From positions 1-45,815 of IMG/VR virus record IMGVR_UViG_3300028844_005013: 45,815 nt of DNA; one strand, 5' to 3'. Below, in pieces: positions 1 to 45,815 of this stretch (positions within the stretch are counted from its first letter, which is position 1; each line of letters begins with the position of its first letter). Made by a program: the position numbers and the translations under genes. The notes beneath the pieces were generated by a model. The model did not search any database and was not told where the DNA came from. It worked only from the letters and a program-made list of their open reading frames with translations. This DNA comes from a virus.

Positions 1-85
1 ACAAACAAACAAAAATAAAAAAAAACAAACAAATCTTAACTCCTCCCCTCTCCGCCGAGGTAGAAAAATGGGCCGGAGGGGAGGG
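1..85 (-). terminator. Possible leftward terminator: G/C hairpin plus long T run
   Basis: Read on the minus strand, a C/G-rich inverted repeat (about 43-85, arms with a small bulge) is followed by a long T-rich run (about 1-35, seen as A/C-rich on the plus strand). This resembles an intrinsic terminator for leftward transcription, but the T run starts some distance from the stem, so it is weak. Confidence 0.3.
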
Positions 86-235
86 GACCTCAAGCCGACA
101 TTCACATATCTGCATAAGCGAATACCATCTGGATATACGGATAAGCGAATGTGAAAAAAGGTGGGGAGGGAAAGCAACTGGAACCGCTCCAGTTCACTTC
201 CGTACTGGCCCTCTTTTTCACCACATATACGGACA

Positions 236-249
236 TGCAAATGTTTGCA
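236..249. repeat. Dispersed palindrome, one mismatch
   Basis: TGCAAATGTTTGCA differs at one base from the TGCAAACGTTTGCA palindrome found throughout the window. It is non-coding. A more degenerate relative lies at 346-359. Confidence 0.55.
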
Positions 250-364
250 TACGTTCTCCCGGCGCTTCTATTGTCTCCCCTAGCCTAGCCTTTTGCAACT
301 AACCACCGCGCTTTTGTATCCTTCCGCCATATGTTTTTGCGACTATGCAAATGATTGCACGGAA

Positions 365-620
365 GACAACGCGAGTGGACACTACGGAAGACAATAGAAA
401 CACGCGGTAAGAAAAACGGCTGTACAGACATAGACACAAGCGCGGTAAGAAAAACGAGCCAACCGAAAGATACAAAAACAATTGAGAAAAGTCCGGGAAA
501 AGTAGAACACGTGAGCGGAACGTACCAAAGGTGAGAAAAGAGCCTGTATAGACACATACAAAAGCAGCGGAAAAGCGCCTGTACAGATAGATATAGAAAC
601 ACCGCCGGAAGTTGACCGCT
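365..620. repeat. Degenerate purine-rich direct repeats
   Basis: Units containing TAGAAACAC, GCGGTAAGAAAAACG (exact at about 404 and 441) and TGTACAGA/TGTATAGA recur with roughly 35-45 bp spacing. A related stretch in the opposite orientation appears at about 2010-2050, just after the terminator of the two-gene unit. Confidence 0.45.
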
Positions 621-766
621 TTTGTAGTTATGTGGTGGTTCCATTTTCCGAATTATAGTGGCATCTCCCATCCTGAAATCAGAAAATGGTGTGAATAGAA
701 TCACACACAAGAGCATATCACCTACTTTCCGAATATGGCACTACAGATACGAGCTAAAGCATTCCA

Positions 767-786
767 TTTATATAGGTCTATATAAA
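767..786. promoter_or_regulatory. Perfect A/T inverted repeat
   Basis: TTTATATAG-GT-CTATATAAA: nine-base arms with a two-base spacer. It could be an operator or an easily melted site. No neighbouring promoter elements were clearly recognised. Confidence 0.45.
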
Positions 787-886
787 GTCTTCGTTTTTGT
801 TGCAAAAAAGTATCGCCGCCAGTAGGGGAACGAACTAAAACGCGGTTTTCTCGCTTGGAGAAGGTAAGAAAAGGCGCGGGAATGAA

Positions 887-900
887 TGCAAACGTTTGCC
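887..900. repeat. Dispersed palindrome copy 1 (non-coding)
   Basis: TGCAAACGTTTGCC: perfect 12-base core GCAAACGTTTGC at 888-899, in non-coding DNA upstream of the first two genes. Confidence 0.85.
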
Positions 901-1162
901 TTTTCTGCAAAGGGGTGGAACTAAAGCGAGTCTTGACGATTTGAAGGCTGCCCCGCTTCACGTATAGAAAGAACGCCGGCAACGGTAGCGCTCTTTCACA
1001 TTTCGATTCCCCTTCATGCAGCAAGGCAAGCCCCAGAGCTTGTTGGCTTCCACGCCATTTAGACCTTGTGGGCGGGCATGAATCGGTGGCCGGCCAAGCC
1101 ACTAGCGGTAACCTTGCCACGATGGCAAGGCCCGCGCAACTCCCTAATTGGAGCGAATCAAC

Positions 1163-1525
1163 ATGCAAACTGCATATGATTCTAACAACGCGCTACTTCG
1201 TAGCGTTCCTACCTGCGGCGACTTCGTTCGCTTCTGCGAATCCGATCACTTGGGCTTCGTCCAACTGGCCGATACGGTCGAGCTGGCCGATGAACAGGGA
1301 TTCGCCGTCCTGAACGACGGCATCCCCGTCCTGAACGACGGCATCCCTTTCGCTGGACTCTGCATCGACTCGGGTACCCTCGCGGGCGGCATGGTCATTT
1401 CGACTATCGAAAACGTCACAATTGCCAACCGACTTGATATGGAGATATCAAGTTGGTATCGGCGACTATGGCTTTCGCTGATCGCTTGCGAAAGCGCGGC
1501 CCTCGAAGCCAACGAGGTGGCATGA
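1163..1525 (+). CDS. Hypothetical protein, 120 aa
   Basis: I do not recognise this protein. ATG at 1163 is preferred over an upstream in-frame TTG at 1148 because GGAG at 1150-1153 is well spaced for it. The protein is acidic overall and contains an internal tandem duplication of seven residues, VLNDGIP, encoded by two copies of a 21-bp unit at about 1308-1349. It overlaps the next gene by four bases (ATGA), so the two are probably translated together and end at the terminator near 1990. The hairpin at 1112-1130 may lie in its leader. Coding is supported by the start signal and the overlap only. Confidence 0.6.
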   Translation: MQTAYDSNNALLRSVPTCGDFVRFCESDHLGFVQLADTVELADEQGFAVLNDGIPVLNDGIPFAGLCIDSGTLAGGMVISTIENVTIANRLDMEISSWYRRLWLSLIACESAALEANEVA

Positions 1526-1959
1526 TGGATCGGCCCCTGAAGCCCCCCTTCTGCCCCCGCGTGTCTTCCCGCCAAAGTGCCGTCAAATCGCTCGCAGCAC
1601 TTGCTGAAGGCGAGTCTGTAGATGTTGCCACGCTCGCCTGTCTCGGTGAAGCGTGGCAAGCACAATTGCTCGCAGGCAAAAGCAAGGTGACGGCGGATAA
1701 GGTGCGCAAGGTACTAACGCGCATCCGCAAGGCATCCGTCCCTGTCAAAGGCATCGACATAAAGACGGGCAAAAGGTCCGTCGTCCTTTCCTCGAAAGAC
1801 GAGCGGAAGGAAGCGCGCCAAGAGTGGCTAGCGGCAGTCGGCAAGCTGTCCGCAGCTTGCCAAGTGCCGAGCAAAGCACCACGTACCAAAGCGAAAGCGC
1901 CCACCGGCCAAGTGACCTTGACAGGTTGCGAGCCCGAAACAGAAACCACCGAGAAGTAA
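1522..1959 (+). CDS. Hypothetical basic protein, 145 aa
   Basis: Unknown function. The start is ATG at 1522, overlapping the stop of the previous gene. A second ATG at 1525 is equally possible and slightly better spaced from GAGGTGG (1514-1520). The middle is rich in lysine, arginine and alanine, and the tail (TGCEPETETTEK) is acidic. There are no membrane segments or recognised catalytic motifs. An intrinsic terminator follows 8 bases after the stop codon, so this is the last gene of a two-gene unit isolated between two long non-coding stretches. Confidence 0.65.
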   Translation: MMDRPLKPPFCPRVSSRQSAVKSLAALAEGESVDVATLACLGEAWQAQLLAGKSKVTADKVRKVLTRIRKASVPVKGIDIKTGKRSVVLSSKDERKEARQEWLAAVGKLSAACQVPSKAPRTKAKAPTGQVTLTGCEPETETTEK

Positions 1960-1966
1960 GAAAATC

Positions 1967-1997
1967 ACCCCTATCCGATTTCGGATAGGGGTTTTTT
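1967..1997 (+). terminator. Intrinsic terminator
   Basis: A perfect 12-base stem (ACCCCTATCCGA at 1967-1978, complement at 1981-1992) with a tiny loop is followed by a six-T run. It lies just after the stop codon at 1959. Confidence 0.92.
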
Positions 1998-2334
1998 CGG
2001 GCCTTGCCGTGTTTCTGTATCTTCCCGTTGCCGTGTTTTTCTTCCCTACGCCGATGCTCCAGTTGTTTTCTTTTCTGACTTTTTTTTCAGTGTTCCAGTT
2101 CATTCCCGTTGGCTCGTTTTTTTCAGGCCCATGCTCAAGCTCTCTCACTTTCTCACTTTTTTCCGACCCGGCCCGCCTCGCGCCCGCGCGTTATTTCGCG
2201 TATGCGCATGTACGTATGCGCGCCGCGCGCCCGCGCGCGCGTGGGTCATATGTATGTATGTGAGTATGCACATGTGAGGCGCAGACAGGCCCTACGCGCG
2301 CGTTGTTTGTGTGTGAGATCGCAATTTTCTGAGT

Positions 2335-2620
2335 AAAATTTTTCAATATTCGCGTATGCGTATATCTGGATATGCGTATATGTGAATTTTTCCAACTCCG
2401 CGTGCGTATGTGCGCGCGGTACTGAAGGATTTTCTAGGAAAAATTTTTCGAGTTCCGCACATACGCATATGCGAATATACTGGGAAATTTTCTGGGAAAA
2501 TTTTTTCTAGTTCCGCGGGCGTATGTATGTGTGCGCCTGCGCGCGGTACTGAAGGAAATTTTCTGGGAAAATTTTCCAATTCCGCGCCCGCGCCTGCGCG
2601 CGGTACTGAAGGAAATTTTC
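2335..2620. repeat. Iteron-like cluster: three exact 18-mers with A/T palindromes
   Basis: GCGCGCGGTACTGAAGGA occurs exactly at 2412-2429, 2539-2556 and 2596-2613. Each copy leads into an A/T palindrome block of the GGAAAATTTTCC or GAAAAATTTTTC type (for example 2438-2449); after the first two copies this ends in TTCCGC. Repeated G/C-rich sites beside A/T-rich segments are the usual make-up of replication origins, so this is the best origin candidate in the window. It could also be a packaging or regulatory region. Confidence 0.6.
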
Positions 2621-2710
2621 ATACATGTACATACATACATGTACATACTCGCGCATTGTGTATGTGTTTTAGTACGCACATTTTGAAGAAATTTTTTGAA
2701 CTTTCCCCAC

Positions 2711-2754
2711 GCACATACATACACATACTCGCGCACATACATACACATACTCGC
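2711..2754. repeat. Tandem 22-bp direct repeat
   Basis: Two abutting identical copies of a unit beginning GCACATACATACACATAC occupy 2711-2732 and 2733-2754. The unit is almost wholly alternating purine-pyrimidine. Confidence 0.75.
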
Positions 2755-2823
2755 CTGTTGGGTTTGTGCGTCAGAAACGTGCAGATTGAGAAAATTTTTC
2801 CATATGCGTTAACACCGCACAGA

Positions 2824-2837
2824 TGCAAACGTTTGCA
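2824..2837. repeat. Dispersed palindrome copy 2 (non-coding)
   Basis: Perfect TGCAAACGTTTGCA in the low-complexity region, 103 bases before copy 3. These two form the closest pair in the window. Confidence 0.9.
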
Positions 2838-2926
2838 AATGCAGATGTGCAGATATACCCCGTATGTCTGTGCGATTTTACGTGAGATTTACGTGAGATT
2901 TTCTAAACCCTGCTCACATACATACG

Positions 2927-2940
2927 TGCAAACGTTTGCA
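2927..2940. repeat. Dispersed palindrome copy 3 (non-coding)
   Basis: Perfect TGCAAACGTTTGCA. Its centre is 103 bases from that of copy 2, close to ten helical turns, which would suit looping or cooperative binding. Confidence 0.9.
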
Positions 2941-4338
2941 CGCATATGTATGCCTGTATGTGTGTGCCACATACCTACACAGACACGGGCAGTGATGTTT
3001 GTGCGTTAAACCGTGTGAAAATGAGTAAAATTTTGCGGGTATGTCTGCGCGTATGTATCCGCATATGTATGAGTAAATCTACCCCGTATGTCTGTGTGTA
3101 TGTCTGCGCATTCGCAGTCATTAGATAGTAATACCGCGTGAGTATGTGTGTATGCGGATTTGTATGAGTATATTTTCATACGTTTAGTGTACACGTTTGT
3201 GTATGTATCGCCCGTATGTTTGGGGCACGATACACCTGTATGTTTGACATACGATACGCATACATGTACCGCACATACCCAGTGTAATTCTTCGTATGTT
3301 TGTGCATCGTGTATGCGTATGTTTCGTGTATGAAATGTATGCACAATACATGTACACATTTTGTGTATGTTTCGGGTATGTATCGTGTATGTTAAACACA
3401 CACAATATCGGGTATGTTTCGTGTATGTATCGCATACATACCTGCCTGCAATATTGTATGTGTATGTGTGCGATATCGTATGCGATATGTATGCGCAATC
3501 ATACATGCAATTTTATACATACATACACATATGATTGATATACATGTACTGTACATACACGAGGCATTTTGTGTGTGTGTGTATGCGTATGTATGTGTGA
3601 TATCGTTTGTGTCTGTTTGGTACATGGTTTGTGTATGTGTGCCGCGTATCGAGTATGTATATTTTTGCGACGTAAGTGTATGTATACGAGCGCCTTATCG
3701 TATGTATGGTGTATGTATGATAACGTATGTATGATAACATACACGACGTAATGTGTATGTATTTTGTGCGCCATATCGTGTATGTATTTTGTATGTCTGT
3801 GGTTCATACACATACATACGACATACATACTCAGACAATTTTTGCCTCGTGTATGTATCGTGTATGTATGAGGGATTTCGTATGAGTCTGTGTCGTGTAT
3901 GTTTGTGGATCGCATATGTGTATGTGTGCCGTGTATGTACGAGTATATTTCTGTATGCATCCCACGTATGTATGTGTATGTAACGTGTATGTATGGGTGT
4001 GCATCCCACGTGTGTATGTGTATGCAACGTGTATGTCTGCACATGTATGTGTATGCAACGTGTATGTGTGAGTGTGCAACGTGTATGTGTGTGCCTGTAT
4101 GTGTATGCATCCCACGTATGTGTGAGTACGTGCCGAGTATGTGCCGTGTATGTGTGAGCAGATTTCCGTATGTTGTGCCGTGTATGTATGAGTACATTTT
4201 CATATGTATGGCATACATACTCACACATGTGCGGGCATACATGTGCCATGATGTGTGCATACACGGACGCATCGTGCAAACATGTACCCGCCACGTCGCG
4301 CACATCAAGGGTATGTGCTATGATCGTGTCTCCGTATG

Positions 4339-4357
4339 AAATTTACTACGTAAATTT
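4339..4357. promoter_or_regulatory. Inverted repeat upstream of the rightward gene block
   Basis: AAATTTAC-TAC-GTAAATTT: perfect eight-base arms with a three-base spacer, about 30 bases upstream of the putative -35 of the promoter at 4387. Possible operator. Confidence 0.5.
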
Positions 4358-4386
4358 TAGGAGAGGGGGAATAAAAAAAAACTTGC

Positions 4387-4414
4387 TTGAAATTTTGGAA
4401 TTCTGCGCTATGGT
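4387..4414 (+). promoter_or_regulatory. Putative sigma70-like promoter for the rightward block
   Basis: TTGAAA (4387-4392), a 16-base spacer and TATGGT (4409-4414) lie 45 bases upstream of the first gene of the 4460-10159 block. The 16-base spacing matches that of the two stronger leftward promoters in this window. Confidence 0.5.
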
Positions 4415-4459
4415 AGTGGCTCACTTCCGAAATGCGAATCACGAATCACGAGCCACGCC

Positions 4460-4882
4460 ATGCGAATCCAGCACGTCCAGCCCACACCACGCCCCACACT
4501 CCGCATCGACACGTCCCGCTACGAGGAGCACGATGCGGAGGAGACGGTTGACCACGTTCGGCCCCGTAAGCGTTACGACGCCATGTATGAGGCGGAGCGT
4601 AGCGAGGAAGTCGTTGCTGCCCTTCCCGAGTACATCCGCAGCACGTCCCTCGCAGACGCTGCGAAGGAACTCGATCTGCCCGGTTACTGGCAAGGGCCGC
4701 TCCCCGACGGGGCGCATCACGTCGGACACATGCCCGGCATGACGATGGTGGGTATCAGCCATGTGGCTGTGCTTGACACCTACGGTGACCCCGTCGCCAT
4801 CTTCGTCAATCGCTGGCGGACTGCCATCGACAAGTGTGAAGAGGCTTGCGTCGCACTTGGTACCCATAACCTGTACTGCTAG
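4460..4882 (+). CDS. Hypothetical protein, 140 aa; first gene of the rightward block
   Basis: Unknown function. The first 35 residues are Arg/Pro/His-rich, followed by a helix-rich stretch. The C-terminal half contains the segment MVGISHVAVLDTYGD followed by an Ala/Glu/Cys-rich helix. The protein at 5757 has a matching MAGIAHVAVTDATTY segment followed by a similar helix, so the two look like distant paralogues. ATG at 4460 has no strong Shine-Dalgarno sequence. It follows the putative promoter at 4387-4414 closely. Confidence 0.7.
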   Translation: MRIQHVQPTPRPTLRIDTSRYEEHDAEETVDHVRPRKRYDAMYEAERSEEVVAALPEYIRSTSLADAAKELDLPGYWQGPLPDGAHHVGHMPGMTMVGISHVAVLDTYGDPVAIFVNRWRTAIDKCEEACVALGTHNLYC

Positions 4883-4914
4883 ACACATACAACATAATAC
4901 ACAAGGAGGCACAC

Positions 4915-5184
4915 ATGCCTAAGTCAGGACCACGTCTACGATGGGCAGCGAAGGCTGAACTCAATCGCTTTGTTTACAAGCCAGCCAATGCACGGGAAGC
5001 TGCACACAAGTACACCACACAGGTACAACGTAAGCTCATACGTATCAAGTACCTGCAAGTCAAGCTCGCCGCTGATGGGCAGGATTTCCACTGGCAACCG
5101 CAAATCGACTTGGAGCGGGAAGCGTGCAAACGTTTGCTTCGAGGTCGTGAATATGTACTAGACACCCCCGGAGGCATACAATGA
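4915..5184 (+). CDS. Hypothetical basic protein, 89 aa
   Basis: Unknown. A strong AAGGAGG precedes ATG at 4915. The protein is rich in lysine and arginine with predicted helical character (AREAAHKYTTQVQRKL), which would suit nucleic-acid binding, though no family is recognised. A copy of the dispersed palindrome lies within the gene at 5126-5137, encoding Cys-Lys-Arg-Leu. The stop codon overlaps the start of the next gene (ATGA). Confidence 0.78.
   Translation: MPKSGPRLRWAAKAELNRFVYKPANAREAAHKYTTQVQRKLIRIKYLQVKLAADGQDFHWQPQIDLEREACKRLLRGREYVLDTPGGIQ
5126..5137. repeat. Dispersed palindrome copy 4 (in gene 4915-5184)
   Basis: Perfect GCAAACGTTTGC core inside coding sequence, read as C-K-R-L. 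Confidence 0.88.
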
Positions 5185-5477
5185 CGAAGGCTCAGGAAGC
5201 GGTGAAATTCGCTCGATCCAAGCGAGGCAAGGCGTGGCTGGCACACTTGAGTGTGTCTGCCACTCGGAAACAGGAGTACACATTCTCAGACACATGTGAT
5301 GTGGCAGGCCGCAGCAAATCTGCCACGGAATCCTTCCTCACCACGTCTCTACAGACGGTCACAGACCACCTCGCATACAAGGTGGGCAAGGCGGCACACA
5401 ACATGTGCATACATCCAAGTGAGCGTAATGCGACGACGCTCCTCAAACTTGCCGTACTGAATTCACAGTATGTGTAA
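5181..5477 (+). CDS. Hypothetical protein, 98 aa
   Basis: Unknown. Its ATG overlaps the preceding stop codon, with GGAGG just upstream, so translation is probably coupled. The N-terminus is basic (MTKAQEAVKFARSKRGKAW). The rest is Ser/Thr/Ala-rich with no membrane segment or recognised motif. Confidence 0.75.
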   Translation: MTKAQEAVKFARSKRGKAWLAHLSVSATRKQEYTFSDTCDVAGRSKSATESFLTTSLQTVTDHLAYKVGKAAHNMCIHPSERNATTLLKLAVLNSQYV

Positions 5478-5493
5478 CCCGACTTTCTTATAT

Positions 5494-5503
5494 AAAATTT
5501 TTC
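5494..5503. repeat. A/T motif AAAATTTTTC upstream of gene 5523
   Basis: One of several RAAATTTTTC-type elements found 15-60 bases upstream of rightward genes (also 7204, 8205, 10159, 13110). Function unknown. Confidence 0.5.
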
Positions 5504-5522
5504 AGACACACAGGAGATACAC

Positions 5523-5747
5523 ATGAGCTATGACCAGAGCGACATCGACCACCTCGTAAGCAAGTGCAGCAGCATCGGGCACCACGTCACACAGATGACC
5601 GAGTGGGGCTGGCATGTGTCTGAGATCGCTGCCGTAGCGTGGCGAATGGCGAATCGGGGATGCTGTGGCAGTTACGACGATCTGATTTTCGCCCAACGTG
5701 ACGGTGGATCACACGCTGTCATGTTTGGGTTTAACTACGGACACTGA
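5523..5747 (+). CDS. Hypothetical protein, 74 aa
   Basis: Unknown short protein. ATG at 5523 follows CAGGAGATACAC. It has two Cys/His-containing patches (HLVSKCSSIGHH and ANRGCCGSY) that are not spaced like a standard zinc finger. It lies between A/T motif 5494 and the gene at 5757. Confidence 0.72.
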   Translation: MSYDQSDIDHLVSKCSSIGHHVTQMTEWGWHVSEIAAVAWRMANRGCCGSYDDLIFAQRDGGSHAVMFGFNYGH

Positions 5748-5756
5748 GGTATACAC

Positions 5757-6050
5757 ATGAACTGCTGGCCTAATACAATCGAAGTGGACAACGCGGAACT
5801 GAACACCGTGTGTGCAGCTATTGGTGTACCTACATACGACGCCAAATACCGCGGCAGATTCTACGGTTTCCACGAACCGGACCTTGTCATGGCAGGTATT
5901 GCACACGTTGCCGTGACCGACGCCACTACATACAGGGTGCATTGTGTGTACATACTATACCCGTGGCAGGGTATGGTGCGTGGCTACCGTGTCCGGTTTG
6001 ACGCTGCCGAAAAAGCTGCCGAAATTCTCACACAAGGAGCATATGTATGA
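5757..6050 (+). CDS. Hypothetical protein, 97 aa (related to the 4460 gene product)
   Basis: Unknown. It shares the pattern [VM]xGI[SA]HVAVxD and a following Ala/Glu helix with the C-terminal half of the protein at 4460, suggesting an old duplication. It starts ten bases after the previous gene and overlaps the next by four bases. Confidence 0.75.
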   Translation: MNCWPNTIEVDNAELNTVCAAIGVPTYDAKYRGRFYGFHEPDLVMAGIAHVAVTDATTYRVHCVYILYPWQGMVRGYRVRFDAAEKAAEILTQGAYV

Positions 6051-6271
6051 GTGATACCATACACATGATACGGAGCTACCCATACGATGCATGGGCTGTG
6101 TGTTCACATGTAGACGGGGTGACACAAGTGAACAGAGTGTTCCTATCGGAACAGGCCGCATGTGATTATGCGGAAAGTTCTACAGAATTTTTCGGCTACT
6201 TTAACCCGGAGTCTCCCGACCCGGAATTCTTTGTACAGAAAACATGCATAACCATACATGAGGCACCATGA
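6047..6271 (+). CDS. Hypothetical acidic protein, 74 aa
   Basis: Unknown. The start overlaps the previous stop (ATGA) and is preceded by AAGGAGC. The product is rich in aromatic and acidic residues (TEFFGYFNPESPDPEFF), as many small early phage proteins are. The end overlaps the next gene by four bases. Confidence 0.73.
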   Translation: MSDTIHMIRSYPYDAWAVCSHVDGVTQVNRVFLSEQAACDYAESSTEFFGYFNPESPDPEFFVQKTCITIHEAP

Positions 6272-6522
6272 TGCAGACACAGGAATGGGTACGAGTAACA
6301 GCAAAGCGGGTCGAAGTTCTCTTCGATGAATATGGCCCATACATGAACGACCTGTACGCCCTGATTGACATCCACGTTCCGGCAACGATGTCGGACCTTG
6401 CAATCTCCCGTCTAGTCAAACGTAAACTGGGCATCACAGGGATGCGCAAAGACACATGGGCAGACGATACACACTCATGGAGAGACGGGAACATAGGGGC
6501 ATATGCCGTAGTGCATGGCTGA
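6268..6522 (+). CDS. Hypothetical protein, 84 aa
   Basis: Unknown. Overlaps the previous gene by four bases; two consecutive ATG codons begin it. The sequence looks globular with mixed alpha/beta character. No motif is recognised. Confidence 0.73.
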   Translation: MMQTQEWVRVTAKRVEVLFDEYGPYMNDLYALIDIHVPATMSDLAISRLVKRKLGITGMRKDTWADDTHSWRDGNIGAYAVVHG

Positions 6523-6581
6523 GAATCGCGGCAACTTTACCAGAATTTTTTACAACTACACACAATACAGGAGCATACACG

Positions 6582-6995
6582 ATGCCTAAGCAAATCAAAT
6601 GGACCGGCAACAAGAAAGCGATTGACCTACTACACACACTCATGGAGGGCGCCAACCCTGAGACTGATATCGCCGCGGCACGGAAGGCATGGTGCAACAT
6701 CGAGTGGAACACTGTGTCTGTAGACATAGATGATCGGGTAGACACTGCCCTCTTGCCGGTCAAGTGGGAATGGCTGAAAGCCGTACTCATTGAGGAGTAT
6801 GTGAACGAAGACACACGTACCTACGAAGGTGATCTTTGGCAAGGCGATGACAAGGTATGGCGACTGAACGTCCACGTCCCAAGCTGCGGACATGAACATG
6901 ACTGCTGTGGCTGTGTGTGTGGTGCCTCGATGAAGTTCGCCAACTTTGGTGACGACACTACTGGCATAGTAGCGGTCACCTCATACAACTACTAG
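6582..6995 (+). CDS. Hypothetical protein, 137 aa, with His/Cys cluster
   Basis: ATG at 6582 is chosen because CAGGAGCATACACG precedes it; the frame extends further upstream only through non-conserved sequence. The C-terminal third has a dense His/Cys cluster, CGHEHDCCGCVCG, that probably binds a metal. The fold is not recognised. A 238-base gene-free stretch follows. Confidence 0.78.
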   Translation: MPKQIKWTGNKKAIDLLHTLMEGANPETDIAAARKAWCNIEWNTVSVDIDDRVDTALLPVKWEWLKAVLIEEYVNEDTRTYEGDLWQGDDKVWRLNVHVPSCGHEHDCCGCVCGASMKFANFGDDTTGIVAVTSYNY

Positions 6996-7225
6996 ATTTC
7001 CAAACCCGTACCTAGTTGCGGTTGACCACATGAATGATGGCCCTGTGTAAACAGGTGTACCGGACGTGTGGATACGACCGTAGTGCTAGGATGTAGCCGC
7101 CCCAACGTAGCGTAAGGCTACGGGGCTCGCCTCCAACCCGCCTTACATATGCACATGATACGAGCACCCCCGACAGACGTGTGTTAGACCGCGCGCTTTA
7201 TCCAAAATTTTTCCAAAAACAAGAG
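6996..7225. other. Gene-free leader with hairpins
   Basis: This 230-base gap holds CCTGT-GTAA-ACAGG near 7044 and a stronger two-part hairpin at 7099-7126 (GCCCC...GGGGC enclosing GTAGC...GCTAC). It ends with an A/T motif (7204-7213) and the palindrome at 7226. No tRNA-like TPsiC arm is present and no T run follows the hairpin, so it may be a leader or small RNA rather than a terminator. Confidence 0.4.
7099..7126. other. Two-part hairpin
   Basis: Outer stem GCCCC/GGGGC and inner stem GTAGC/GCTAC around a GTAAG loop, with a three-base bulge on one side. Possible structured RNA element in the leader of gene 7234. Confidence 0.45.
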
Positions 7226-7237
7226 GCAAACGTTTGC
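7226..7237. promoter_or_regulatory. Dispersed palindrome copy 5, overlapping a start codon
   Basis: The core GCAAACGTTTGC begins at the last base of the AAGAGG Shine-Dalgarno (7221-7226) and covers the proposed TTG start at 7234. A protein bound here, or the self-complementary RNA, could directly affect expression of the downstream genes. Confidence 0.85.
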
Positions 7238-7452
7238 AACTGCAAAACAATACAAAAGAAGTTTTCGGGTCTCTCCTAAAGGAGAGCAGGGCGGATGGGC
7301 ACATCCACCCCTATTCATACACAACTGGGGTACTGATCTCCATCCTTCGCCAAGCACCTCAGGGGGTACGCCACTATGTGCTTACTGAGATGCAGTCACA
7401 CGCCGAATGGCTGGTAGCCAACCGCGCTGATAAGGCAAAGGGGGAAGCATGA
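7234..7452 (+). CDS. Hypothetical protein, 72 aa, TTG start
   Basis: Unknown. The only reasonable start is TTG at 7234, seven bases after AAGAGG; no in-frame ATG exists near the 5' end. The start codon lies inside palindrome copy 5. The product has a helical C-terminus (LTEMQSHAEWLVANRADKA). The stop overlaps the next start by four bases, beginning a chain of coupled genes. Confidence 0.65.
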   Translation: MQLQNNTKEVFGSLLKESRADGHIHPYSYTTGVLISILRQAPQGVRHYVLTEMQSHAEWLVANRADKAKGEA

Positions 7453-7559
7453 TCTCGGAAACCGCATACAACATCGGCACCTTTCTGGTGCTGCTCCCGG
7501 TAGTAGGTATGTTCCTACTTGCCTGTATACAAGACGCAATCAATGGAGGTGGCAAGTGA
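7449..7559 (+). CDS. Small membrane peptide, 36 aa
   Basis: An ATG overlapping the previous stop starts a 36-codon frame encoding one hydrophobic segment (residues about 8-26: NIGTFLVLLPVVGMFLLAC) and a short polar tail. It is probably a single-pass membrane peptide of unknown role. The following GTG-started gene overlaps its stop, which supports its being translated. Confidence 0.65.
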   Translation: MISETAYNIGTFLVLLPVVGMFLLACIQDAINGGGK

Positions 7560-7726
7560 TTAGGTACCTAATCAAAACAGAGATAGACGGGGTGGAACTG
7601 CGCTTGATCCAGTCCCGGTACGGGTATGTCACTGTGTATGGTATGGACCGTGCCACCCACAAGACATTGGCCGACGCTCTTGCCGACTACAACGGGTGTG
7701 TACGACACGCCCTACAGAGTGTATAA
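7556..7726 (+). CDS. Hypothetical protein, 56 aa, GTG start
   Basis: GTG at 7556 lies just after GGAGGTGGCAA and overlaps the TGA of the 36-aa peptide gene. The frame is open for 56 codons to the TAA at 7724, and the next ATG follows with no gap. The product starts IRYLIKTEIDGVELRLI and looks like a small alpha/beta protein. It is unknown. Confidence 0.65.
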   Translation: MIRYLIKTEIDGVELRLIQSRYGYVTVYGMDRATHKTLADALADYNGCVRHALQSV

Positions 7727-7951
7727 ATGGCCGCTCCCTCAGAGGACTACCTTATCCTGCAAGGACTCGCCCGTAGTGCTGAGAAGTGTTTGGAATATGC
7801 CGACATTTTCTCATCACCTGAACTGATTCTCGAATATGAGAACGAGGCACTTGCGTCTATGCAACTGGGTCTACACATGTCGGGGAGTGACTTCGACCTG
7901 TTCAAGCTACACCCCTTCAACCAATTGGAACAAGTAACCGGAGACAAGTAA
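7727..7951 (+). CDS. Hypothetical acidic helical protein, 74 aa (paralogue at 18196)
   Basis: Unknown. Residues 5-30 (SEDYLILQGLARSAEKCLEY) match the start of the 70-aa protein at 18196 (NEQDIIVEGLFSQSHRALEN) in pattern: acidic residue, two hydrophobics, GL, then a helix ending LExAD[IL]F. These are two members of one small phage family at separate places. It abuts the stop of the previous gene. Confidence 0.75.
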   Translation: MAAPSEDYLILQGLARSAEKCLEYADIFSSPELILEYENEALASMQLGLHMSGSDFDLFKLHPFNQLEQVTGDK

Positions 7952-7952
7952 C

Positions 7953-8183
7953 ATGTACATGGTAACCTTCAAGTGTGATGGGCTAGGCCGCACGGAAACG
8001 TCCGGCCCAATAGAAACCCTGAAGGAGGCATTGGATATGTATGCCAAGGAGGTGGCTGAGACTGCCATCGCAAACCTACACCCCGCAGTCGCAAACCTAC
8101 ACGAGGAGGGTGCAGAAGCACATGCTCGTGAGGCGTACCTCGACTGTATGAAGTCGATGAAGGTGGTGAAAATTATAGCGTGA
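7953..8183 (+). CDS. Hypothetical protein, 76 aa
   Basis: Unknown. ATG at 7953 is nine bases after GGAG. The product has a short beta-strand start (MYMVTFKCDG) and a long Ala/Glu helix with an internal near-repeat (IANLHPAVANLHEEGAEAH). Confidence 0.74.
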   Translation: MYMVTFKCDGLGRTETSGPIETLKEALDMYAKEVAETAIANLHPAVANLHEEGAEAHAREAYLDCMKSMKVVKIIA

Positions 8184-8204
8184 TAAGACCGCGAATTTAG
8201 TATA

Positions 8205-8214
8205 GAAATTTTTC
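8205..8214. repeat. A/T motif GAAATTTTTC upstream of gene 8234
   Basis: Twenty bases before the start codon at 8234; same family as the elements at 5494 and 10159. Confidence 0.5.
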
Positions 8215-8233
8215 AAATAAACGAGAGGACACA

Positions 8234-8548
8234 ATGAAAGCAATGCCAAACCTTTTGACCCCTGAACACCTAGCTGAGATTGCTTGCCGCTACTACCGGC
8301 GCATGTATGGTGAGAGCAGTTGCTCTAGCCGAGCTTCGCTTGCCCTGCACTATGCAGACAGATGCGCCAGACGTGTGAACGGTGGGCTGGAATACCACGG
8401 AGTGGAGGGGTCTACTGACCCTGACTTCCTGTATCTAAACGCTGGTGATACCTACGCCCTGACTGTGGTTGCCGAGCGAGGTCCGTGGGGTGACTACAAA
8501 TTCTCAGCCACTACATGGGGTGACATCATGGAGGCACACAGTGAGTGA
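8234..8548 (+). CDS. Hypothetical protein, 104 aa
   Basis: Unknown. ACGAGAGGACACA precedes ATG at 8234. Helical N-terminal half (LLTPEHLAEIACRYYRRMYG) and beta-rich C-terminal half. Overlaps the next gene by eight bases. Confidence 0.77.
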   Translation: MKAMPNLLTPEHLAEIACRYYRRMYGESSCSSRASLALHYADRCARRVNGGLEYHGVEGSTDPDFLYLNAGDTYALTVVAERGPWGDYKFSATTWGDIMEAHSE

Positions 8549-8738
8549 CCCACACCGCGCTCTCAATCGACGCTCTAAACGTGACAACAAGGCAGCACGC
8601 AAACGTTTGCATACTCGGATAGCTCATCTCCGTAAGCAGATAAAGACATGCAAGGCCGCAACGCAGCAAGGCAGGTACGATGTACAAGCACTAACACCTA
8701 TGATCCGCGAGCTTCAAGAGTTGAAGGCTCGGCTGTGA
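8541..8738 (+). CDS. Hypothetical highly basic protein, 65 aa
   Basis: GTG at 8541 follows GGAGG (8530-8534) with good spacing and is preferred over an upstream ATG deep inside the previous gene. The protein is very rich in Arg and Lys and predicted to be one long helix or coiled coil, compatible with nucleic-acid binding. Palindrome copy 6 (8599-8610) falls in it and encodes part of RKRLHTR. The next gene's GTG overlaps the stop. Confidence 0.7.
   Translation: MSDPHRALNRRSKRDNKAARKRLHTRIAHLRKQIKTCKAATQQGRYDVQALTPMIRELQELKARL
8599..8610. repeat. Dispersed palindrome copy 6 (in gene 8541-8738)
   Basis: Perfect GCAAACGTTTGC core inside coding sequence. Confidence 0.87.
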
Positions 8739-8893
8739 GGAACCGCAAAATTCTTATTCAATTTTTCGCAGTCTTCTTCATGTACTTAGGTACATGGCAA
8801 GGCAAACACATGATGTTAATTTGGAGTGACGATCTCAGCCAGCCCTCGCGTATCATCGCAGTGCCTGACGTTGCTCCTGTCTACGAGATATAA
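8735..8893 (+). CDS. Small membrane protein, 52 aa
   Basis: GTG at 8735 overlaps the preceding TGA. A basic start (VRNRK) precedes a hydrophobic segment (residues about 6-19, ILIQFFAVFFMYLG), giving a signal-anchor layout, then a 30-residue polar domain. Function unknown; likely inserted in the inner membrane. Confidence 0.65.
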   Translation: MRNRKILIQFFAVFFMYLGTWQGKHMMLIWSDDLSQPSRIIAVPDVAPVYEI

Positions 8894-8895
8894 GC

Positions 8896-9078
8896 ATGAC
8901 CAAGCAACACGCACTTAAACAGTTCCGCGATATGTGGACCGTCGCTCTTGACCATAACCCTAAACTGCGAGGCGATAGCATTGCCAAGCGGGAGGAGTGG
9001 AACAACTACACAGACTACCTGTGTAAGAGTGGGCACATAACCGAACACCAATACGACACATGGGACAACCCCTTCTAA
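8896..9078 (+). CDS. Hypothetical protein, 60 aa
   Basis: Unknown, rich in charged and aromatic residues. Starts two bases after the previous stop; its TAA shares a base with the ATG of the next gene. Confidence 0.72.
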   Translation: MTKQHALKQFRDMWTVALDHNPKLRGDSIAKREEWNNYTDYLCKSGHITEHQYDTWDNPF

Positions 9079-9437
9079 TGAATATCAACCAGAAAATCGA
9101 AGCGATACAGACACGATACAAGCACAAGCAAGCACAACTACAAGAGGAGATGCGAGCCGAGATCGAAGCTGCCCTCGCCAAACACTATGCACCCACACCC
9201 AAACAGGATGAGCGGGAAGCCGAGAGGCTAGATGTTGCCACGGACCTGTTCATTTTTGAGTACAACTCCCCCTACCCCAACCCCGGCATACTCGACGTAC
9301 TTGAGCATCTCTACAGACGATACGGGAAGCGTGAGGTAGACACATCCCTGCGTCGTAAGGGGTGTGAGATCCCACCTAACGTATCCCCCTCACCCGTGTC
9401 TCCCCGCGAATTTCTAAAGAAATTTTGGGGACTGTAA
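9078..9437 (+). CDS. Hypothetical protein, 119 aa, N-terminal coiled coil
   Basis: ATG at 9078 in TAATG overlap with the previous stop. Residues 1-60 form a charged helix likely to be a coiled coil (IEAIQTRYKHKQAQLQEEM). The C-terminal part has a Pro-rich stretch. Unknown function. Confidence 0.75.
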   Translation: MNINQKIEAIQTRYKHKQAQLQEEMRAEIEAALAKHYAPTPKQDEREAERLDVATDLFIFEYNSPYPNPGILDVLEHLYRRYGKREVDTSLRRKGCEIPPNVSPSPVSPREFLKKFWGL

Positions 9438-9442
9438 AATTT

Positions 9443-9456
9443 GCAAACGTTTGCAG
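9443..9456. repeat. Dispersed palindrome copy 7 (intergenic)
   Basis: Perfect TGCAAACGTTTGCA six bases after the stop at 9437 and about 80 bases upstream of the start at 9537. It lies just upstream of a weak TTGAAA-N16-TAATTT promoter-like pair (about 9463-9490). Confidence 0.9.
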
Positions 9457-9536
9457 AATGATTTGAAAATTCTGGAAAGCGTGCTAATTTAGATGGCAGC
9501 CACCCCGGCTACCGAAACAAAATCAAGGAATACATT

Positions 9537-9854
9537 ATGCGAAAGGTCACGCAGCAAATCAAAGACGCTTGGGAAGCAGGTGAGGAGCGCACCATAGGTA
9601 ACACCTACACTGACGGCAAGTCCGTGTACCTACACAGTAACGAGATCATCCGCCGCAACGATGACGGCACGGTGCAGTTCACCAATGCCGGATGGCCCAC
9701 CCGGCTCACACATGAGAGGCTCGGTGGTATCCTCCCCATCTGTGTCTTCCGCAGGGAATGGCTCACACATGTGTGTGCCATGGGCGATTGGGATAACGCA
9801 AAGGCGATGTCCGATGGTGATTGGTACAATCTGGAGGATTACGCCACATGTTAA
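9537..9854 (+). CDS. Hypothetical protein, 105 aa
   Basis: Unknown. It starts a new cluster after a 99-base gap that holds palindrome copy 7. AAGGAATACATT precedes the ATG. The protein has a beta-rich middle and a Trp-rich end (MGDWDNAKAMSDGDWYNLED). Overlaps the next gene by seven bases. Confidence 0.76.
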   Translation: MRKVTQQIKDAWEAGEERTIGNTYTDGKSVYLHSNEIIRRNDDGTVQFTNAGWPTRLTHERLGGILPICVFRREWLTHVCAMGDWDNAKAMSDGDWYNLEDYATC

Positions 9855-10159
9855 AGCTATTCAACGGGCTTGACGAAACCGTCGAAGCTGAAGAGAACTA
9901 TGCATGGGAGGGCATCTACTTCCACGGTCAGGCTGAACGATGGGTTGAGGCGCAACCAGATGTATACGCCCCGGACCTTGTGTCTGGCCCGTCATACCCT
10001 TCCGAAGGCATACACGATGCGGAGGCATACGGACTCCCGTGCAATGTATACCTGTGGTGGGATGGTGGGATTCGCCGCGGCTTGGTCGTCGCCAAAGAGG
10101 ATAAGCAAGGTAACGAGTACGCTCTTGATCGCTTCGTGAGACAGCGCGGAACTCTTTAG
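9848..10159 (+). CDS. Hypothetical acidic protein, 103 aa
   Basis: ATG at 9848 chosen over an upstream out-of-context start because GGAGG lies ten bases before it. Rich in Trp, Tyr, Glu and Asp (EENYAWEGIYFHGQAERWVE). Unknown function. Confidence 0.75.
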   Translation: MLKLFNGLDETVEAEENYAWEGIYFHGQAERWVEAQPDVYAPDLVSGPSYPSEGIHDAEAYGLPCNVYLWWDGGIRRGLVVAKEDKQGNEYALDRFVRQRGTL

Positions 10160-10167
10160 AATTTTTC
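10159..10167. repeat. A/T motif GAATTTTTC upstream of gene 10211
   Basis: Begins at the stop codon of the previous gene, about 45 bases before the next start; the leader also contains two TAATACACAC repeats. Confidence 0.45.
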
Positions 10168-10210
10168 ACACAACTAATACACACACCTAATACACACCAA
10201 GGAACACACC

Positions 10211-11245
10211 ATGAGCAACGACATCCTTAACGCCTTTGTCGATCAAGTCGGAGATGAATCCCCCACCCTTACCCTCGAACAGATCAGCGAGGGATTGGGC
10301 CGCAAGCGTGTCTCAGTCACACTGCGCCGCAAGGTGAACGAGATGGTCAAGGCAGGTCTGCTTGATCACACTGACGGAAGCTACTCGCTCTCAGATGCAG
10401 GAGTGGAGATGGTGCTGGAAGGCACCCCGGTCGAAGAGACCACTGCCCCTGAGCCTGAGATCACCAGTGAGTTCGGCGACGACGGCAGCGAACCTGAAGA
10501 GGTGGTGACTGTTGAAGCTGAAATTGTCGAAGACGACGTTGACCTCCCACCTGAAGGGAGCTTCCCGTTTGTCGATGAAGACGAACCCGAGATCGTGTAC
10601 TCAGCGGAGGCAGTCGAATACCCGATGGTGGCCCGTGTCATGTGGGAATCTGAGGGGTTGTCCCTGAGTGGCATCACCGAAACCGACATCACCGTCCGTA
10701 AGGAATCCATTCGGGAAGCGGCACAGGTTGCAAAGACGATGAACGACCGGCTTGGTCTTGTACAAGGTGAACTCCTGTATGAGATCAAGGCAGGTGAGTA
10801 CTGGCAAGAGTGGGAGTTCGACAGCTTCGAGGCATACGTCGAGTCTGAGCTTGGATACAAAGCCCGCAAGGCCAAGTACATGATCGACATCTACGCCAAG
10901 TTTGTGCTTGAGTTGGGCCTGCCAATGGAGCGACTGAAGGCACTCGAATGGTCGAAGGCAAAAGAGGTGCTGACGATCATCGACAAAGAGAACAGCGACG
11001 AAGTTCTCGGGGTACTCGAAGAGTCCACCTTCAAGGAAGTGCAGTCATATGCCCGAGCTAAGAAGGGCAAAGCTGACGAGGTAGGTTTTACCCGGTTGTC
11101 CTTCTCCCTGAGTGAGGATCAAGCAGACATGGTCAAGCTGGCGCTTGCCTCTGCCTGTAAGGTGCTTGACTCAGACGAACAGGGGCGGGCCTTGGTAGCC
11201 ATGGCTGAGGAGTATGTCGCAACCTACGGTAGCGGAGATGCCTGA
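10211..11245 (+). CDS. Putative winged-helix DNA-binding protein, 344 aa
   Basis: Three parts are visible. Residues 1-70 look like a winged helix (TLEQISEGLGRKRVSVTLRR followed by KAGLLDHTDGSYSLSD). Residues about 75-130 form an acidic low-complexity linker. Residues about 160-290 form a helical domain (LVQGELLYEIKAGEYWQEW, then FEAYVESELGYKARKAKYMI). The last region resembles helical DNA-binding domains of ParB/KorB-like or phage DUF3102-type proteins, from memory only. It is a candidate regulator or DNA-organising protein and could be tested as the binder of the dispersed palindrome. It lies just upstream of the SWIM/AAA+/VWA set and overlaps the SWIM gene. Confidence 0.75.
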   Translation: MSNDILNAFVDQVGDESPTLTLEQISEGLGRKRVSVTLRRKVNEMVKAGLLDHTDGSYSLSDAGVEMVLEGTPVEETTAPEPEITSEFGDDGSEPEEVVTVEAEIVEDDVDLPPEGSFPFVDEDEPEIVYSAEAVEYPMVARVMWESEGLSLSGITETDITVRKESIREAAQVAKTMNDRLGLVQGELLYEIKAGEYWQEWEFDSFEAYVESELGYKARKAKYMIDIYAKFVLELGLPMERLKALEWSKAKEVLTIIDKENSDEVLGVLEESTFKEVQSYARAKKGKADEVGFTRLSFSLSEDQADMVKLALASACKVLDSDEQGRALVAMAEEYVATYGSGDA

Positions 11246-11642
11246 GACGTTCACCGACGTTATCCGTGCTAACTATGCACACGTCTACCTCTTCACCGAG
11301 GTGGGCGTGTGCAAAGTAGCGCGAGATAAATATGGAAATTTTTCAGAAGTTTTCTACCGGTGCGACACAACAACATGTGAGTGCCCAGCAGGCACACACG
11401 GTGTACGATGTCGCCACATCGAAATGAGAATGCAAACGTTTGCATCAAAGAAAGTAGTGAACGCAGTTAAACTAAGCGAGGTGCTAAGGAAATACGAAAC
11501 GCTCACGTTCGGCACACAAGTGACACACACCGTGCGTCCCGGTTGTGCTAACGTGATCTCCCGGAAACCCCGCGGAGACGAACCTTACCCGATGGTTGTC
11601 GCCATCGAGAATCATATCCCCCTATACTGGATCTTTACCTAA
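11238..11642 (+). CDS. Small SWIM zinc-finger protein, 134 aa
   Basis: A SWIM-type motif CxC-x(n)-CxH is visible about residues 48-64 (CDTTTCECPAGTHGVRCRHI). SWIM fingers bind zinc and mediate DNA or protein contacts. The same motif occurs at the N-terminus of the next gene's AAA+ protein, so the two are likely partners or products of domain duplication. The start is uncertain: ATG 11238 gives an eight-base overlap, ATG 11214 a longer one. Palindrome copy 8 (11431-11444) lies inside. The stop overlaps the next start (TAATG). Confidence 0.8.
   Translation: MPETFTDVIRANYAHVYLFTEVGVCKVARDKYGNFSEVFYRCDTTTCECPAGTHGVRCRHIEMRMQTFASKKVVNAVKLSEVLRKYETLTFGTQVTHTVRPGCANVISRKPRGDEPYPMVVAIENHIPLYWIFT
11431..11444. 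repeat. Dispersed palindrome copy 8 (in gene 11238-11642)
   Basis: Perfect TGCAAACGTTTGCA inside coding sequence, read as Q-T-F-A. Confidence 0.9.
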
Positions 11643-13078
11643 TGAGTACTACAACGCCAATCGCACACCTCCCCTCTGCCTTCGTCCTTCGCTCCAATAA
11701 ACGCGAGTGGAAGTTCTACCACCTGAGCACTGACCTCGGGGGCAATCCTACAGTGGACGCAAAGCACACAGTCAAACGGATACGAGGGAAGGCGTCTTGT
11801 ACTTGCTCGGCCTTTCACTCCGCGGATCAATGTAAACACACCCGTGTCCTCAAGTACAACTACCCTGCGGAGAGCAGCAAGCGGGTGCCTAAGAGTGAAA
11901 GCGTTCACTCCCACTACCTTGACGAGGACATGGTAACACCCCTTGCCTTCCCGACCCCCATCCATGCGGAAACAGGTGACCTCTGTGTCATCCCTAAGGA
12001 CAGCAAGTACCTGACTGCTTTTCCCCCACCTTCCCCCGATACACCTTTAGATGAGTTTATCACCACGTTCCGTAGCTCGGGGGTATCCCATACCCACACC
12101 TACCAGCGGCTGGTACATGACCTCGAACACATGTTCCTGAAACACCGGGAACCATCCTTGGCCTACAAGGCCCCTGAGACTATCATCTACGTTAACCGTG
12201 AAATGGAGTTTCCCTCTGCTATCTCTACCTTCACGGCAGCTACCGGCAAGGGCAAGCCTTGGGAGGGCGTGCCCAAACCTGCCGGGTTCTCTGTGTCTGA
12301 TGAGGATTGGCGTGTTCTTCTGTACTGCCTGACTAAGGCGAAACCTGTGATGTTGATCGGTGGTACAGGCTGTGGCAAGACCGAACTTGTGGCCCATGCT
12401 GTTGACGCACTTGATCGTGATCTGGAATCGTTCAACTGTGGGGCTATGCAAAACCCGCGGACTAGTCTGATTGGTCGGACTCACCTGAATGACAAGGGCA
12501 CCTTCTTTAAGAAGGCTCGCTTTGTGGAAGCGGTGACTGAGGATAACATGGTTATCCTTGCAGATGAAATCTCCCGCAGTTCTGTGGATGTGTTCAACAT
12601 CCTCCTGCCTGTGCTTGATCGACAGGGGTACATCAGCATAGACGAGAGCGAGGAGACTGAACAGGTGTTCGTTGCCCCGACTGTTGCGATTGTTGCCACT
12701 GCGAACATCGGGTCTGAGTACACAGGTACCACACAGATTGACCGTGCCTTGTCTGATCGCTTCCTGAAAATCAACCTCGACTACCCCCAACCTGAGGAGG
12801 AGGTACGTGTATTGCGTGACCGGTACGAGGTGCCAAAGCAGTGGGTTACCGACCTCGTCAACTGTGCATGGTCACAGCGGAAGCTGGCTAGGGAAGATGA
12901 ATTCTCCATTGAGATCTCTACCCGTATGCTCTTCGACACAGTCCAGATGGTTGCGGATGGTATCCCGGCACGTGAGGCTGTCGGGGCGAGTATCCTGTCT
13001 GCCTTTGCATCAGACGGAGGCGAGGACTCAGAGCAGGCAAACGTGAGGCTCCTGTTCTCGAGGAGCAACATGCTGTAG
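11642..13078 (+). CDS. SWIM domain-AAA+ ATPase (MoxR/CobS-like), 478 aa
   Basis: An N-terminal SWIM zinc finger (C53, C55, C64, H66) precedes a AAA+ module. Walker A is GGTGCGKT (240-247), Walker B is MVILADE (303-309), the sensor-1 segment is IVATAN (to N355), and ALSDRF (369-374) is typical of MoxR-type ATPases. Such ATPases act as remodelling chaperones together with a VWA-domain partner, as CobS with CobT. The next gene encodes exactly such a partner. Fusion to a SWIM finger is unusual and suggests targeting to DNA or to the small SWIM protein encoded just upstream. A role in cobalamin synthesis is unlikely, since no other pathway gene is present. Confidence 0.9.
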   Translation: MSTTTPIAHLPSAFVLRSNKREWKFYHLSTDLGGNPTVDAKHTVKRIRGKASCTCSAFHSADQCKHTRVLKYNYPAESSKRVPKSESVHSHYLDEDMVTPLAFPTPIHAETGDLCVIPKDSKYLTAFPPPSPDTPLDEFITTFRSSGVSHTHTYQRLVHDLEHMFLKHREPSLAYKAPETIIYVNREMEFPSAISTFTAATGKGKPWEGVPKPAGFSVSDEDWRVLLYCLTKAKPVMLIGGTGCGKTELVAHAVDALDRDLESFNCGAMQNPRTSLIGRTHLNDKGTFFKKARFVEAVTEDNMVILADEISRSSVDVFNILLPVLDRQGYISIDESEETEQVFVAPTVAIVATANIGSEYTGTTQIDRALSDRFLKINLDYPQPEEEVRVLRDRYEVPKQWVTDLVNCAWSQRKLAREDEFSIEISTRMLFDTVQMVADGIPAREAVGASILSAFASDGGEDSEQANVRLLFSRSNML

Positions 13079-13109
13079 GATAACGTGTAAAGGACGCTGG
13101 TTTTTAACT

Positions 13110-13119
13110 GAAATTTTTG
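13110..13119. repeat. A/T motif GAAATTTTTG upstream of gene 13130
   Basis: In the 51-base gap between the AAA+ and VWA genes, just before GAGGATTTATT and the start codon. Confidence 0.4.
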
Positions 13120-13129
13120 AGGATTTATT

Positions 13130-15208
13130 ATGGCATCTTGGGCAACAGGTATAACTAAGTGGTGGGAGCGGGGAGAAGAGGACCTCTTCTCTTTCCGTGG
13201 TATTAAGCGGGCAAACTTTGAACAGTATAAGAAGCGCCGCTCAATGGTCGAGCTAACTCGGAAGGCGTATATGACCTGTCGTATTCACGGCATGGATAGC
13301 CCCGAGATCAAGTTTGATCACAACTCGCTGGAAAGCAACGGGGAAACTAACTGTAAGGGCAAGATAAGCCTGAACCCACTACTCATACACAACCACCCGA
13401 TAGAGGAGCATGAGGGGTTGGTACTAGGGGTAGCCCTACATGAAGCGGAGCATAACCTTATCTCTAAAGAGATAGTGACGGAGATGGGTCGCGCTGACCA
13501 GTTCCTCAGCCGGGCTTTGAACTACTGCGAGGATGCTCGGGTAGAGTGGTCGGCGCGGGAACGCAGCCCGGGGTTCGCTAAGTATCTGGACCAACGGTCT
13601 GCCATCACCATGACCAAGGGGTTTGATGTACTCCGTAAGGAGTGGGAGGATATTGACCCTTTCACTAAAGCTACCACCATTAGCCTACTCACCCTGAAGT
13701 ATGATCGAGCGGTGCTCGACTTCATGCGGGATTGGGAGCGAGAAGGTATCCACCCGTTTAAGATCGCGTCTGCCCTCCGGCCCCTATGTAAGGATGTGAC
13801 GGGGGTGAAGAAAGCGGCTGAGGAATTAGCGAAGATGTTTAAGTACTTTGCTAGACGTGACGGCGCGGATTTTGATCTCAAAAAATTCGTGGAAGAATTC
13901 GGTGAGGGTGACGCTGACGACGAAGCAGGGGAAGGTGGGGCAAGCGAAGGTGAGGCTGGCGAGAAAGGTGAGACCGGCGAGAAAGGTGAAGCTGGCGAAG
14001 GTACTCCCAGTGAAGGTGAAGGCGAGGGTGAAGGTGAAGGTGGGGGCAGTGACGGCGGTGAGGCAGGCGAAGAAGGTGGTGACGGTGCAGGCACAGAGTG
14101 GAGTCGCGAGGAGGAACAGCAGGCAAGACGCTCATGTGCTAGCACCGGGAGGGGGGAGGCAGAAAGTAGTTCCGAACCTACAGCCTATATGTCACAACGT
14201 CGTGCTAGTGGGGACATCTGCGAGCAGCATGAGAGGCTAGGGGAACATGCCGCTAGGGTTGTTAAAGAAATGATACAGGCAGCGGAGGAAGATCTCGCAG
14301 ACAAAGTCGAGGAGCTTGGAGACGAAGAGAACAACAATTACGGCTCGGTAGTATCCCGCAAAGTGTCCCGGTCTACCCCAAAGATTGGGGGTAAGTTCTA
14401 CATGGAGAAGAAGTACATTGACACAGTCACTAAGCGTTGCCGCAGTAAGGTCAAGTTACTCCAACGGAAGGTTTCTATTGTACGCCATGCTGATAAGAGT
14501 TCCTTCCTGAAGGAACGGCAGGAGGGCGAGATTGACTTTGATAAGTTAGCCTCTGCCCGCATCTCCCGTAGGGTTTTCAAACTTGCAAACGTTTGCAAAA
14601 CTGAGGGACTTAGCTTGTGCTTGCTCTTAGACGAATCGGGGTCTATGCATTTCGATTACGGTCACAAAGGCTCCTTTGTTGACTTGGATACCCGTGCATC
14701 AAAGGTATTGGATATGGCATACACAATCGTAGCTGCCTTGCAGAAAGCTCCGAACATGGAGATCTTCGTATACTCACATGGTTCAGCACCGGGTTCCGAT
14801 TATGACTGCATGTACAAGGAGTTGTACTCCCCCGAGAATCCCGACATCAAAGGGATCTTCAACTACACCGGGTCTGTACAAAACTACGACCACATTGCCA
14901 TCAAACGGATAGGCGAGGAGTTCCTACAGCGAGCTACCTGTGAGCGTAAGATGTTCCTTGTTCTCTCGGACGGGGCACCTGAAGGTGAGGACTACGGCGG
15001 TGAAGGTGCAAAGAGGTTGACCGGCGCTGAGGTCAAGCGGTTAGAGAAGAAGGGCGTAAACATGTCGATGGTACAGATTGGATTTGCTGACCCCGACCTT
15101 ATGTTCACACACTACTTGGATCTCCGGGGGCATGAGTCGTCAGGTGACCTGACTTCACCCCTAGCTAAGTTCCTGATGAAGCAGATGAAAAAGTCTAAGG
15201 TGCAGTAA
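13130..15208 (+). CDS. Metallopeptidase-like + VWA protein (CobT-like), 692 aa
   Basis: The N-terminal domain carries HEAEH (104-108), a HExxH zinc motif, followed by NYCEDARVEW (131-140), which could supply a further ligand. A long Gly/Glu low-complexity linker (about 250-330) leads to a C-terminal VWA domain with a MIDAS motif LLLDESGSM (D501, S503, S505) and a later LVLSDGAPEG segment. This is the layout of predicted metallopeptidase-VWA (DUF2201/CobT-like) proteins that pair with MoxR/CobS ATPases, here encoded just upstream. Palindrome copy 9 (14584-14597) lies at the start of the VWA domain. The target of the complex is unknown. Confidence 0.88.
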   Translation: MASWATGITKWWERGEEDLFSFRGIKRANFEQYKKRRSMVELTRKAYMTCRIHGMDSPEIKFDHNSLESNGETNCKGKISLNPLLIHNHPIEEHEGLVLGVALHEAEHNLISKEIVTEMGRADQFLSRALNYCEDARVEWSARERSPGFAKYLDQRSAITMTKGFDVLRKEWEDIDPFTKATTISLLTLKYDRAVLDFMRDWEREGIHPFKIASALRPLCKDVTGVKKAAEELAKMFKYFARRDGADFDLKKFVEEFGEGDADDEAGEGGASEGEAGEKGETGEKGEAGEGTPSEGEGEGEGEGGGSDGGEAGEEGGDGAGTEWSREEEQQARRSCASTGRGEAESSSEPTAYMSQRRASGDICEQHERLGEHAARVVKEMIQAAEEDLADKVEELGDEENNNYGSVVSRKVSRSTPKIGGKFYMEKKYIDTVTKRCRSKVKLLQRKVSIVRHADKSSFLKERQEGEIDFDKLASARISRRVFKLANVCKTEGLSLCLLLDESGSMHFDYGHKGSFVDLDTRASKVLDMAYTIVAALQKAPNMEIFVYSHGSAPGSDYDCMYKELYSPENPDIKGIFNYTGSVQNYDHIAIKRIGEEFLQRATCERKMFLVLSDGAPEGEDYGGEGAKRLTGAEVKRLEKKGVNMSMVQIGFADPDLMFTHYLDLRGHESSGDLTSPLAKFLMKQMKKSKVQ
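14584..14597. repeat. Dispersed palindrome copy 9 (in gene 13130-15208)
   Basis: Perfect TGCAAACGTTTGCA inside coding sequence, read as A-N-V-C. Confidence 0.9.
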
Positions 15209-15209
15209 G

Positions 15210-15704
15210 ATGGAAATCGAAAAAGACACACTATTTGCAAACGTTTCCAGCATGAGCCTTCAGGTTCCCCAGTGTAAGATATACATTGGGGAGCCGGGGA
15301 AACCTGAGTTCGTAGGTGACACAGTCACCATACCAGATGACTACCTCATTAAACTCAAAGGTAACCGACCAGCCACAGGAAAAGAGCGTGGCTTTACCTA
15401 CATGACCCGAGCTTGCTATGAGAAATTCAAGGGGGAAATACAAGAGATAGTTGTCACTAGAATACGCCGCACCATTGACACTTATGGTTCAAAGGCGGGA
15501 CAGTACCTGAGTTGCGACTTCATACTGGATAACAAAGGTGGTTACCTGACTAGCGAAAAGCTACTCTCTCTTACCGACTGTGAGATATGGGAAATCTTCA
15601 CCAAGTTAATTGAAAAACATTTTCGCCAAGTCAGGCGAGGCACACAGAAGTATCGGGAGAAACTTGAGCAACAGCTAAAAGAACTAGACGGGGTGACGCT
15701 GTGA
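15210..15704 (+). CDS. Hypothetical protein, 164 aa
   Basis: Unknown. It starts two bases after the VWA gene and so belongs to the same unit. Mixed alpha/beta with a charged C-terminal helix (RQVRRGTQKYREKLEQQLKE). A one-mismatch palindrome copy (15236-15249) lies near its 5' end. Could be a further component of the AAA+/VWA set, by position only. Confidence 0.78.
   Translation: MEIEKDTLFANVSSMSLQVPQCKIYIGEPGKPEFVGDTVTIPDDYLIKLKGNRPATGKERGFTYMTRACYEKFKGEIQEIVVTRIRRTIDTYGSKAGQYLSCDFILDNKGGYLTSEKLLSLTDCEIWEIFTKLIEKHFRQVRRGTQKYREKLEQQLKELDGVTL
15236..15249. repeat. Dispersed palindrome, one mismatch (in gene 15210-15704)
   Basis: TGCAAACGTTTCCA, nine codons into the gene; one base differs from the consensus. 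Confidence 0.6.
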
Positions 15705-15937
15705 CTATGGAGGTGTGTAGCCTGTGCTACTGTCCGTGTAAGTATACTCACTTGGAGGGAGGGGTGGGGAGTAAATGCTGCCACACTGATGTGATCGAAG
15801 CTGAGTGGATAGGTGATACCGTGCAGAAAGCACGTTATACCTACAAGGCAGACGGGATAACTAAGGGCGAGAGGTACCGCAAGTATGCTTGGAAGCTGGA
15901 GGATGACACAATCGAAATCGGGAGACAAAAGATATGA
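15701..15937 (+). CDS. Small zinc-ribbon-like protein, 78 aa (paralogue at 17879)
   Basis: GTG at 15701 overlaps the previous stop; ATG at 15707 is an alternative. Cys-x2-Cys-x-Cys-x-Cys near the start and GSKCCHTDVIEAEW further on suggest metal binding. The 106-aa protein at 17879 has the same pattern (MICRDCLSEC, then GSDCCHAEVAEGRIW, then KGQRYRC), so the two are paralogues. Function unknown. Confidence 0.75.
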   Translation: MTMEVCSLCYCPCKYTHLEGGVGSKCCHTDVIEAEWIGDTVQKARYTYKADGITKGERYRKYAWKLEDDTIEIGRQKI

Positions 15938-16182
15938 ACCCTGCACATGTAACCGCAGAAAACCATAGAGATTTTTCTGCCTCTCAGTTAGAGTTCCCGT
16001 TTGTAGAGGACATCCCCCCTTCCCGATTCACTTATGTGGATGTGACCACACAAGGGTGTGAAGGCACCCTCAATCTATTCTTTGATGACTTCTGCGTGGC
16101 TTATATCAGTAACATCTACGTAGCACAACAACTCCGGGAGGAGCTAACCGCAAAGAGAACCTTAAAAGGAAAGGTAATATGA
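15934..16182 (+). CDS. Hypothetical acidic protein, 82 aa
   Basis: Unknown. Overlaps the previous gene by four bases. Contains FTYVDVTTQGCEGTLNLFFD, probably beta-rich. Its stop overlaps the start of an 11-codon frame. Confidence 0.74.
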   Translation: MNPAHVTAENHRDFSASQLEFPFVEDIPPSRFTYVDVTTQGCEGTLNLFFDDFCVAYISNIYVAQQLREELTAKRTLKGKVI

Positions 16183-16214
16183 TGAGTACAGAATTACTCG
16201 GGCTAACCAAATGA
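16179..16214 (+). CDS. Possible 11-aa leader peptide
   Basis: ATGATG at 16179 opens an 11-codon frame (MMSTELLGLTK) that overlaps the previous stop and whose own stop overlaps the next start by four bases. It may simply keep ribosomes coupled between the flanking genes. Confidence 0.35.
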   Translation: MMSTELLGLTK

Positions 16215-16444
16215 GTAGGTACTACCGGCAGAAGGGACGCAAGACTGCTGATGCTGGCCGTAAGCTGTCCACCTACATCCCATCCGAGAGGATGTGGATG
16301 GTGGATACCATAGATAACTACGTGTTTAATTTGGAGCGGGAGATGGCAACACCGTATAGCCGTAGTAAGTTCATCCTTGATATGATCGAGCTTGGTTTGC
16401 AAACGTTTGCAGAGAACCCCGACAATGAGAAGGTGATCCGGTGA
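16211..16444 (+). CDS. Putative ribbon-helix-helix protein, 77 aa
   Basis: After a basic arm (MSRYYRQKGRKTADAGRK), the segment LSTYIPSERMWMVDTIDNYV followed by SRSKFILDMIELGLQ fits a ribbon-helix-helix (CopG/Arc-like) fold: one strand and two helices. Such proteins are dimeric DNA-binding repressors and commonly bind palindromes. Palindrome copy 10 (16398-16411) lies within its own 3' coding region. The assignment is by pattern only. Confidence 0.65.
   Translation: MSRYYRQKGRKTADAGRKLSTYIPSERMWMVDTIDNYVFNLEREMATPYSRSKFILDMIELGLQTFAENPDNEKVIR
16398..16411. repeat. Dispersed palindrome copy 10 (in gene 16211-16444)
   Basis: Perfect TGCAAACGTTTGCA inside coding sequence, read as Q-T-F-A, near the 3' end of the putative ribbon-helix-helix gene. 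Confidence 0.9.
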
Positions 16445-16797
16445 AACACTTCAAGGTAACATTCAAACGCAAAGACGAGTGGGTACATGCACTGATACAG
16501 GATCAAGTAGATACGAAGCGACAGTTGGGAATCCACACTGATGCCTCGTTTGAAATCATCCGGTTACTCAAGGAAACAATAACAAGGGACGGGGCCGGTG
16601 GCCCGGTGTACAAGAAGGACACACGTGTTGACTCCCTCCTACAAGACGTATCTATGCAAGACAAACAGGAGGTACGTGAGCTTGCGGCGGCAATGAAGAG
16701 CATCCCCGAAACATGGGTAGCAGGCTCCGTGTTACTCAAAGCCCTCGACATTATAGAGGGACCACAACATTCAAGGAAACGTAAAAGTGATAACTAA
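16441..16797 (+). CDS. Hypothetical protein, 118 aa
   Basis: GTG at 16441 overlaps the previous stop. Strongly charged and mostly helical (DSLLQDVSMQDKQEVRELAA), with a basic tail (SRKRKSDN). Unknown function. Confidence 0.74.
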   Translation: MKHFKVTFKRKDEWVHALIQDQVDTKRQLGIHTDASFEIIRLLKETITRDGAGGPVYKKDTRVDSLLQDVSMQDKQEVRELAAAMKSIPETWVAGSVLLKALDIIEGPQHSRKRKSDN

Positions 16798-17071
16798 AAT
16801 ACCCACTGGTGCAATCGAAGAGTTCCGCTCCTTCCTGAAAGGAAAGGGAGTGAAACTAATGAAGACGAAACTCGATGAACGCGGGATGTACAATGACCGG
16901 CTAATTGTTTTTTATAAAGCGGCTGGCATGGAGGATGATTATGATGTATGGTACCACAGCGAGAAAGTTTTGCAGGACCTGACAGATGAGTTCATCCTCA
17001 TGCATGTGAAGGATCTCCCAAGGTCTGAATGGCCCGATGTCGCTACGGAAACAACAATCAGTGTCAGCTAG
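16787..17071 (+). CDS. Hypothetical protein, 94 aa
   Basis: GTG at 16787 inside the end of the previous gene. Mixed alpha/beta with a YNDRLIVFYKAAG segment. Unknown function; it ends the coupled run of genes before the different-looking gene at 17124. Confidence 0.7.
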   Translation: MITKIPTGAIEEFRSFLKGKGVKLMKTKLDERGMYNDRLIVFYKAAGMEDDYDVWYHSEKVLQDLTDEFILMHVKDLPRSEWPDVATETTISVS

Positions 17072-17123
17072 GCGCCACCACAACGCCCATGTAAAATGAT
17101 GAAGGAACAAACAGAGTAAACCT

Positions 17124-17618
17124 ATGAATATTTTTGTACTAGATACAGATCCAAAAGATGCTGCGAGTATGTATTGTGATAAGCACATCCCAAAGATGTG
17201 TGTAGAGCTACTACAGCAACTAGGCAGCGCAGTTATTCGACATGGCGCATCACCTGACCAAATGCCATTGACTAAAAAGGGAACACCATTAAAAGGTGGT
17301 TATCACAATCACCCATGTACTATTTGGGTGGGCGAAACCTGCCGCAACTTTAAATGGGCTTATGACCATGGTATTGAGCTTTGTAGGCAGTATGAAATGC
17401 GATATGGCAAGCATCACTTTTGCAAGGCAGGAATAGAACACATAGGTAGAAAATTAAGTCATTTGTTGCCCTCTGGATGTCTAACTCCATTTGCACAGGC
17501 AATGCCTGACGAATTTAGAAATGACAATGCGGTTATCGCATACCGCGCTTATTATCACAGCAAGGCCTTTGCAAAGTGGGATAAAATTGGAAACCAACCG
17601 AGTTGGTGGAATGTGTGA
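17124..17618 (+). CDS. Conserved phage protein of unknown function, 164 aa
   Basis: The start MNIFVLDTDPKDAASMYCDKH, the later NHPCTIWVGE, and the TPFAQAMPDEF and AYRAYY segments fit, from memory, a family found in many unrelated phages with the signature LDxDPxxAAxxxCDKHxxKM. No reliable function is known to me. The conserved His, Cys, Asp and Trp residues suggest an enzyme or metal-binding protein. Its codon use is noticeably richer in A and T than that of its neighbours (runs such as AATATTTTTGTACTA), suggesting recent acquisition. Confidence 0.85.
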   Translation: MNIFVLDTDPKDAASMYCDKHIPKMCVELLQQLGSAVIRHGASPDQMPLTKKGTPLKGGYHNHPCTIWVGETCRNFKWAYDHGIELCRQYEMRYGKHHFCKAGIEHIGRKLSHLLPSGCLTPFAQAMPDEFRNDNAVIAYRAYYHSKAFAKWDKIGNQPSWWNV

Positions 17619-17853
17619 ATACATGAAGGAGACTCAAAAGGTGGAGGGAGGGCGCGATCCGGTGAGGTATCGGTACGACTGTGAACGCTGTGAGACGACA
17701 GCATGTAAGGGGTGTGCCTCTGCCTGTCTCCGTATCTCTTTGCCTAACCCCCCTTGGGAAAGGGCAGTGGAGGTAGCACACGTTCGGTTAGATGCCGGTG
17801 ATGTACTCGGGGCCAAAGCTGTGCTTCATCCTAACAACATCCTAACAACCTAG
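17611..17853 (+). CDS. Small cysteine-rich protein, 80 aa
   Basis: ATG at 17611 overlaps the previous gene by eight bases; ATG at 17623 is an alternative. It has a Cys cluster CERCETTACKGCASAC that could bind zinc or an iron-sulfur cluster, followed by a helical region. Unknown function. Confidence 0.68.
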   Translation: MCEYMKETQKVEGGRDPVRYRYDCERCETTACKGCASACLRISLPNPPWERAVEVAHVRLDAGDVLGAKAVLHPNNILTT

Positions 17854-17878
17854 TCCGAATTAGAAACAGGAGGAAATT

Positions 17879-18199
17879 ATGATCTGCCGCGACTGCCTTA
17901 GTGAATGCCAAGAGGTGGAATTCAAGGATGGATTTTTTTACGACTACGGAAGTATAACAGGTGCTTGGCATGATGAGTCAGGCACCGGGAGTGACTGCTG
18001 CCACGCTGAGGTGGCTGAAGGGCGTATATGGCTAGATCGTACGACCGACCACGTTGCCCGTAAGGATCACTTAACCCCCGCGGGTAATGTGCATATCGCC
18101 AAGGGGCAGCGTTACCGCTGCACAATCCGTAAGGGTTACATGGTTAAAGCGGACGGTGGCCGGGAGGCTATCTTTGAAATCTACAAAGGAGTAATATGA
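17879..18199 (+). CDS. Small zinc-ribbon-like protein, 106 aa (paralogue at 15701)
   Basis: ACAGGAGGAAATT gives a strong ribosome binding site. MICRDCLSEC and GSDCCHAEV supply paired cysteines, and the C-terminal half has KGQRYRC, as in the 78-aa protein at 15701. Probably a metal-binding small protein. Overlaps the next gene by four bases. Confidence 0.78.
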   Translation: MICRDCLSECQEVEFKDGFFYDYGSITGAWHDESGTGSDCCHAEVAEGRIWLDRTTDHVARKDHLTPAGNVHIAKGQRYRCTIRKGYMVKADGGREAIFEIYKGVI

Positions 18200-18408
18200 G
18201 AGCAAGAAACGAACAAGATATTATTGTCGAGGGATTATTTAGTCAGTCCCACCGTGCATTGGAGAATGCTGACCTTTTTGCACAAGGTAGTAGGTACGAG
18301 GCTGAACAACTGAACCTCGCGTTTGAATATGCGATGGTGGGTCACGTAGTCCTAGTCAATGAGGCAACCGAAACACCTGTAATTTTCAAGGACTTCAAAC
18401 AGATATGA
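18196..18408 (+). CDS. Hypothetical helical protein, 70 aa (paralogue at 7727)
   Basis: Shares the N-terminal helix pattern of the 74-aa protein at 7727 (acidic residue, two hydrophobics, GL, then LExADLF). All-helical, acidic, unknown. ATGA overlaps on both sides show it is part of a coupled run. Confidence 0.75.
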   Translation: MRARNEQDIIVEGLFSQSHRALENADLFAQGSRYEAEQLNLAFEYAMVGHVVLVNEATETPVIFKDFKQI

Positions 18409-18827
18409 CAGAGCACAACCAAATAAAAGAGAGAGAGAGTATGACTGATCAACTAGCACAAGAAGTAATGGACGCATACAACGAAGTCCAACTAGCCAAG
18501 CACAAGTACGACCAATTGGTAGAGAAGGTAACCGCAACCCTCGGGGGGCCGGAGGAAGGTACCCGCAAGTTGGAGGGTGAGGAGTATGTGATTACACACT
18601 CCCAACGTAGCCGGTCAACCTACGTTGACAAGGATGAGTTCAACCGGCTGGCCGAACAAGCAGTGGCCTGCGGTGTATTTACAAAGACATACAAAGAGGA
18701 TCGGCGACGTGTGGAAAAGGCGATAGCCACCGGACAAATAAAGGACCAAGAAGTGTTGCAATTTCTACACAAAGGGCGTGTACTTAAACTAAACAAACCA
18801 ACTCTCACCGTGAGTAAAAAGAAATGA
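18405..18827 (+). CDS. Hypothetical coiled-coil protein, 140 aa
   Basis: ATG at 18405 overlaps the previous stop. ATG at 18441, after a GAGAGAGAGAG purine run, would give 128 residues and is about as likely. The first half is a probable coiled coil (LAQEVMDAYNEVQLAKHKYD). The second half is basic. The domain order and the segment QRSRSTYVDKDEFNRLAEQA resemble small phage recombination-associated proteins, but I cannot name a family. Confidence 0.74.
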   Translation: MTEHNQIKERESMTDQLAQEVMDAYNEVQLAKHKYDQLVEKVTATLGGPEEGTRKLEGEEYVITHSQRSRSTYVDKDEFNRLAEQAVACGVFTKTYKEDRRRVEKAIATGQIKDQEVLQFLHKGRVLKLNKPTLTVSKKK

Positions 18828-19180
18828 GTAAGCAACGTACCCCTAAACCCCTCTTCAGTATCTTGTCCGTTATACTGGTCATCTACTGTACCAATATGGC
18901 CGAACAAACCAAAGCAATCATCACCGTGGTATCAGTGGGGTTAGCTATCTCGTACTCCCTGCATTTGCTTCGCGTCGGGCTGGATGTACTGAGTATCATC
19001 TGTGATATGAAACCACCTGCCCAGCATCCTGTGATCCGGGTGTGTACTTTCCTCGTCGGAGTGGCTGGTGCCCTATGGGCGGCTAGTATGGGATTCAAAA
19101 TCCTCCTTGCCTTAGGTATACTCTCGATTATTGGTGCGGGGGTCAACTGGAGGGCAGTGTATGAGGATACCTGCGAATGA
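18824..19180 (+). CDS. Integral membrane protein, 118 aa, about four TM segments
   Basis: Hydrophobic stretches at residues about 10-26, 31-50, 70-90 and 92-108. There is a short basic N-terminus (MSKQRTPK) and no signal peptide cleavage site. Size and topology would allow a holin-like role, but no lysin gene was recognised nearby, so the function is open. Overlaps both neighbours by four bases. Confidence 0.75.
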   Translation: MSKQRTPKPLFSILSVILVIYCTNMAEQTKAIITVVSVGLAISYSLHLLRVGLDVLSIICDMKPPAQHPVIRVCTFLVGVAGALWAASMGFKILLALGILSIIGAGVNWRAVYEDTCE

Positions 19181-19440
19181 CCCCCGTAGACAAAGCCCTC
19201 GCTCTAATGAGGAAGGTCACCCACGGGCTGAATGGGATTGCTAACGATCCAGAGGTGGCAAAAAAGACAATCCAGTGTATGTTAGATGAGATGTGTACAC
19301 TATGCGACGAACTCACAGCAGTAAATCTACACATAACCGCAGAAGAAAGTAAACGCAGAAACAAACTACTGAACGAGATCAACAAGGGGGACGACGAGCA
19401 GTTGAAGATTGCTAAAGCTATCTCCCGAGATTTTCTCTAA
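19177..19440 (+). CDS. Hypothetical helical protein, 87 aa
   Basis: Unknown. All-helical, with Cys residues in CMLDEMCTLCDEL. It overlaps the membrane protein gene by four bases and may function with it. Confidence 0.72.
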   Translation: MTPVDKALALMRKVTHGLNGIANDPEVAKKTIQCMLDEMCTLCDELTAVNLHITAEESKRRNKLLNEINKGDDEQLKIAKAISRDFL

Positions 19441-19461
19441 CCAACCGTAAAGGAAATAACT

Positions 19462-20115
19462 ATGGACTCCCGCGCACACGTAGGACCTAAGCCACTCTTC
19501 GATAAGATCGGAGAACACCAATTTGAAACCCTGCTTCAAGCCGGGGTACGTAAGACCCACAAGGTACTAGACTATGGGTGTGGTTGCCTACGTCTTGGCA
19601 AACACCTAGTCCCTTACCTTCGCAAGGGGAGCTACACTGGGCTTGACGTTGACCAGCAACTCCTTGATGATGGAGTGCAGGAACTGACAGAAACTGTGAA
19701 CAAAAAGAAGGCACCTACTTTTGTCTTAGGTGACCCTGAAAATTTTGACTCAGTGGAATTGCTGCAACTCTCCGGCCCCTACAATTGGGCTGTGTACCAT
19801 TCCATCTTTAACCATGCCTCTGTGGCGCAGGTGCAGGCCCTGCTCGCCGCTGCCTCATCCTACCTGAAGGAAGGTGGACAGATCATCGCTACCTTTCTCG
19901 GTGGTGATGAGGACTATACGGGGGAGGATTGGAACTACCCACTTGCCCACACCTACACCCCCGAGACCGTTGTGCAGTTGTTCCAGTACGCTGGTTTCAC
20001 CAACGTAACTCTGCTCCCAGTGGAACATCCCACTGGGCAGACGTGGGTGACTGCTACTAAACCTGTAGAGGCTAAACCTGTAGAGGTAGAGGAGACCACC
20101 TCAGAGAACCTGTAA
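19462..20115 (+). CDS. SAM-dependent class I methyltransferase, 217 aa
   Basis: Motif I VLDYGCGCLRLGKHL (about 36-50) followed by YTGLDVDQ, the acidic residue after strand 2, fits a Rossmann-fold methyltransferase. The C-terminus ends in a Glu/Val/Thr-rich tail with a short repeat (VEAKPVEVEE). No DNA target-recognition domain or DPPY/PCQ motif is present, so a small-molecule, sugar or protein substrate is more likely than DNA. A terminator follows immediately. Confidence 0.85.
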   Translation: MDSRAHVGPKPLFDKIGEHQFETLLQAGVRKTHKVLDYGCGCLRLGKHLVPYLRKGSYTGLDVDQQLLDDGVQELTETVNKKKAPTFVLGDPENFDSVELLQLSGPYNWAVYHSIFNHASVAQVQALLAAASSYLKEGGQIIATFLGGDEDYTGEDWNYPLAHTYTPETVVQLFQYAGFTNVTLLPVEHPTGQTWVTATKPVEAKPVEVEETTSENL

Positions 20116-20118
20116 TAC

Positions 20119-20156
20119 TAAAAGGGGATGCAGCACTTTGGCTGTGTCCCCTTTTT
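20119..20156 (+). terminator. Intrinsic terminator after the methyltransferase gene
   Basis: AAAAGGGGA pairs with TCCCCTTTTT around an inner GCAGC/GCTGT helix; the closing T run completes the signal. Confidence 0.88.
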
Positions 20157-20161
20157 GAATC

Positions 20162-20175
20162 TGCAAACGTTTGCA
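20162..20175. promoter_or_regulatory. Dispersed palindrome copy 11 (intergenic)
   Basis: Perfect TGCAAACGTTTGCA a few bases after the terminator and about 60 bases before the next start: an operator-like position. A second palindrome, CTTAGT-G-ACTAAG, lies at 20197-20209. Confidence 0.9.
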
Positions 20176-20237
20176 AATAACAGCACAATCACCAATCTTA
20201 GTGACTAAGAGCTAGACTACCACAACACGAGGACAAT

Positions 20238-21593
20238 ATGAGTTTCCAGTTATTCAAGAATTTAGGACAATGGCTGCGCGGAGAAAACGCGCTGTCACCC
20301 ACAATCACCGCTGAACTGGCAACCGGATCAGTATCCACAGATAATAGTACTGTGGCGCTACTTGGGCCAGCAGCTACATTTACAGGTACGGGTGAGCAGA
20401 ACTTGCTGCCTCACGTAGGTGTCTTTTCCTTTGCAGATGTCGCGGGAACCCTGTACTTCGACTTCTCGGTAGACGGGACCAACTGGCATGCATACCCTGT
20501 TGCGGGATTCACATGCTCCGCAGGTATCCCTGAGTTCCACACTGCTGTCAAACTGGGCAGGTACTTCCGAGTGCGCTATGTTAATGGAGCAGGCGGGCAA
20601 GCAACCTTCCGGCTATCCACTTACTTCGGTGACAACTTTGTTCCAAGCGTGGCACCCCTGAATCAATCATTGTCCCCCGACTCTGACGCTACCCTCGTTC
20701 GTTCAGTGGCCATAGGGGCAGAGCCTGATGGAACACTCACTAACACTAAGACAGACGGGTTGGGTTTTCAGACGGCAACACCCCTGACTAATGGCGAGGT
20801 TTATTCAAGTGGGGTGCTAGATCTAAGAAACTATACTCAAGTTGAAACCCATGTACTCTCGGATAAAAACGGCACAATCGACATAAGTTTCATCCGGGAC
20901 TCGGCAGGAACTGACGTACTGCGTACCCTGCAAATTCCGTATGTTGGTGGATCTGGCTTCAAGACTTTCGCCGCACCTGCTTTCACCCCCTATGTCAAGT
21001 ATGAATTTACCTGTGATGAGGCAGGGCAGGCCGATTTTTATTATGATACAAAGTTCTTAACTAAGTCTCTGAGTGCGCAAGTTCTGGGTGTAGACGACTT
21101 CATCGCACCCTCCATGGTGACTAACTTGGGCCGGAACATCATAGTGGGGCAAGACGGTGGAGGTACATTCAAGAACGTGACCACTGTAGAAACCACGAAT
21201 GATCTGGGCACGTACACCAGTCTGCAAGTGGTCAACGGTGCGCGGCCATCTGAACTCTATGGACGTACTGCGGTGAGGGTGGTCTCTGACTCTGTTACGG
21301 CGGACGGCACACAGTACACGGTAACCGCAGACAAGACGCTCTATGTCACTGACATCATCATGTCGATTGAAGCTACGACCACTTCACAAGTTGATATCGA
21401 GGACGGCACGGCTGGTGGGGGAACGCTGCTCATGCCTTTGCGCATTCCCAACTCAAGTGGACAGTCAAGCGCAGTAACAGTAGTAGCGCACTCATTCACT
21501 GAACCAGTGCCCTTCACAACCGGTATCTACTTTGATATAACCACAGCAGGCACTGTCACCATCAGTAGCTTGATAGTTGGCTACGAAGAGTAA
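20238..21593 (+). CDS. Probable virion protein, 451 aa
   Basis: Long beta-rich protein with many Thr, Ser, Gly and Asn residues, no catalytic motif and no signal peptide. It has three or four similar beta-sandwich-like stretches, each with a YFDFS-, VRYVNG- or YDTKF-like strand. This composition is typical of phage structural proteins such as tail, fibre or decoration proteins. It is a single-gene unit between two hairpins with a palindrome copy upstream, so it may be timed separately from the small genes. Confidence 0.68.
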   Translation: MSFQLFKNLGQWLRGENALSPTITAELATGSVSTDNSTVALLGPAATFTGTGEQNLLPHVGVFSFADVAGTLYFDFSVDGTNWHAYPVAGFTCSAGIPEFHTAVKLGRYFRVRYVNGAGGQATFRLSTYFGDNFVPSVAPLNQSLSPDSDATLVRSVAIGAEPDGTLTNTKTDGLGFQTATPLTNGEVYSSGVLDLRNYTQVETHVLSDKNGTIDISFIRDSAGTDVLRTLQIPYVGGSGFKTFAAPAFTPYVKYEFTCDEAGQADFYYDTKFLTKSLSAQVLGVDDFIAPSMVTNLGRNIIVGQDGGGTFKNVTTVETTNDLGTYTSLQVVNGARPSELYGRTAVRVVSDSVTADGTQYTVTADKTLYVTDIIMSIEATTTSQVDIEDGTAGGGTLLMPLRIPNSSGQSSAVTVVAHSFTEPVPFTTGIYFDITTAGTVTISSLIVGYEE

Positions 21594-21607
21594 CATCCTA
21601 TAACTCT

Positions 21608-21668
21608 GGCTCCCTAAGTTACACATCAACCCAACCTTTGGTCAGGCGGGACGTGGGCTTAGGGAGCC
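21608..21668 (+). terminator. Long-loop hairpin after the virion gene
   Basis: A perfect 11-base stem, GGCTCCCTAAG/CTTAGGGAGCC, closes a 39-base loop. The run after it is only moderately T-rich (TTCTTCACT), so it may terminate weakly or act as an RNA-stabilising or processing element. Confidence 0.6.
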
Positions 21669-21679
21669 TTCTTCACTAC

Positions 21680-21693
21680 TGCAAACGTTTGCA
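21680..21693. promoter_or_regulatory. Dispersed palindrome copy 12 (intergenic)
   Basis: Perfect TGCAAACGTTTGCA directly upstream of AGGAGGT and the start at 21711. Confidence 0.9.
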
Positions 21694-21710
21694 AATGACA
21701 GGAGGTCCAA

Positions 21711-22574
21711 ATGAATTGGTCCGCTGAACAACTCACAAAAGTTACTACCGGAATTACCTTCAACCTCAAGAGCCGTAAGGATACGGCCCGCGCACTGCTA
21801 ATCAGTGACGCGCATTGGGACCACCCCTACTGCGACCGCAAGTTGTATGACAAGCACATACAAGAGGCAGTAGATGAGGGAGTCCCTATCCTGTACAATG
21901 GGGATACCCTCTGCCTCATGCAAGCTACATCTGACCGCAGACAGAAGAAGGGACAGACACGTGAAGAGCATGACGATCAAGACTACTTCCGTTCTGTATG
22001 TAAAGATTTCGCTGGCTCCCACGGTACAGCCGCCAACAACATCGCCATGCTCGGGTATGGTAACCATGAGACTGCTCCACTGAAATGGTGCTCAGTCGAT
22101 CCTGTGCAACTACTTGCTGACCAGATTGAACTACGCACAGGCAAACGCCCCGTGGTTGGTGGGTATCGCGGCTGGGTATCCTTCCGTGTAAACCGCGGGA
22201 AGCGCCCCATGCACCGAGCTATCAACATGTACTACACACATGGAGCAGGTGGTGGTGGTCCGGTGACCAAAGGGGTCATCAAAACAAACAGACACAACGC
22301 ATTCATCGACGGTGCTGACATCGTATGGATGGGCCACATACATGAAGAGTGGCAACTGAATACTCCCATGATTGCCATCAACAAGAATGGAAAAGAGTCC
22401 ATGTACAAACGGTGGCATATCTGTACACCCGGATACAAGGAAGAATTCCTCGGGAGTAACCTTGGCTTCCACCATGAAGGGGATCGCCCGCCTAAACCTA
22501 CCGGTGCTAAGTGGTTGACCATCTACCAGAAAGGTGACGAACTCCGCACGGAGATCACACCTACCCGCGACTGA
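21711..22574 (+). CDS. Calcineurin-like metallophosphoesterase, 287 aa
   Basis: The metal-binding signature is complete: ISDAH (D33, H35), NGDT (D65), GYGNHE, THGAGGG and GHIHEEW. These coordinate the two metal ions of the phosphoesterase fold. Phage members act on DNA ends, nucleotides or cyclic nucleotides; the substrate cannot be told from sequence. It has its own strong AGGAGGT ribosome binding site behind palindrome copy 12 and ends at the convergence terminator. Confidence 0.9.
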   Translation: MNWSAEQLTKVTTGITFNLKSRKDTARALLISDAHWDHPYCDRKLYDKHIQEAVDEGVPILYNGDTLCLMQATSDRRQKKGQTREEHDDQDYFRSVCKDFAGSHGTAANNIAMLGYGNHETAPLKWCSVDPVQLLADQIELRTGKRPVVGGYRGWVSFRVNRGKRPMHRAINMYYTHGAGGGGPVTKGVIKTNRHNAFIDGADIVWMGHIHEEWQLNTPMIAINKNGKESMYKRWHICTPGYKEEFLGSNLGFHHEGDRPPKPTGAKWLTIYQKGDELRTEITPTRD

Positions 22575-22584
22575 TTAACGCCTT

Positions 22585-22655
22585 CCCCCCTAGACCCCTT
22601 CTTGCATATCCGCGTATGTGGATCTTGTATAGGACTAGGGGGTTCTTTTTTTGAG
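22585..22655 (+). terminator. Terminator at the point of convergent transcription
   Basis: CCCCCTAG (22586-22593) pairs with CTAGGGGG (22635-22642) and is followed by TTCTTTTTTTG. The loop contains a smaller ATCCGC/GTGGAT fold. It ends the rightward genes just before the leftward genes finish at 22766. Confidence 0.85.
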
Positions 22656-22765
22656 GGGTCGCCCTTTTCTCAGGGCTTCCCCCGCGTGTGTATTACGGAT
22701 AGGTTGAGAAAATTTTTCCCGCTGCGTGACGTGTAGTCCGCTGGCACTGAGAAGAATTTTTCAAA
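22656..22765. other. Intergenic spacer between convergent gene blocks
   Basis: Contains GCCC/GGGC around TTTTCTCA (22662-22677) and two A/T motifs, GAAAATTTTTC (22708-22718) and GAATTTTTC (22754-22762). No gene is seen. Confidence 0.5.
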
Positions 22766-23332
22766 TTATTTTAGGAGTCTAATTACTGGATCATTCTCTA
22801 CAGTAATTACTGCGGCGATAGCATCCGCAATGTCCTCGAACTCCCCCTTGAATCCCGTCGTCTTTGACCGGGCGCTCTTATACTTGTCAGCAACTCCGGG
22901 GAACATAGCCGCGATTTCCTTCTGCATCTTGGCCTTACTTGCGTTCGCACATCCACCTACCCTCTTCTTCGAGTCCTTAGCGGGTACCTCCAAGAGAGGA
23001 AGTTCTAGTAGTGCCGTTATGCATGTGACAATAGCCGTAGCAAACGCCATCCCTTTCACCGCGGATGAGGACTTCCCTCCACCTGAGGGCTGCTCGGACA
23101 CAACTACTAGTGGCTCGTAGTCATCTATGATAGCCTTGAGCTTATCGGTTATGTGAGCTATGCGGCGGGCGTCATCGCTGCTCTTGTAGATGCCCCGCTT
23201 CTTATTCTCAGGCTTGGTTTGAATAGCTCCGCTTGCAACTACATCCCAACCCCCTGAGGCCGGGAGCATAATACACCACCCAGTGCAAGTAAGGGATGGG
23301 TCTAACCCTAGTACAACTAGTGGGTCACTCAT
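22766..23332 (-). CDS. RuvC-like Holliday junction resolvase, 188 aa
   Basis: RNase H-fold signature: strand 1 VLGLDPSLTCTGW (D11), strand 4 VVVSEQPSG (E80) and a C-terminal acidic helix FEDIADAIAA (E166, D167, D170). RuvC-family enzymes cut four-way junctions; phage versions resolve recombination intermediates before packaging. It is the last gene of the leftward block, after a Cas4-like nuclease, a PD-(D/E)XK protein, RecA and a UvsW-like helicase, which fits late processing of branched DNA. Confidence 0.88.
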   Translation of the reverse strand: MSDPLVVLGLDPSLTCTGWCIMLPASGGWDVVASGAIQTKPENKKRGIYKSSDDARRIAHITDKLKAIIDDYEPLVVVSEQPSGGGKSSSAVKGMAFATAIVTCITALLELPLLEVPAKDSKKRVGGCANASKAKMQKEIAAMFPGVADKYKSARSKTTGFKGEFEDIADAIAAVITVENDPVIRLLK

Positions 23333-23346
23333 TTACGCTCTTACTC

Positions 23347-24201
23347 CTATCTTGTTCCAAAACATTCAAACGCGAACGGGCACTTACATGCACGCTTGTC
23401 CTTCAAAGACAAACACTCCCTCATACTAGGGGGTGGTGGGGTGCCTGCGTCAATCGCCTCCCACAATGTGTGGATCTTATCCACAGCCTTGTCCCACAAC
23501 TCTGGTTCTGCCTTGTAGCTCAAGGTCATCATCTTCTTCGTGTTCATGTTTACGTAGAGGAACACAGTCTCCTCCATCCCTGTCATGTGCTGGTAGGCAC
23601 ACGCCTGTACACGGTTGTACTCCGGGGGTTGGCGATTACTGATGACGCTCTTGAATGACCACTCATTAGCTGACTTGATCTCTAGGTGCTTGAGATCCTC
23701 CTCTAAATCATCAGAGGCTTTCACTTCGTCCCCCCTTGCTCCTGCCTCCAAGGCATGGAACACGCTGTTCATGCGGTTGTTACAGATCAACCCGTCAACA
23801 TGCCCCGAGAGTTTTAGCTCCTTGTCATATAAGGTATACTCCTCGTAATGGAATGTACCCCCGTCGCATTCAACGCAGGCGTCGGGATAGTAACAGTCCT
23901 TGTGGGAATGGTGGCAGGTGACACACACCCACTCCCCTTTGAGGAAACCAAGAGGACCAATCACAACTGATTGTAAGTACTCATGGATGAATGTTCCCAA
24001 CGTAAAGGTGAAGTCAAGCTCCCGTGTCATCTCTACGTACTTGGCCTCAGGGACTTGGAAGTGTTTGTCCTTGAAGTACTCCTCCCAGATACACATGTTG
24101 AATATCTGGGAGGATCTCACATACTTGGGGGCCTCGAATACTTTCCTCTCCCCCGCAGTCTGCTTGAGAATGCGGGCAAGTCTCCCAGCCTCACACGCCA
24201 T
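23347..24201 (-). CDS. Cas4/RecB-like PD-(D/E)XK exonuclease with zinc-ribbon insert, 284 aa
   Basis: The nuclease motifs are GTFIHEYLQ (H73), LSGHVDGLI (D136), HLEIKSAN (E174, K176) and RVQACAYQ (Q199). C37 in SSQIFNMCIWEEY with C272, C274 and C280 near the C-terminus (also C263) fits the Fe-S cluster of Cas4/AddB-type nucleases. An extra cluster of cysteines (C93, C96, C103, C109, C112) is inserted before the catalytic core and looks like a zinc ribbon. There are no CRISPR repeats or other cas genes, so this is a phage recombination nuclease. Overlaps the HAD gene by 11 bases. Confidence 0.85.
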   Translation of the reverse strand: MACEAGRLARILKQTAGERKVFEAPKYVRSSQIFNMCIWEEYFKDKHFQVPEAKYVEMTRELDFTFTLGTFIHEYLQSVVIGPLGFLKGEWVCVTCHHSHKDCYYPDACVECDGGTFHYEEYTLYDKELKLSGHVDGLICNNRMNSVFHALEAGARGDEVKASDDLEEDLKHLEIKSANEWSFKSVISNRQPPEYNRVQACAYQHMTGMEETVFLYVNMNTKKMMTLSYKAEPELWDKAVDKIHTLWEAIDAGTPPPPSMRECLSLKDKRACKCPFAFECFGTR

Positions 24202-24580
24202 GAGATGATACCCACTCCTCCAGTAGCTTGCGAGTCCTCTCCCAATCTACTTGGTGGTTAGCATCGAGGGGCATACCTAACCCCCGGTCATCAATGTACA
24301 GGTTGGCGTAGGCTTTCGGACTACGGGTCCATGCCTCCTGCCCCGGTGTATGGTTAACCCCATAGAGGGTGATGCCCCGGTTAGAGAACCAACGTACTGC
24401 CTCACGGAGTCCGTCGTCTGACCGCATTGTGAACAAGGTAATATGTGCTCCAATCTCCTCGGTCAACCAGCGAAGGGTCTCCACTGCTAGAGGGAGGTCG
24501 GGGCCTGTCTCAGGGTACCGCTGCTCAACAACAGTGCCATCAAAGTCTAGCCCTATATGGAATTCTGGGTGGTCATTCAT
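24191..24580 (-). CDS. HAD-superfamily phosphatase, 129 aa
   Basis: Motif I is LDFDGT (D12, D14), motif II TMR (T51), motif III lysine K89, and motif IV IDDRG (D97, D98). The short, cap-less form resembles small phage or bacterial HAD hydrolases acting on nucleotides, sugar phosphates or polynucleotide ends. The substrate is not determinable. It sits among DNA-processing genes. Confidence 0.82.
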   Translation of the reverse strand: MNDHPEFHIGLDFDGTVVEQRYPETGPDLPLAVETLRWLTEEIGAHITLFTMRSDDGLREAVRWFSNRGITLYGVNHTPGQEAWTRSPKAYANLYIDDRGLGMPLDANHQVDWERTRKLLEEWVSSHGV

Positions 24581-24584
24581 AAAT

Positions 24585-24914
24585 CTAATCTCCTTTCAAG
24601 GTGCTGAGTGGGACTACTGCCCACTCGTTCTCAAAGTTCTTGCAGTTGTTGAACACAACTACAATGGCAGGGTCGCGCGCCTGCCCGTCTGCCTCTGCTT
24701 GGATCTTCTGGAGATCCGCTAAGGTAATGCGGAAGGAGTTCATGTCAGTGGACTTTAAGTCTACCAAGAAATCCTCGAACTTGACATCTCCTTTGAAACC
24801 ACTGATAGCCCCGGAACAAGGTTGCCGAAACCCTTTGTGCTTCTTAGCGAACTGCTTCTCAGCGTTGTTCACTTTCTTCTTCCTATTCTCTGGTGCATCA
24901 AACCGGAAAGCCAT
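24585..24914 (-). CDS. PD-(D/E)XK resolvase-like protein, 109 aa
   Basis: E19, the SGAISGFKGDV segment (D43) and FLVDLKST (D52, K54) fit the D-(D/E)xK core of archaeal Hjc-like and phage Holliday-junction nucleases, with the helix ADLQKIQAEADGQ after it. Likely a structure-selective nuclease. Having both this and a RuvC-like enzyme is notable. The start follows a GGGAGGGAGTAAACC leader after the sulfotransferase gene. Confidence 0.72.
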   Translation of the reverse strand: MAFRFDAPENRKKKVNNAEKQFAKKHKGFRQPCSGAISGFKGDVKFEDFLVDLKSTDMNSFRITLADLQKIQAEADGQARDPAIVVVFNNCKNFENEWAVVPLSTLKGD

Positions 24915-24917
24915 GGT

Positions 24918-25586
24918 TTACTCCCTCCCTAAAAACTTGAGTACCTGTTGTGACGCTGCCCACCCGGCTGACTCCTTGAAGGTAAGCTCAGGGAACTTCT
25001 GCTTGAACACACTAAGGGGATCATGCATGAAGACATCGAAGGATACCTCGCTCCATCGACCGTACTGCAAACGTTTGCACCACTTCGCCAAGGTCCCCCT
25101 ATACTTCTCAACTAACTTGGTAGCTCGGTCGTTGGTAAGGAGATCCCGCACTAGGAAGCTATCCAGAATTCGGTTAAGCCTTCTACGTACATGGACGATG
25201 TGACACTTGATCCCCCGAGCTTCTAACTCTCTCACGTATACAGGTAGAGTTAGGGACAACCGAGGGTCTTTGATACAGATAGCGGGACTGTCGTAACGAT
25301 CAAGGATATCCTTCACCTGCTGGTCATACTTTGTCTCCGTCATTAGGTGGCTGAAGTCTGTCTCTAACTCAGATAGAACCCAAGTCCCCGCCTCACCAAG
25401 GATAGTGTCATTGAGTCGCACTACCCTCTCATCCTCGAAGAACCCTTTGGGGTTGCCGCGGTCTGCGGGGATAAGGTCCAGCATCTGAACCGGCTCCCCT
25501 TTGTAGTGAGCACGGTAGAAAGTACCAGCCAGTGCCGAGGTACCAGACCGACCCACACCTACCAAAAGATAGCATACCTCTGTCAT
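24918..25586 (-). CDS. Sulfotransferase-family protein, 222 aa
   Basis: The 5'-phosphosulfate-binding loop-like GVGRSGTSALAGTFY (about 10-24) and the later ICIKDPRLSL segment match the PAPS-binding layout of sulfotransferases. Such genes occur in some environmental phages; the acceptor is unknown but could be a virion or cell-surface glycan made with the GalE and glycosyltransferases encoded in this window. Palindrome copy 13 (25066-25079) lies inside. Its start overlaps the recA stop, so the two are made from one message. Confidence 0.78.
   Translation of the reverse strand: MTEVCYLLVGVGRSGTSALAGTFYRAHYKGEPVQMLDLIPADRGNPKGFFEDERVVRLNDTILGEAGTWVLSELETDFSHLMTETKYDQQVKDILDRYDSPAICIKDPRLSLTLPVYVRELEARGIKCHIVHVRRRLNRILDSFLVRDLLTNDRATKLVEKYRGTLAKWCKRLQYGRWSEVSFDVFMHDPLSVFKQKFPELTFKESAGWAASQQVLKFLGRE
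25066..25079. repeat. Dispersed palindrome copy 13 (in gene 24918-25586)
   Basis: Perfect TGCAAACGTTTGCA inside coding sequence, read as C-K-R-L on the minus strand. Confidence 0.9.
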
Positions 25587-26680
25587 GTTAAAGCTCCCAC
25601 CACAATCGCGTAGAATACTTCGTATGCATCCAAATCATTTTGGAACTCTTTGATTAACCCATCCTTGCCTTTGGCCGATAGGGTAACCCCCGCCTCGGGT
25701 AGGTCGATCTTCCAAACCCCGGCCCCTACTTTGATTAAATCAAGTTTGCGCCCGTACTTGACAAGAGACTCAATGTTGTTGATCTCCCCTGCCTCATACG
25801 TTGCCAGTAGCTTGCCCGCCTTTCTACTCTCGTAGTCCAAGAGGGCTAGGTGAAAGGTGTACTCCAGCTTAGGAGTGAACGTCTTGTTCTTGTGGGCAGT
25901 GCCATGGATTTCCACGTAAGCTGACTTCGCCTCACCGGGAGCGTCATGTACTTTCGCCTTAGTGTTGCGGAGGTGAATAGCCGGGTGGAACAGTTGCCCC
26001 TTACCACCGGGGAGGGTAGATGGGTCACCAAACATAACACCAATCTTCTCCCGCATTTGGTTTACACAAATGAGGGCGGGTCCTGTGCCCCGCTTCTCGG
26101 TTAACCCGTTGGTCCACTTGCGGAAACCCTTGTTCATCAGTCGCGCATGAAGTCCGGGGTTCTGCTTCTCAGCCCCATCCTCGATCTCCTTAGAGGGCAG
26201 AGTAGCCTCAATACTGTCAAGGATTATGAGGTCAACGGTGTTCTCCCGGATGGCGGTGTCAATCAAATTGATGGCGTCCTCCCCACAAAGGGGCCACACC
26301 ACTAAGTTTCCTTCCGGGTCCATCCCATTTTGGATTGCCCACTTGACATCCAGTGACCCTTCCGTCTCTATCCATAGAGCCGATCCCGGAATGGACTCCT
26401 CGGACTCACATGGGTAACGCTCCTTGCAGGTGTGGCAGTAGTTCACAACCTCAGAGCACGCCCTGAGTAGGATGGTTGTTTTCCCGGAGGACTCTGGACC
26501 ATACACGAGACTCGTGCGGTTGAAGGGCCAGCCACCTCCAAGGGCGAGGTCAAGTTCAAGAGAACCTGAGCGGAAGCGTTTCAGCTTGGGGATCTTACCT
26601 GCCATAGCTGATAACTCCCCGTCATACTTCTTGTTTATACGGTCTCGGAGATTCTTCAACCGTGTCTCTGTGCTCTCCAC
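25583..26680 (-). CDS. recA: RecA-type recombinase, 365 aa
   Basis: Walker A GPESSGKT (61-68), Walker B LIILD (151-155) and the DNA-binding loop segment VNQMREKIGVMFGDPSTLPG are typical of RecA. The enzyme forms filaments on single-stranded DNA and drives strand exchange. An insertion CHTCKERYPC (82-91) between Walker A and the next strand adds three cysteines absent from usual RecA and may bind a metal. The C-terminus differs from cellular RecA, as expected for a phage enzyme. Confidence 0.92.
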   Translation of the reverse strand: MESTETRLKNLRDRINKKYDGELSAMAGKIPKLKRFRSGSLELDLALGGGWPFNRTSLVYGPESSGKTTILLRACSEVVNYCHTCKERYPCESEESIPGSALWIETEGSLDVKWAIQNGMDPEGNLVVWPLCGEDAINLIDTAIRENTVDLIILDSIEATLPSKEIEDGAEKQNPGLHARLMNKGFRKWTNGLTEKRGTGPALICVNQMREKIGVMFGDPSTLPGGKGQLFHPAIHLRNTKAKVHDAPGEAKSAYVEIHGTAHKNKTFTPKLEYTFHLALLDYESRKAGKLLATYEAGEINNIESLVKYGRKLDLIKVGAGVWKIDLPEAGVTLSAKGKDGLIKEFQNDLDAYEVFYAIVVGALT

Positions 26681-26681
26681 T

Positions 26682-27233
26682 TCAGTTCACCAGTTCCGAC
26701 ATCTCGACTTCCATTAGTGCTGCTACCTTCTCCTTAGCGAAAACCGCGGCAGTGTCAATGTCTTCGACTCTACAGGGAGTAGTGATTTCAATGTACACCT
26801 TGGCACCATTGTAGTCACCAAGGTTTACCGTGTTACCATAACCAAACCGGACACTCGCAGGGGCATGATTAACTGGGGCTACTTCAATGTGGTCTTCATC
26901 ACTGCTCTCTTCAATGACCTTGCCGTAGTGTGTCTTCTCCCGGTGGGTAGTCACTGTAGCTACTGCCTCTTGGACTTCCTGAACTGGCTCGGCCTCTTCT
27001 GCCACGGGTTCCTCTTCGGGTTCCTCCGCCACTAGGACAGGAGCAGGGTCAGGTGGGTTGATGACTGCCCCGAACTCATCCGTTTCAGGGGGAAGCTCTG
27101 GGACGGTGGTCTCTTCTTCCACTGGTGCTTCTTCTACAGTACTTGCCTCGGCCTCTTGCTTCTTACGAAGCTCTTCTAACCGTTGCAACTTCTTCTGCCG
27201 TAATTTCTCTAGGGCTTCTGCTCGTTCTCTCAT
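26682..27233 (-). CDS. Hypothetical protein, 183 aa, coiled coil plus acidic linker
   Basis: The start chosen is ATG at 27233, preceded by AAGGAAG; a GTG nine codons upstream has no such signal. Residues 1-35 are a charged coiled coil, about 40-110 an acidic Pro/Val/Glu linker. About 130-180 form a small domain (VNLGDYNGAKVYIEITTPCR) resembling a short domain seen next to phage recombination genes, by memory only. Placed between the UvsW-like helicase and RecA, it may be a recombination mediator. Confidence 0.72.
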   Translation of the reverse strand: MRERAEALEKLRQKKLQRLEELRKKQEAEASTVEEAPVEEETTVPELPPETDEFGAVINPPDPAPVLVAEEPEEEPVAEEAEPVQEVQEAVATVTTHREKTHYGKVIEESSDEDHIEVAPVNHAPASVRFGYGNTVNLGDYNGAKVYIEITTPCRVEDIDTAAVFAKEKVAALMEVEMSELVN

Positions 27234-27243
27234 GGGGTCTTCC

Positions 27244-28602
27244 TTACTTTTTTCGTTCACGTGTGAAATCTAACTTGGTATACACCTTCTCGCGTGCGCC
27301 GAAAAGGCCGTTGGCATAGGGGATTGCGCGGTCTACCACATCGACAACCATTGGAGGCTTCTTCTCCTTGGTAGGTCGCTGGATACGGCCTACCATCTGA
27401 GCGACCCTACTACGAGGTGTAGCAAGAACCAAAGTATCAAGGGAAGGAATATCGGTACCCTCTCCAAACATCCCATAAGTTGCCAGAACAACTCTGCACT
27501 CATCAGCCGTCGCACTCTCCATGTCGTCAGTAGAACGATATTTGACTATCTTACTTCCTGACGAGGATAAGAGACCCTCAAGGCTGTCTAGTTGTTTTAC
27601 TCTGTCGGTGAGCACAAGTGTTTTCCTACCGGCCTTGATTGCTCTCATGCAAACGTTTGCAATCATCTTGTTCCGGTCTTCGTCTTCTGCTATCATGGTT
27701 ATCAACTTGGAGGTGTTCAGCCCACCTCCGCGGATCTTGGGGGGCGTCTTCTTTGCCTCCCACTCCATGACATAGTAACTACCTTTAACGACTTGCCCGC
27801 GCATTGTAACAAGCTGCGGACCAATACTCCAATCGAGTAAGCACTTCAACCCATCCCGGCGATCCGGGGTAGCTGTGAGACCCAGCTTATAGCGGGCTGA
27901 GAAACTGTTAGCTACCTTGGAAAAGGTCTGGCTAGGGACACGATGTGATTCGTCGGACACAAGGAAACCAAAGTGGTCGAAGAACCCCGAGGCTCGGAAA
28001 CTTTCGAGACGAGAGTACAAGGTCTGGAAGGTTGCGATCACAATGTGAGCATCCTTGACGCATGGCTCATTAGCCCGCACCTTGACTACCCGCGCCTCAG
28101 GCATGAACCTGTTGATCTCCCTCTCCCACTGGTCCATGAGGTCGCACTTGTGGACGAGGACAATAGTCGGGGTCTTCATACGTGCGATAAGGTGCAGGGC
28201 AGTGATAGTCTTACCCGCGCCGCAGGTTGCTTTGATCCAACCTCCGGTCTGCCCTTCACGGTACGCTTTGATTACCGCCTCGTCAGCTACCTGCTGGCCC
28301 GGTCGCAATAGCCCCTCAAACTTTGGGGGTCTAGTCCATGGTCCTTTCAGGTGGCTATATTGGGTACAATCAAACACTTCAAACCGGGTGAATGTTTTGA
28401 AGAAGTACTCACGTGGCATACCAAACCACACATCGCCACCTAGTGTGTTCCTCTCATAATGAGTAGAGACCTCCGGTGGTACCCCTTTTGCGTAGGGGTT
28501 CTCGACTACCAATGTAAGGTCTTCCTTCAACCGCTCAATACCTGTAGAGCCAAGGTCAACAGCGCGCGCCCACGCTAATCTATCTAAGGTTACTCGTATC
28601 AC
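27244..28602 (-). CDS. SF2 DEAD/H helicase, UvsW/Rad25-like, 452 aa
   Basis: Motif I ATCGAGKT (125-132), motif II DESH (217-220), motif III GLTATPDRRDG and motif VI MVGRIQRP show a superfamily 2 helicase of the UvsW/XPB-like type. Phage UvsW unwinds branched DNA and R-loops and helps start recombination-dependent replication. Palindrome copy 14 lies at 27648-27661 in the second RecA-like domain (ANVC). A strong promoter precedes the gene. Confidence 0.88.
   Translation of the reverse strand: MIRVTLDRLAWARAVDLGSTGIERLKEDLTLVVENPYAKGVPPEVSTHYERNTLGGDVWFGMPREYFFKTFTRFEVFDCTQYSHLKGPWTRPPKFEGLLRPGQQVADEAVIKAYREGQTGGWIKATCGAGKTITALHLIARMKTPTIVLVHKCDLMDQWEREINRFMPEARVVKVRANEPCVKDAHIVIATFQTLYSRLESFRASGFFDHFGFLVSDESHRVPSQTFSKVANSFSARYKLGLTATPDRRDGLKCLLDWSIGPQLVTMRGQVVKGSYYVMEWEAKKTPPKIRGGGLNTSKLITMIAEDEDRNKMIANVCMRAIKAGRKTLVLTDRVKQLDSLEGLLSSSGSKIVKYRSTDDMESATADECRVVLATYGMFGEGTDIPSLDTLVLATPRSRVAQMVGRIQRPTKEKKPPMVVDVVDRAIPYANGLFGAREKVYTKLDFTRERKK
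27648..27661. repeat. Dispersed palindrome copy 14 (in gene 27244-28602)
   Basis: Perfect TGCAAACGTTTGCA inside coding sequence, read as A-N-V-C on the minus strand. Confidence 0.9.
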
Positions 28603-28631
28603 TTCTGATTCTCCTAATATTACTTTCTTGT

Positions 28632-28659
28632 ACTATACACCCTCAACCCCTAGAGTCAA
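28632..28659 (-). promoter_or_regulatory. Sigma70-like promoter for the helicase-recA genes
   Basis: On the minus strand: TTGACT (28654-28659), a 16-base spacer and TATAGT (28632-28637), in the 60-base gap after the polymerase gene and about 30 bases before the helicase start at 28602. Confidence 0.72.
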
Positions 28660-28662
28660 GTG

Positions 28663-30507
28663 CTATTTCGCCTCAGACCAGTTGTCATGCACCCCTATAT
28701 CCGCGTCCATGGGTACAGTCATTGGGTGAGCGTAGCGCATGTGGTACAGGATGATGTCACACACCTCGCTGGTTAGCACTTCCTCACACTCGAAGACTAC
28801 CTCGTCGTGTACCTCTGCTACTAACCACACCCCCTTCCCCCAAAGGTCCAACTCTCTGAGGTCCTCTTTGATATCACGCACCGCAGTCATCAAGTAATGG
28901 GCCTCAGCCGCCTGAATGGGTGCGTTAACCGCTTGGTTCAGGAAGTCTGCTCTCTTGTGCCGGTGGCTGCTTGCGGCATCTATCTCCTCACGGTCATACC
29001 TCCGTCGCCTGCCCCATGGGTCGGCAATGAAGTAGTTGTATATCACCTGCTTCTCAACATCGTGGTGCCACTTCTGTATACCTGTGTAAGCACTGAAAAA
29101 ACTGCGCTGAACACGTTCCCATTCCTTCAAGGGGCCACCGTATTCCTTGTGTAGCTTCCACGGGGTAGCTCCAAAGCTCATAGCAAAGTTGCAGTTCTTC
29201 CCAATCTTGCGGGAAGTGTGGGCAATATCGGCTGTCTGCTGGTGGACATCCAGCCCATGGTAAAACCCCTTGAATCCCTTGTCTTTCTCCTTGTTGGAGA
29301 TAGTCCTCTTGTCTGCTTCCACCCCACACTTAGGACACTGGGTTAGGAGGGAGGTACTGTGCCCGGTTACCCGGCATATCTTACACTGCCACGTCGTGTA
29401 TGCCTCCCGCATCTTCTCATCTCCTGAGATGTCTGCGATGATCCGAAGCTGCGCTTGGGACAGGTCGGCTACTAATAGCTTACACCCCTCACGGGTACCA
29501 ATACATTGGCGGATACTCAGAGGACCGGGAACTACAGGCACGTTCTGCATATTGGGTTTTGAAGACCTCTTGCGCCCGGTGTAAGTGGTCTGCCAGAAGG
29601 AGGGGTGAATCCTGCCGTCGATAGATTCTGTACACTTCTTCTGGAAAGGGTTCAGGTAAGTGTTCAGCATCTTTGATGCATTGCGGTACTCAAGGATGTC
29701 CTTACAGAAAGGGTACTTCTCTGACAAGGTAGTGAGTATCTTCTGGTCTACCTTGTACCCACCCTTTTCTGTAAGCTCCACGTCCTTCTTTGGGAGGCGC
29801 ACATCATCGAACAACCGCTCCCCCAACTTAGGGGAGCGGAGAGAGACATCATACCCTATGTGTGGGTACACCCGCATCTCTGCATCATGGGCTTTCTTCT
29901 TGTATGCTTCGACTAGCTCGGGCATGTGGTTCCAGTGTACTCCATTACGTTCCATATCCGCAACGTACTTGGTCCCATCCATATACAACCAAAACACATC
30001 AAGGACTCCGTCCTCCTCAAGGCCGGGACGCACTACCTCCTGCCACAGACGGAGAGTTTGGCGCACGTCGTCCCGTGCATACTGGGCAAACTTCTTTACA
30101 TCCGCTTCAGGGATAGCTGGTTCAAGTAGAGGGAGACCATGGAGGGGGTTAGCCTCGACAAACTCCACCATCTTGTAGCCAAAGTGTTTCTTTACTGAGT
30201 ATTTAAGTCCTAGTTTCTTCTCGTTTTCATCTACCAGATTTAGCCCCATCATTGTGTCAGCAATGGCGAGATCATCATACGAATCTATGTACCCTGCAAT
30301 GAGCAATCCGTTGAGGTCAAACTTCAGATTGTGCCCAACCCAAAGATCATCTTTGATAGCTCCTAATTGTGCGTGGATTTCGTCTGGATCACGGGTGTAA
30401 ATCGTGGCTTCCTCAGTACCATCAGTGATAGCCAGCCCTTCCATCCTCCATGTCGGGCAGTACAACTCGGTATGATTCGACTCAATGTCTATGCAGATAT
30501 CTCTCAT
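28663..30507 (-). CDS. DNA polymerase, family A, with 3'-5' exonuclease domain, 614 aa
   Basis: The exonuclease domain has DIE (D7, E9), HNLKFD (D64) and YARDD (D146). The polymerase has motif A DLSQAQLR (348-355), motif B R433-K437-F441 and motif C VHDE (566-569). A four-cysteine zinc-ribbon-like insert (C375, C378, C391, C394) sits between motifs A and B. In motif A the usual DYSQIELR reads DLSQAQLR, so the Glu that acts as steric gate in E. coli Pol I is Gln here. The protein starts at the exonuclease domain, with no 5' nuclease, as in T7-like phage polymerases. It is the likely replicative enzyme, in line with the helicase, primase and SSB genes upstream. Confidence 0.93.
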   Translation of the reverse strand: MRDICIDIESNHTELYCPTWRMEGLAITDGTEEATIYTRDPDEIHAQLGAIKDDLWVGHNLKFDLNGLLIAGYIDSYDDLAIADTMMGLNLVDENEKKLGLKYSVKKHFGYKMVEFVEANPLHGLPLLEPAIPEADVKKFAQYARDDVRQTLRLWQEVVRPGLEEDGVLDVFWLYMDGTKYVADMERNGVHWNHMPELVEAYKKKAHDAEMRVYPHIGYDVSLRSPKLGERLFDDVRLPKKDVELTEKGGYKVDQKILTTLSEKYPFCKDILEYRNASKMLNTYLNPFQKKCTESIDGRIHPSFWQTTYTGRKRSSKPNMQNVPVVPGPLSIRQCIGTREGCKLLVADLSQAQLRIIADISGDEKMREAYTTWQCKICRVTGHSTSLLTQCPKCGVEADKRTISNKEKDKGFKGFYHGLDVHQQTADIAHTSRKIGKNCNFAMSFGATPWKLHKEYGGPLKEWERVQRSFFSAYTGIQKWHHDVEKQVIYNYFIADPWGRRRRYDREEIDAASSHRHKRADFLNQAVNAPIQAAEAHYLMTAVRDIKEDLRELDLWGKGVWLVAEVHDEVVFECEEVLTSEVCDIILYHMRYAHPMTVPMDADIGVHDNWSEAK

Positions 30508-31487
30508 CGTGATTCCTCAGATTGGTGCCAGTTCCATGCTGTCTCGACAATGCTGTTGAGGGTCTCAAACCTTGGGGACCATCCCAATAAGTTTCTCGCC
30601 TTGTTGGCACACGCCACTAGAACGGGTGGGTCACCTTGGCGTCTACTGGATACCTTGAACTGGGGAGGTACTCCCGCGACTTGTTCTACTGCTGTGATAA
30701 CTTGACGAACGGAGTGACCAGTGCCAAGGCCGAGGTTGAAGGCATCCGTTTCCCCTCCCTTGAGTAGGTAGTCAAGAGCGAGTAGGTGGGCATCCGCGAT
30801 GTCGGAAACGTGAGTGTAGTCGCGGACGCACGTGCCGTCAGGGGTTGGGTAGTCTGTCCCATGTATGGTGATGTGATCTGGTGTGGTAGCAGCCCGGATG
30901 ACAAGAGGGATAAGGTGGGTTTCCGGGGAGTGCGCTTCTCCTACCTCCCCGTCGGGGTCCGCTCCCGCGGCGTTGAAGAAGCGAAGAACAACACAGCGGA
31001 GAGAGTGGGTGTGGCAGTGCCATTTGATCATTCTCTCAGCGAGTAACTTAGACTCACCATACGGGCTGGTGGGATCTTGCGGTGCAGCCTCTTGGATTGG
31101 TTGTGAACTGGGGGCACCGTAGGTGGCACAGCTAGAAGAGAATATCATATGGCGAACAGCGGCCCGCCGCATTGCTTCGAGGAGACCCAAGGTATTAACC
31201 GTGTTGTTACGGAAATACTTGTCGGGTTCCTTCATGGACTCACCCACATAAGCATCCGCGGCACAGTGTACGACTGCGAGAATGGCGTAGACCTCGAAAG
31301 TCCGTTGCAGAAGCTGGGTGTCTGCGAGGTCCCCCACAACGAGAGGCCCCCACTTGACAGCCCATGGGTTACCGTTACGGAAATCGTCGTAAGTAACCGG
31401 GGTGAACCCAGCTTGCGCCAAGTGCTTGCACACCTGACTACCAATGTAACCCGCCCCACCAGTGACTAGAATGTTTTGGCCTCTCAT
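30504..31487 (-). CDS. galE: UDP-glucose 4-epimerase-like (GalE) protein, 327 aa
   Basis: N-terminal NAD-binding motif LVTGGAGYIGSQ (8-19), a catalytic YGESK (YxxxK) preceded by the SSSCATYG segment, and a C-terminal part with NLGLGTGHSVRQVI are those of GalE. It interconverts UDP-glucose and UDP-galactose, or the N-acetyl forms, supplying donors for glycosyltransferases encoded at 32030, 39938 and 40687. It overlaps the polymerase gene by four bases, an odd place for a sugar gene. Confidence 0.9.
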   Translation of the reverse strand: MRGQNILVTGGAGYIGSQVCKHLAQAGFTPVTYDDFRNGNPWAVKWGPLVVGDLADTQLLQRTFEVYAILAVVHCAADAYVGESMKEPDKYFRNNTVNTLGLLEAMRRAAVRHMIFSSSCATYGAPSSQPIQEAAPQDPTSPYGESKLLAERMIKWHCHTHSLRCVVLRFFNAAGADPDGEVGEAHSPETHLIPLVIRAATTPDHITIHGTDYPTPDGTCVRDYTHVSDIADAHLLALDYLLKGGETDAFNLGLGTGHSVRQVITAVEQVAGVPPQFKVSSRRQGDPPVLVACANKARNLLGWSPRFETLNSIVETAWNWHQSEESR

Positions 31488-31488
31488 C

Positions 31489-31809
31489 CTACTCAGTTAG
31501 CATCCATTTAGGTATCTCAAGAGTAGCACGAATAGGGGATACCTCCTCTCCTCTGTCAAAGGAGTGAATCCACTCCTTTACCCTGTCAGGGTTCTCAATG
31601 ATAGGGTCTGCATCTGGGTGGCTGTCCTCCCGACAATAGCTTATGTAGGGACCGGCTACACCGAAGTATATATCCTTCTTCACTCTCCTCCCAATCGCTA
31701 GAGAGAAAGGGCAGAAGCACACCGATCTTGGTTGCCCCATATCAATATCATTCTGGGTGACGTTGACTCTTACTTTTACCATCTCTACTCCCGTTACCTC
31801 TACTACCAT
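31489..31809 (-). CDS. Hypothetical protein, 106 aa
   Basis: Start taken at ATG 31809, with AAAGGG nearby; extending to 31881 would run over the previous gene and through palindrome copy 15. Unknown; contains SVCFCPFSLAIGRR and CREDSHPDAD, perhaps metal-binding. Palindrome copy 15 then lies just upstream of its start. Confidence 0.7.
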   Translation of the reverse strand: MVVEVTGVEMVKVRVNVTQNDIDMGQPRSVCFCPFSLAIGRRVKKDIYFGVAGPYISYCREDSHPDADPIIENPDRVKEWIHSFDRGEEVSPIRATLEIPKWMLTE

Positions 31810-31822
31810 TTCATTTACCCTT

Positions 31823-31836
31823 TGCAAACGTTTGCA
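31823..31836. promoter_or_regulatory. Dispersed palindrome copy 15 (intergenic, start-proximal)
   Basis: Perfect TGCAAACGTTTGCA in the 29-base gap between the stop at 31839 and the chosen start at 31809. Confidence 0.85.
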
Positions 31837-31838
31837 TT

Positions 31839-32030
31839 TCAGTTCTTCTTCCCAAATTCTCGGTCGAGGCGCGCTTGCCAATCAGAGTTTATCCTGTCAA
31901 GCTCATCCGCTAACTCTCGTAGGTTACGGGCAGCATAGGCACCACCTGTATTCCACCAGTAGATAAGACCGTCCACGTCTTGTACAAACTCCTCGCGTTC
32001 ATACGCTAATTCCACGATGCTCACTGCCAT
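31839..32030 (-). CDS. Hypothetical protein, 63 aa
   Basis: Unknown helical, acidic small protein (ARNLRELADELDRINSDWQA). Its ATG shares a base with the stop of the glycosyltransferase gene upstream. Confidence 0.72.
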   Translation of the reverse strand: MAVSIVELAYEREEFVQDVDGLIYWWNTGGAYAARNLRELADELDRINSDWQARLDREFGKKN

Positions 32031-32857
32031 TAGATTATGCCCTTAGCGATGTCGATCATCCCTTCTGCCCAGTGGTCAGTAGAGAAGCGGGCACGGACGA
32101 ACTCCATCCCCTTCTTAGCAATCGCTGCACGCTCCTCAGGATTGTTCAGGTAGTAGTCAATCTTGTCGGAGAAATCATCGACGCCTTGGAACGTACCGAG
32201 GTGTTCGCCGGGGGTGAACGTGTCAGTGATCTCGTCGCACTCATTTGTTAGGATGAACCCTCCTGCTGCCATGATCTTAAACAACCGATCTGAGAACCCA
32301 CCCAAACCCGGTTGAGTGAAGTTCAAGTTGATACGAGTCTCTGACACAGCAATGGCGTGCTCCTCCGGGGTGGCCTTACGACGGAACGGGAACTCCCGTG
32401 TATTCTTGTACTCCCTCCGGTGCCAGTTCTTGATCCGTCCTAGAAAGAGGACATCCCTAACTTTGGGAACGTCGCGGGGGTAGTCAAAGAGAGGATCGTA
32501 CCCCTCAAACACATGGGGGACACTAAGCTGCTCCGCTAGTAAACGACTGTGATGTACCATCACCGTAGCGTTTCTCGCCCGCCGACGCTCACGCCCCGAC
32601 CAGTGGTCTGTACCATCATTGTACCAATAGATTGTAGGGATCTTATCAGTCAACTCCTTGACATGTACAGGGTGGAACCCTCGGTACTTCCACACAATTG
32701 CGACATCCTTACCGGGGATGTTGTCCATCAAGTCTTTGTACACCTGAGGGTTACCGTTGTACTCAACAGGAGTTACCTCATGTCCTAGTTTCTCAAGAGC
32801 GCGGACCTTCCCTGCCCCTACCCCTGTTGCAAACCTACCGCCGAAAACGATCTTCAT
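32030..32857 (-). CDS. CgeB-like glycosyltransferase, 275 aa
   Basis: GT-B fold features: an N-terminal Rossmann-like half (MKIVFGGRFATGVGAGKVRA) and a C-terminal donor-binding half (GFSDRLFKIMAAGGFILTNE, later ERAAIAKKGMEFVRARFS) as in the CgeB / family-1-like group. It probably transfers a sugar to a phage or cell-surface acceptor. It lies between a terminator (upstream) and the galE-polymerase genes. AAAGG precedes its start. Confidence 0.83.
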   Translation of the reverse strand: MKIVFGGRFATGVGAGKVRALEKLGHEVTPVEYNGNPQVYKDLMDNIPGKDVAIVWKYRGFHPVHVKELTDKIPTIYWYNDGTDHWSGRERRRARNATVMVHHSRLLAEQLSVPHVFEGYDPLFDYPRDVPKVRDVLFLGRIKNWHRREYKNTREFPFRRKATPEEHAIAVSETRINLNFTQPGLGGFSDRLFKIMAAGGFILTNECDEITDTFTPGEHLGTFQGVDDFSDKIDYYLNNPEERAAIAKKGMEFVRARFSTDHWAEGMIDIAKGII

Positions 32858-32884
32858 TTTACCATACCTTTAAGAGTCAGTGTT

Positions 32885-32940
32885 AAAAAAAGACCCGCGA
32901 TTTCAGCGTGGCTCAGGAACAGGACGCTTACTCTCGCGGG
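32885..32940 (-). terminator. Leftward terminator after the SSB gene
   Basis: On the minus strand CCCGCGA/TCGCGGG (32894-32900 with 32934-32940), enclosing an AGCGT/ACGCT helix, is followed by TCTTTTTTT. Confidence 0.87.
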
Positions 32941-32953
32941 GGTTAAGATTATA

Positions 32954-33625
32954 CTAGAAAGGAGGGTCGTCCAACACAGGCGCCGCGGATGCTGCCCCCA
33001 CTGGGGCGCCACCAAACTGAGTGACTACCTCGTTCATCGCATCCACATTAGGCATGAGGATCTCTGCGAAGTCGTAGTCGTCGGTGTCCTTGAACTCCCA
33101 GTTGTCAAGGTCAATCATCTTACGGAACTCGAAGTCCTCACCTACTCCGGGAGACTTGGGGTCTTTGCCACGGAAGATGCGGAAAGCCGCGCCGCGAAGC
33201 GTGTGTCCATCTTCTTTGAGAAGACGACGCTTACGCTCAATGGTTTCCCATACCCCTGACTTGGCAATGAACAGGCGCTTGGTGAACCGGTGTTCGTTGC
33301 CATCCTTGTCTGTCCATGGGGAGCAGTCCACTACCGTGAACGCTGCCGCTTGGTACTTGTTGAAGCTCAAGTCACAGTAGCCACAAGGCTCATCCAAGGG
33401 GGACATACACGTTCCCCAATTGCGGTAGGAACTACCAGACTTCCAGTTGTGCTCCAAGTAGATGAAGGGTTCCTCTGTGAGGAATACCACGGACTTTTCG
33501 CTGTCCTTAGGCATCCAGAAGCGGTTGCCCGCAGGGGATCGTTTGCCGCCGGACTCTTTTGCCTTGCGCTCTTTTTCCATAGCTGCACTGCCTGCGTCGA
33601 ATCCGCGTTTGAACCAGTTTTTCAT
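32954..33625 (-). CDS. Single-stranded DNA-binding protein, 223 aa
   Basis: Phage-type SSB rather than a bacterial OB-fold SSB by overall sequence. It ends with an acidic, hydrophobic tip, VLDDPPF, like the SSB C-terminal tail that recruits replication proteins. A Cys cluster CMSPLDEPCGYC may bind zinc, as in T4 gp32. The gene overlaps the primase stop by four bases and is the last of the primase-helicase unit, followed by a terminator. Confidence 0.82.
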   Translation of the reverse strand: MKNWFKRGFDAGSAAMEKERKAKESGGKRSPAGNRFWMPKDSEKSVVFLTEEPFIYLEHNWKSGSSYRNWGTCMSPLDEPCGYCDLSFNKYQAAAFTVVDCSPWTDKDGNEHRFTKRLFIAKSGVWETIERKRRLLKEDGHTLRGAAFRIFRGKDPKSPGVGEDFEFRKMIDLDNWEFKDTDDYDFAEILMPNVDAMNEVVTQFGGAPVGAASAAPVLDDPPF

Positions 33626-34608
33626 AATGATATTGTCTCTCTAAACTCGTGTAATTGTAACTCGTTGGGGTCTTTGTTTGGGGGTAGTTTCTCGGTCAAA
33701 TCTTCACAGCATGGTACTCTCCTTTCAAGTAGTTTGTGGGCTTGGTTGGCGCCTTTATTGCCAGCCGTGTCGTTGTCGAACATAACCCATGTTAGTAATT
33801 GTTCAAGTTCGATTTGGTCAATTTGTTCTCGGCTTATTGAACAGCCGCTGATAGCCACTGGCATTACTATCCCCGCCAACCCTAGCTTTGTTAGATGCTG
33901 CCAACAGCGCATGGCGTCAAATGGACCTTCAACCAGTATGTATGTTTTCGTTTCTCCCTCATAGTAAACGGGGGAGACAAAGCCTAACTCTGTCCTCGTT
34001 CCCCAGTAATGTTTCCACTTGTTGTCATCCTCACCGAGGGTTCTCCCACTTGCTCCTACAAACTTACCGGCAAGGGTATACACCGGGAACACTACCCGGT
34101 TATCCCTCTCATCCCACCGGCACCCAAAGTCGCGCCAAGTACGGGAGTCGAACCCTCGCTGAATGAGGTAATGCCCACCGGGATTGCAAACGGTTGCATT
34201 GGGGAGGTTGGTGTCAAACCAATTCCAGAGAGGGTCCATGTCATACACCTCCCTCACGTACTGTGGAGTACCTAGCCCACCTACAACGCGGCTTATTAAG
34301 GTGGATGGTCTACTCTCCTCAGCCATCAATGCCTGCCCCATCTCCCTAAGCTGGTCGCTCCCGCTGTAGATGGAGAGGGTGGTGAACAGTTGCCAGAACT
34401 TCCCCTTCTGCCCGCAACCGAAGCAGCGAAACGTGGAGGCACCATCATCATGGACTGACACAGTGAAGGAGGGATTAGCGTCTGACCCCTCATGTGTCCA
34501 CTGTGCGAATGGGCAAGAGAACTTCAAGTGATTGTTATTCTTCTGGATCGACAACTTGTCGGTTAGTCCTGCTGCCAACACATAATCTGTTACTTGATTC
34601 AGGTCCAT
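33622..34608 (-). CDS. DnaG-like primase, 328 aa
   Basis: An N-terminal CHC2-type zinc finger (C32, H39, C62, C65) and a TOPRIM domain (YILVEGPFDAMRC, then VMFDNDTAGNKG) define it. It makes RNA primers for the leftward-encoded polymerase. Shorter than cellular DnaG, lacking the long helicase-binding domain. A one-mismatch palindrome copy (34185-34198) is inside. Confidence 0.9.
   Translation of the reverse strand: MDLNQVTDYVLAAGLTDKLSIQKNNNHLKFSCPFAQWTHEGSDANPSFTVSVHDDGASTFRCFGCGQKGKFWQLFTTLSIYSGSDQLREMGQALMAEESRPSTLISRVVGGLGTPQYVREVYDMDPLWNWFDTNLPNATVCNPGGHYLIQRGFDSRTWRDFGCRWDERDNRVVFPVYTLAGKFVGASGRTLGEDDNKWKHYWGTRTELGFVSPVYYEGETKTYILVEGPFDAMRCWQHLTKLGLAGIVMPVAISGCSISREQIDQIELEQLLTWVMFDNDTAGNKGANQAHKLLERRVPCCEDLTEKLPPNKDPNELQLHEFRETISL
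34185..34198. repeat. Dispersed palindrome, one mismatch (in primase gene)
   Basis: TGCAAACGGTTGCA, one base from consensus. Confidence 0.55.
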
Positions 34609-34610
34609 GC

Positions 34611-35867
34611 CTAGTACGCCCCTTCTTCAAAGAGTTCTACCTTCTCAGAGTAGTCAAACTTCTTGTAGTCCCAGTTGGTCTTAAAGGAAGCTGTCCTCTT
34701 CTCCGCATCACGTAGCTTGAGGAACTGCCAGTTCATCTCCTTAGCCAACTCAAGGTCCTCGTTTTGTGAGAGGGCTACAACCACGTCAGGGTTGATCAAC
34801 CACTCCTTAGCGTAGCGGACATTCCACCTCTCAGTGGACCCCTTGGTCATCCCCTTACCTGTCTCTGCTGCGTCCCCTAGCTGAGTGGTGACAACCCATG
34901 GGATGTTGGTGACTATTACCGCCCGCTGTAACTCTTCGATTACCCGGACCTGTTTCTCCCAATCGCCGCGGGTGCCTTTGGCTCGGAGTCGGTACCCACC
35001 GTCAAGCAATACCATGCGAGGTTTGTACCTGTAGCAAAGAGACAGGATGTCGTCTACGCAATTCACATACTGACTATCAGCAATCTTCACGTCGCCACCG
35101 GGGGAATCCATCTCCTCTGCCATCGCGTTAGCCCACCGCTCTTCCTGTGCTGGGCTGAGTGTACCGTCACGTAGCTCAGTGAAGTCTAGTTGGTAACGGA
35201 CGGAGTCGAGGCGGCGAGAGATACGTGCTTGTGCCATCTCAGTTGACACTATCAGAACACACTCGTCCTCTTTTATCTTCCGAGAGGCGTCAAGTGCTGA
35301 GATGATAAGACTCCACGTCTTGCCCACCGTGGTGAAGCCCGCTAATACGTACAGGGTAGCCTCACACCACCCACCTGTCCACTTATCGAAACTCTCCCAC
35401 ATGGAGGGGATGGAACCCTCAGACTCCTTCGCCTTGTAATACGCTTCAAGACGCTCATCTGCGCTGAGTTTGAATGACTTGACCGAATCCTCTTTGACTA
35501 ACTCTGCCTGAAGCCCATCGAGTTGGGAGAAAAGAGCGAGGGCTTCCTCTACCTCGTTCTTTGAAACCTTATCCATACCCTCATCTAAGATGGGGGACAT
35601 CTGCTGTAGCACATGTCTCTTCTTGATGAGAGTGATTAGGTGGTCAAGGTCCCCCTCTTCCACCTCATGGGTTAGGTCTATTGGGAACTTATCCCCCACC
35701 TCGAAGGTGGTGGGAGTGCGGCCTCGTACACGGCACTCTCGGAGGTAAGTGAAGGCGTCTCGCGACTCACCAAGGAAGTGGTCATCCGAGACGCCCGAGG
35801 ATATTACCTGCTCATAGGAGGAGTATGCCAGCACATGCTGAATGATTCTTGAGCCGATCGCTCCCAT
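34611..35867 (-). CDS. DnaB-like replicative helicase, 418 aa
   Basis: RecA-like helicase core with a Walker A variant GFTTVGKT (177-184), MVLLDGGYRL as Walker B, a QLGDAAETGKG loop and a VALSQNEDLE strand. A helical N-terminal domain precedes it, as in DnaB. It opens the fork and is loaded by the DnaC-like protein encoded just upstream. Starts one base into the previous stop. Confidence 0.88.
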   Translation of the reverse strand: MGAIGSRIIQHVLAYSSYEQVISSGVSDDHFLGESRDAFTYLRECRVRGRTPTTFEVGDKFPIDLTHEVEEGDLDHLITLIKKRHVLQQMSPILDEGMDKVSKNEVEEALALFSQLDGLQAELVKEDSVKSFKLSADERLEAYYKAKESEGSIPSMWESFDKWTGGWCEATLYVLAGFTTVGKTWSLIISALDASRKIKEDECVLIVSTEMAQARISRRLDSVRYQLDFTELRDGTLSPAQEERWANAMAEEMDSPGGDVKIADSQYVNCVDDILSLCYRYKPRMVLLDGGYRLRAKGTRGDWEKQVRVIEELQRAVIVTNIPWVVTTQLGDAAETGKGMTKGSTERWNVRYAKEWLINPDVVVALSQNEDLELAKEMNWQFLKLRDAEKRTASFKTNWDYKKFDYSEKVELFEEGAY

Positions 35868-36442
35868 TAGTGGATACCTAGACGTTTAGACATTCTCGTT
35901 ACTCGCTCTGCTCGGAAGTCCTTCCCGCCGATCTTGACCGGGTAGGTCGCCTCCCTACAAGCCTCATATAGGCCCTTCGCCTGTTTCTCTAACTGAGACA
36001 AAGGCATGTTTGTGGTCAGGATAGTAGGCTTCAACTCTGAGGTGCGGTACCTGAGAAGCTGCTCCACACGTCCTAAGGAATAGATGCGAGTCTTGTCATG
36101 GATTAACTCATCAATCACCAGCAACTCTGCTTCCTCCATCCTGTGGACGTAGGACTCGTACTCGTCAAACCGCGTGCTCTCAACGTAGTACTCTGCGATC
36201 TTATCGAATCGCACAAACAGCGCGGTCTTCGCTGCCTCTATGATTTTCTTTAGGGCAACACAGGCTATCGCGGTTTTCCCTGAGCCGTGGTCCCCCCAGA
36301 GGAGTAACCCCTGCCCCTCTGAAACCATACGCGGTAACTCATTTAGATAGCCGGTGACTATCTCTGAACTTATCTGCTCTTCAAGGGCACCCTCTCCCCA
36401 GTACAGCTTGGGTACCCTTGCCCGTTGTAAATACTTACTCAC
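35867..36442 (-). CDS. DnaC/IstB-like helicase loader ATPase, 191 aa
   Basis: Walker A GDHGSGKT (50-57), Walker B LLVIDE (107-112) and a LTTNMPLSQLE sensor-like segment are those of DnaC/DnaI-type AAA+ loaders. GTG at 36442 overlaps the upstream gene by eight bases. Works with the DnaB-like helicase encoded next. Confidence 0.88.
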   Translation of the reverse strand: MSKYLQRARVPKLYWGEGALEEQISSEIVTGYLNELPRMVSEGQGLLLWGDHGSGKTAIACVALKKIIEAAKTALFVRFDKIAEYYVESTRFDEYESYVHRMEEAELLVIDELIHDKTRIYSLGRVEQLLRYRTSELKPTILTTNMPLSQLEKQAKGLYEACREATYPVKIGGKDFRAERVTRMSKRLGIH

Positions 36443-37142
36443 TGAATCCTGCCTCCGGTGAATCGTCTTCTTTGAATCGCTTTAGCAGTGTCCGCTCATC
36501 AATAAAACCTGTGACCATAGTGTCACGGATTCGCCCAAAGAAGGACCCGGTGGCTAGTAAGTTGAGGGAAGGGGTTCCCTTCACCTTGAACTTCTCTTTG
36601 ATCTCATCCCAGTTTTCCATGTAGAAGTGGACTGTCTTAACGTACCCGTCGAAGTCATCTGCCAACCAAGTTAGCAAACGTTTGCAATAGACACTTCCCA
36701 TCTTGCTGCTGAGGGGGTAGGTTTTCTCGAACTTCTCCTCGTAGGCTTCCTTGAATACGTTGAAGGCTTTGCCTGAGGAGTGGCGTTTCTTCTTACCGAA
36801 AGCAGGGGCCGCTTTCTCAGTCAGTATCGAGTTCAACCCTGCGTTCCTGCTCTTAGTGAGTTTCTCTTTTACTGACTCTGCTATCTTCGTTGCCGGGATA
36901 ATGTGGTACTCCATCTCGGTTGCTTCATACTGAATAGGTCGGTTGTCTTCCGACAAAAGGCGTCGCCTCTTTAAGTCGGATATAGAAGCGGATACCCGAC
37001 TAGGTAGCATCCCTAGTTGGGTGCTCATCTCCTTTACTGAGGGCGTCTCCTCAAAGCAACACAGAAGAGCATATACTGCAATTGAGTTAGGGTTAGCTGT
37101 TGCGAACGCACCGGCCTGCAACGCCTGTAGGAAGTGTTCCAT
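36435..37142 (-). CDS. Winged-helix replication-type protein, 235 aa
   Basis: An N-terminal winged helix (TPSVKEMSTQLGMLPSRVSA, then LKRRRLL) is followed by a charged helical part (AFNVFKEAYEEKFEKTY). This is the layout of phage origin-binding or DnaD-like proteins that start the loader-helicase-primase operon. It is the first gene after the strong promoter at 37166-37193 and may bind the origin. Palindrome copy 16 (36674-36685) lies in it. Confidence 0.75.
   Translation of the reverse strand: MEHFLQALQAGAFATANPNSIAVYALLCCFEETPSVKEMSTQLGMLPSRVSASISDLKRRRLLSEDNRPIQYEATEMEYHIIPATKIAESVKEKLTKSRNAGLNSILTEKAAPAFGKKKRHSSGKAFNVFKEAYEEKFEKTYPLSSKMGSVYCKRLLTWLADDFDGYVKTVHFYMENWDEIKEKFKVKGTPSLNLLATGSFFGRIRDTMVTGFIDERTLLKRFKEDDSPEAGFSE
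36674..36685. repeat. Dispersed palindrome copy 16 (in gene 36435-37142)
   Basis: Perfect GCAAACGTTTGC core inside coding sequence, read as C-K-R-L on the minus strand. Confidence 0.88.
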
Positions 37143-37165
37143 GATTCTCCTTTTGGGTTGGGTCT

Positions 37166-37193
37166 AATATACACAACCTTGTACAGTAGTCAA
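37166..37193 (-). promoter_or_regulatory. Strong sigma70-like promoter for the replication operon
   Basis: On the minus strand TTGACT (37188-37193), a 16-base spacer and TATATT (37166-37171), then AAAAGGAG before the ATG at 37142. It separates the virion genes from the replication genes. Confidence 0.78.
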
Positions 37194-37207
37194 CCCGGAA
37201 AGGAGAA

Positions 37208-38668
37208 TTAAGATGAGGAGGATTCTAGCTCCGGGGGGAGGAGAGCGAACTGATACATACTCATAAGCTCTGAGTTCCTTGCAGACCAGCGGGTAGACAA
37301 GCCAGTGAGGAGACACTTGTGGGTGACCGCAGGGTCCGTGTATGGGTCTGTCACGTTAACCACTAGGTTCACTTCCCGTATGGCGGGGATGAAAGGCCCA
37401 GACACTGAGAAGGAGGTAGCAAGCATCCGCTCCTCGTAGATGATGCGCTTCCCCACCTCTACAGCCTTCGCTTCATCCTGTATGTATGGGTTGTCAACCC
37501 CCTCCATCCGATAGTTCTGGTCCTCGACTATCTCCTCAGAAGCAACTGTTAGAGTAATTCGGAAATCATCCAACTCGTTCTTGCGTTGGTTCTTCTGCCG
37601 GTTCTTGTTCTTGAGTCCTACCCCTTTCTGCTTCAGTCGTACATCAACCCACCTCGCACCATACTCACCCTCCCCCGCGGTGTGCGCCATGGGAAGCCGC
37701 TTCAACTCCTTATCGTCAGGAATAATGGTGTACACTTCCAACTCAATATCATTCATCTCCCCGACTTCAAACCCACCGAACTTAGTGGCTTGTATTAGGA
37801 TGTCCCCCGACTTGGGGTCCCTCTCCAACACTTCAAGGGTGATTGTGGAGTCAGTAGGGCTGACAACCATAGACTTCATCTGAGCATCGGTCAATACTTC
37901 CTTAGGGGTATAGCGTAACTTCACCCAATCCTGTGAATGTCCCATGACTTTCACAGTGTCTTGGTCTACAATCTGCCTGTTCCCGTCTTCTTGAGCGGAA
38001 AGGTACCGCCCTAAGACCTTCACCACCCCAATAAGTCGTAGGTTGGAGTCGGTGCTGGCAAAGCTGCTGATATTCTGCGCTGTGAGGGAGGTATCCACGG
38101 CAGAGTTTACGTCCTTCTTTACGTCGGTGACCAACGTACCATCACTCTTCACATACAACTCTACGTTGCACGCCTCTGAGATACGCCGGACTGCTTCCAT
38201 CAAAGAGTCCTCCCCCACAATGATGGAGCTAAAGGTTTCCGAATCATCCTGTGTGACATCAAAGTAGGCTGAGTCAAGGGAACCATAGGTGGTGAGGAGG
38301 GTGGTCATCACCTGTGTGCCTGTCGTGGTGGTGAACTCCTCGGTCGCTACAGGACGCTGATCCAGTCCTTCTATCACAGGGACTAGGGTGAAGTCCGCAA
38401 CACTTGTTCCATCCCGTCCCTCCTTGCGGATAGCCACGTTCTTTATCTGCCCGACAAACAGGGTGTAGGTTGTCTTGTCGTAGTCTACGGTGAGGGTGAA
38501 CAACTCATTTAAGTAGTTGGTCACATAGGGGGTATACTTGTCGTCCCTATTAGATAGACTGACAGTCGCTGAGGGGCTACCCCGTAATCGGAGGTTGGTG
38601 GAGAACCCTATGAGATCCTCCGGGTCGATTGTAAAGAAGATGTCGGAGGCGTCGGATGAAGAGGGCAT
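37208..38668 (-). CDS. Probable tail/baseplate protein, 486 aa
   Basis: Start at ATG 38668 with AAGGATC upstream; the frame continues farther but would overlap the previous gene. Beta-rich protein with VSLSNRDDKYTPYVTNYLNE and, further on, EDSLMEAVRRISEACNVELYV. The latter is a pattern seen in gpD/gp27-like tail hub proteins with repeated beta domains. No enzymatic motif. Likely part of the tail, by character and position next to fibre-like genes. Confidence 0.68.
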   Translation of the reverse strand: MPSSSDASDIFFTIDPEDLIGFSTNLRLRGSPSATVSLSNRDDKYTPYVTNYLNELFTLTVDYDKTTYTLFVGQIKNVAIRKEGRDGTSVADFTLVPVIEGLDQRPVATEEFTTTTGTQVMTTLLTTYGSLDSAYFDVTQDDSETFSSIIVGEDSLMEAVRRISEACNVELYVKSDGTLVTDVKKDVNSAVDTSLTAQNISSFASTDSNLRLIGVVKVLGRYLSAQEDGNRQIVDQDTVKVMGHSQDWVKLRYTPKEVLTDAQMKSMVVSPTDSTITLEVLERDPKSGDILIQATKFGGFEVGEMNDIELEVYTIIPDDKELKRLPMAHTAGEGEYGARWVDVRLKQKGVGLKNKNRQKNQRKNELDDFRITLTVASEEIVEDQNYRMEGVDNPYIQDEAKAVEVGKRIIYEERMLATSFSVSGPFIPAIREVNLVVNVTDPYTDPAVTHKCLLTGLSTRWSARNSELMSMYQFALLPPELESSSS

Positions 38669-38669
38669 C

Positions 38670-39941
38670 TTAAAGATCCTTGAAGGGTTGTACTTTATTA
38701 TCGTAGACCACGGAACTATAACCGGATAAGAAGGGGGCATTAAGGATTGTCTCTAGGTTACTAGGGATCAACGTAATGAACTCATGGTAGAACCGGCGGG
38801 AGAAACGGGCTAACTCACACCCCCTACATCTCCGGCCCTTCCTCTTCTGGGCTTCCGCGTCAGCGATTCTCTTCTTAGTCTTGTCTGCAAACGTTTGCAA
38901 ATCGGGGAACAACTCAAGTATCTTGTCGCAGTCCTTCCAACATTGGGTAACCGTGTATGGCTTACCCCTACGTTTAGGGGGAGGTTGCTTCACAGGGGTC
39001 TCCTTCTCCTGTAGCGGGGAGGCGGGCACACCTGCAAGCATAGTACTAACCTTATCTACAGGGAGTTTTCTCTTGGGGGTGTACAGCCCGGATAGCTGCC
39101 GATCCTCCTTCAGTCCTTCTAATTTACTAGCCATACGTTTCCTTACAGCATACATGCCTTCAGTAATTTCCTTCTCCGGGTCACCTACCGGTTGCAAGGC
39201 GTACTCAATTGCCTCTTCAAAAGGGATGTGATCAAACGCCCGTAAGCCGCTATTCGCATAAGTGTTGTAGATGGTTACCCCTTCTGCCTCAAAGAATCTG
39301 CGGACTTCACTGAACATCAAGTTCAGCCCTGCGTAGGAGTTGTTGTTGGACCGGCACCCACCTGTATGTTTCTCCTCCTTGAACGAGTATGGTTGGTCGG
39401 GGTCCATGTGAAAATCGCACCCAACTATAAAAATTTTGGAGAACCCTAACTCATAAAGGAGGCGCATAGCTACCAGCATGACACTCCGTACGCCCGTTGC
39501 TTTCTTGTAGGTCTGGCCCTTCCCAAGTCCCCAGCATACCCGGTTAGAGGTGAGAAACTTCTCGGGGTCAAACCCCGTTTCCCTCGCGTACTGGTAGACG
39601 TTAGGAGCTTCCGTCAACTTTTTGGTATGGGGGACATCTAGCTCGGTGTCCCATAACTGCTTGGTGCAGAACCCTTGGGGGACAAACTTCATAATAGTCG
39701 GGTCAAAGTACACTGACTTTAGGAATCGGTCTGGAGGGTCAACACATGTCCACAAGTTGGGACGCACCGCTTTTGCTCCGTTGTTCACACACATCCTCGT
39801 TATGCCGGGTTTGTACAACAGCGACTTGTCAATCGCTGCCATAGCCTTTGGCCCATTAACGCAGAGGAAAGCAGATGCCCCCTTCATCATACCCTTCAGG
39901 GGTACTGGTTCATCTTGGCAGTTTAGTATCATGGCGCTCAT
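38670..39941 (-). CDS. DUF115-like protein with C-terminal Cys motif, 423 aa
   Basis: The segment AMRLLYELGFSKIFIVGCDF resembles the core of DUF115/Maf-like proteins linked to sugar modification of surface proteins, by memory only. The rest has a lysine/proline-rich linker (about 290-340) and a CRGCELARFSRRFYHEF C-terminal motif. It lies between a glycosyltransferase and a tail-like gene, so it may handle glycan addition on virion parts. Palindrome copy 17 (38886-38899) is inside. Confidence 0.65.
   Translation of the reverse strand: MSAMILNCQDEPVPLKGMMKGASAFLCVNGPKAMAAIDKSLLYKPGITRMCVNNGAKAVRPNLWTCVDPPDRFLKSVYFDPTIMKFVPQGFCTKQLWDTELDVPHTKKLTEAPNVYQYARETGFDPEKFLTSNRVCWGLGKGQTYKKATGVRSVMLVAMRLLYELGFSKIFIVGCDFHMDPDQPYSFKEEKHTGGCRSNNNSYAGLNLMFSEVRRFFEAEGVTIYNTYANSGLRAFDHIPFEEAIEYALQPVGDPEKEITEGMYAVRKRMASKLEGLKEDRQLSGLYTPKRKLPVDKVSTMLAGVPASPLQEKETPVKQPPPKRRGKPYTVTQCWKDCDKILELFPDLQTFADKTKKRIADAEAQKRKGRRCRGCELARFSRRFYHEFITLIPSNLETILNAPFLSGYSSVVYDNKVQPFKDL
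38886..38899. repeat. Dispersed palindrome copy 17 (in gene 38670-39941)
   Basis: Perfect TGCAAACGTTTGCA inside coding sequence, read as Q-T-F-A on the minus strand. Confidence 0.9.
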
Positions 39942-40690
39942 CGCTGGACCTCAGTGTGAGTCTTAGTGTCGTTGTCTCGTATATGGTTGAGATGGTAAAG
40001 ATAAGGGAGTGGCATGGATACCCTGCCTACCCTACGTCGGAAGGTTACATCTGACTTAGCTTTCTGGTACTTCTTCTCCCATGAGTAGTCACGGCAGTTG
40101 TTAGGAGGGATATAAAGCCCATCAAAATTCTCTCGCATAGATTTGACCGAAACGATCTGGCAGAAGCCTGCACCGCAGTTACGCCTCTTCTTCAACCGCG
40201 CTCCCTTGGCCTTACCGAAGGGATCTCTAACCCGGTACGGGTACTTATGCGCAGCAACTAGTTTGTCTGCATCCCCTACAGGCATAGAATACCTCCCGGT
40301 GTAGAACATCCGCTTGTCATTCTTGTTCTCCTCTAAGAAGGGGAGTAACTTCTCGAACCACCGGGGACCAAACACCATATCACAATCTGAGAAGAATATG
40401 AAGTCTGCGTCCGACTCAGCTAACTGACGGTTTCGCACCAGCCCTCTGTACTGTAACGTCTCCGTCCCCACATAGGGGGTGTGCTTGAAGTCTATGACTA
40501 TGTTGCTAGACTTAGGGAGGCTATCAAAGAAATGTAGAGTCTGCTCAGTGGTGGGGTTCCCTGTCCGTTCATCATAAGCAACATTGAATACCAACTGTGG
40601 TATCTCACCAAGCTGCTCCAGTAGGGAGGAGATCATCCACGACATACGCCTTTGAAAATAGTGGCAGGATACTGCAATCTCAACTTTCAT
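39938..40690 (-). CDS. GT-A fold glycosyltransferase, 250 aa
   Basis: Start at ATG 40690, overlapping the previous stop as ATGA. It has a nucleotide-sugar-binding start (MKVEIAVSCHYFQRRMSWMI), then RGLVRNRQLAESDADFIFF leading to a DxD motif (D102, D104). This is typical of GT2-like enzymes. Probably adds sugars to a virion or cell-surface acceptor; encoded next to poly-serine fibre proteins. Confidence 0.82.
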   Translation of the reverse strand: MKVEIAVSCHYFQRRMSWMISSLLEQLGEIPQLVFNVAYDERTGNPTTEQTLHFFDSLPKSSNIVIDFKHTPYVGTETLQYRGLVRNRQLAESDADFIFFSDCDMVFGPRWFEKLLPFLEENKNDKRMFYTGRYSMPVGDADKLVAAHKYPYRVRDPFGKAKGARLKKRRNCGAGFCQIVSVKSMRENFDGLYIPPNNCRDYSWEKKYQKAKSDVTFRRRVGRVSMPLPYLYHLNHIRDNDTKTHTEVQR

Positions 40691-42936
40691 CGGGGGGAGA
40701 ATCCGAGTCTTTTCATCTGGTACCTTAGTACAGGCTTCTCTAACTGGGTAGCTACATACCACATCACAGTGTCATGGCTCGGGACCGGGAGTCGGTCACC
40801 ACACAGTTTGCTGACTACCTTAGTTAACTCAGTTGACTGCAAACAGTAGTAGCTGGCTATCCGTTTATGTCCATATCTCTCGTTGGGGGGTAGGCCCTCC
40901 GGGAAGAGCCGGGTTGCTCCGGGGAACTTATCTAACCACCAATCATCGAGTACGTTCAACCAGTGTTGGGTCTGACCGGGGTCCCCTTTGACCTTGGTAT
41001 ACCCCCACTTGTGTCCGACTAGGTCGTAGTCGAACCACTCATCGAAGAAGACCTTACAGTACCTATCGTTGTTCCGCTGTAGGAGGTGAACGTCTGCGTC
41101 TAGCTTTACCCAGTAAGGGGTCTTTACTTTTTCCGCGGCAAGGAACACAAACCCTGACAGCATCTTTTCCCTTTGGTTGTCTCCCGCCGGGGGGAACTCC
41201 CACTCAAAGATCTGTAGGTCCTTAGCGGGGAGAATGGTGCGGATCTGTTCATCGGTTACTGAGTCGTCCCTAAACACAATGAGGGGGTAGGACATTATGT
41301 TCATCCGCTGTTTCCAGTTTGCTGCATTCATCTTGAACTTCTTCATGTACTTACGATCCACTGCGGTCACAAACGTAACCCGCTCGTCTACCTCAGTGTA
41401 GTAGTACTTCCCACCTGACTTATCCTTCTGGCGAACTACCCCTAAGTCTCCCTGTGCTTTGATCCCTATGTCCTGCACCCTCAAAGGGATGTGAAGCCTG
41501 CCCCGGAACCCACGGGAATTCCGAATGAGGGCTAACTCTGAGTCGCCCTCCTCTACCCCTCGGGATATCGGCCAGTTATCAAGCTGGAATTTAATCAGCT
41601 TAGTTGACCACCATGAAGGGGAGGTTGACCCCGCCCTGACCCCGCGGTCTAGGAAAGAGATATGGTCTGCTTTCTGCGCTTCTGCTATACATCGAAGGTC
41701 CGCGAACTTAAACCCCTTGCCCGCCACCTTATCATCTTCCCAAATTATAGCATCGTGCTTGGTTTGTTCAAAACACCACTTGAGAGATAGACCATGCCCG
41801 ACATTCTCAGTCCTCTGATGGAATACTGCGTCATCAAAGAGGGGAGTCACCTCTTTGATCTGGGAGAGGGTCTCCTCTATCTGAGACTCCATAGCAGGTA
41901 CGTAATCAAGGTGTGCAACCCAACGTAACTTACACCCCTGCTTGTCAAACTTAGATAGGAAGTTACGCATTGCCTCCCCAACGGTAGCCCGTGGGACAAT
42001 AGTGGTGACAACGTCAAGCCACACCCCCTCACTTTTGGGAGGGTTCCTCCGAGAGGGAGGAGGGTAGATTGGGATAGCGGGTTCCTCTTGTACTTGCTCC
42101 ACTTCAGGTTGTCCCCCTTTTGAAATGTAGGGAGATACTGGGAGACGAACCTTCCGCATGTGGTCGGATAGTGCTTTGTCCCCTAGCGGATCTGAAAGGT
42201 AAAGGAGTTCTTGTTTCTCCCAGTAATAACTACGCCACTTCTTACTTAATGCCCACTTGCCTGTGTGCTTCCTGCCATGGAAGTGGGCTACCACACACCC
42301 GTCAAGACTACCATACCGTGCAGACCGATTGTACTCCTTGGGGGCAAGGTAATGTTTGAAGGAGGGGGCAAGGATCTGAGCACTAATCTCGTCTGGAATG
42401 AATAGGTTTTTTGCTGCCCCTAAGGGAGCGAGTTCTGTCCAGACCTTGATTATCTCGTGCCCCTTCTGGATACCAAAGACGCCTGTATTGATTGCCGTCC
42501 CATAGTTCAGGGCTTGCTCAATGTAGGGAGGGGAAACAATCCCCCGCCACCCTTCTATCCTGCCTTGGATAGTCTTACCTCGGGTGAACCAATCCTCGAA
42601 GTTAGTGAAGACTAGCCCATGTGTCTCGGTCCACTCAAAAAGCTGAGAGATATCCTGCATTACAAGAGTGTCAGCATCTAAGAAAACAACAGTGTCGTGC
42701 TGGAGGTATTCCAGTATAGCCACTTTGGTGACCAGTGTTTTCTCCTGCCCCCTCTCCGGGAAGGTAACGATCTTCACCGAGTATGACTCGCACACGTCCA
42801 TCAGTAGGGGGTGGGGTTCCCCCTCGTTATACACAACAACATCACCTGAGTAGTGGTCGCGTAAAGAGGCAATACTCACTGCCATGCGAACTAAACATTT
42901 GGTTCCAGAGTTAAAGTAAACTACAGCCTTGCTCAT
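40687..42936 (-). CDS. Multidomain glycosyltransferase, 749 aa
   Basis: Starts at ATG 42936 (GGAAGG upstream). The N-terminal module (about 1-260) is GT8-like with LDADT (D87, D89). A middle module has IIWEDDK (about residue 399). A C-terminal module has WVKLDADVHLL (about residue 613), another DxD. So two, perhaps three, GT-A domains appear fused, which could extend a glycan in steps. A Pro-rich linker (IPIYPPPSRRNPP) separates the first two. ATGA overlap with both neighbours suggests one transcript from the fibre genes on. Confidence 0.85.
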   Translation of the reverse strand: MSKAVVYFNSGTKCLVRMAVSIASLRDHYSGDVVVYNEGEPHPLLMDVCESYSVKIVTFPERGQEKTLVTKVAILEYLQHDTVVFLDADTLVMQDISQLFEWTETHGLVFTNFEDWFTRGKTIQGRIEGWRGIVSPPYIEQALNYGTAINTGVFGIQKGHEIIKVWTELAPLGAAKNLFIPDEISAQILAPSFKHYLAPKEYNRSARYGSLDGCVVAHFHGRKHTGKWALSKKWRSYYWEKQELLYLSDPLGDKALSDHMRKVRLPVSPYISKGGQPEVEQVQEEPAIPIYPPPSRRNPPKSEGVWLDVVTTIVPRATVGEAMRNFLSKFDKQGCKLRWVAHLDYVPAMESQIEETLSQIKEVTPLFDDAVFHQRTENVGHGLSLKWCFEQTKHDAIIWEDDKVAGKGFKFADLRCIAEAQKADHISFLDRGVRAGSTSPSWWSTKLIKFQLDNWPISRGVEEGDSELALIRNSRGFRGRLHIPLRVQDIGIKAQGDLGVVRQKDKSGGKYYYTEVDERVTFVTAVDRKYMKKFKMNAANWKQRMNIMSYPLIVFRDDSVTDEQIRTILPAKDLQIFEWEFPPAGDNQREKMLSGFVFLAAEKVKTPYWVKLDADVHLLQRNNDRYCKVFFDEWFDYDLVGHKWGYTKVKGDPGQTQHWLNVLDDWWLDKFPGATRLFPEGLPPNERYGHKRIASYYCLQSTELTKVVSKLCGDRLPVPSHDTVMWYVATQLEKPVLRYQMKRLGFSPR

Positions 42937-43388
42937 ATTGCCTTCCATTTCCCTAGTGGGCAGGACTCAACCGCGAGTCCCGCTTTCGCTACCATTATAC
43001 AACCACAGTCCCCGCACACTCCCTCGTCAGGATCAAATAATGCGCATGAGTTGCAGATATCTAACCGAGTGTTGTGGACTTCTTTTGTTACCTTTATATG
43101 CTTGTCTCGGACTAACCCCCTTATCACCCTCTTCCCTGCCCCGGCTAAGTTCTTAATCCTCTGAGGGAGAGGTGGTGGGGTTATGGGGGTGGTGGTGAGC
43201 CAGTGGTTATTTTCAACACTCACCTCTTCGGGTACCCCCGCGGCACACTCGTACGCACAGGGAGCGTCTCGCCACTCAACCCCGTTGGATTCCGCTTGCG
43301 TGATAAGGTGACGGCGAAAAGTGCAGTCCCGTAAACAAGCGTGACAAAAAGACTCCGGGACTGCCTTCTGCAAACGTTTGCATTTCAT
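42933..43388 (-). CDS. Double zinc-ribbon protein, 151 aa
   Basis: Two Cys sets: C15, C18, C22 with C44, C48, then C112, C115, C125, C128, C130 with C143 in a final SCPLGKW segment. The C-terminal part (RLDICNSCALFDPDEGVCGD) matches a small zinc-ribbon type often found next to glycosyltransferase genes, from memory. AGAGGTAAG precedes its start, and palindrome copy 18 covers codons about 3-7. Confidence 0.78.
   Translation of the reverse strand: MKCKRLQKAVPESFCHACLRDCTFRRHLITQAESNGVEWRDAPCAYECAAGVPEEVSVENNHWLTTTPITPPPLPQRIKNLAGAGKRVIRGLVRDKHIKVTKEVHNTRLDICNSCALFDPDEGVCGDCGCIMVAKAGLAVESCPLGKWKAI
43369..43382. repeat. Dispersed palindrome copy 18 (in first codons of 42933-43388)
   Basis: Perfect TGCAAACGTTTGCA six bases after the first base of the start codon at 43388, a position able to affect translation or transcription. 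Confidence 0.9.
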
Positions 43389-43402
43389 ATCTTACCTCTT
43401 AC

Positions 43403-44719
43403 TTAAATGTAAGGGAACGGGTCAGCAAACAACGAACCCGAAGGTGTGTAGTTTGATAGGCTAACCGTCCCGCCATTCCTTATGTAAACCTGATCTATGT
43501 AACCTTCAACATCTGCATCAGTATCTTCTAAATTATTTCCAAGACAGAGAACTCCGTCAGACTCATGGATAGTATCTGACAGGGTAAAAGAGTGGATGGA
43601 GGTACCGTCAAGAAAGATCTTCGCTGAACTACCCGACCGGGCTATTCGGACCTCATACCATGTGCTTGACGAGATAGATGAGGTGACATCCACCTGCTCA
43701 ATCGTGAAGTCGGTCCCGTTAGATGTCCATGCGAAAGCGAGATACCAGATAGAGCCACTTTTATAGAAGTCCATGGTCCAATCGCGGAAGGGGGGTGCCT
43801 GCCACTTCGCGATGTGTGTCTGATTGTTCTCGTTCCCGTTCCAGAAGAAAGCATACTGAATAATGAAGTTGTTGTCAAGGAGATTAAAGCAGGACTGATC
43901 ATCAACCAAAGCACCATCGTCAGAAGGTTCCTGACTACGAACGAGCGCGTAAGTATTATTCCCATTCATCTTTAGTGAATCGGTGCCCAAGTAAGACTCA
44001 GTGCCTGAGACTGCCGCGCCTCCATTGAAAACAAGAGTGTGCCCTGCTGCGGAGACATCCTCATAAGTCCCACCGTCGAAGTTGAGAGCTAGTGGTACCT
44101 CGTCACAAAGTTCCGAACTAGAGGAGTTGTTACTGAGAGACGCGCTAGATGATGAGGAGCTAGAGGATGAGGAACTAGAACTCGATGACGAGGAGGAGTC
44201 GGTCCCCTCACAATTGGCACAGGAGGGGTAGGGTCCAGACACATCTGTGATAAGGGTGAGTTCCTGACAAGGGTCGGAGTCCTCCTCAATGTCAGGGATC
44301 TCGTCAATGATCTCGTAGCAGGTACCTGTTATTGAGACCACATCTCCTACATCGTACCCCGGTAACTCCTCCACACACACGTAAGCACAAAAGGGAGGTC
44401 CATCACACTGGTCTAACTTAAAGTATGATGGGCAACCCGATGAGCTTGAGCTTGAGCTTGAGCTTGAGCTTGAGCTTGAGCTTGAGCTAGAGGACGAGAG
44501 GAAGCATTCCTCGTACAACCAGTGGCCTAAACTAGAACTAGATGATGAGGAGTTAGACGAGAGAGAAGAAGAGGAACTGGAGGATGAGAGGAAGCATTCC
44601 TCGTACAACCAGTGGCCTAAACTAGAACTAGATGATGAGGAGTTAGACGAGAGAGAAGAAGAGGAAGAAGACTCTTCGTCGCAACAATTATCGCAAGCGT
44701 TCTCTATAGGCCAAAACAT
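43403..44719 (-). CDS. Poly-serine LamG-like fibre protein, 438 aa
   Basis: The N-terminal third has long serine runs around two tandem repeats of a GHWLYEECFL unit (see 44501-44663) and a Cys-rich middle (CDGPPFCAYVCVEELPG). After another serine run, about residues 210-438 form a beta-sandwich domain (LALNFDGGTYEDVS, WYEVRIARSGSSAKIFLDG) of the concanavalin/LamG type. Likely a virion fibre or adhesion protein with flexible serine linkers. Serines could be sites for O-glycosylation by the enzymes encoded next to it. Confidence 0.72.
   Translation of the reverse strand: MFWPIENACDNCCDEESSSSSSLSSNSSSSSSSLGHWLYEECFLSSSSSSSSLSSNSSSSSSSLGHWLYEECFLSSSSSSSSSSSSSSSSSSSSGCPSYFKLDQCDGPPFCAYVCVEELPGYDVGDVVSITGTCYEIIDEIPDIEEDSDPCQELTLITDVSGPYPSCANCEGTDSSSSSSSSSSSSSSSSSSASLSNNSSSSELCDEVPLALNFDGGTYEDVSAAGHTLVFNGGAAVSGTESYLGTDSLKMNGNNTYALVRSQEPSDDGALVDDQSCFNLLDNNFIIQYAFFWNGNENNQTHIAKWQAPPFRDWTMDFYKSGSIWYLAFAWTSNGTDFTIEQVDVTSSISSSTWYEVRIARSGSSAKIFLDGTSIHSFTLSDTIHESDGVLCLGNNLEDTDADVEGYIDQVYIRNGGTVSLSNYTPSGSLFADPFPYI
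44441..44487. repeat. CTTGAG hexamer tandem repeat (poly-Ser)
   Basis: About eight perfect TGAGCT/CTTGAG hexamers encode alternating AGC-TCA serine codons on the minus strand. Prone to slippage. Confidence 0.85.
44501..44663. repeat. 90-bp tandem repeat in the fibre gene
   Basis: Two copies with a 90-base period begin at about 44501 and 44591 (GAAGCATTCCTCGTACAACC) and encode SSSSLGHWLYEECFL with serine runs. Confidence 0.85.
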
Positions 44720-44735
44720 CTAGGGAGTCCATTTC

Positions 44736-45029
44736 TCAGGGGAGTGTGGCAGGGTAAAAATCGGAGGCGGGATCGGACAACAAAGGCTTTACCTCAGCCT
44801 CTGTCAAAAAGGTAACCCCTGCGTCTACCATCTGTTGGACTGCGGCTGCTGCGGCAGGGATAGTCTGTGCAATGTCATTGTCCCACTCAATCAAACATAG
44901 GCGGGGATTGACATCCTCACGACTTAAAACCACCGACTCCATCACCGTGTTTAACCCGGTGGCCCGGATCAACTGGATATGCTCCTCTGTTAACTGGGAG
45001 TGATGAATCATTGCGTACTTGATATCCAT
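44736..45029 (-). CDS. Hypothetical protein, 97 aa
   Basis: ATG at 45029 in TAATG overlap with the upstream gene. Helical with an Ala-rich stretch (IPAAAAAVQQMVDAGVTFLT). It lies between two fibre-like genes; perhaps a small chaperone or structural component, by position only. Confidence 0.72.
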   Translation of the reverse strand: MDIKYAMIHHSQLTEEHIQLIRATGLNTVMESVVLSREDVNPRLCLIEWDNDIAQTIPAAAAAVQQMVDAGVTFLTEAEVKPLLSDPASDFYPATLP

Positions 45030-45815
45030 TAGCAAGGTACCTCAGTTTGGATGACAGACCCGAGCGAACCGTTAAAGTACTCGCCATCGTTACTGTTCCC
45101 GGATTGGTCTGGTATAGTGGACAGAGCCACTACCTCTTCCGCACGGTAGTGAATGAAAGTACTGACTGCGGGGGTTATAGGGCAAGCAGTCGCCCCACCA
45201 AAGTCCGCGAAGTCTGATGGGTCGTCATACCCTTTTGTGACAATAAACTCATCAAAGTAGCAATCGGGTTCCATCATCTGGATATAACTGGTGGGAGAAG
45301 CGAGAGTCCCTGTGATTGTGGTACTACTCGCTTCCACGGTATTGTCTATTATAATCTGGGCATTCCCTGTGGTGGTATTGATCCGAATAAGAACATGATG
45401 CCAAGCACTGTCTGCCCACCCCCCACCGGTTTGAATGCCAATGTCACCGGGGCGGTAGAAGATAGCGCGTATACTTGACCCTGTATCGGGCCGAACAAAC
45501 ATCCAAGTGTTGCCGCCGTTGTTGCCTTTGATAAATGGTTTTGCTTGGTTGGCTGAGATCCACTTCATAAAGAAACTGACGGTTGCTGTGTTCCCCCAAC
45601 TTGAGAAACCAGAGTCAGTACGTAGGTAGTCATTACTCCCGTCGCTCTTAAACGACTCAGTAGACTCAAACCCTGCGCTGGAACTGGAACTGGAACTGGA
45701 ACTGGAACTACTTGAAGAAGAGCTACTCGAAGAAGAGCTACTTGAAGAAGAGCTACTCGAAGAAGAGCTACTTGAAGAAGAGCTACTCGAAGAAGAACTC
45801 GAAGAAGAAGAGCTA
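45029..45815 (-). CDS. Poly-serine LamG-like fibre protein, 5' end beyond the window
   Basis: The frame stays open to the window edge. From 45677 to 45815 every codon is serine (more than 40 in a row), so the true start lies outside. The C-terminal part is a beta-sandwich domain of the LamG/concanavalin type (WHHVLIRINTTTGNAQIIID, MMEPDCYFDEFIVTKG). Paralogous in layout to the gene at 43403. An internal ATG at 45568 would cut off the conserved first strands and is not preferred. Confidence 0.75.
   Translation of the reverse strand, partial: SSSSSSSSSSSSSSSSSSSSSSSSSSSSSSSSSSSSSSSSSSSSSSAGFESTESFKSDGSNDYLRTDSGFSSWGNTATVSFFMKWISANQAKPFIKGNNGGNTWMFVRPDTGSSIRAIFYRPGDIGIQTGGGWADSAWHHVLIRINTTTGNAQIIIDNTVEASSTTITGTLASPTSYIQMMEPDCYFDEFIVTKGYDDPSDFADFGGATACPITPAVSTFIHYRAEEVVALSTIPDQSGNSNDGEYFNGSLGSVIQTEVPC
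45708..45815. repeat. Tandem repeat coding poly-serine at window edge
   Basis: Alternating CTACTTGAAGAAGAG and CTACTCGAAGAAGAG units of 15 bases run to the end of the window. Confidence 0.8.

Follow-up and report, generated by a model that had tools for sequence, protein, structure and literature searches.

Why should a viral genome carry one short palindrome at scattered positions, within genes as well as between them? This is the question raised by IMG/VR record IMGVR_UViG_3300028844_005013, whose 45,815 nucleotides, taken whole, are referred to here as the window. As the original prediction had it, the 12-mer GCAAACGTTTGC occurs in the window 18 times without mismatch, and 13 of these copies extend to the full 14-mer TGCAAACGTTTGCA; in 100 dinucleotide shuffles, the mean number of copies was 0.00 and the largest 0. 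Sixty control palindromes of the same composition were drawn and none was found in the window, and the GCAAACGTTTGC pattern read backwards was likewise absent from it. The exact copies, with no strand assigned to any of them, are located at 888..899 (site 1), 2825..2836 (site 2), 2928..2939 (site 3), 5126..5137 (site 4, within a listed ORF, 4915-5184, not called by the gene finder), 7226..7237 (site 5), 8599..8610 (site 6, flanked by ORFs 8234-8548 and 8648-8893), 9443..9454 (site 7, beginning 5 nt past an ORF end at 9437), 11432..11443 (site 8, within listed ORF 11214-11642, also uncalled), 14585..14596 (site 9, within ORF 13130-15208), 16399..16410 (site 10, within ORF 16211-16444), 20163..20174 (site 11, intergenic and present too in the overlapping contig G014), 21681..21692 (site 12, intergenic), 25067..25078 (site 13, within ORF 24918-25586), 27649..27660 (site 14, within the helicase ORF 27244-28602), 31824..31835 (site 15, contained in listed ORF 31489-31881 and intergenic according to the gene finder, the start codon being uncertain), 36674..36685 (site 16, within ORF 36435-37142), 38887..38898 (site 17, contained in listed ORF 38670-39941, intergenic for the gene finder) and 43370..43381 (site 18, at the start of listed ORF 42933-43388, again intergenic for the gene finder). 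Three predicted one-mismatch copies were also recovered, equally unstranded, i.e. GCAAATGTTTGC at 237..248, GCAAACGTTTCC at 15237..15248 and GCAAACGGTTGC at 34186..34197, and the predicted positions were correct to within one base, some of them being 14-mer starts. The window and contig G014 overlap at both ends and thus form a circular virus of ~83.3 kb with 29 exact copies of GCAAACGTTTGC, around one site per 3 kb.

The 12-mer is a literal match to ACGCAAACGTTTGCGT, the core of the PurR operator, and a host protein might on this basis be what binds the sites; it could be PurR itself or a different member of the LacI family, with the sites serving as decoys or as borrowed regulation. The match appears to be incidental. 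Dispersed palindromes with a common frame, TGCAA-N4-TTGCA, and phage-specific centres are found across a siphophage lineage: cultured carriers are siphophages of ~80-110 kb infecting Rhizobium, Stenotrophomonas, Pseudomonas, Aeromonas and Rhodobacter, with weaker palindromes in Vibrio, and further carriers are a 109 kb Rhizobium plasmid (p7), a bacterial plasmid with a phage replication core, and dozens of metagenomic viruses. On sequence grounds, the whole lineage has such a system, of which the window motif represents one version. Exact GCAAACGTTTGC was present in none of ten cultured relatives, which keep the frame with other centres and lack the PurR core; absence of the motif from relatives, named at the outset as evidence against it, was not what we found. 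Moreover, at least two motif versions occur within a single host genus (Rhizobium: L338C, I4 and p7 versus TM16 and Y1_11), while one frame is kept across phages with hosts of different classes. Since the Rhizobium phages bear at least two versions and relatives have other centres, specificity follows the phage and not the host, and we find it barely credible that the sites are PurR operators or serve to titrate a purine repressor of the host, as once proposed.

Among four control phages, Mystique, N4 and P1 showed no strong dispersed palindrome in the scan, the fourth, Vibrio phage K478b, had its own unrelated dispersed palindrome, a sign that further motifs of this type exist, and TGCAANNNNTTGCA occurred in none of the four. 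The 30 viral contigs of the first scan, all picked for holding at least one TGCAANNNNTTGCA, held one copy in 24 cases, two in five cases and four in G004.

Conservation of the sites was assessed in pairs of related genomes. Between L338C and RHph_I4, which are 80 % identical, all 37 alignable L338C sites are kept against a background of 0.13, and in the reverse direction 37 of 40 are kept, the remaining three with one mismatch. The two central bases differ in 18 of the 37 kept sites, and the flanks align at the genome average of ~80 %. In a pair at 71 % identity, all six aligned sites are kept (background 0.020); these counts cover alignable sites, and those of G009/G030, G028/G041 and G029/G034 could not be aligned. 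Across 12 genomes, 358 exact sites face 77 orientable one-mismatch sites. Individual sites are, as judged from these alignments, under strong selection.

Which protein might read these sites? The original prediction had pointed to the product of the gene at 10211..11245 on the + strand, p10211 (phrog_17202, unknown function), and its candidacy as the site-binding protein is strengthened by family conservation and predicted domains, binding itself being inferred. The family is found in all 20 genomes compared; as 16 of these were found through p10211 and four via the motif, this universality is partly by construction. One motif-found genome, G006, has the protein weakly by single-sequence search (E 0.081), and a related-locus search with the window protein alone returned no relative. 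The prediction that records newly found by p10211 homology bear sites mostly held: 30 sites were counted in Pseudomonas phage SM1, 42 in plasmid p7, 15 in RHph_Y1_11 and 31 in DLP3, which is close to DLP5, versus no exact site in VHS1. In L338C, which has 47 sites, the family member is gp074, and its gene directly follows RuvC there as it does in SIO-2, RcZahn, RHph_TM16 and RHph_I4, though not in the window.

The C-terminal helical domain of p10211 has a predicted likeness to ParB/Noc DNA-binding domains, and the N-terminal part of the window's member is winged-helix-like. With an AlphaFold2 model of this member, ParB/Noc domains took ranks 1-10 (Z 8.1-10.0) among the fold families listed in the structure comparisons, the best match being the Noc DNA-binding domain 7ol9 (Z 10.0, rmsd 2.8, 101 residues), although a Z of 10 falls in the tool's warning range for helical proteins. 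A second model from the family gave Z 7.5-9.1 for ParB/Noc and 6.5-6.8 for KorB (1r71 6.8, 8qa8 6.5), and Raf1 scored as high as ParB. Foldseek returned no match at E<=0.001 for either model, comparison of p10211 with PDB sequences gave no meaningful match, and among the Pfam matches of 41 members no family matched more than one member and no ParB_N (CTPase) domain was seen. The most conserved helix, YRKAMYLI, is identical in G095 and G081 despite their differing motifs. When motif distance was set against core proteins over 136 of 190 pairs, p10211 scored 0.47, RecA 0.54 and primase 0.53, so that p10211 follows the motif no more closely than these two and is not singled out. Residues of p10211 do covary with motif class, but this is confounded by descent.

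Other candidates were considered. The product of 16211, also predicted as a binder, looks like a ribbon-helix-helix protein by eye and has no Pfam match; a search of other motif phages brought up nothing clearly related (best E 0.069), and it is therefore a poor candidate. A regulator beside the helicase, MerR-like by eye (family of DLP5 43342-43743), is present in 15 of 20 genomes and is ruled out as the common binder because it was not found in the window's virus or G029. A small protein between helicase and RecA occurs in all 20 genomes and has no DNA-binding feature by eye.

A further possibility is a partition centromere bound by a phage ParB_N-type protein, with p10211 unrelated. Of 25 records, 14 show ParB_N matches; in p7, two proteins bear the annotation ParB N-terminal domain, although PF02195 did not match in that plasmid. 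Contigs G009 and G030 form a second lineage, which has the motif and, in place of p10211, a true ParB (a ParB_N/HTH_ParB protein). Against this reading, ParB_N was not detected at E<=0.001 in G000 and G014 (the window's virus) or RcZahn, which have exact sites, nor in SIO-2 and KarBoss, whose sites are degenerate, nor in VHS1, and we hold it to be improbable.

The placement of the sites bears on what p10211 might do there. Intergenic DNA holds 273 of 430 sites versus 70 expected, and 76 of 255 oriented tandem intergenic sites begin 0-5 nt past a stop codon. Mean spacing is 2-5.5 kb in most genomes, and in 13 of 15 it is more regular than under an intergenic-matched null (Fisher P ~4e-25, the genomes not all being independent); even spacing was also seen outside this test in SM1, p7, G096 and G040, and spacing was indistinguishable from random in RcZahn, G037, G009, G028 and G041, mostly with few sites. 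The A+T content around the sites shows no strong peak. Centre orientation is mixed in most genomes, with a one-sided lean in G064 (22 to 3), HJ05 (1 to 8) and L338C (12 to 26). The position behind stop codons, together with a strand bias of some centres, raised the possibility of an RNA hairpin element; it is unsupported, since five RNA-favoured wobble-type changes stood against 11 opposite ones.

The sites behind stop codons could also be recombination or packaging marks or gene-module boundaries, and a conserved recombination gene block adjoins p10211 in the cultured relatives. The sites are, however, palindromes without direction, boundaries of modules would hardly be spaced so evenly and the L338C/I4 flanks are no more alike than the genomes, which makes this very improbable; for a packaging or modification tag, no evidence was found.

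More weight is due to operators or stoperators from which a repressor, possibly a KorB-like p10211, would silence transcription across the prophage. This would fit the preference for intergenic DNA, often right past stop codons, and some members, i.e. DLP5 and DLP3, are temperate. On RK2, repression by the ParB relative KorB works at a distance from its operators (PMC11790492), and lysogeny is unstable in the Vibrio members VHS1 and R21Y (PMC10671443), which fall in the degenerate-site group. On the other hand, spacing is more even than gene gaps impose, a strong A+T peak is missing, some sites lie within genes and the palindromes are not directional. We regard silencing by a repressor as rather unlikely. 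The sites are selected and dispersed, and among the options first proposed a condensation or segregation site and a phage regulon or stoperators are still live.

In the reading that we favour, a DNA-binding protein with two-fold symmetry, encoded by the phages of this siphovirus lineage, binds at the palindromes. The binder would be p10211, using a ParB/Noc/KorB-like DNA-binding domain without a CTPase domain. It may coat the genome in a regularly spaced manner and so resemble Noc or a dispersed centromere, organising, tethering or partitioning the phage DNA, in some members an extrachromosomal plasmid; KorB-like transcription silencing may be added. The DLP5 prophage replicates as a phagemid (PMC5834331). 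The authors who described Samunavirus phage UF_RH6 and Vibrio phage R21Y regard both as lytic, which weakens a role in lysogeny only. That a phage protein, p10211, marks the genome in a Noc-like manner for DNA organisation or maintenance seems to us evenly poised between right and wrong. Somewhat more tentatively, a widespread siphophage lineage with some plasmid-forming members may encode its own sequence-specific nucleoid system, made up of a CTPase-less ParB/Noc-like protein and palindromes every 2-5 kb that diversify by phage; the system would keep the DNA of the phage organised or segregated, or mark it off from that of the host.

Genome-wide site systems are a feature of bacterial chromosomes, MatP being one. 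Others of such kind are known for Noc and SlmA, and we found no report of a comparable phage system in the open-licence PMC literature. Dozens of phages, cultured as well as uncultured, have the system described here, which gives a core gene annotated as hypothetical a testable role. Site quality is possibly linked to stable plasmid-state lysogeny, and the diverging protein-site pairs offer a natural series for studying the evolution of DNA specificity.

Among known systems, the stoperators of the mycobacteriophage L5 type are asymmetric and oriented with transcription. They resemble the present sites in being many, dispersed and intergenic in a temperate phage, whereas here the sites are palindromes with inverted-repeat arms and a mostly mixed centre orientation (one-sided in G064). 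KorB OB sites are dispersed over plasmid RK2, an extrachromosomal element as well, and the predicted fold is alike. KorB is, however, a CTP-dependent clamp (PMC11790492), p10211 lacks the CTP-binding clamp domain, and the phage sites are more numerous and evenly spaced. ParB/parS shares palindromic sites, a possibly similar predicted DNA-binding domain and some plasmid-state members, but parS is nearly always near the origin (PMC7383237), while here the sites cover the genome and are neither clustered nor origin-proximal, and ParB_N has no match in p10211 or the window's virus. Noc, in turn, is a membrane-binding CTPase (PMC8429893), whereas no CTPase domain was found in p10211 and the sites on the 83 kb genome amount to roughly one in every 3 kb. 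Its ~70 palindromic sites in Bacillus subtilis lie around most of the chromosome (PMC4331003), and it is this dispersal of palindromes over a whole replicon that the phage genomes share with the Noc/NBS system.

The dispersed palindrome was confirmed in the window, where all 18 copies of the 12-mer GCAAACGTTTGC described in the original prediction were recovered against none in 100 dinucleotide shuffles; 13 of them form the full 14-mer, and the one-mismatch copies lie at 236, 15236 and 34185, as had been claimed. In the half of the window searched by megablast (bases 1-25000), no match to deposited phages was found. The viral contig G014 (IMG/VR 3300028829_004004, 65,525 bp) is a 99.8 % match over window positions 19174-45815 and also matches 1-1440 at 98.3 %; since it matches both window ends, the contigs together form a circular genome of ~83.3 kb, which carries 29 exact copies of the 12-mer. 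This virus encodes PolA, a DnaB-like helicase, a primase, a second helicase, an epimerase, a baseplate hub match and a MoxR/CbbQ-type ATPase, as well as proteins related to phage portal, RecA and RuvC. Several of its large proteins look like glycosyltransferases or sulfotransferases, and those scanned had no PHROG match. Dense degenerate repeats of the GTATGTATGTGT and AAATTTTC type occupy window positions 2300-4340, and 43403-45815 holds a poly-serine protein and 15-nt tandem repeats that continue up to the contig end.

A scan of viral contigs found the 14-mer in at least 115 stretches, 80 of them among the matches listed. Fifty records, each chosen for holding at least one copy, were counted over their full length: 28 had just one, and others had many, i.e. 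44 in 102 kb (G029), 20 in 65 kb (G014), 17 in 98 kb (G011), 15 in 85 kb (G006) and 10 in 27 kb (G037). Except for G014 with G037, these multi-copy contigs have little or no alignable DNA in common, but they do have proteins in common.

One such protein is p10211, the product of window positions 10211-11245 (+). It has homologues in the contigs G029 and G011 and, more weakly, in G006; others come from cultured siphophages that infect Vibrio, Rhizobium, Stenotrophomonas, Rhodobacter and Aeromonas. In five annotated relatives its gene lies directly after RuvC within the recombination block; in the window it is not directly after RuvC. The G006 relative (L129:1514-2842) contains histone-H1-like KAKAAPKAKA stretches.

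The 12-mer GCAAACGTTTGC itself occurs in none of ten cultured p10211-bearing phages. When inverted repeats in excess were sought blindly, palindromes on the same TGCAA-N4-TTGCA frame turned up in all eight cultured genomes loaded: TGCAACnnGTTGCA in L338C (47 copies), RHph_I4 (45) and HJ05 (16), TGCAATnnATTGCA in DLP5 (27) and RcZahn (8), and TGCAAnnnnTTGCA in TM16 (16), whereas KarBoss and SIO-2 gave weaker signals. A p10211 profile search reached 55 viral loci, and 37 of the 50 records searched contained TGCAANNNNTTGCA, with 520 copies in total versus 3 for the reversed pattern, in a set with some near-duplicates and one record (109,558 bp) that is apparently L338C itself. Among the 23 records that are 59 kb or longer, 21 had at least six copies, and the two long records without TGCAANNNNTTGCA have palindromes of their own (TGCAGAnnTCTGCA, 28 times in G095; TGAAATnnATTTCA, 8 times in G081). 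Records reached through the p10211 gene also carried sites: Pseudomonas SM1 (30), RHph_Y1_11 (15), DLP3 (31), which is close to DLP5, and the 109 kb plasmid p7 of a sequenced Rhizobium bangladeshense strain (NZ_CP071625; 42). The latter is a bacterial plasmid carrying the replication core of this phage lineage. Because the Rhizobium phages split between two versions, one in L338C, RHph_I4 and p7 and another in TM16 and RHph_Y1_11 (the last from the first listed sites), the motif tracks the phage, not the host.

The Vibrio group has imperfect sites. VHS1, reached through the p10211 gene, has no exact site, and raw counts of exact, one-mismatch and two-mismatch copies of TGCAATnnATTGCA were 1, 23 and 1 in SIO-2, 0, 25 and 25 in KarBoss, 0, 10 and 18 in VHS1, and 0, 10 and 9 in 1.215.A; with other versions of the arms, none of these four genomes exceeded 9 raw two-mismatch copies. 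The imperfection in SIO-2 and KarBoss looks systematic, as if affinity had been tuned down.

Individual sites are conserved beyond their surroundings. The window's virus and G037 are 71 % identical where aligned, and 6/6 alignable sites are intact between them, against 0.020 of comparable windows. Likewise, all 37 alignable L338C sites are intact in RHph_I4 (80 % identity; background 0.13), and 37 of 40 in the reverse direction (background again 0.13), the other three with one mismatch each, while just 19 of the 37 share both central bases. Over 12 genomes, 358 exact sites compare with 77 orientable one-mismatch sites. The pair G086/G082 kept neither of its two alignable sites, and the remaining genome pairs had none to compare.

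Sites favour intergenic DNA (273/430 in 15 genomes versus 70 expected), as judged by a home-made, unbenchmarked gene finder that misses genes, calling just 67 % of the window's virus coding. With the independent annotation of p7, 10 of 16 sites are intergenic although the stretch is 94.8 % coding, and 8 of these 10 begin 1-14 nt downstream of a stop codon. Among the 255 sites that lie between tandem genes in the genome set, 76 begin 0-5 nt past the stop codon. There was no strong A+T peak around sites. Most genomes have centres in both orientations, with a one-sided lean in G064 (22 to 3), HJ05 (1 to 8) and L338C (12 to 26). In 13 of 15 genomes (exceptions HJ05 and G074), sites are spaced more evenly than under a null that preserves the intergenic and genic site numbers, and beyond those 15 the spacing is even in some genomes and not in others. 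Promoters do not readily account for such regularity at 2-5 kb, which is the arrangement expected if the sites serve to coat the genome.

No report of this phage system was found in the open-licence PMC literature searched, and word searches of the papers on DLP3, DLP5, R21Y and UF_RH6 gave no hit to 'palindrom'. Vibrio phage K478b (OZ195910; L337-L340) has a dispersed palindrome of its own, TTGGTCTnAGACCAA, with 36 copies of TTGGTCnnnGACCAA versus 0.05 expected, unevenly spaced (CV 1.20) and with no p10211 match at E<=1; it is a second dispersed-palindrome system.

As to the reader of the sites, nine families occur in 20/20 genomes compared, 16 of which were picked through p10211: PolA, portal, helicase, DnaB, RecA, primase, a Cas4-like exonuclease, a small RecA-adjacent protein and p10211. 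Two of these families have no known function, and of the two it is p10211 that looks like a DNA-binding protein. It lacks the CTPase domain found in ParB and Noc. Every Pfam family matches at most 1 of 41 members, PDB sequences gave no meaningful match to p10211, and Foldseek alone gave none at E<=0.001 for models of the family. For the AlphaFold2 model of p10211, in which residues 181-280 have a block mean pLDDT of 94-98, the structural matches at ranks 1-10 are Noc, ParB and Spo0J DNA-binding domains (Z 8.1-10.0), followed by Raf1 (7.9); a model of a second member gave ParB/Noc at 7.5-9.1, KorB at 6.5-6.8, Raf1 at 6.7-9.2 and all else at most 5.0. Against p10211 as the binder, its most conserved helix is unchanged where the motif changes, motif distance tracks p10211 no better than it does RecA or primase, and G009 and G030, from another phage lineage in which p10211 was not found, contain the 12-mer 5 and 6 times. 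Both have a ParB_N match, which in G030 belongs to a protein that also has HTH_ParB; this again links the word to a ParB-type reader. Outside p10211, 14/25 records have ParB_N matches, but the window's virus has none. G030 also encodes GroEL and a sigma factor.

The DLP5 prophage is described as replicating as a phagemid (PMC5834331; PMC7326821) and VHS1 as extrachromosomal (PMC3148565) or integrating (PMC10671443), and UF_RH6 and R21Y are called lytic by their authors. Because groups with sites also include members called lytic, the sites are as likely to act in lytic growth as in lysogeny. The Vibrio members with unstable lysogeny (PMC10671443) fall in the imperfect-site group, which is suggestive in a tiny sample. 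Spread sites read by a ParB/Noc-like domain suggest that the system organises, tethers or partitions the DNA and perhaps also silences genes in the manner of KorB.

Follow-up and report, generated by a model that had tools for sequence, protein, structure and literature searches.

A SWIM-finger-bearing NorQ-NorD-like gene set linked to recombination genes in a virus lineage

Introduction

What does a MoxR-type AAA+ motor fused to a SWIM finger do in a virus, and what do the proteins encoded beside it contribute? The question is raised by the 45.8-kb record of an uncultured virus, the whole of which is referred to here as the window. A sequence-only reading of this DNA had described three successive genes, encoding a stand-alone SWIM protein, a SWIM-AAA+ fusion and a protein with HExxH and VWA parts, as a module with a possible role in phage maturation, in action against the host or in defence.

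The two-gene core of this set has been seen before. AAA+/HExxH-VWA pairs are known as cobST in haloarchaeal and other tailed viruses (PMC8651126), a core to which the window set adds SWIM fingers and a protein that we call UP, and in which the window partner differs by having no match to the CobT N-terminal domain. Group 2.2 jumbo phages encode a MoxR chaperone and a metallopeptidase-vWA co-chaperone, a pair with a proposed role in virion assembly (PMC7824862); the pairing of an AAA+ protein with an N-terminal metallopeptidase/VWA protein is the same as in the window, and the text of that paper does not mention SWIM. Full-text literature on SWIM together with MoxR and either phages or vWA, mostly non-subscription papers, gave no description of the set. 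The AAA+/HExxH-VWA pair is thus already known in phages, and only for the SWIM version was no earlier account found in this literature.

Results

Four genes stand nearly end to end on the + strand of the window, in the 5'-to-3' order UP, stand-alone SWIM, SWIM-AAA+ and HExxH-VWA. The last three are open reading frames spanning 11214-15208 and bear out the succession first read from the letters; the motifs named at that time (C53-x-C55 and C64-x-H66, Walker A G240-T247, HEAEH 104-108 and D501-S503-S505) all lie at the residues given for them. The start of the module, placed at 11238, is an in-frame ATG of the first gene, but the reading frame opens earlier, at 11214. The stand-alone SWIM protein (11214-11642, + strand; 142 aa) carries the ligands C55-x-C57...C66-x-H68; its gene is spaced by -1 bp from that of the SWIM-AAA+ protein (11642-13078, + strand; 478 aa), which lies 51 bp from the HExxH-VWA gene (13130-15208, + strand; 692 aa). 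UP (10211-11245, + strand; 344 aa; phrog_17202 match), whose gene end overlaps the start of the stand-alone SWIM gene, is a member of the set that had been overlooked. It has a helical domain at about residues 160-290 and, judged by eye, a possible N-terminal winged-helix part; no Pfam family matched it above cut-off.

The zinc ligands of the fused SWIM finger (C53, C55, C64 and H66; 11798-11839, + strand) are invariant in 7/7 aligned SWIM-AAA proteins, which are 31-38% identical to that of the window, and the ligand motif is present in all 14 distinct SWIM-AAA fusions. Among the stand-alone SWIM proteins, those of relatives being only 12-18% identical to the window's, the four ligands are the sole invariant columns of the alignment (n=11). 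Because the ligands are invariant across such diverged SWIM-AAA and stand-alone proteins, the pattern is more than chance. Pfam alone would miss these fingers, since SWIM (PF04434) scores 16.4 bits in the SWIM-AAA+ protein, below its cut-off of 19.6, and a Pfam scan of the stand-alone protein returned nothing. In the AlphaFold2 model of the SWIM-AAA+ protein, strands 13-19, 22-30, 36-47 and 50-53 and helices 56-61 and 65-73 surround the ligands (block-mean pLDDT about 74-86 over residues 11-70), giving the succession strands, CxC, short helix, CxH and further helix. The fused finger thus has the CxC...CxH pattern of PF04434, with strands before and a helix after, and its SWIM fold is confidently predicted, including at residues 45-70, where the sequence-only reading had staked its proposal on such a fold. 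The CxC..CxH matches of L124 and L125 were judged by eye not to be SWIM.

In the SWIM-AAA+ protein, a mostly low-confidence linker (74-210) connects the finger (12-73) to the AAA+ domain (215-478), which matches AAA_5 (2.6e-16) and CbbQ_C (5.8e-9) in Pfam and the CobS-like family 249 in PHROGs (3.6e-32). Its nearest relatives are Midasin, CbbQ, NorQ and CobS by sequence and NorQ (9qh8, E 5e-18) and CbbQ (6l1q) by fold, and Walker A and B, N355, R373 and R428 are invariant in the AAA+ alignment. With Walker A/B, sensor 1, an arginine finger and CbbQ_C in place, the motor is of the MoxR/CbbQ/NorQ type, within a CbbQ/NorQ/CobS group.

The HExxH-VWA partner consists of a helical zincin-like part (28-257), an acidic disordered linker (about 258-410) and a VWA domain with a NorD-like extension (about 424-692), the same layout as the N-terminal domain, unresolved linker and VWA of NorD (PMC13036017). 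Pfam found nothing in it, and PHROGs gave weak 'peptidase' and CobT matches. The residues of its putative zinc site (H104-E105-x-x-H108...E134-D135-x-R137; 13439-13540, + strand) and the DxSxS motif are invariant in 20 aligned partners, including SWIM-less ones, as is D614 of the VWA domain in the aligned partners; HExxH is present in 86/88 partner frames, the other 2 being cut off by the contig start. In the predicted structure HExxH lies on helix 91-111 and E134 on helix 124-145, so that a third ligand sits on a downstream helix as in zincins. In a sequence comparison the domain matched no solved structure, nor was a fold match obtained for it alone; it is probably a zincin, and the invariant HExxH...E site predicts that the partner may be proteolytic.

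The VWA domain, with its MIDAS (D501-x-S503-x-S505-M506; 14630-14647, + strand) and its gene adjoining that of the AAA+ protein, has the features of a MoxR-VWA partner and matches the NorD VWA (9qh6_G, 2.5e-10) and CobT/NorD. The canonical MIDAS Thr (DxSxS-T-D) is absent in the SWIM clade, where its position, in an alignment-dependent placement, is a conserved N585-Y586-D587; the partners of L004 and L006 retain the Thr. Over most of its length the partner model aligns with CobT-like/VWA models of Haloarcula, Gordonia and uncultured phages, with low TM-scores. Distances among the AAA proteins correlate with those among their VWA partners (r = 0.84), as shared viral descent alone would also yield. 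The earlier view of a MoxR/CobS-like AAA+ and a VWA protein as a remodelling pair agrees with the NorQ, CbbQ and NorD matches, and a NorQ-NorD-type remodeller is well supported as the type of machine. NorQ-NorD (PMC13036017) and CbbQ-CbbO combine the same AAA+ fold and VWA partner, but their role is cellular, in metal insertion or Rubisco repair.

These matches also bear on a second reading, in which the pair would be a viral cobaltochelatase, CobS/CobT, that borrows the CobN of its host and so increases the output of vitamin B12. A B12 role has been proposed for viral cobST pairs (PMC8651126) and would fit the PHROG and Pfam CobS/CobT_C matches, but we consider it very unlikely here: CobS is no closer to the AAA+ domain than CbbQ/NorQ are, the CobT N-terminal model matches 0/19 partners and only the VWA part (CobT_C) is matched, in 11/19, PDB CobT likewise matches only the C-terminal part of the partner, and a chelatase accounts neither for the invariant HExxH...E nor for the SWIM fingers.

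To place the set among viruses, alignment-based scans were required, as the window AAA protein alone returned no matches as a viral-scan query; the SWIM-AAA set was built from an IMG/VR profile scan followed by a second scan with SWIM-bearing members. AAA+ relatives number in the hundreds in IMG/VR, most of those kept being SWIM-less and many having a HEGSH-VWA partner nearby. The search for SWIM-MoxR fusions proposed earlier yielded 14 distinct SWIM-AAA proteins, the window's included, all from one IMG/VR virus lineage: the DNA polymerase of the window is common to all SWIM-AAA records searched (32-42% identity) and UvsX is found in 14/14 SWIM-clade records (37-46% identity), so the records look like a single lineage. 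A stand-alone SWIM gene lies directly upstream of SWIM-AAA in 10/12 relatives and is present in 12/13 SWIM-AAA viral records searched, and UP is found in 13/13 of these records versus 0/6 SWIM-less ones, counts that come from related records and are not phylogenetically independent. In a quick AAA+ tree, SWIM rows clustered (3 changes versus 12 expected by shuffling); a single origin of SWIM-AAA is not established, because the near-basal placement of the window and L010 is poorly supported. Among relatives in 50,697 deposited phage records we found no SWIM-AAA, the AAA+ matches never covering the SWIM part, and no match to the stand-alone SWIM protein; a plasmid search returned only CbbQ/NorQ-type and MoxR relatives among the matches listed.

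The usual gene order in the relatives is UvsX, Holliday-junction resolvase, Cas4-type exonuclease, RusA, UP, SWIM, SWIM-AAA and HExxH-VWA, and recombination genes lie just upstream of the SWIM set in most of them. The window keeps its four genes together, at a distance of about 8 kb from the exonuclease gene and on the opposite strand. In the virus of L007, SWIM-AAA and VWA are found elsewhere, and a UP-SWIM pair about 50 kb off stands beside recombination genes. Records of a single virus lineage that share an operon position do not supply independent evidence. The recombination genes of Vibrio, Aeromonas and Rhizobium phages follow much the same order and likewise close with UP, with none of the other three genes nearby; recombination in general can therefore do without the cassette.

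Gene neighbourhood also bears on the main rival explanation, in which the pair is a virion-assembly chaperone and maturation protease that remodels and cleaves structural proteins, with SWIM adding substrate choice. Exactly such a role is proposed for the SWIM-less jumbo-phage pair in PMC7824862, which also cites a MoxR-vWA pair needed for archaeal virus tail assembly, and GroEL, at 7/70 sampled neighbours of SWIM-less pairs (thymidylate synthase, 5/70), points to protein folding or assembly. The maturation role raised at the outset thus has published backing for the SWIM-less pair, but the neighbours of the SWIM clade are replication-recombination rather than structural genes, and the UP-SWIM pair of L007's virus stays beside recombination genes; for the SWIM set we regard virion assembly as somewhat unlikely. 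The SWIM-less pair of Bacteroides phage BS162P1 is close to a DNA polymerase and a UvsX-like gene, and since SWIM-less neighbours include these as well as GroEL or thymidylate synthase, the context of the pair is lineage-specific.

UP provides a further connection between motor and recombination genes. On an Isosphaeraceae (Planctomycetota) MAG contig, a UP-like domain replaces SWIM on the same AAA+ (E 8e-10), the adjoining gene encodes a HEVGH-VWA protein, and the AAA of this fusion is placed among the SWIM rows of the quick tree; no second case was found in 45 Isosphaeraceae genomes. Domain fusions often mark functional partners. A candidate UP beside the AAA gene of L007 (4751-5539) proved to be a different protein, a homologue of window 36435-37142.

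The same neighbourhood could be read as host takeover, with SWIM and UP steering a motor-protease to host DNA-bound proteins and destroying or displacing them; the targets named are the nucleoid, RNA polymerase and host repair complexes. The protease-like domain, the possibly DNA-associated fingers and the position beside replication genes fit this proposal, but the conserved linkage is to the virus's own recombination genes and nothing points directly to a host target, and we hold the proposal to be distinctly unlikely; like B12 chelation, it is a weaker rival than virion assembly. An anti-phage or superinfection-exclusion defence related to the MoxR-vWA ternary conflict systems is extremely unlikely. 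MoxR-vWA cores do occur in predicted conflict systems (PMC7159879), and bpMoxR (MoxR-vWA-beta-propeller) matches 5/7 SWIM-AAA proteins, at best with 1.9e-8, where the generic AAA_5 match ranks higher. Against this, PADLOC gives weak generic AAA matches only, which do not place the set in a defence family and leave the defence role suggested earlier without a meaningful match; the sensor and effector partners of conflict systems were not seen among the identified neighbours, and SWIM is not mentioned in PMC7159879.

Discussion

The presence and order of the four genes, their conservation, the predicted folds and the operon setting are documented here. In our preferred reading, the set is a remodeller of the NorQD kind, probably equipped with a zincin domain, whose SWIM fingers tether it to the viral recombination apparatus; we give this reading as a whole a little less than an even chance. 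To our knowledge, no SWIM is found on NorQ or CbbQ motors. The AAA+ subunits would assemble into an ATP-driven hexameric ring, on which the VWA protein would dock, gripping the substrate through its MIDAS, while the HExxH...E zincin domain might clip or trim the remodelled protein. The SWIM finger on each motor subunit, the second SWIM protein and UP would form the address, holding the machine to the UvsX/resolvase/exonuclease recombination-replication complex by SWIM-DNA or SWIM-recombinase binding, and the tethered machine would dismantle or process protein-DNA complexes there. This address, the best supported of those considered, is suggested by the operon neighbours, by UvsX in all SWIM-clade records, by the UP-SWIM linkage in L007's virus and by the UP-AAA+ fusion; that SWIM and UP aim at recombination complexes is thus drawn from gene order, one fusion and analogy. 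The idea of SWIM as a recruitment element, voiced earlier, we judge likely.

The analogy comes from eukaryotes, where the SWIM proteins Sws1/Shu2 partner RAD51 paralogs and SWIM regulates RAD51 through them (PMC6316741). There a SWIM protein is linked to the RecA family by a demonstrated physical partnership, without AAA+ or VWA, whereas the window lineage offers gene proximity to a recombinase. The genes most strongly induced by radiation in Deinococcus deserti include one for a SWIM protein, and recA and ruvB appear in the same list (PMC5552922). A more specific version, in which a Shu-like SWIM adaptor and a NorQD-like motor form a SWIM-guided, ATP-driven metalloprotease that remodels phage recombinase filaments or recombination intermediates, is unlikely at that level of detail. 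A cellular cluster of MoxR AAA+, VWA and SWIM proteins exists in E. coli yehL-yehM-yehP-yehQ, but there SWIM is on a separate protein rather than fused to the motor, the AAA is distant from the window's (hhalign E 3.7e-8) and the VWA and SWIM matches are weak.

Phage AAA+/HExxH-VWA pairs are common and unexplained, and their annotations conflict (B12 synthesis, peptidase, chaperone). A finger-bearing motor with its partners in a recombination operon provides a handle on the substrates of such pairs, and the recombination reading would tie SWIM proteins to RecA-type recombination in phages.

Genes and repeats elsewhere in the window

Downstream of the HExxH-VWA gene, a small gene (16441-16797) that is kept in this position in four relatives (loci L011, L091, L093 and L096) possibly encodes a ribbon-helix-helix protein. 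The region 24918-42948 carries several glycosyltransferase-like genes and a probable sulfotransferase gene (24918-25586), recognized by eye, along with a baseplate-hub-like gene with a weak PHROG match, all on the same leftward strand as the replication genes.

Positions 1-8000, especially 2700-4210, contain few convincing genes over a long stretch and imperfect tandem repeats of the ACAT/GTAT type with periods of 22-52; this is odd for a phage, and the region may be non-coding over a long distance or may represent a chimeric end. At the end of the record (43403-44719 and 45708-45815), a serine-repeat protein is encoded, and the DNA shows repeats with 6-, 15-, 30- and 90-bp periods.

Features of related loci

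In the virus of L007, a UvsX-like gene (locus L139, 11281-14325, minus strand) forms a single open frame of 1015 aa. Because this one frame matches the window UvsX in two separate blocks, ~2.1 kb apart, its sequence suggests an intein.

Around the SWIM-less AAA+ and HExxH-VWA pairs (neighbors are, e.g., L028 9108-10724 and L031 9143-10750), 7 of the 70 sampled neighbor proteins matched the GroEL chaperonin, and at least seven loci have a ~540-aa gene directly downstream of the pair. Small stand-alone SWIM proteins are encoded close to SWIM-less AAA genes in L094 (937-1251) and L111 (11809-12048), so the SWIM association may extend beyond the SWIM-AAA clade.

On the planctomycete MAG contig L106 (4916-8384), a UP-domain-AAA+ fusion is encoded together with an HExxH-VWA protein, and the genes on either side look bacterial, as judged by eye; given this setting, it is possible that a planctomycete has domesticated the viral set.
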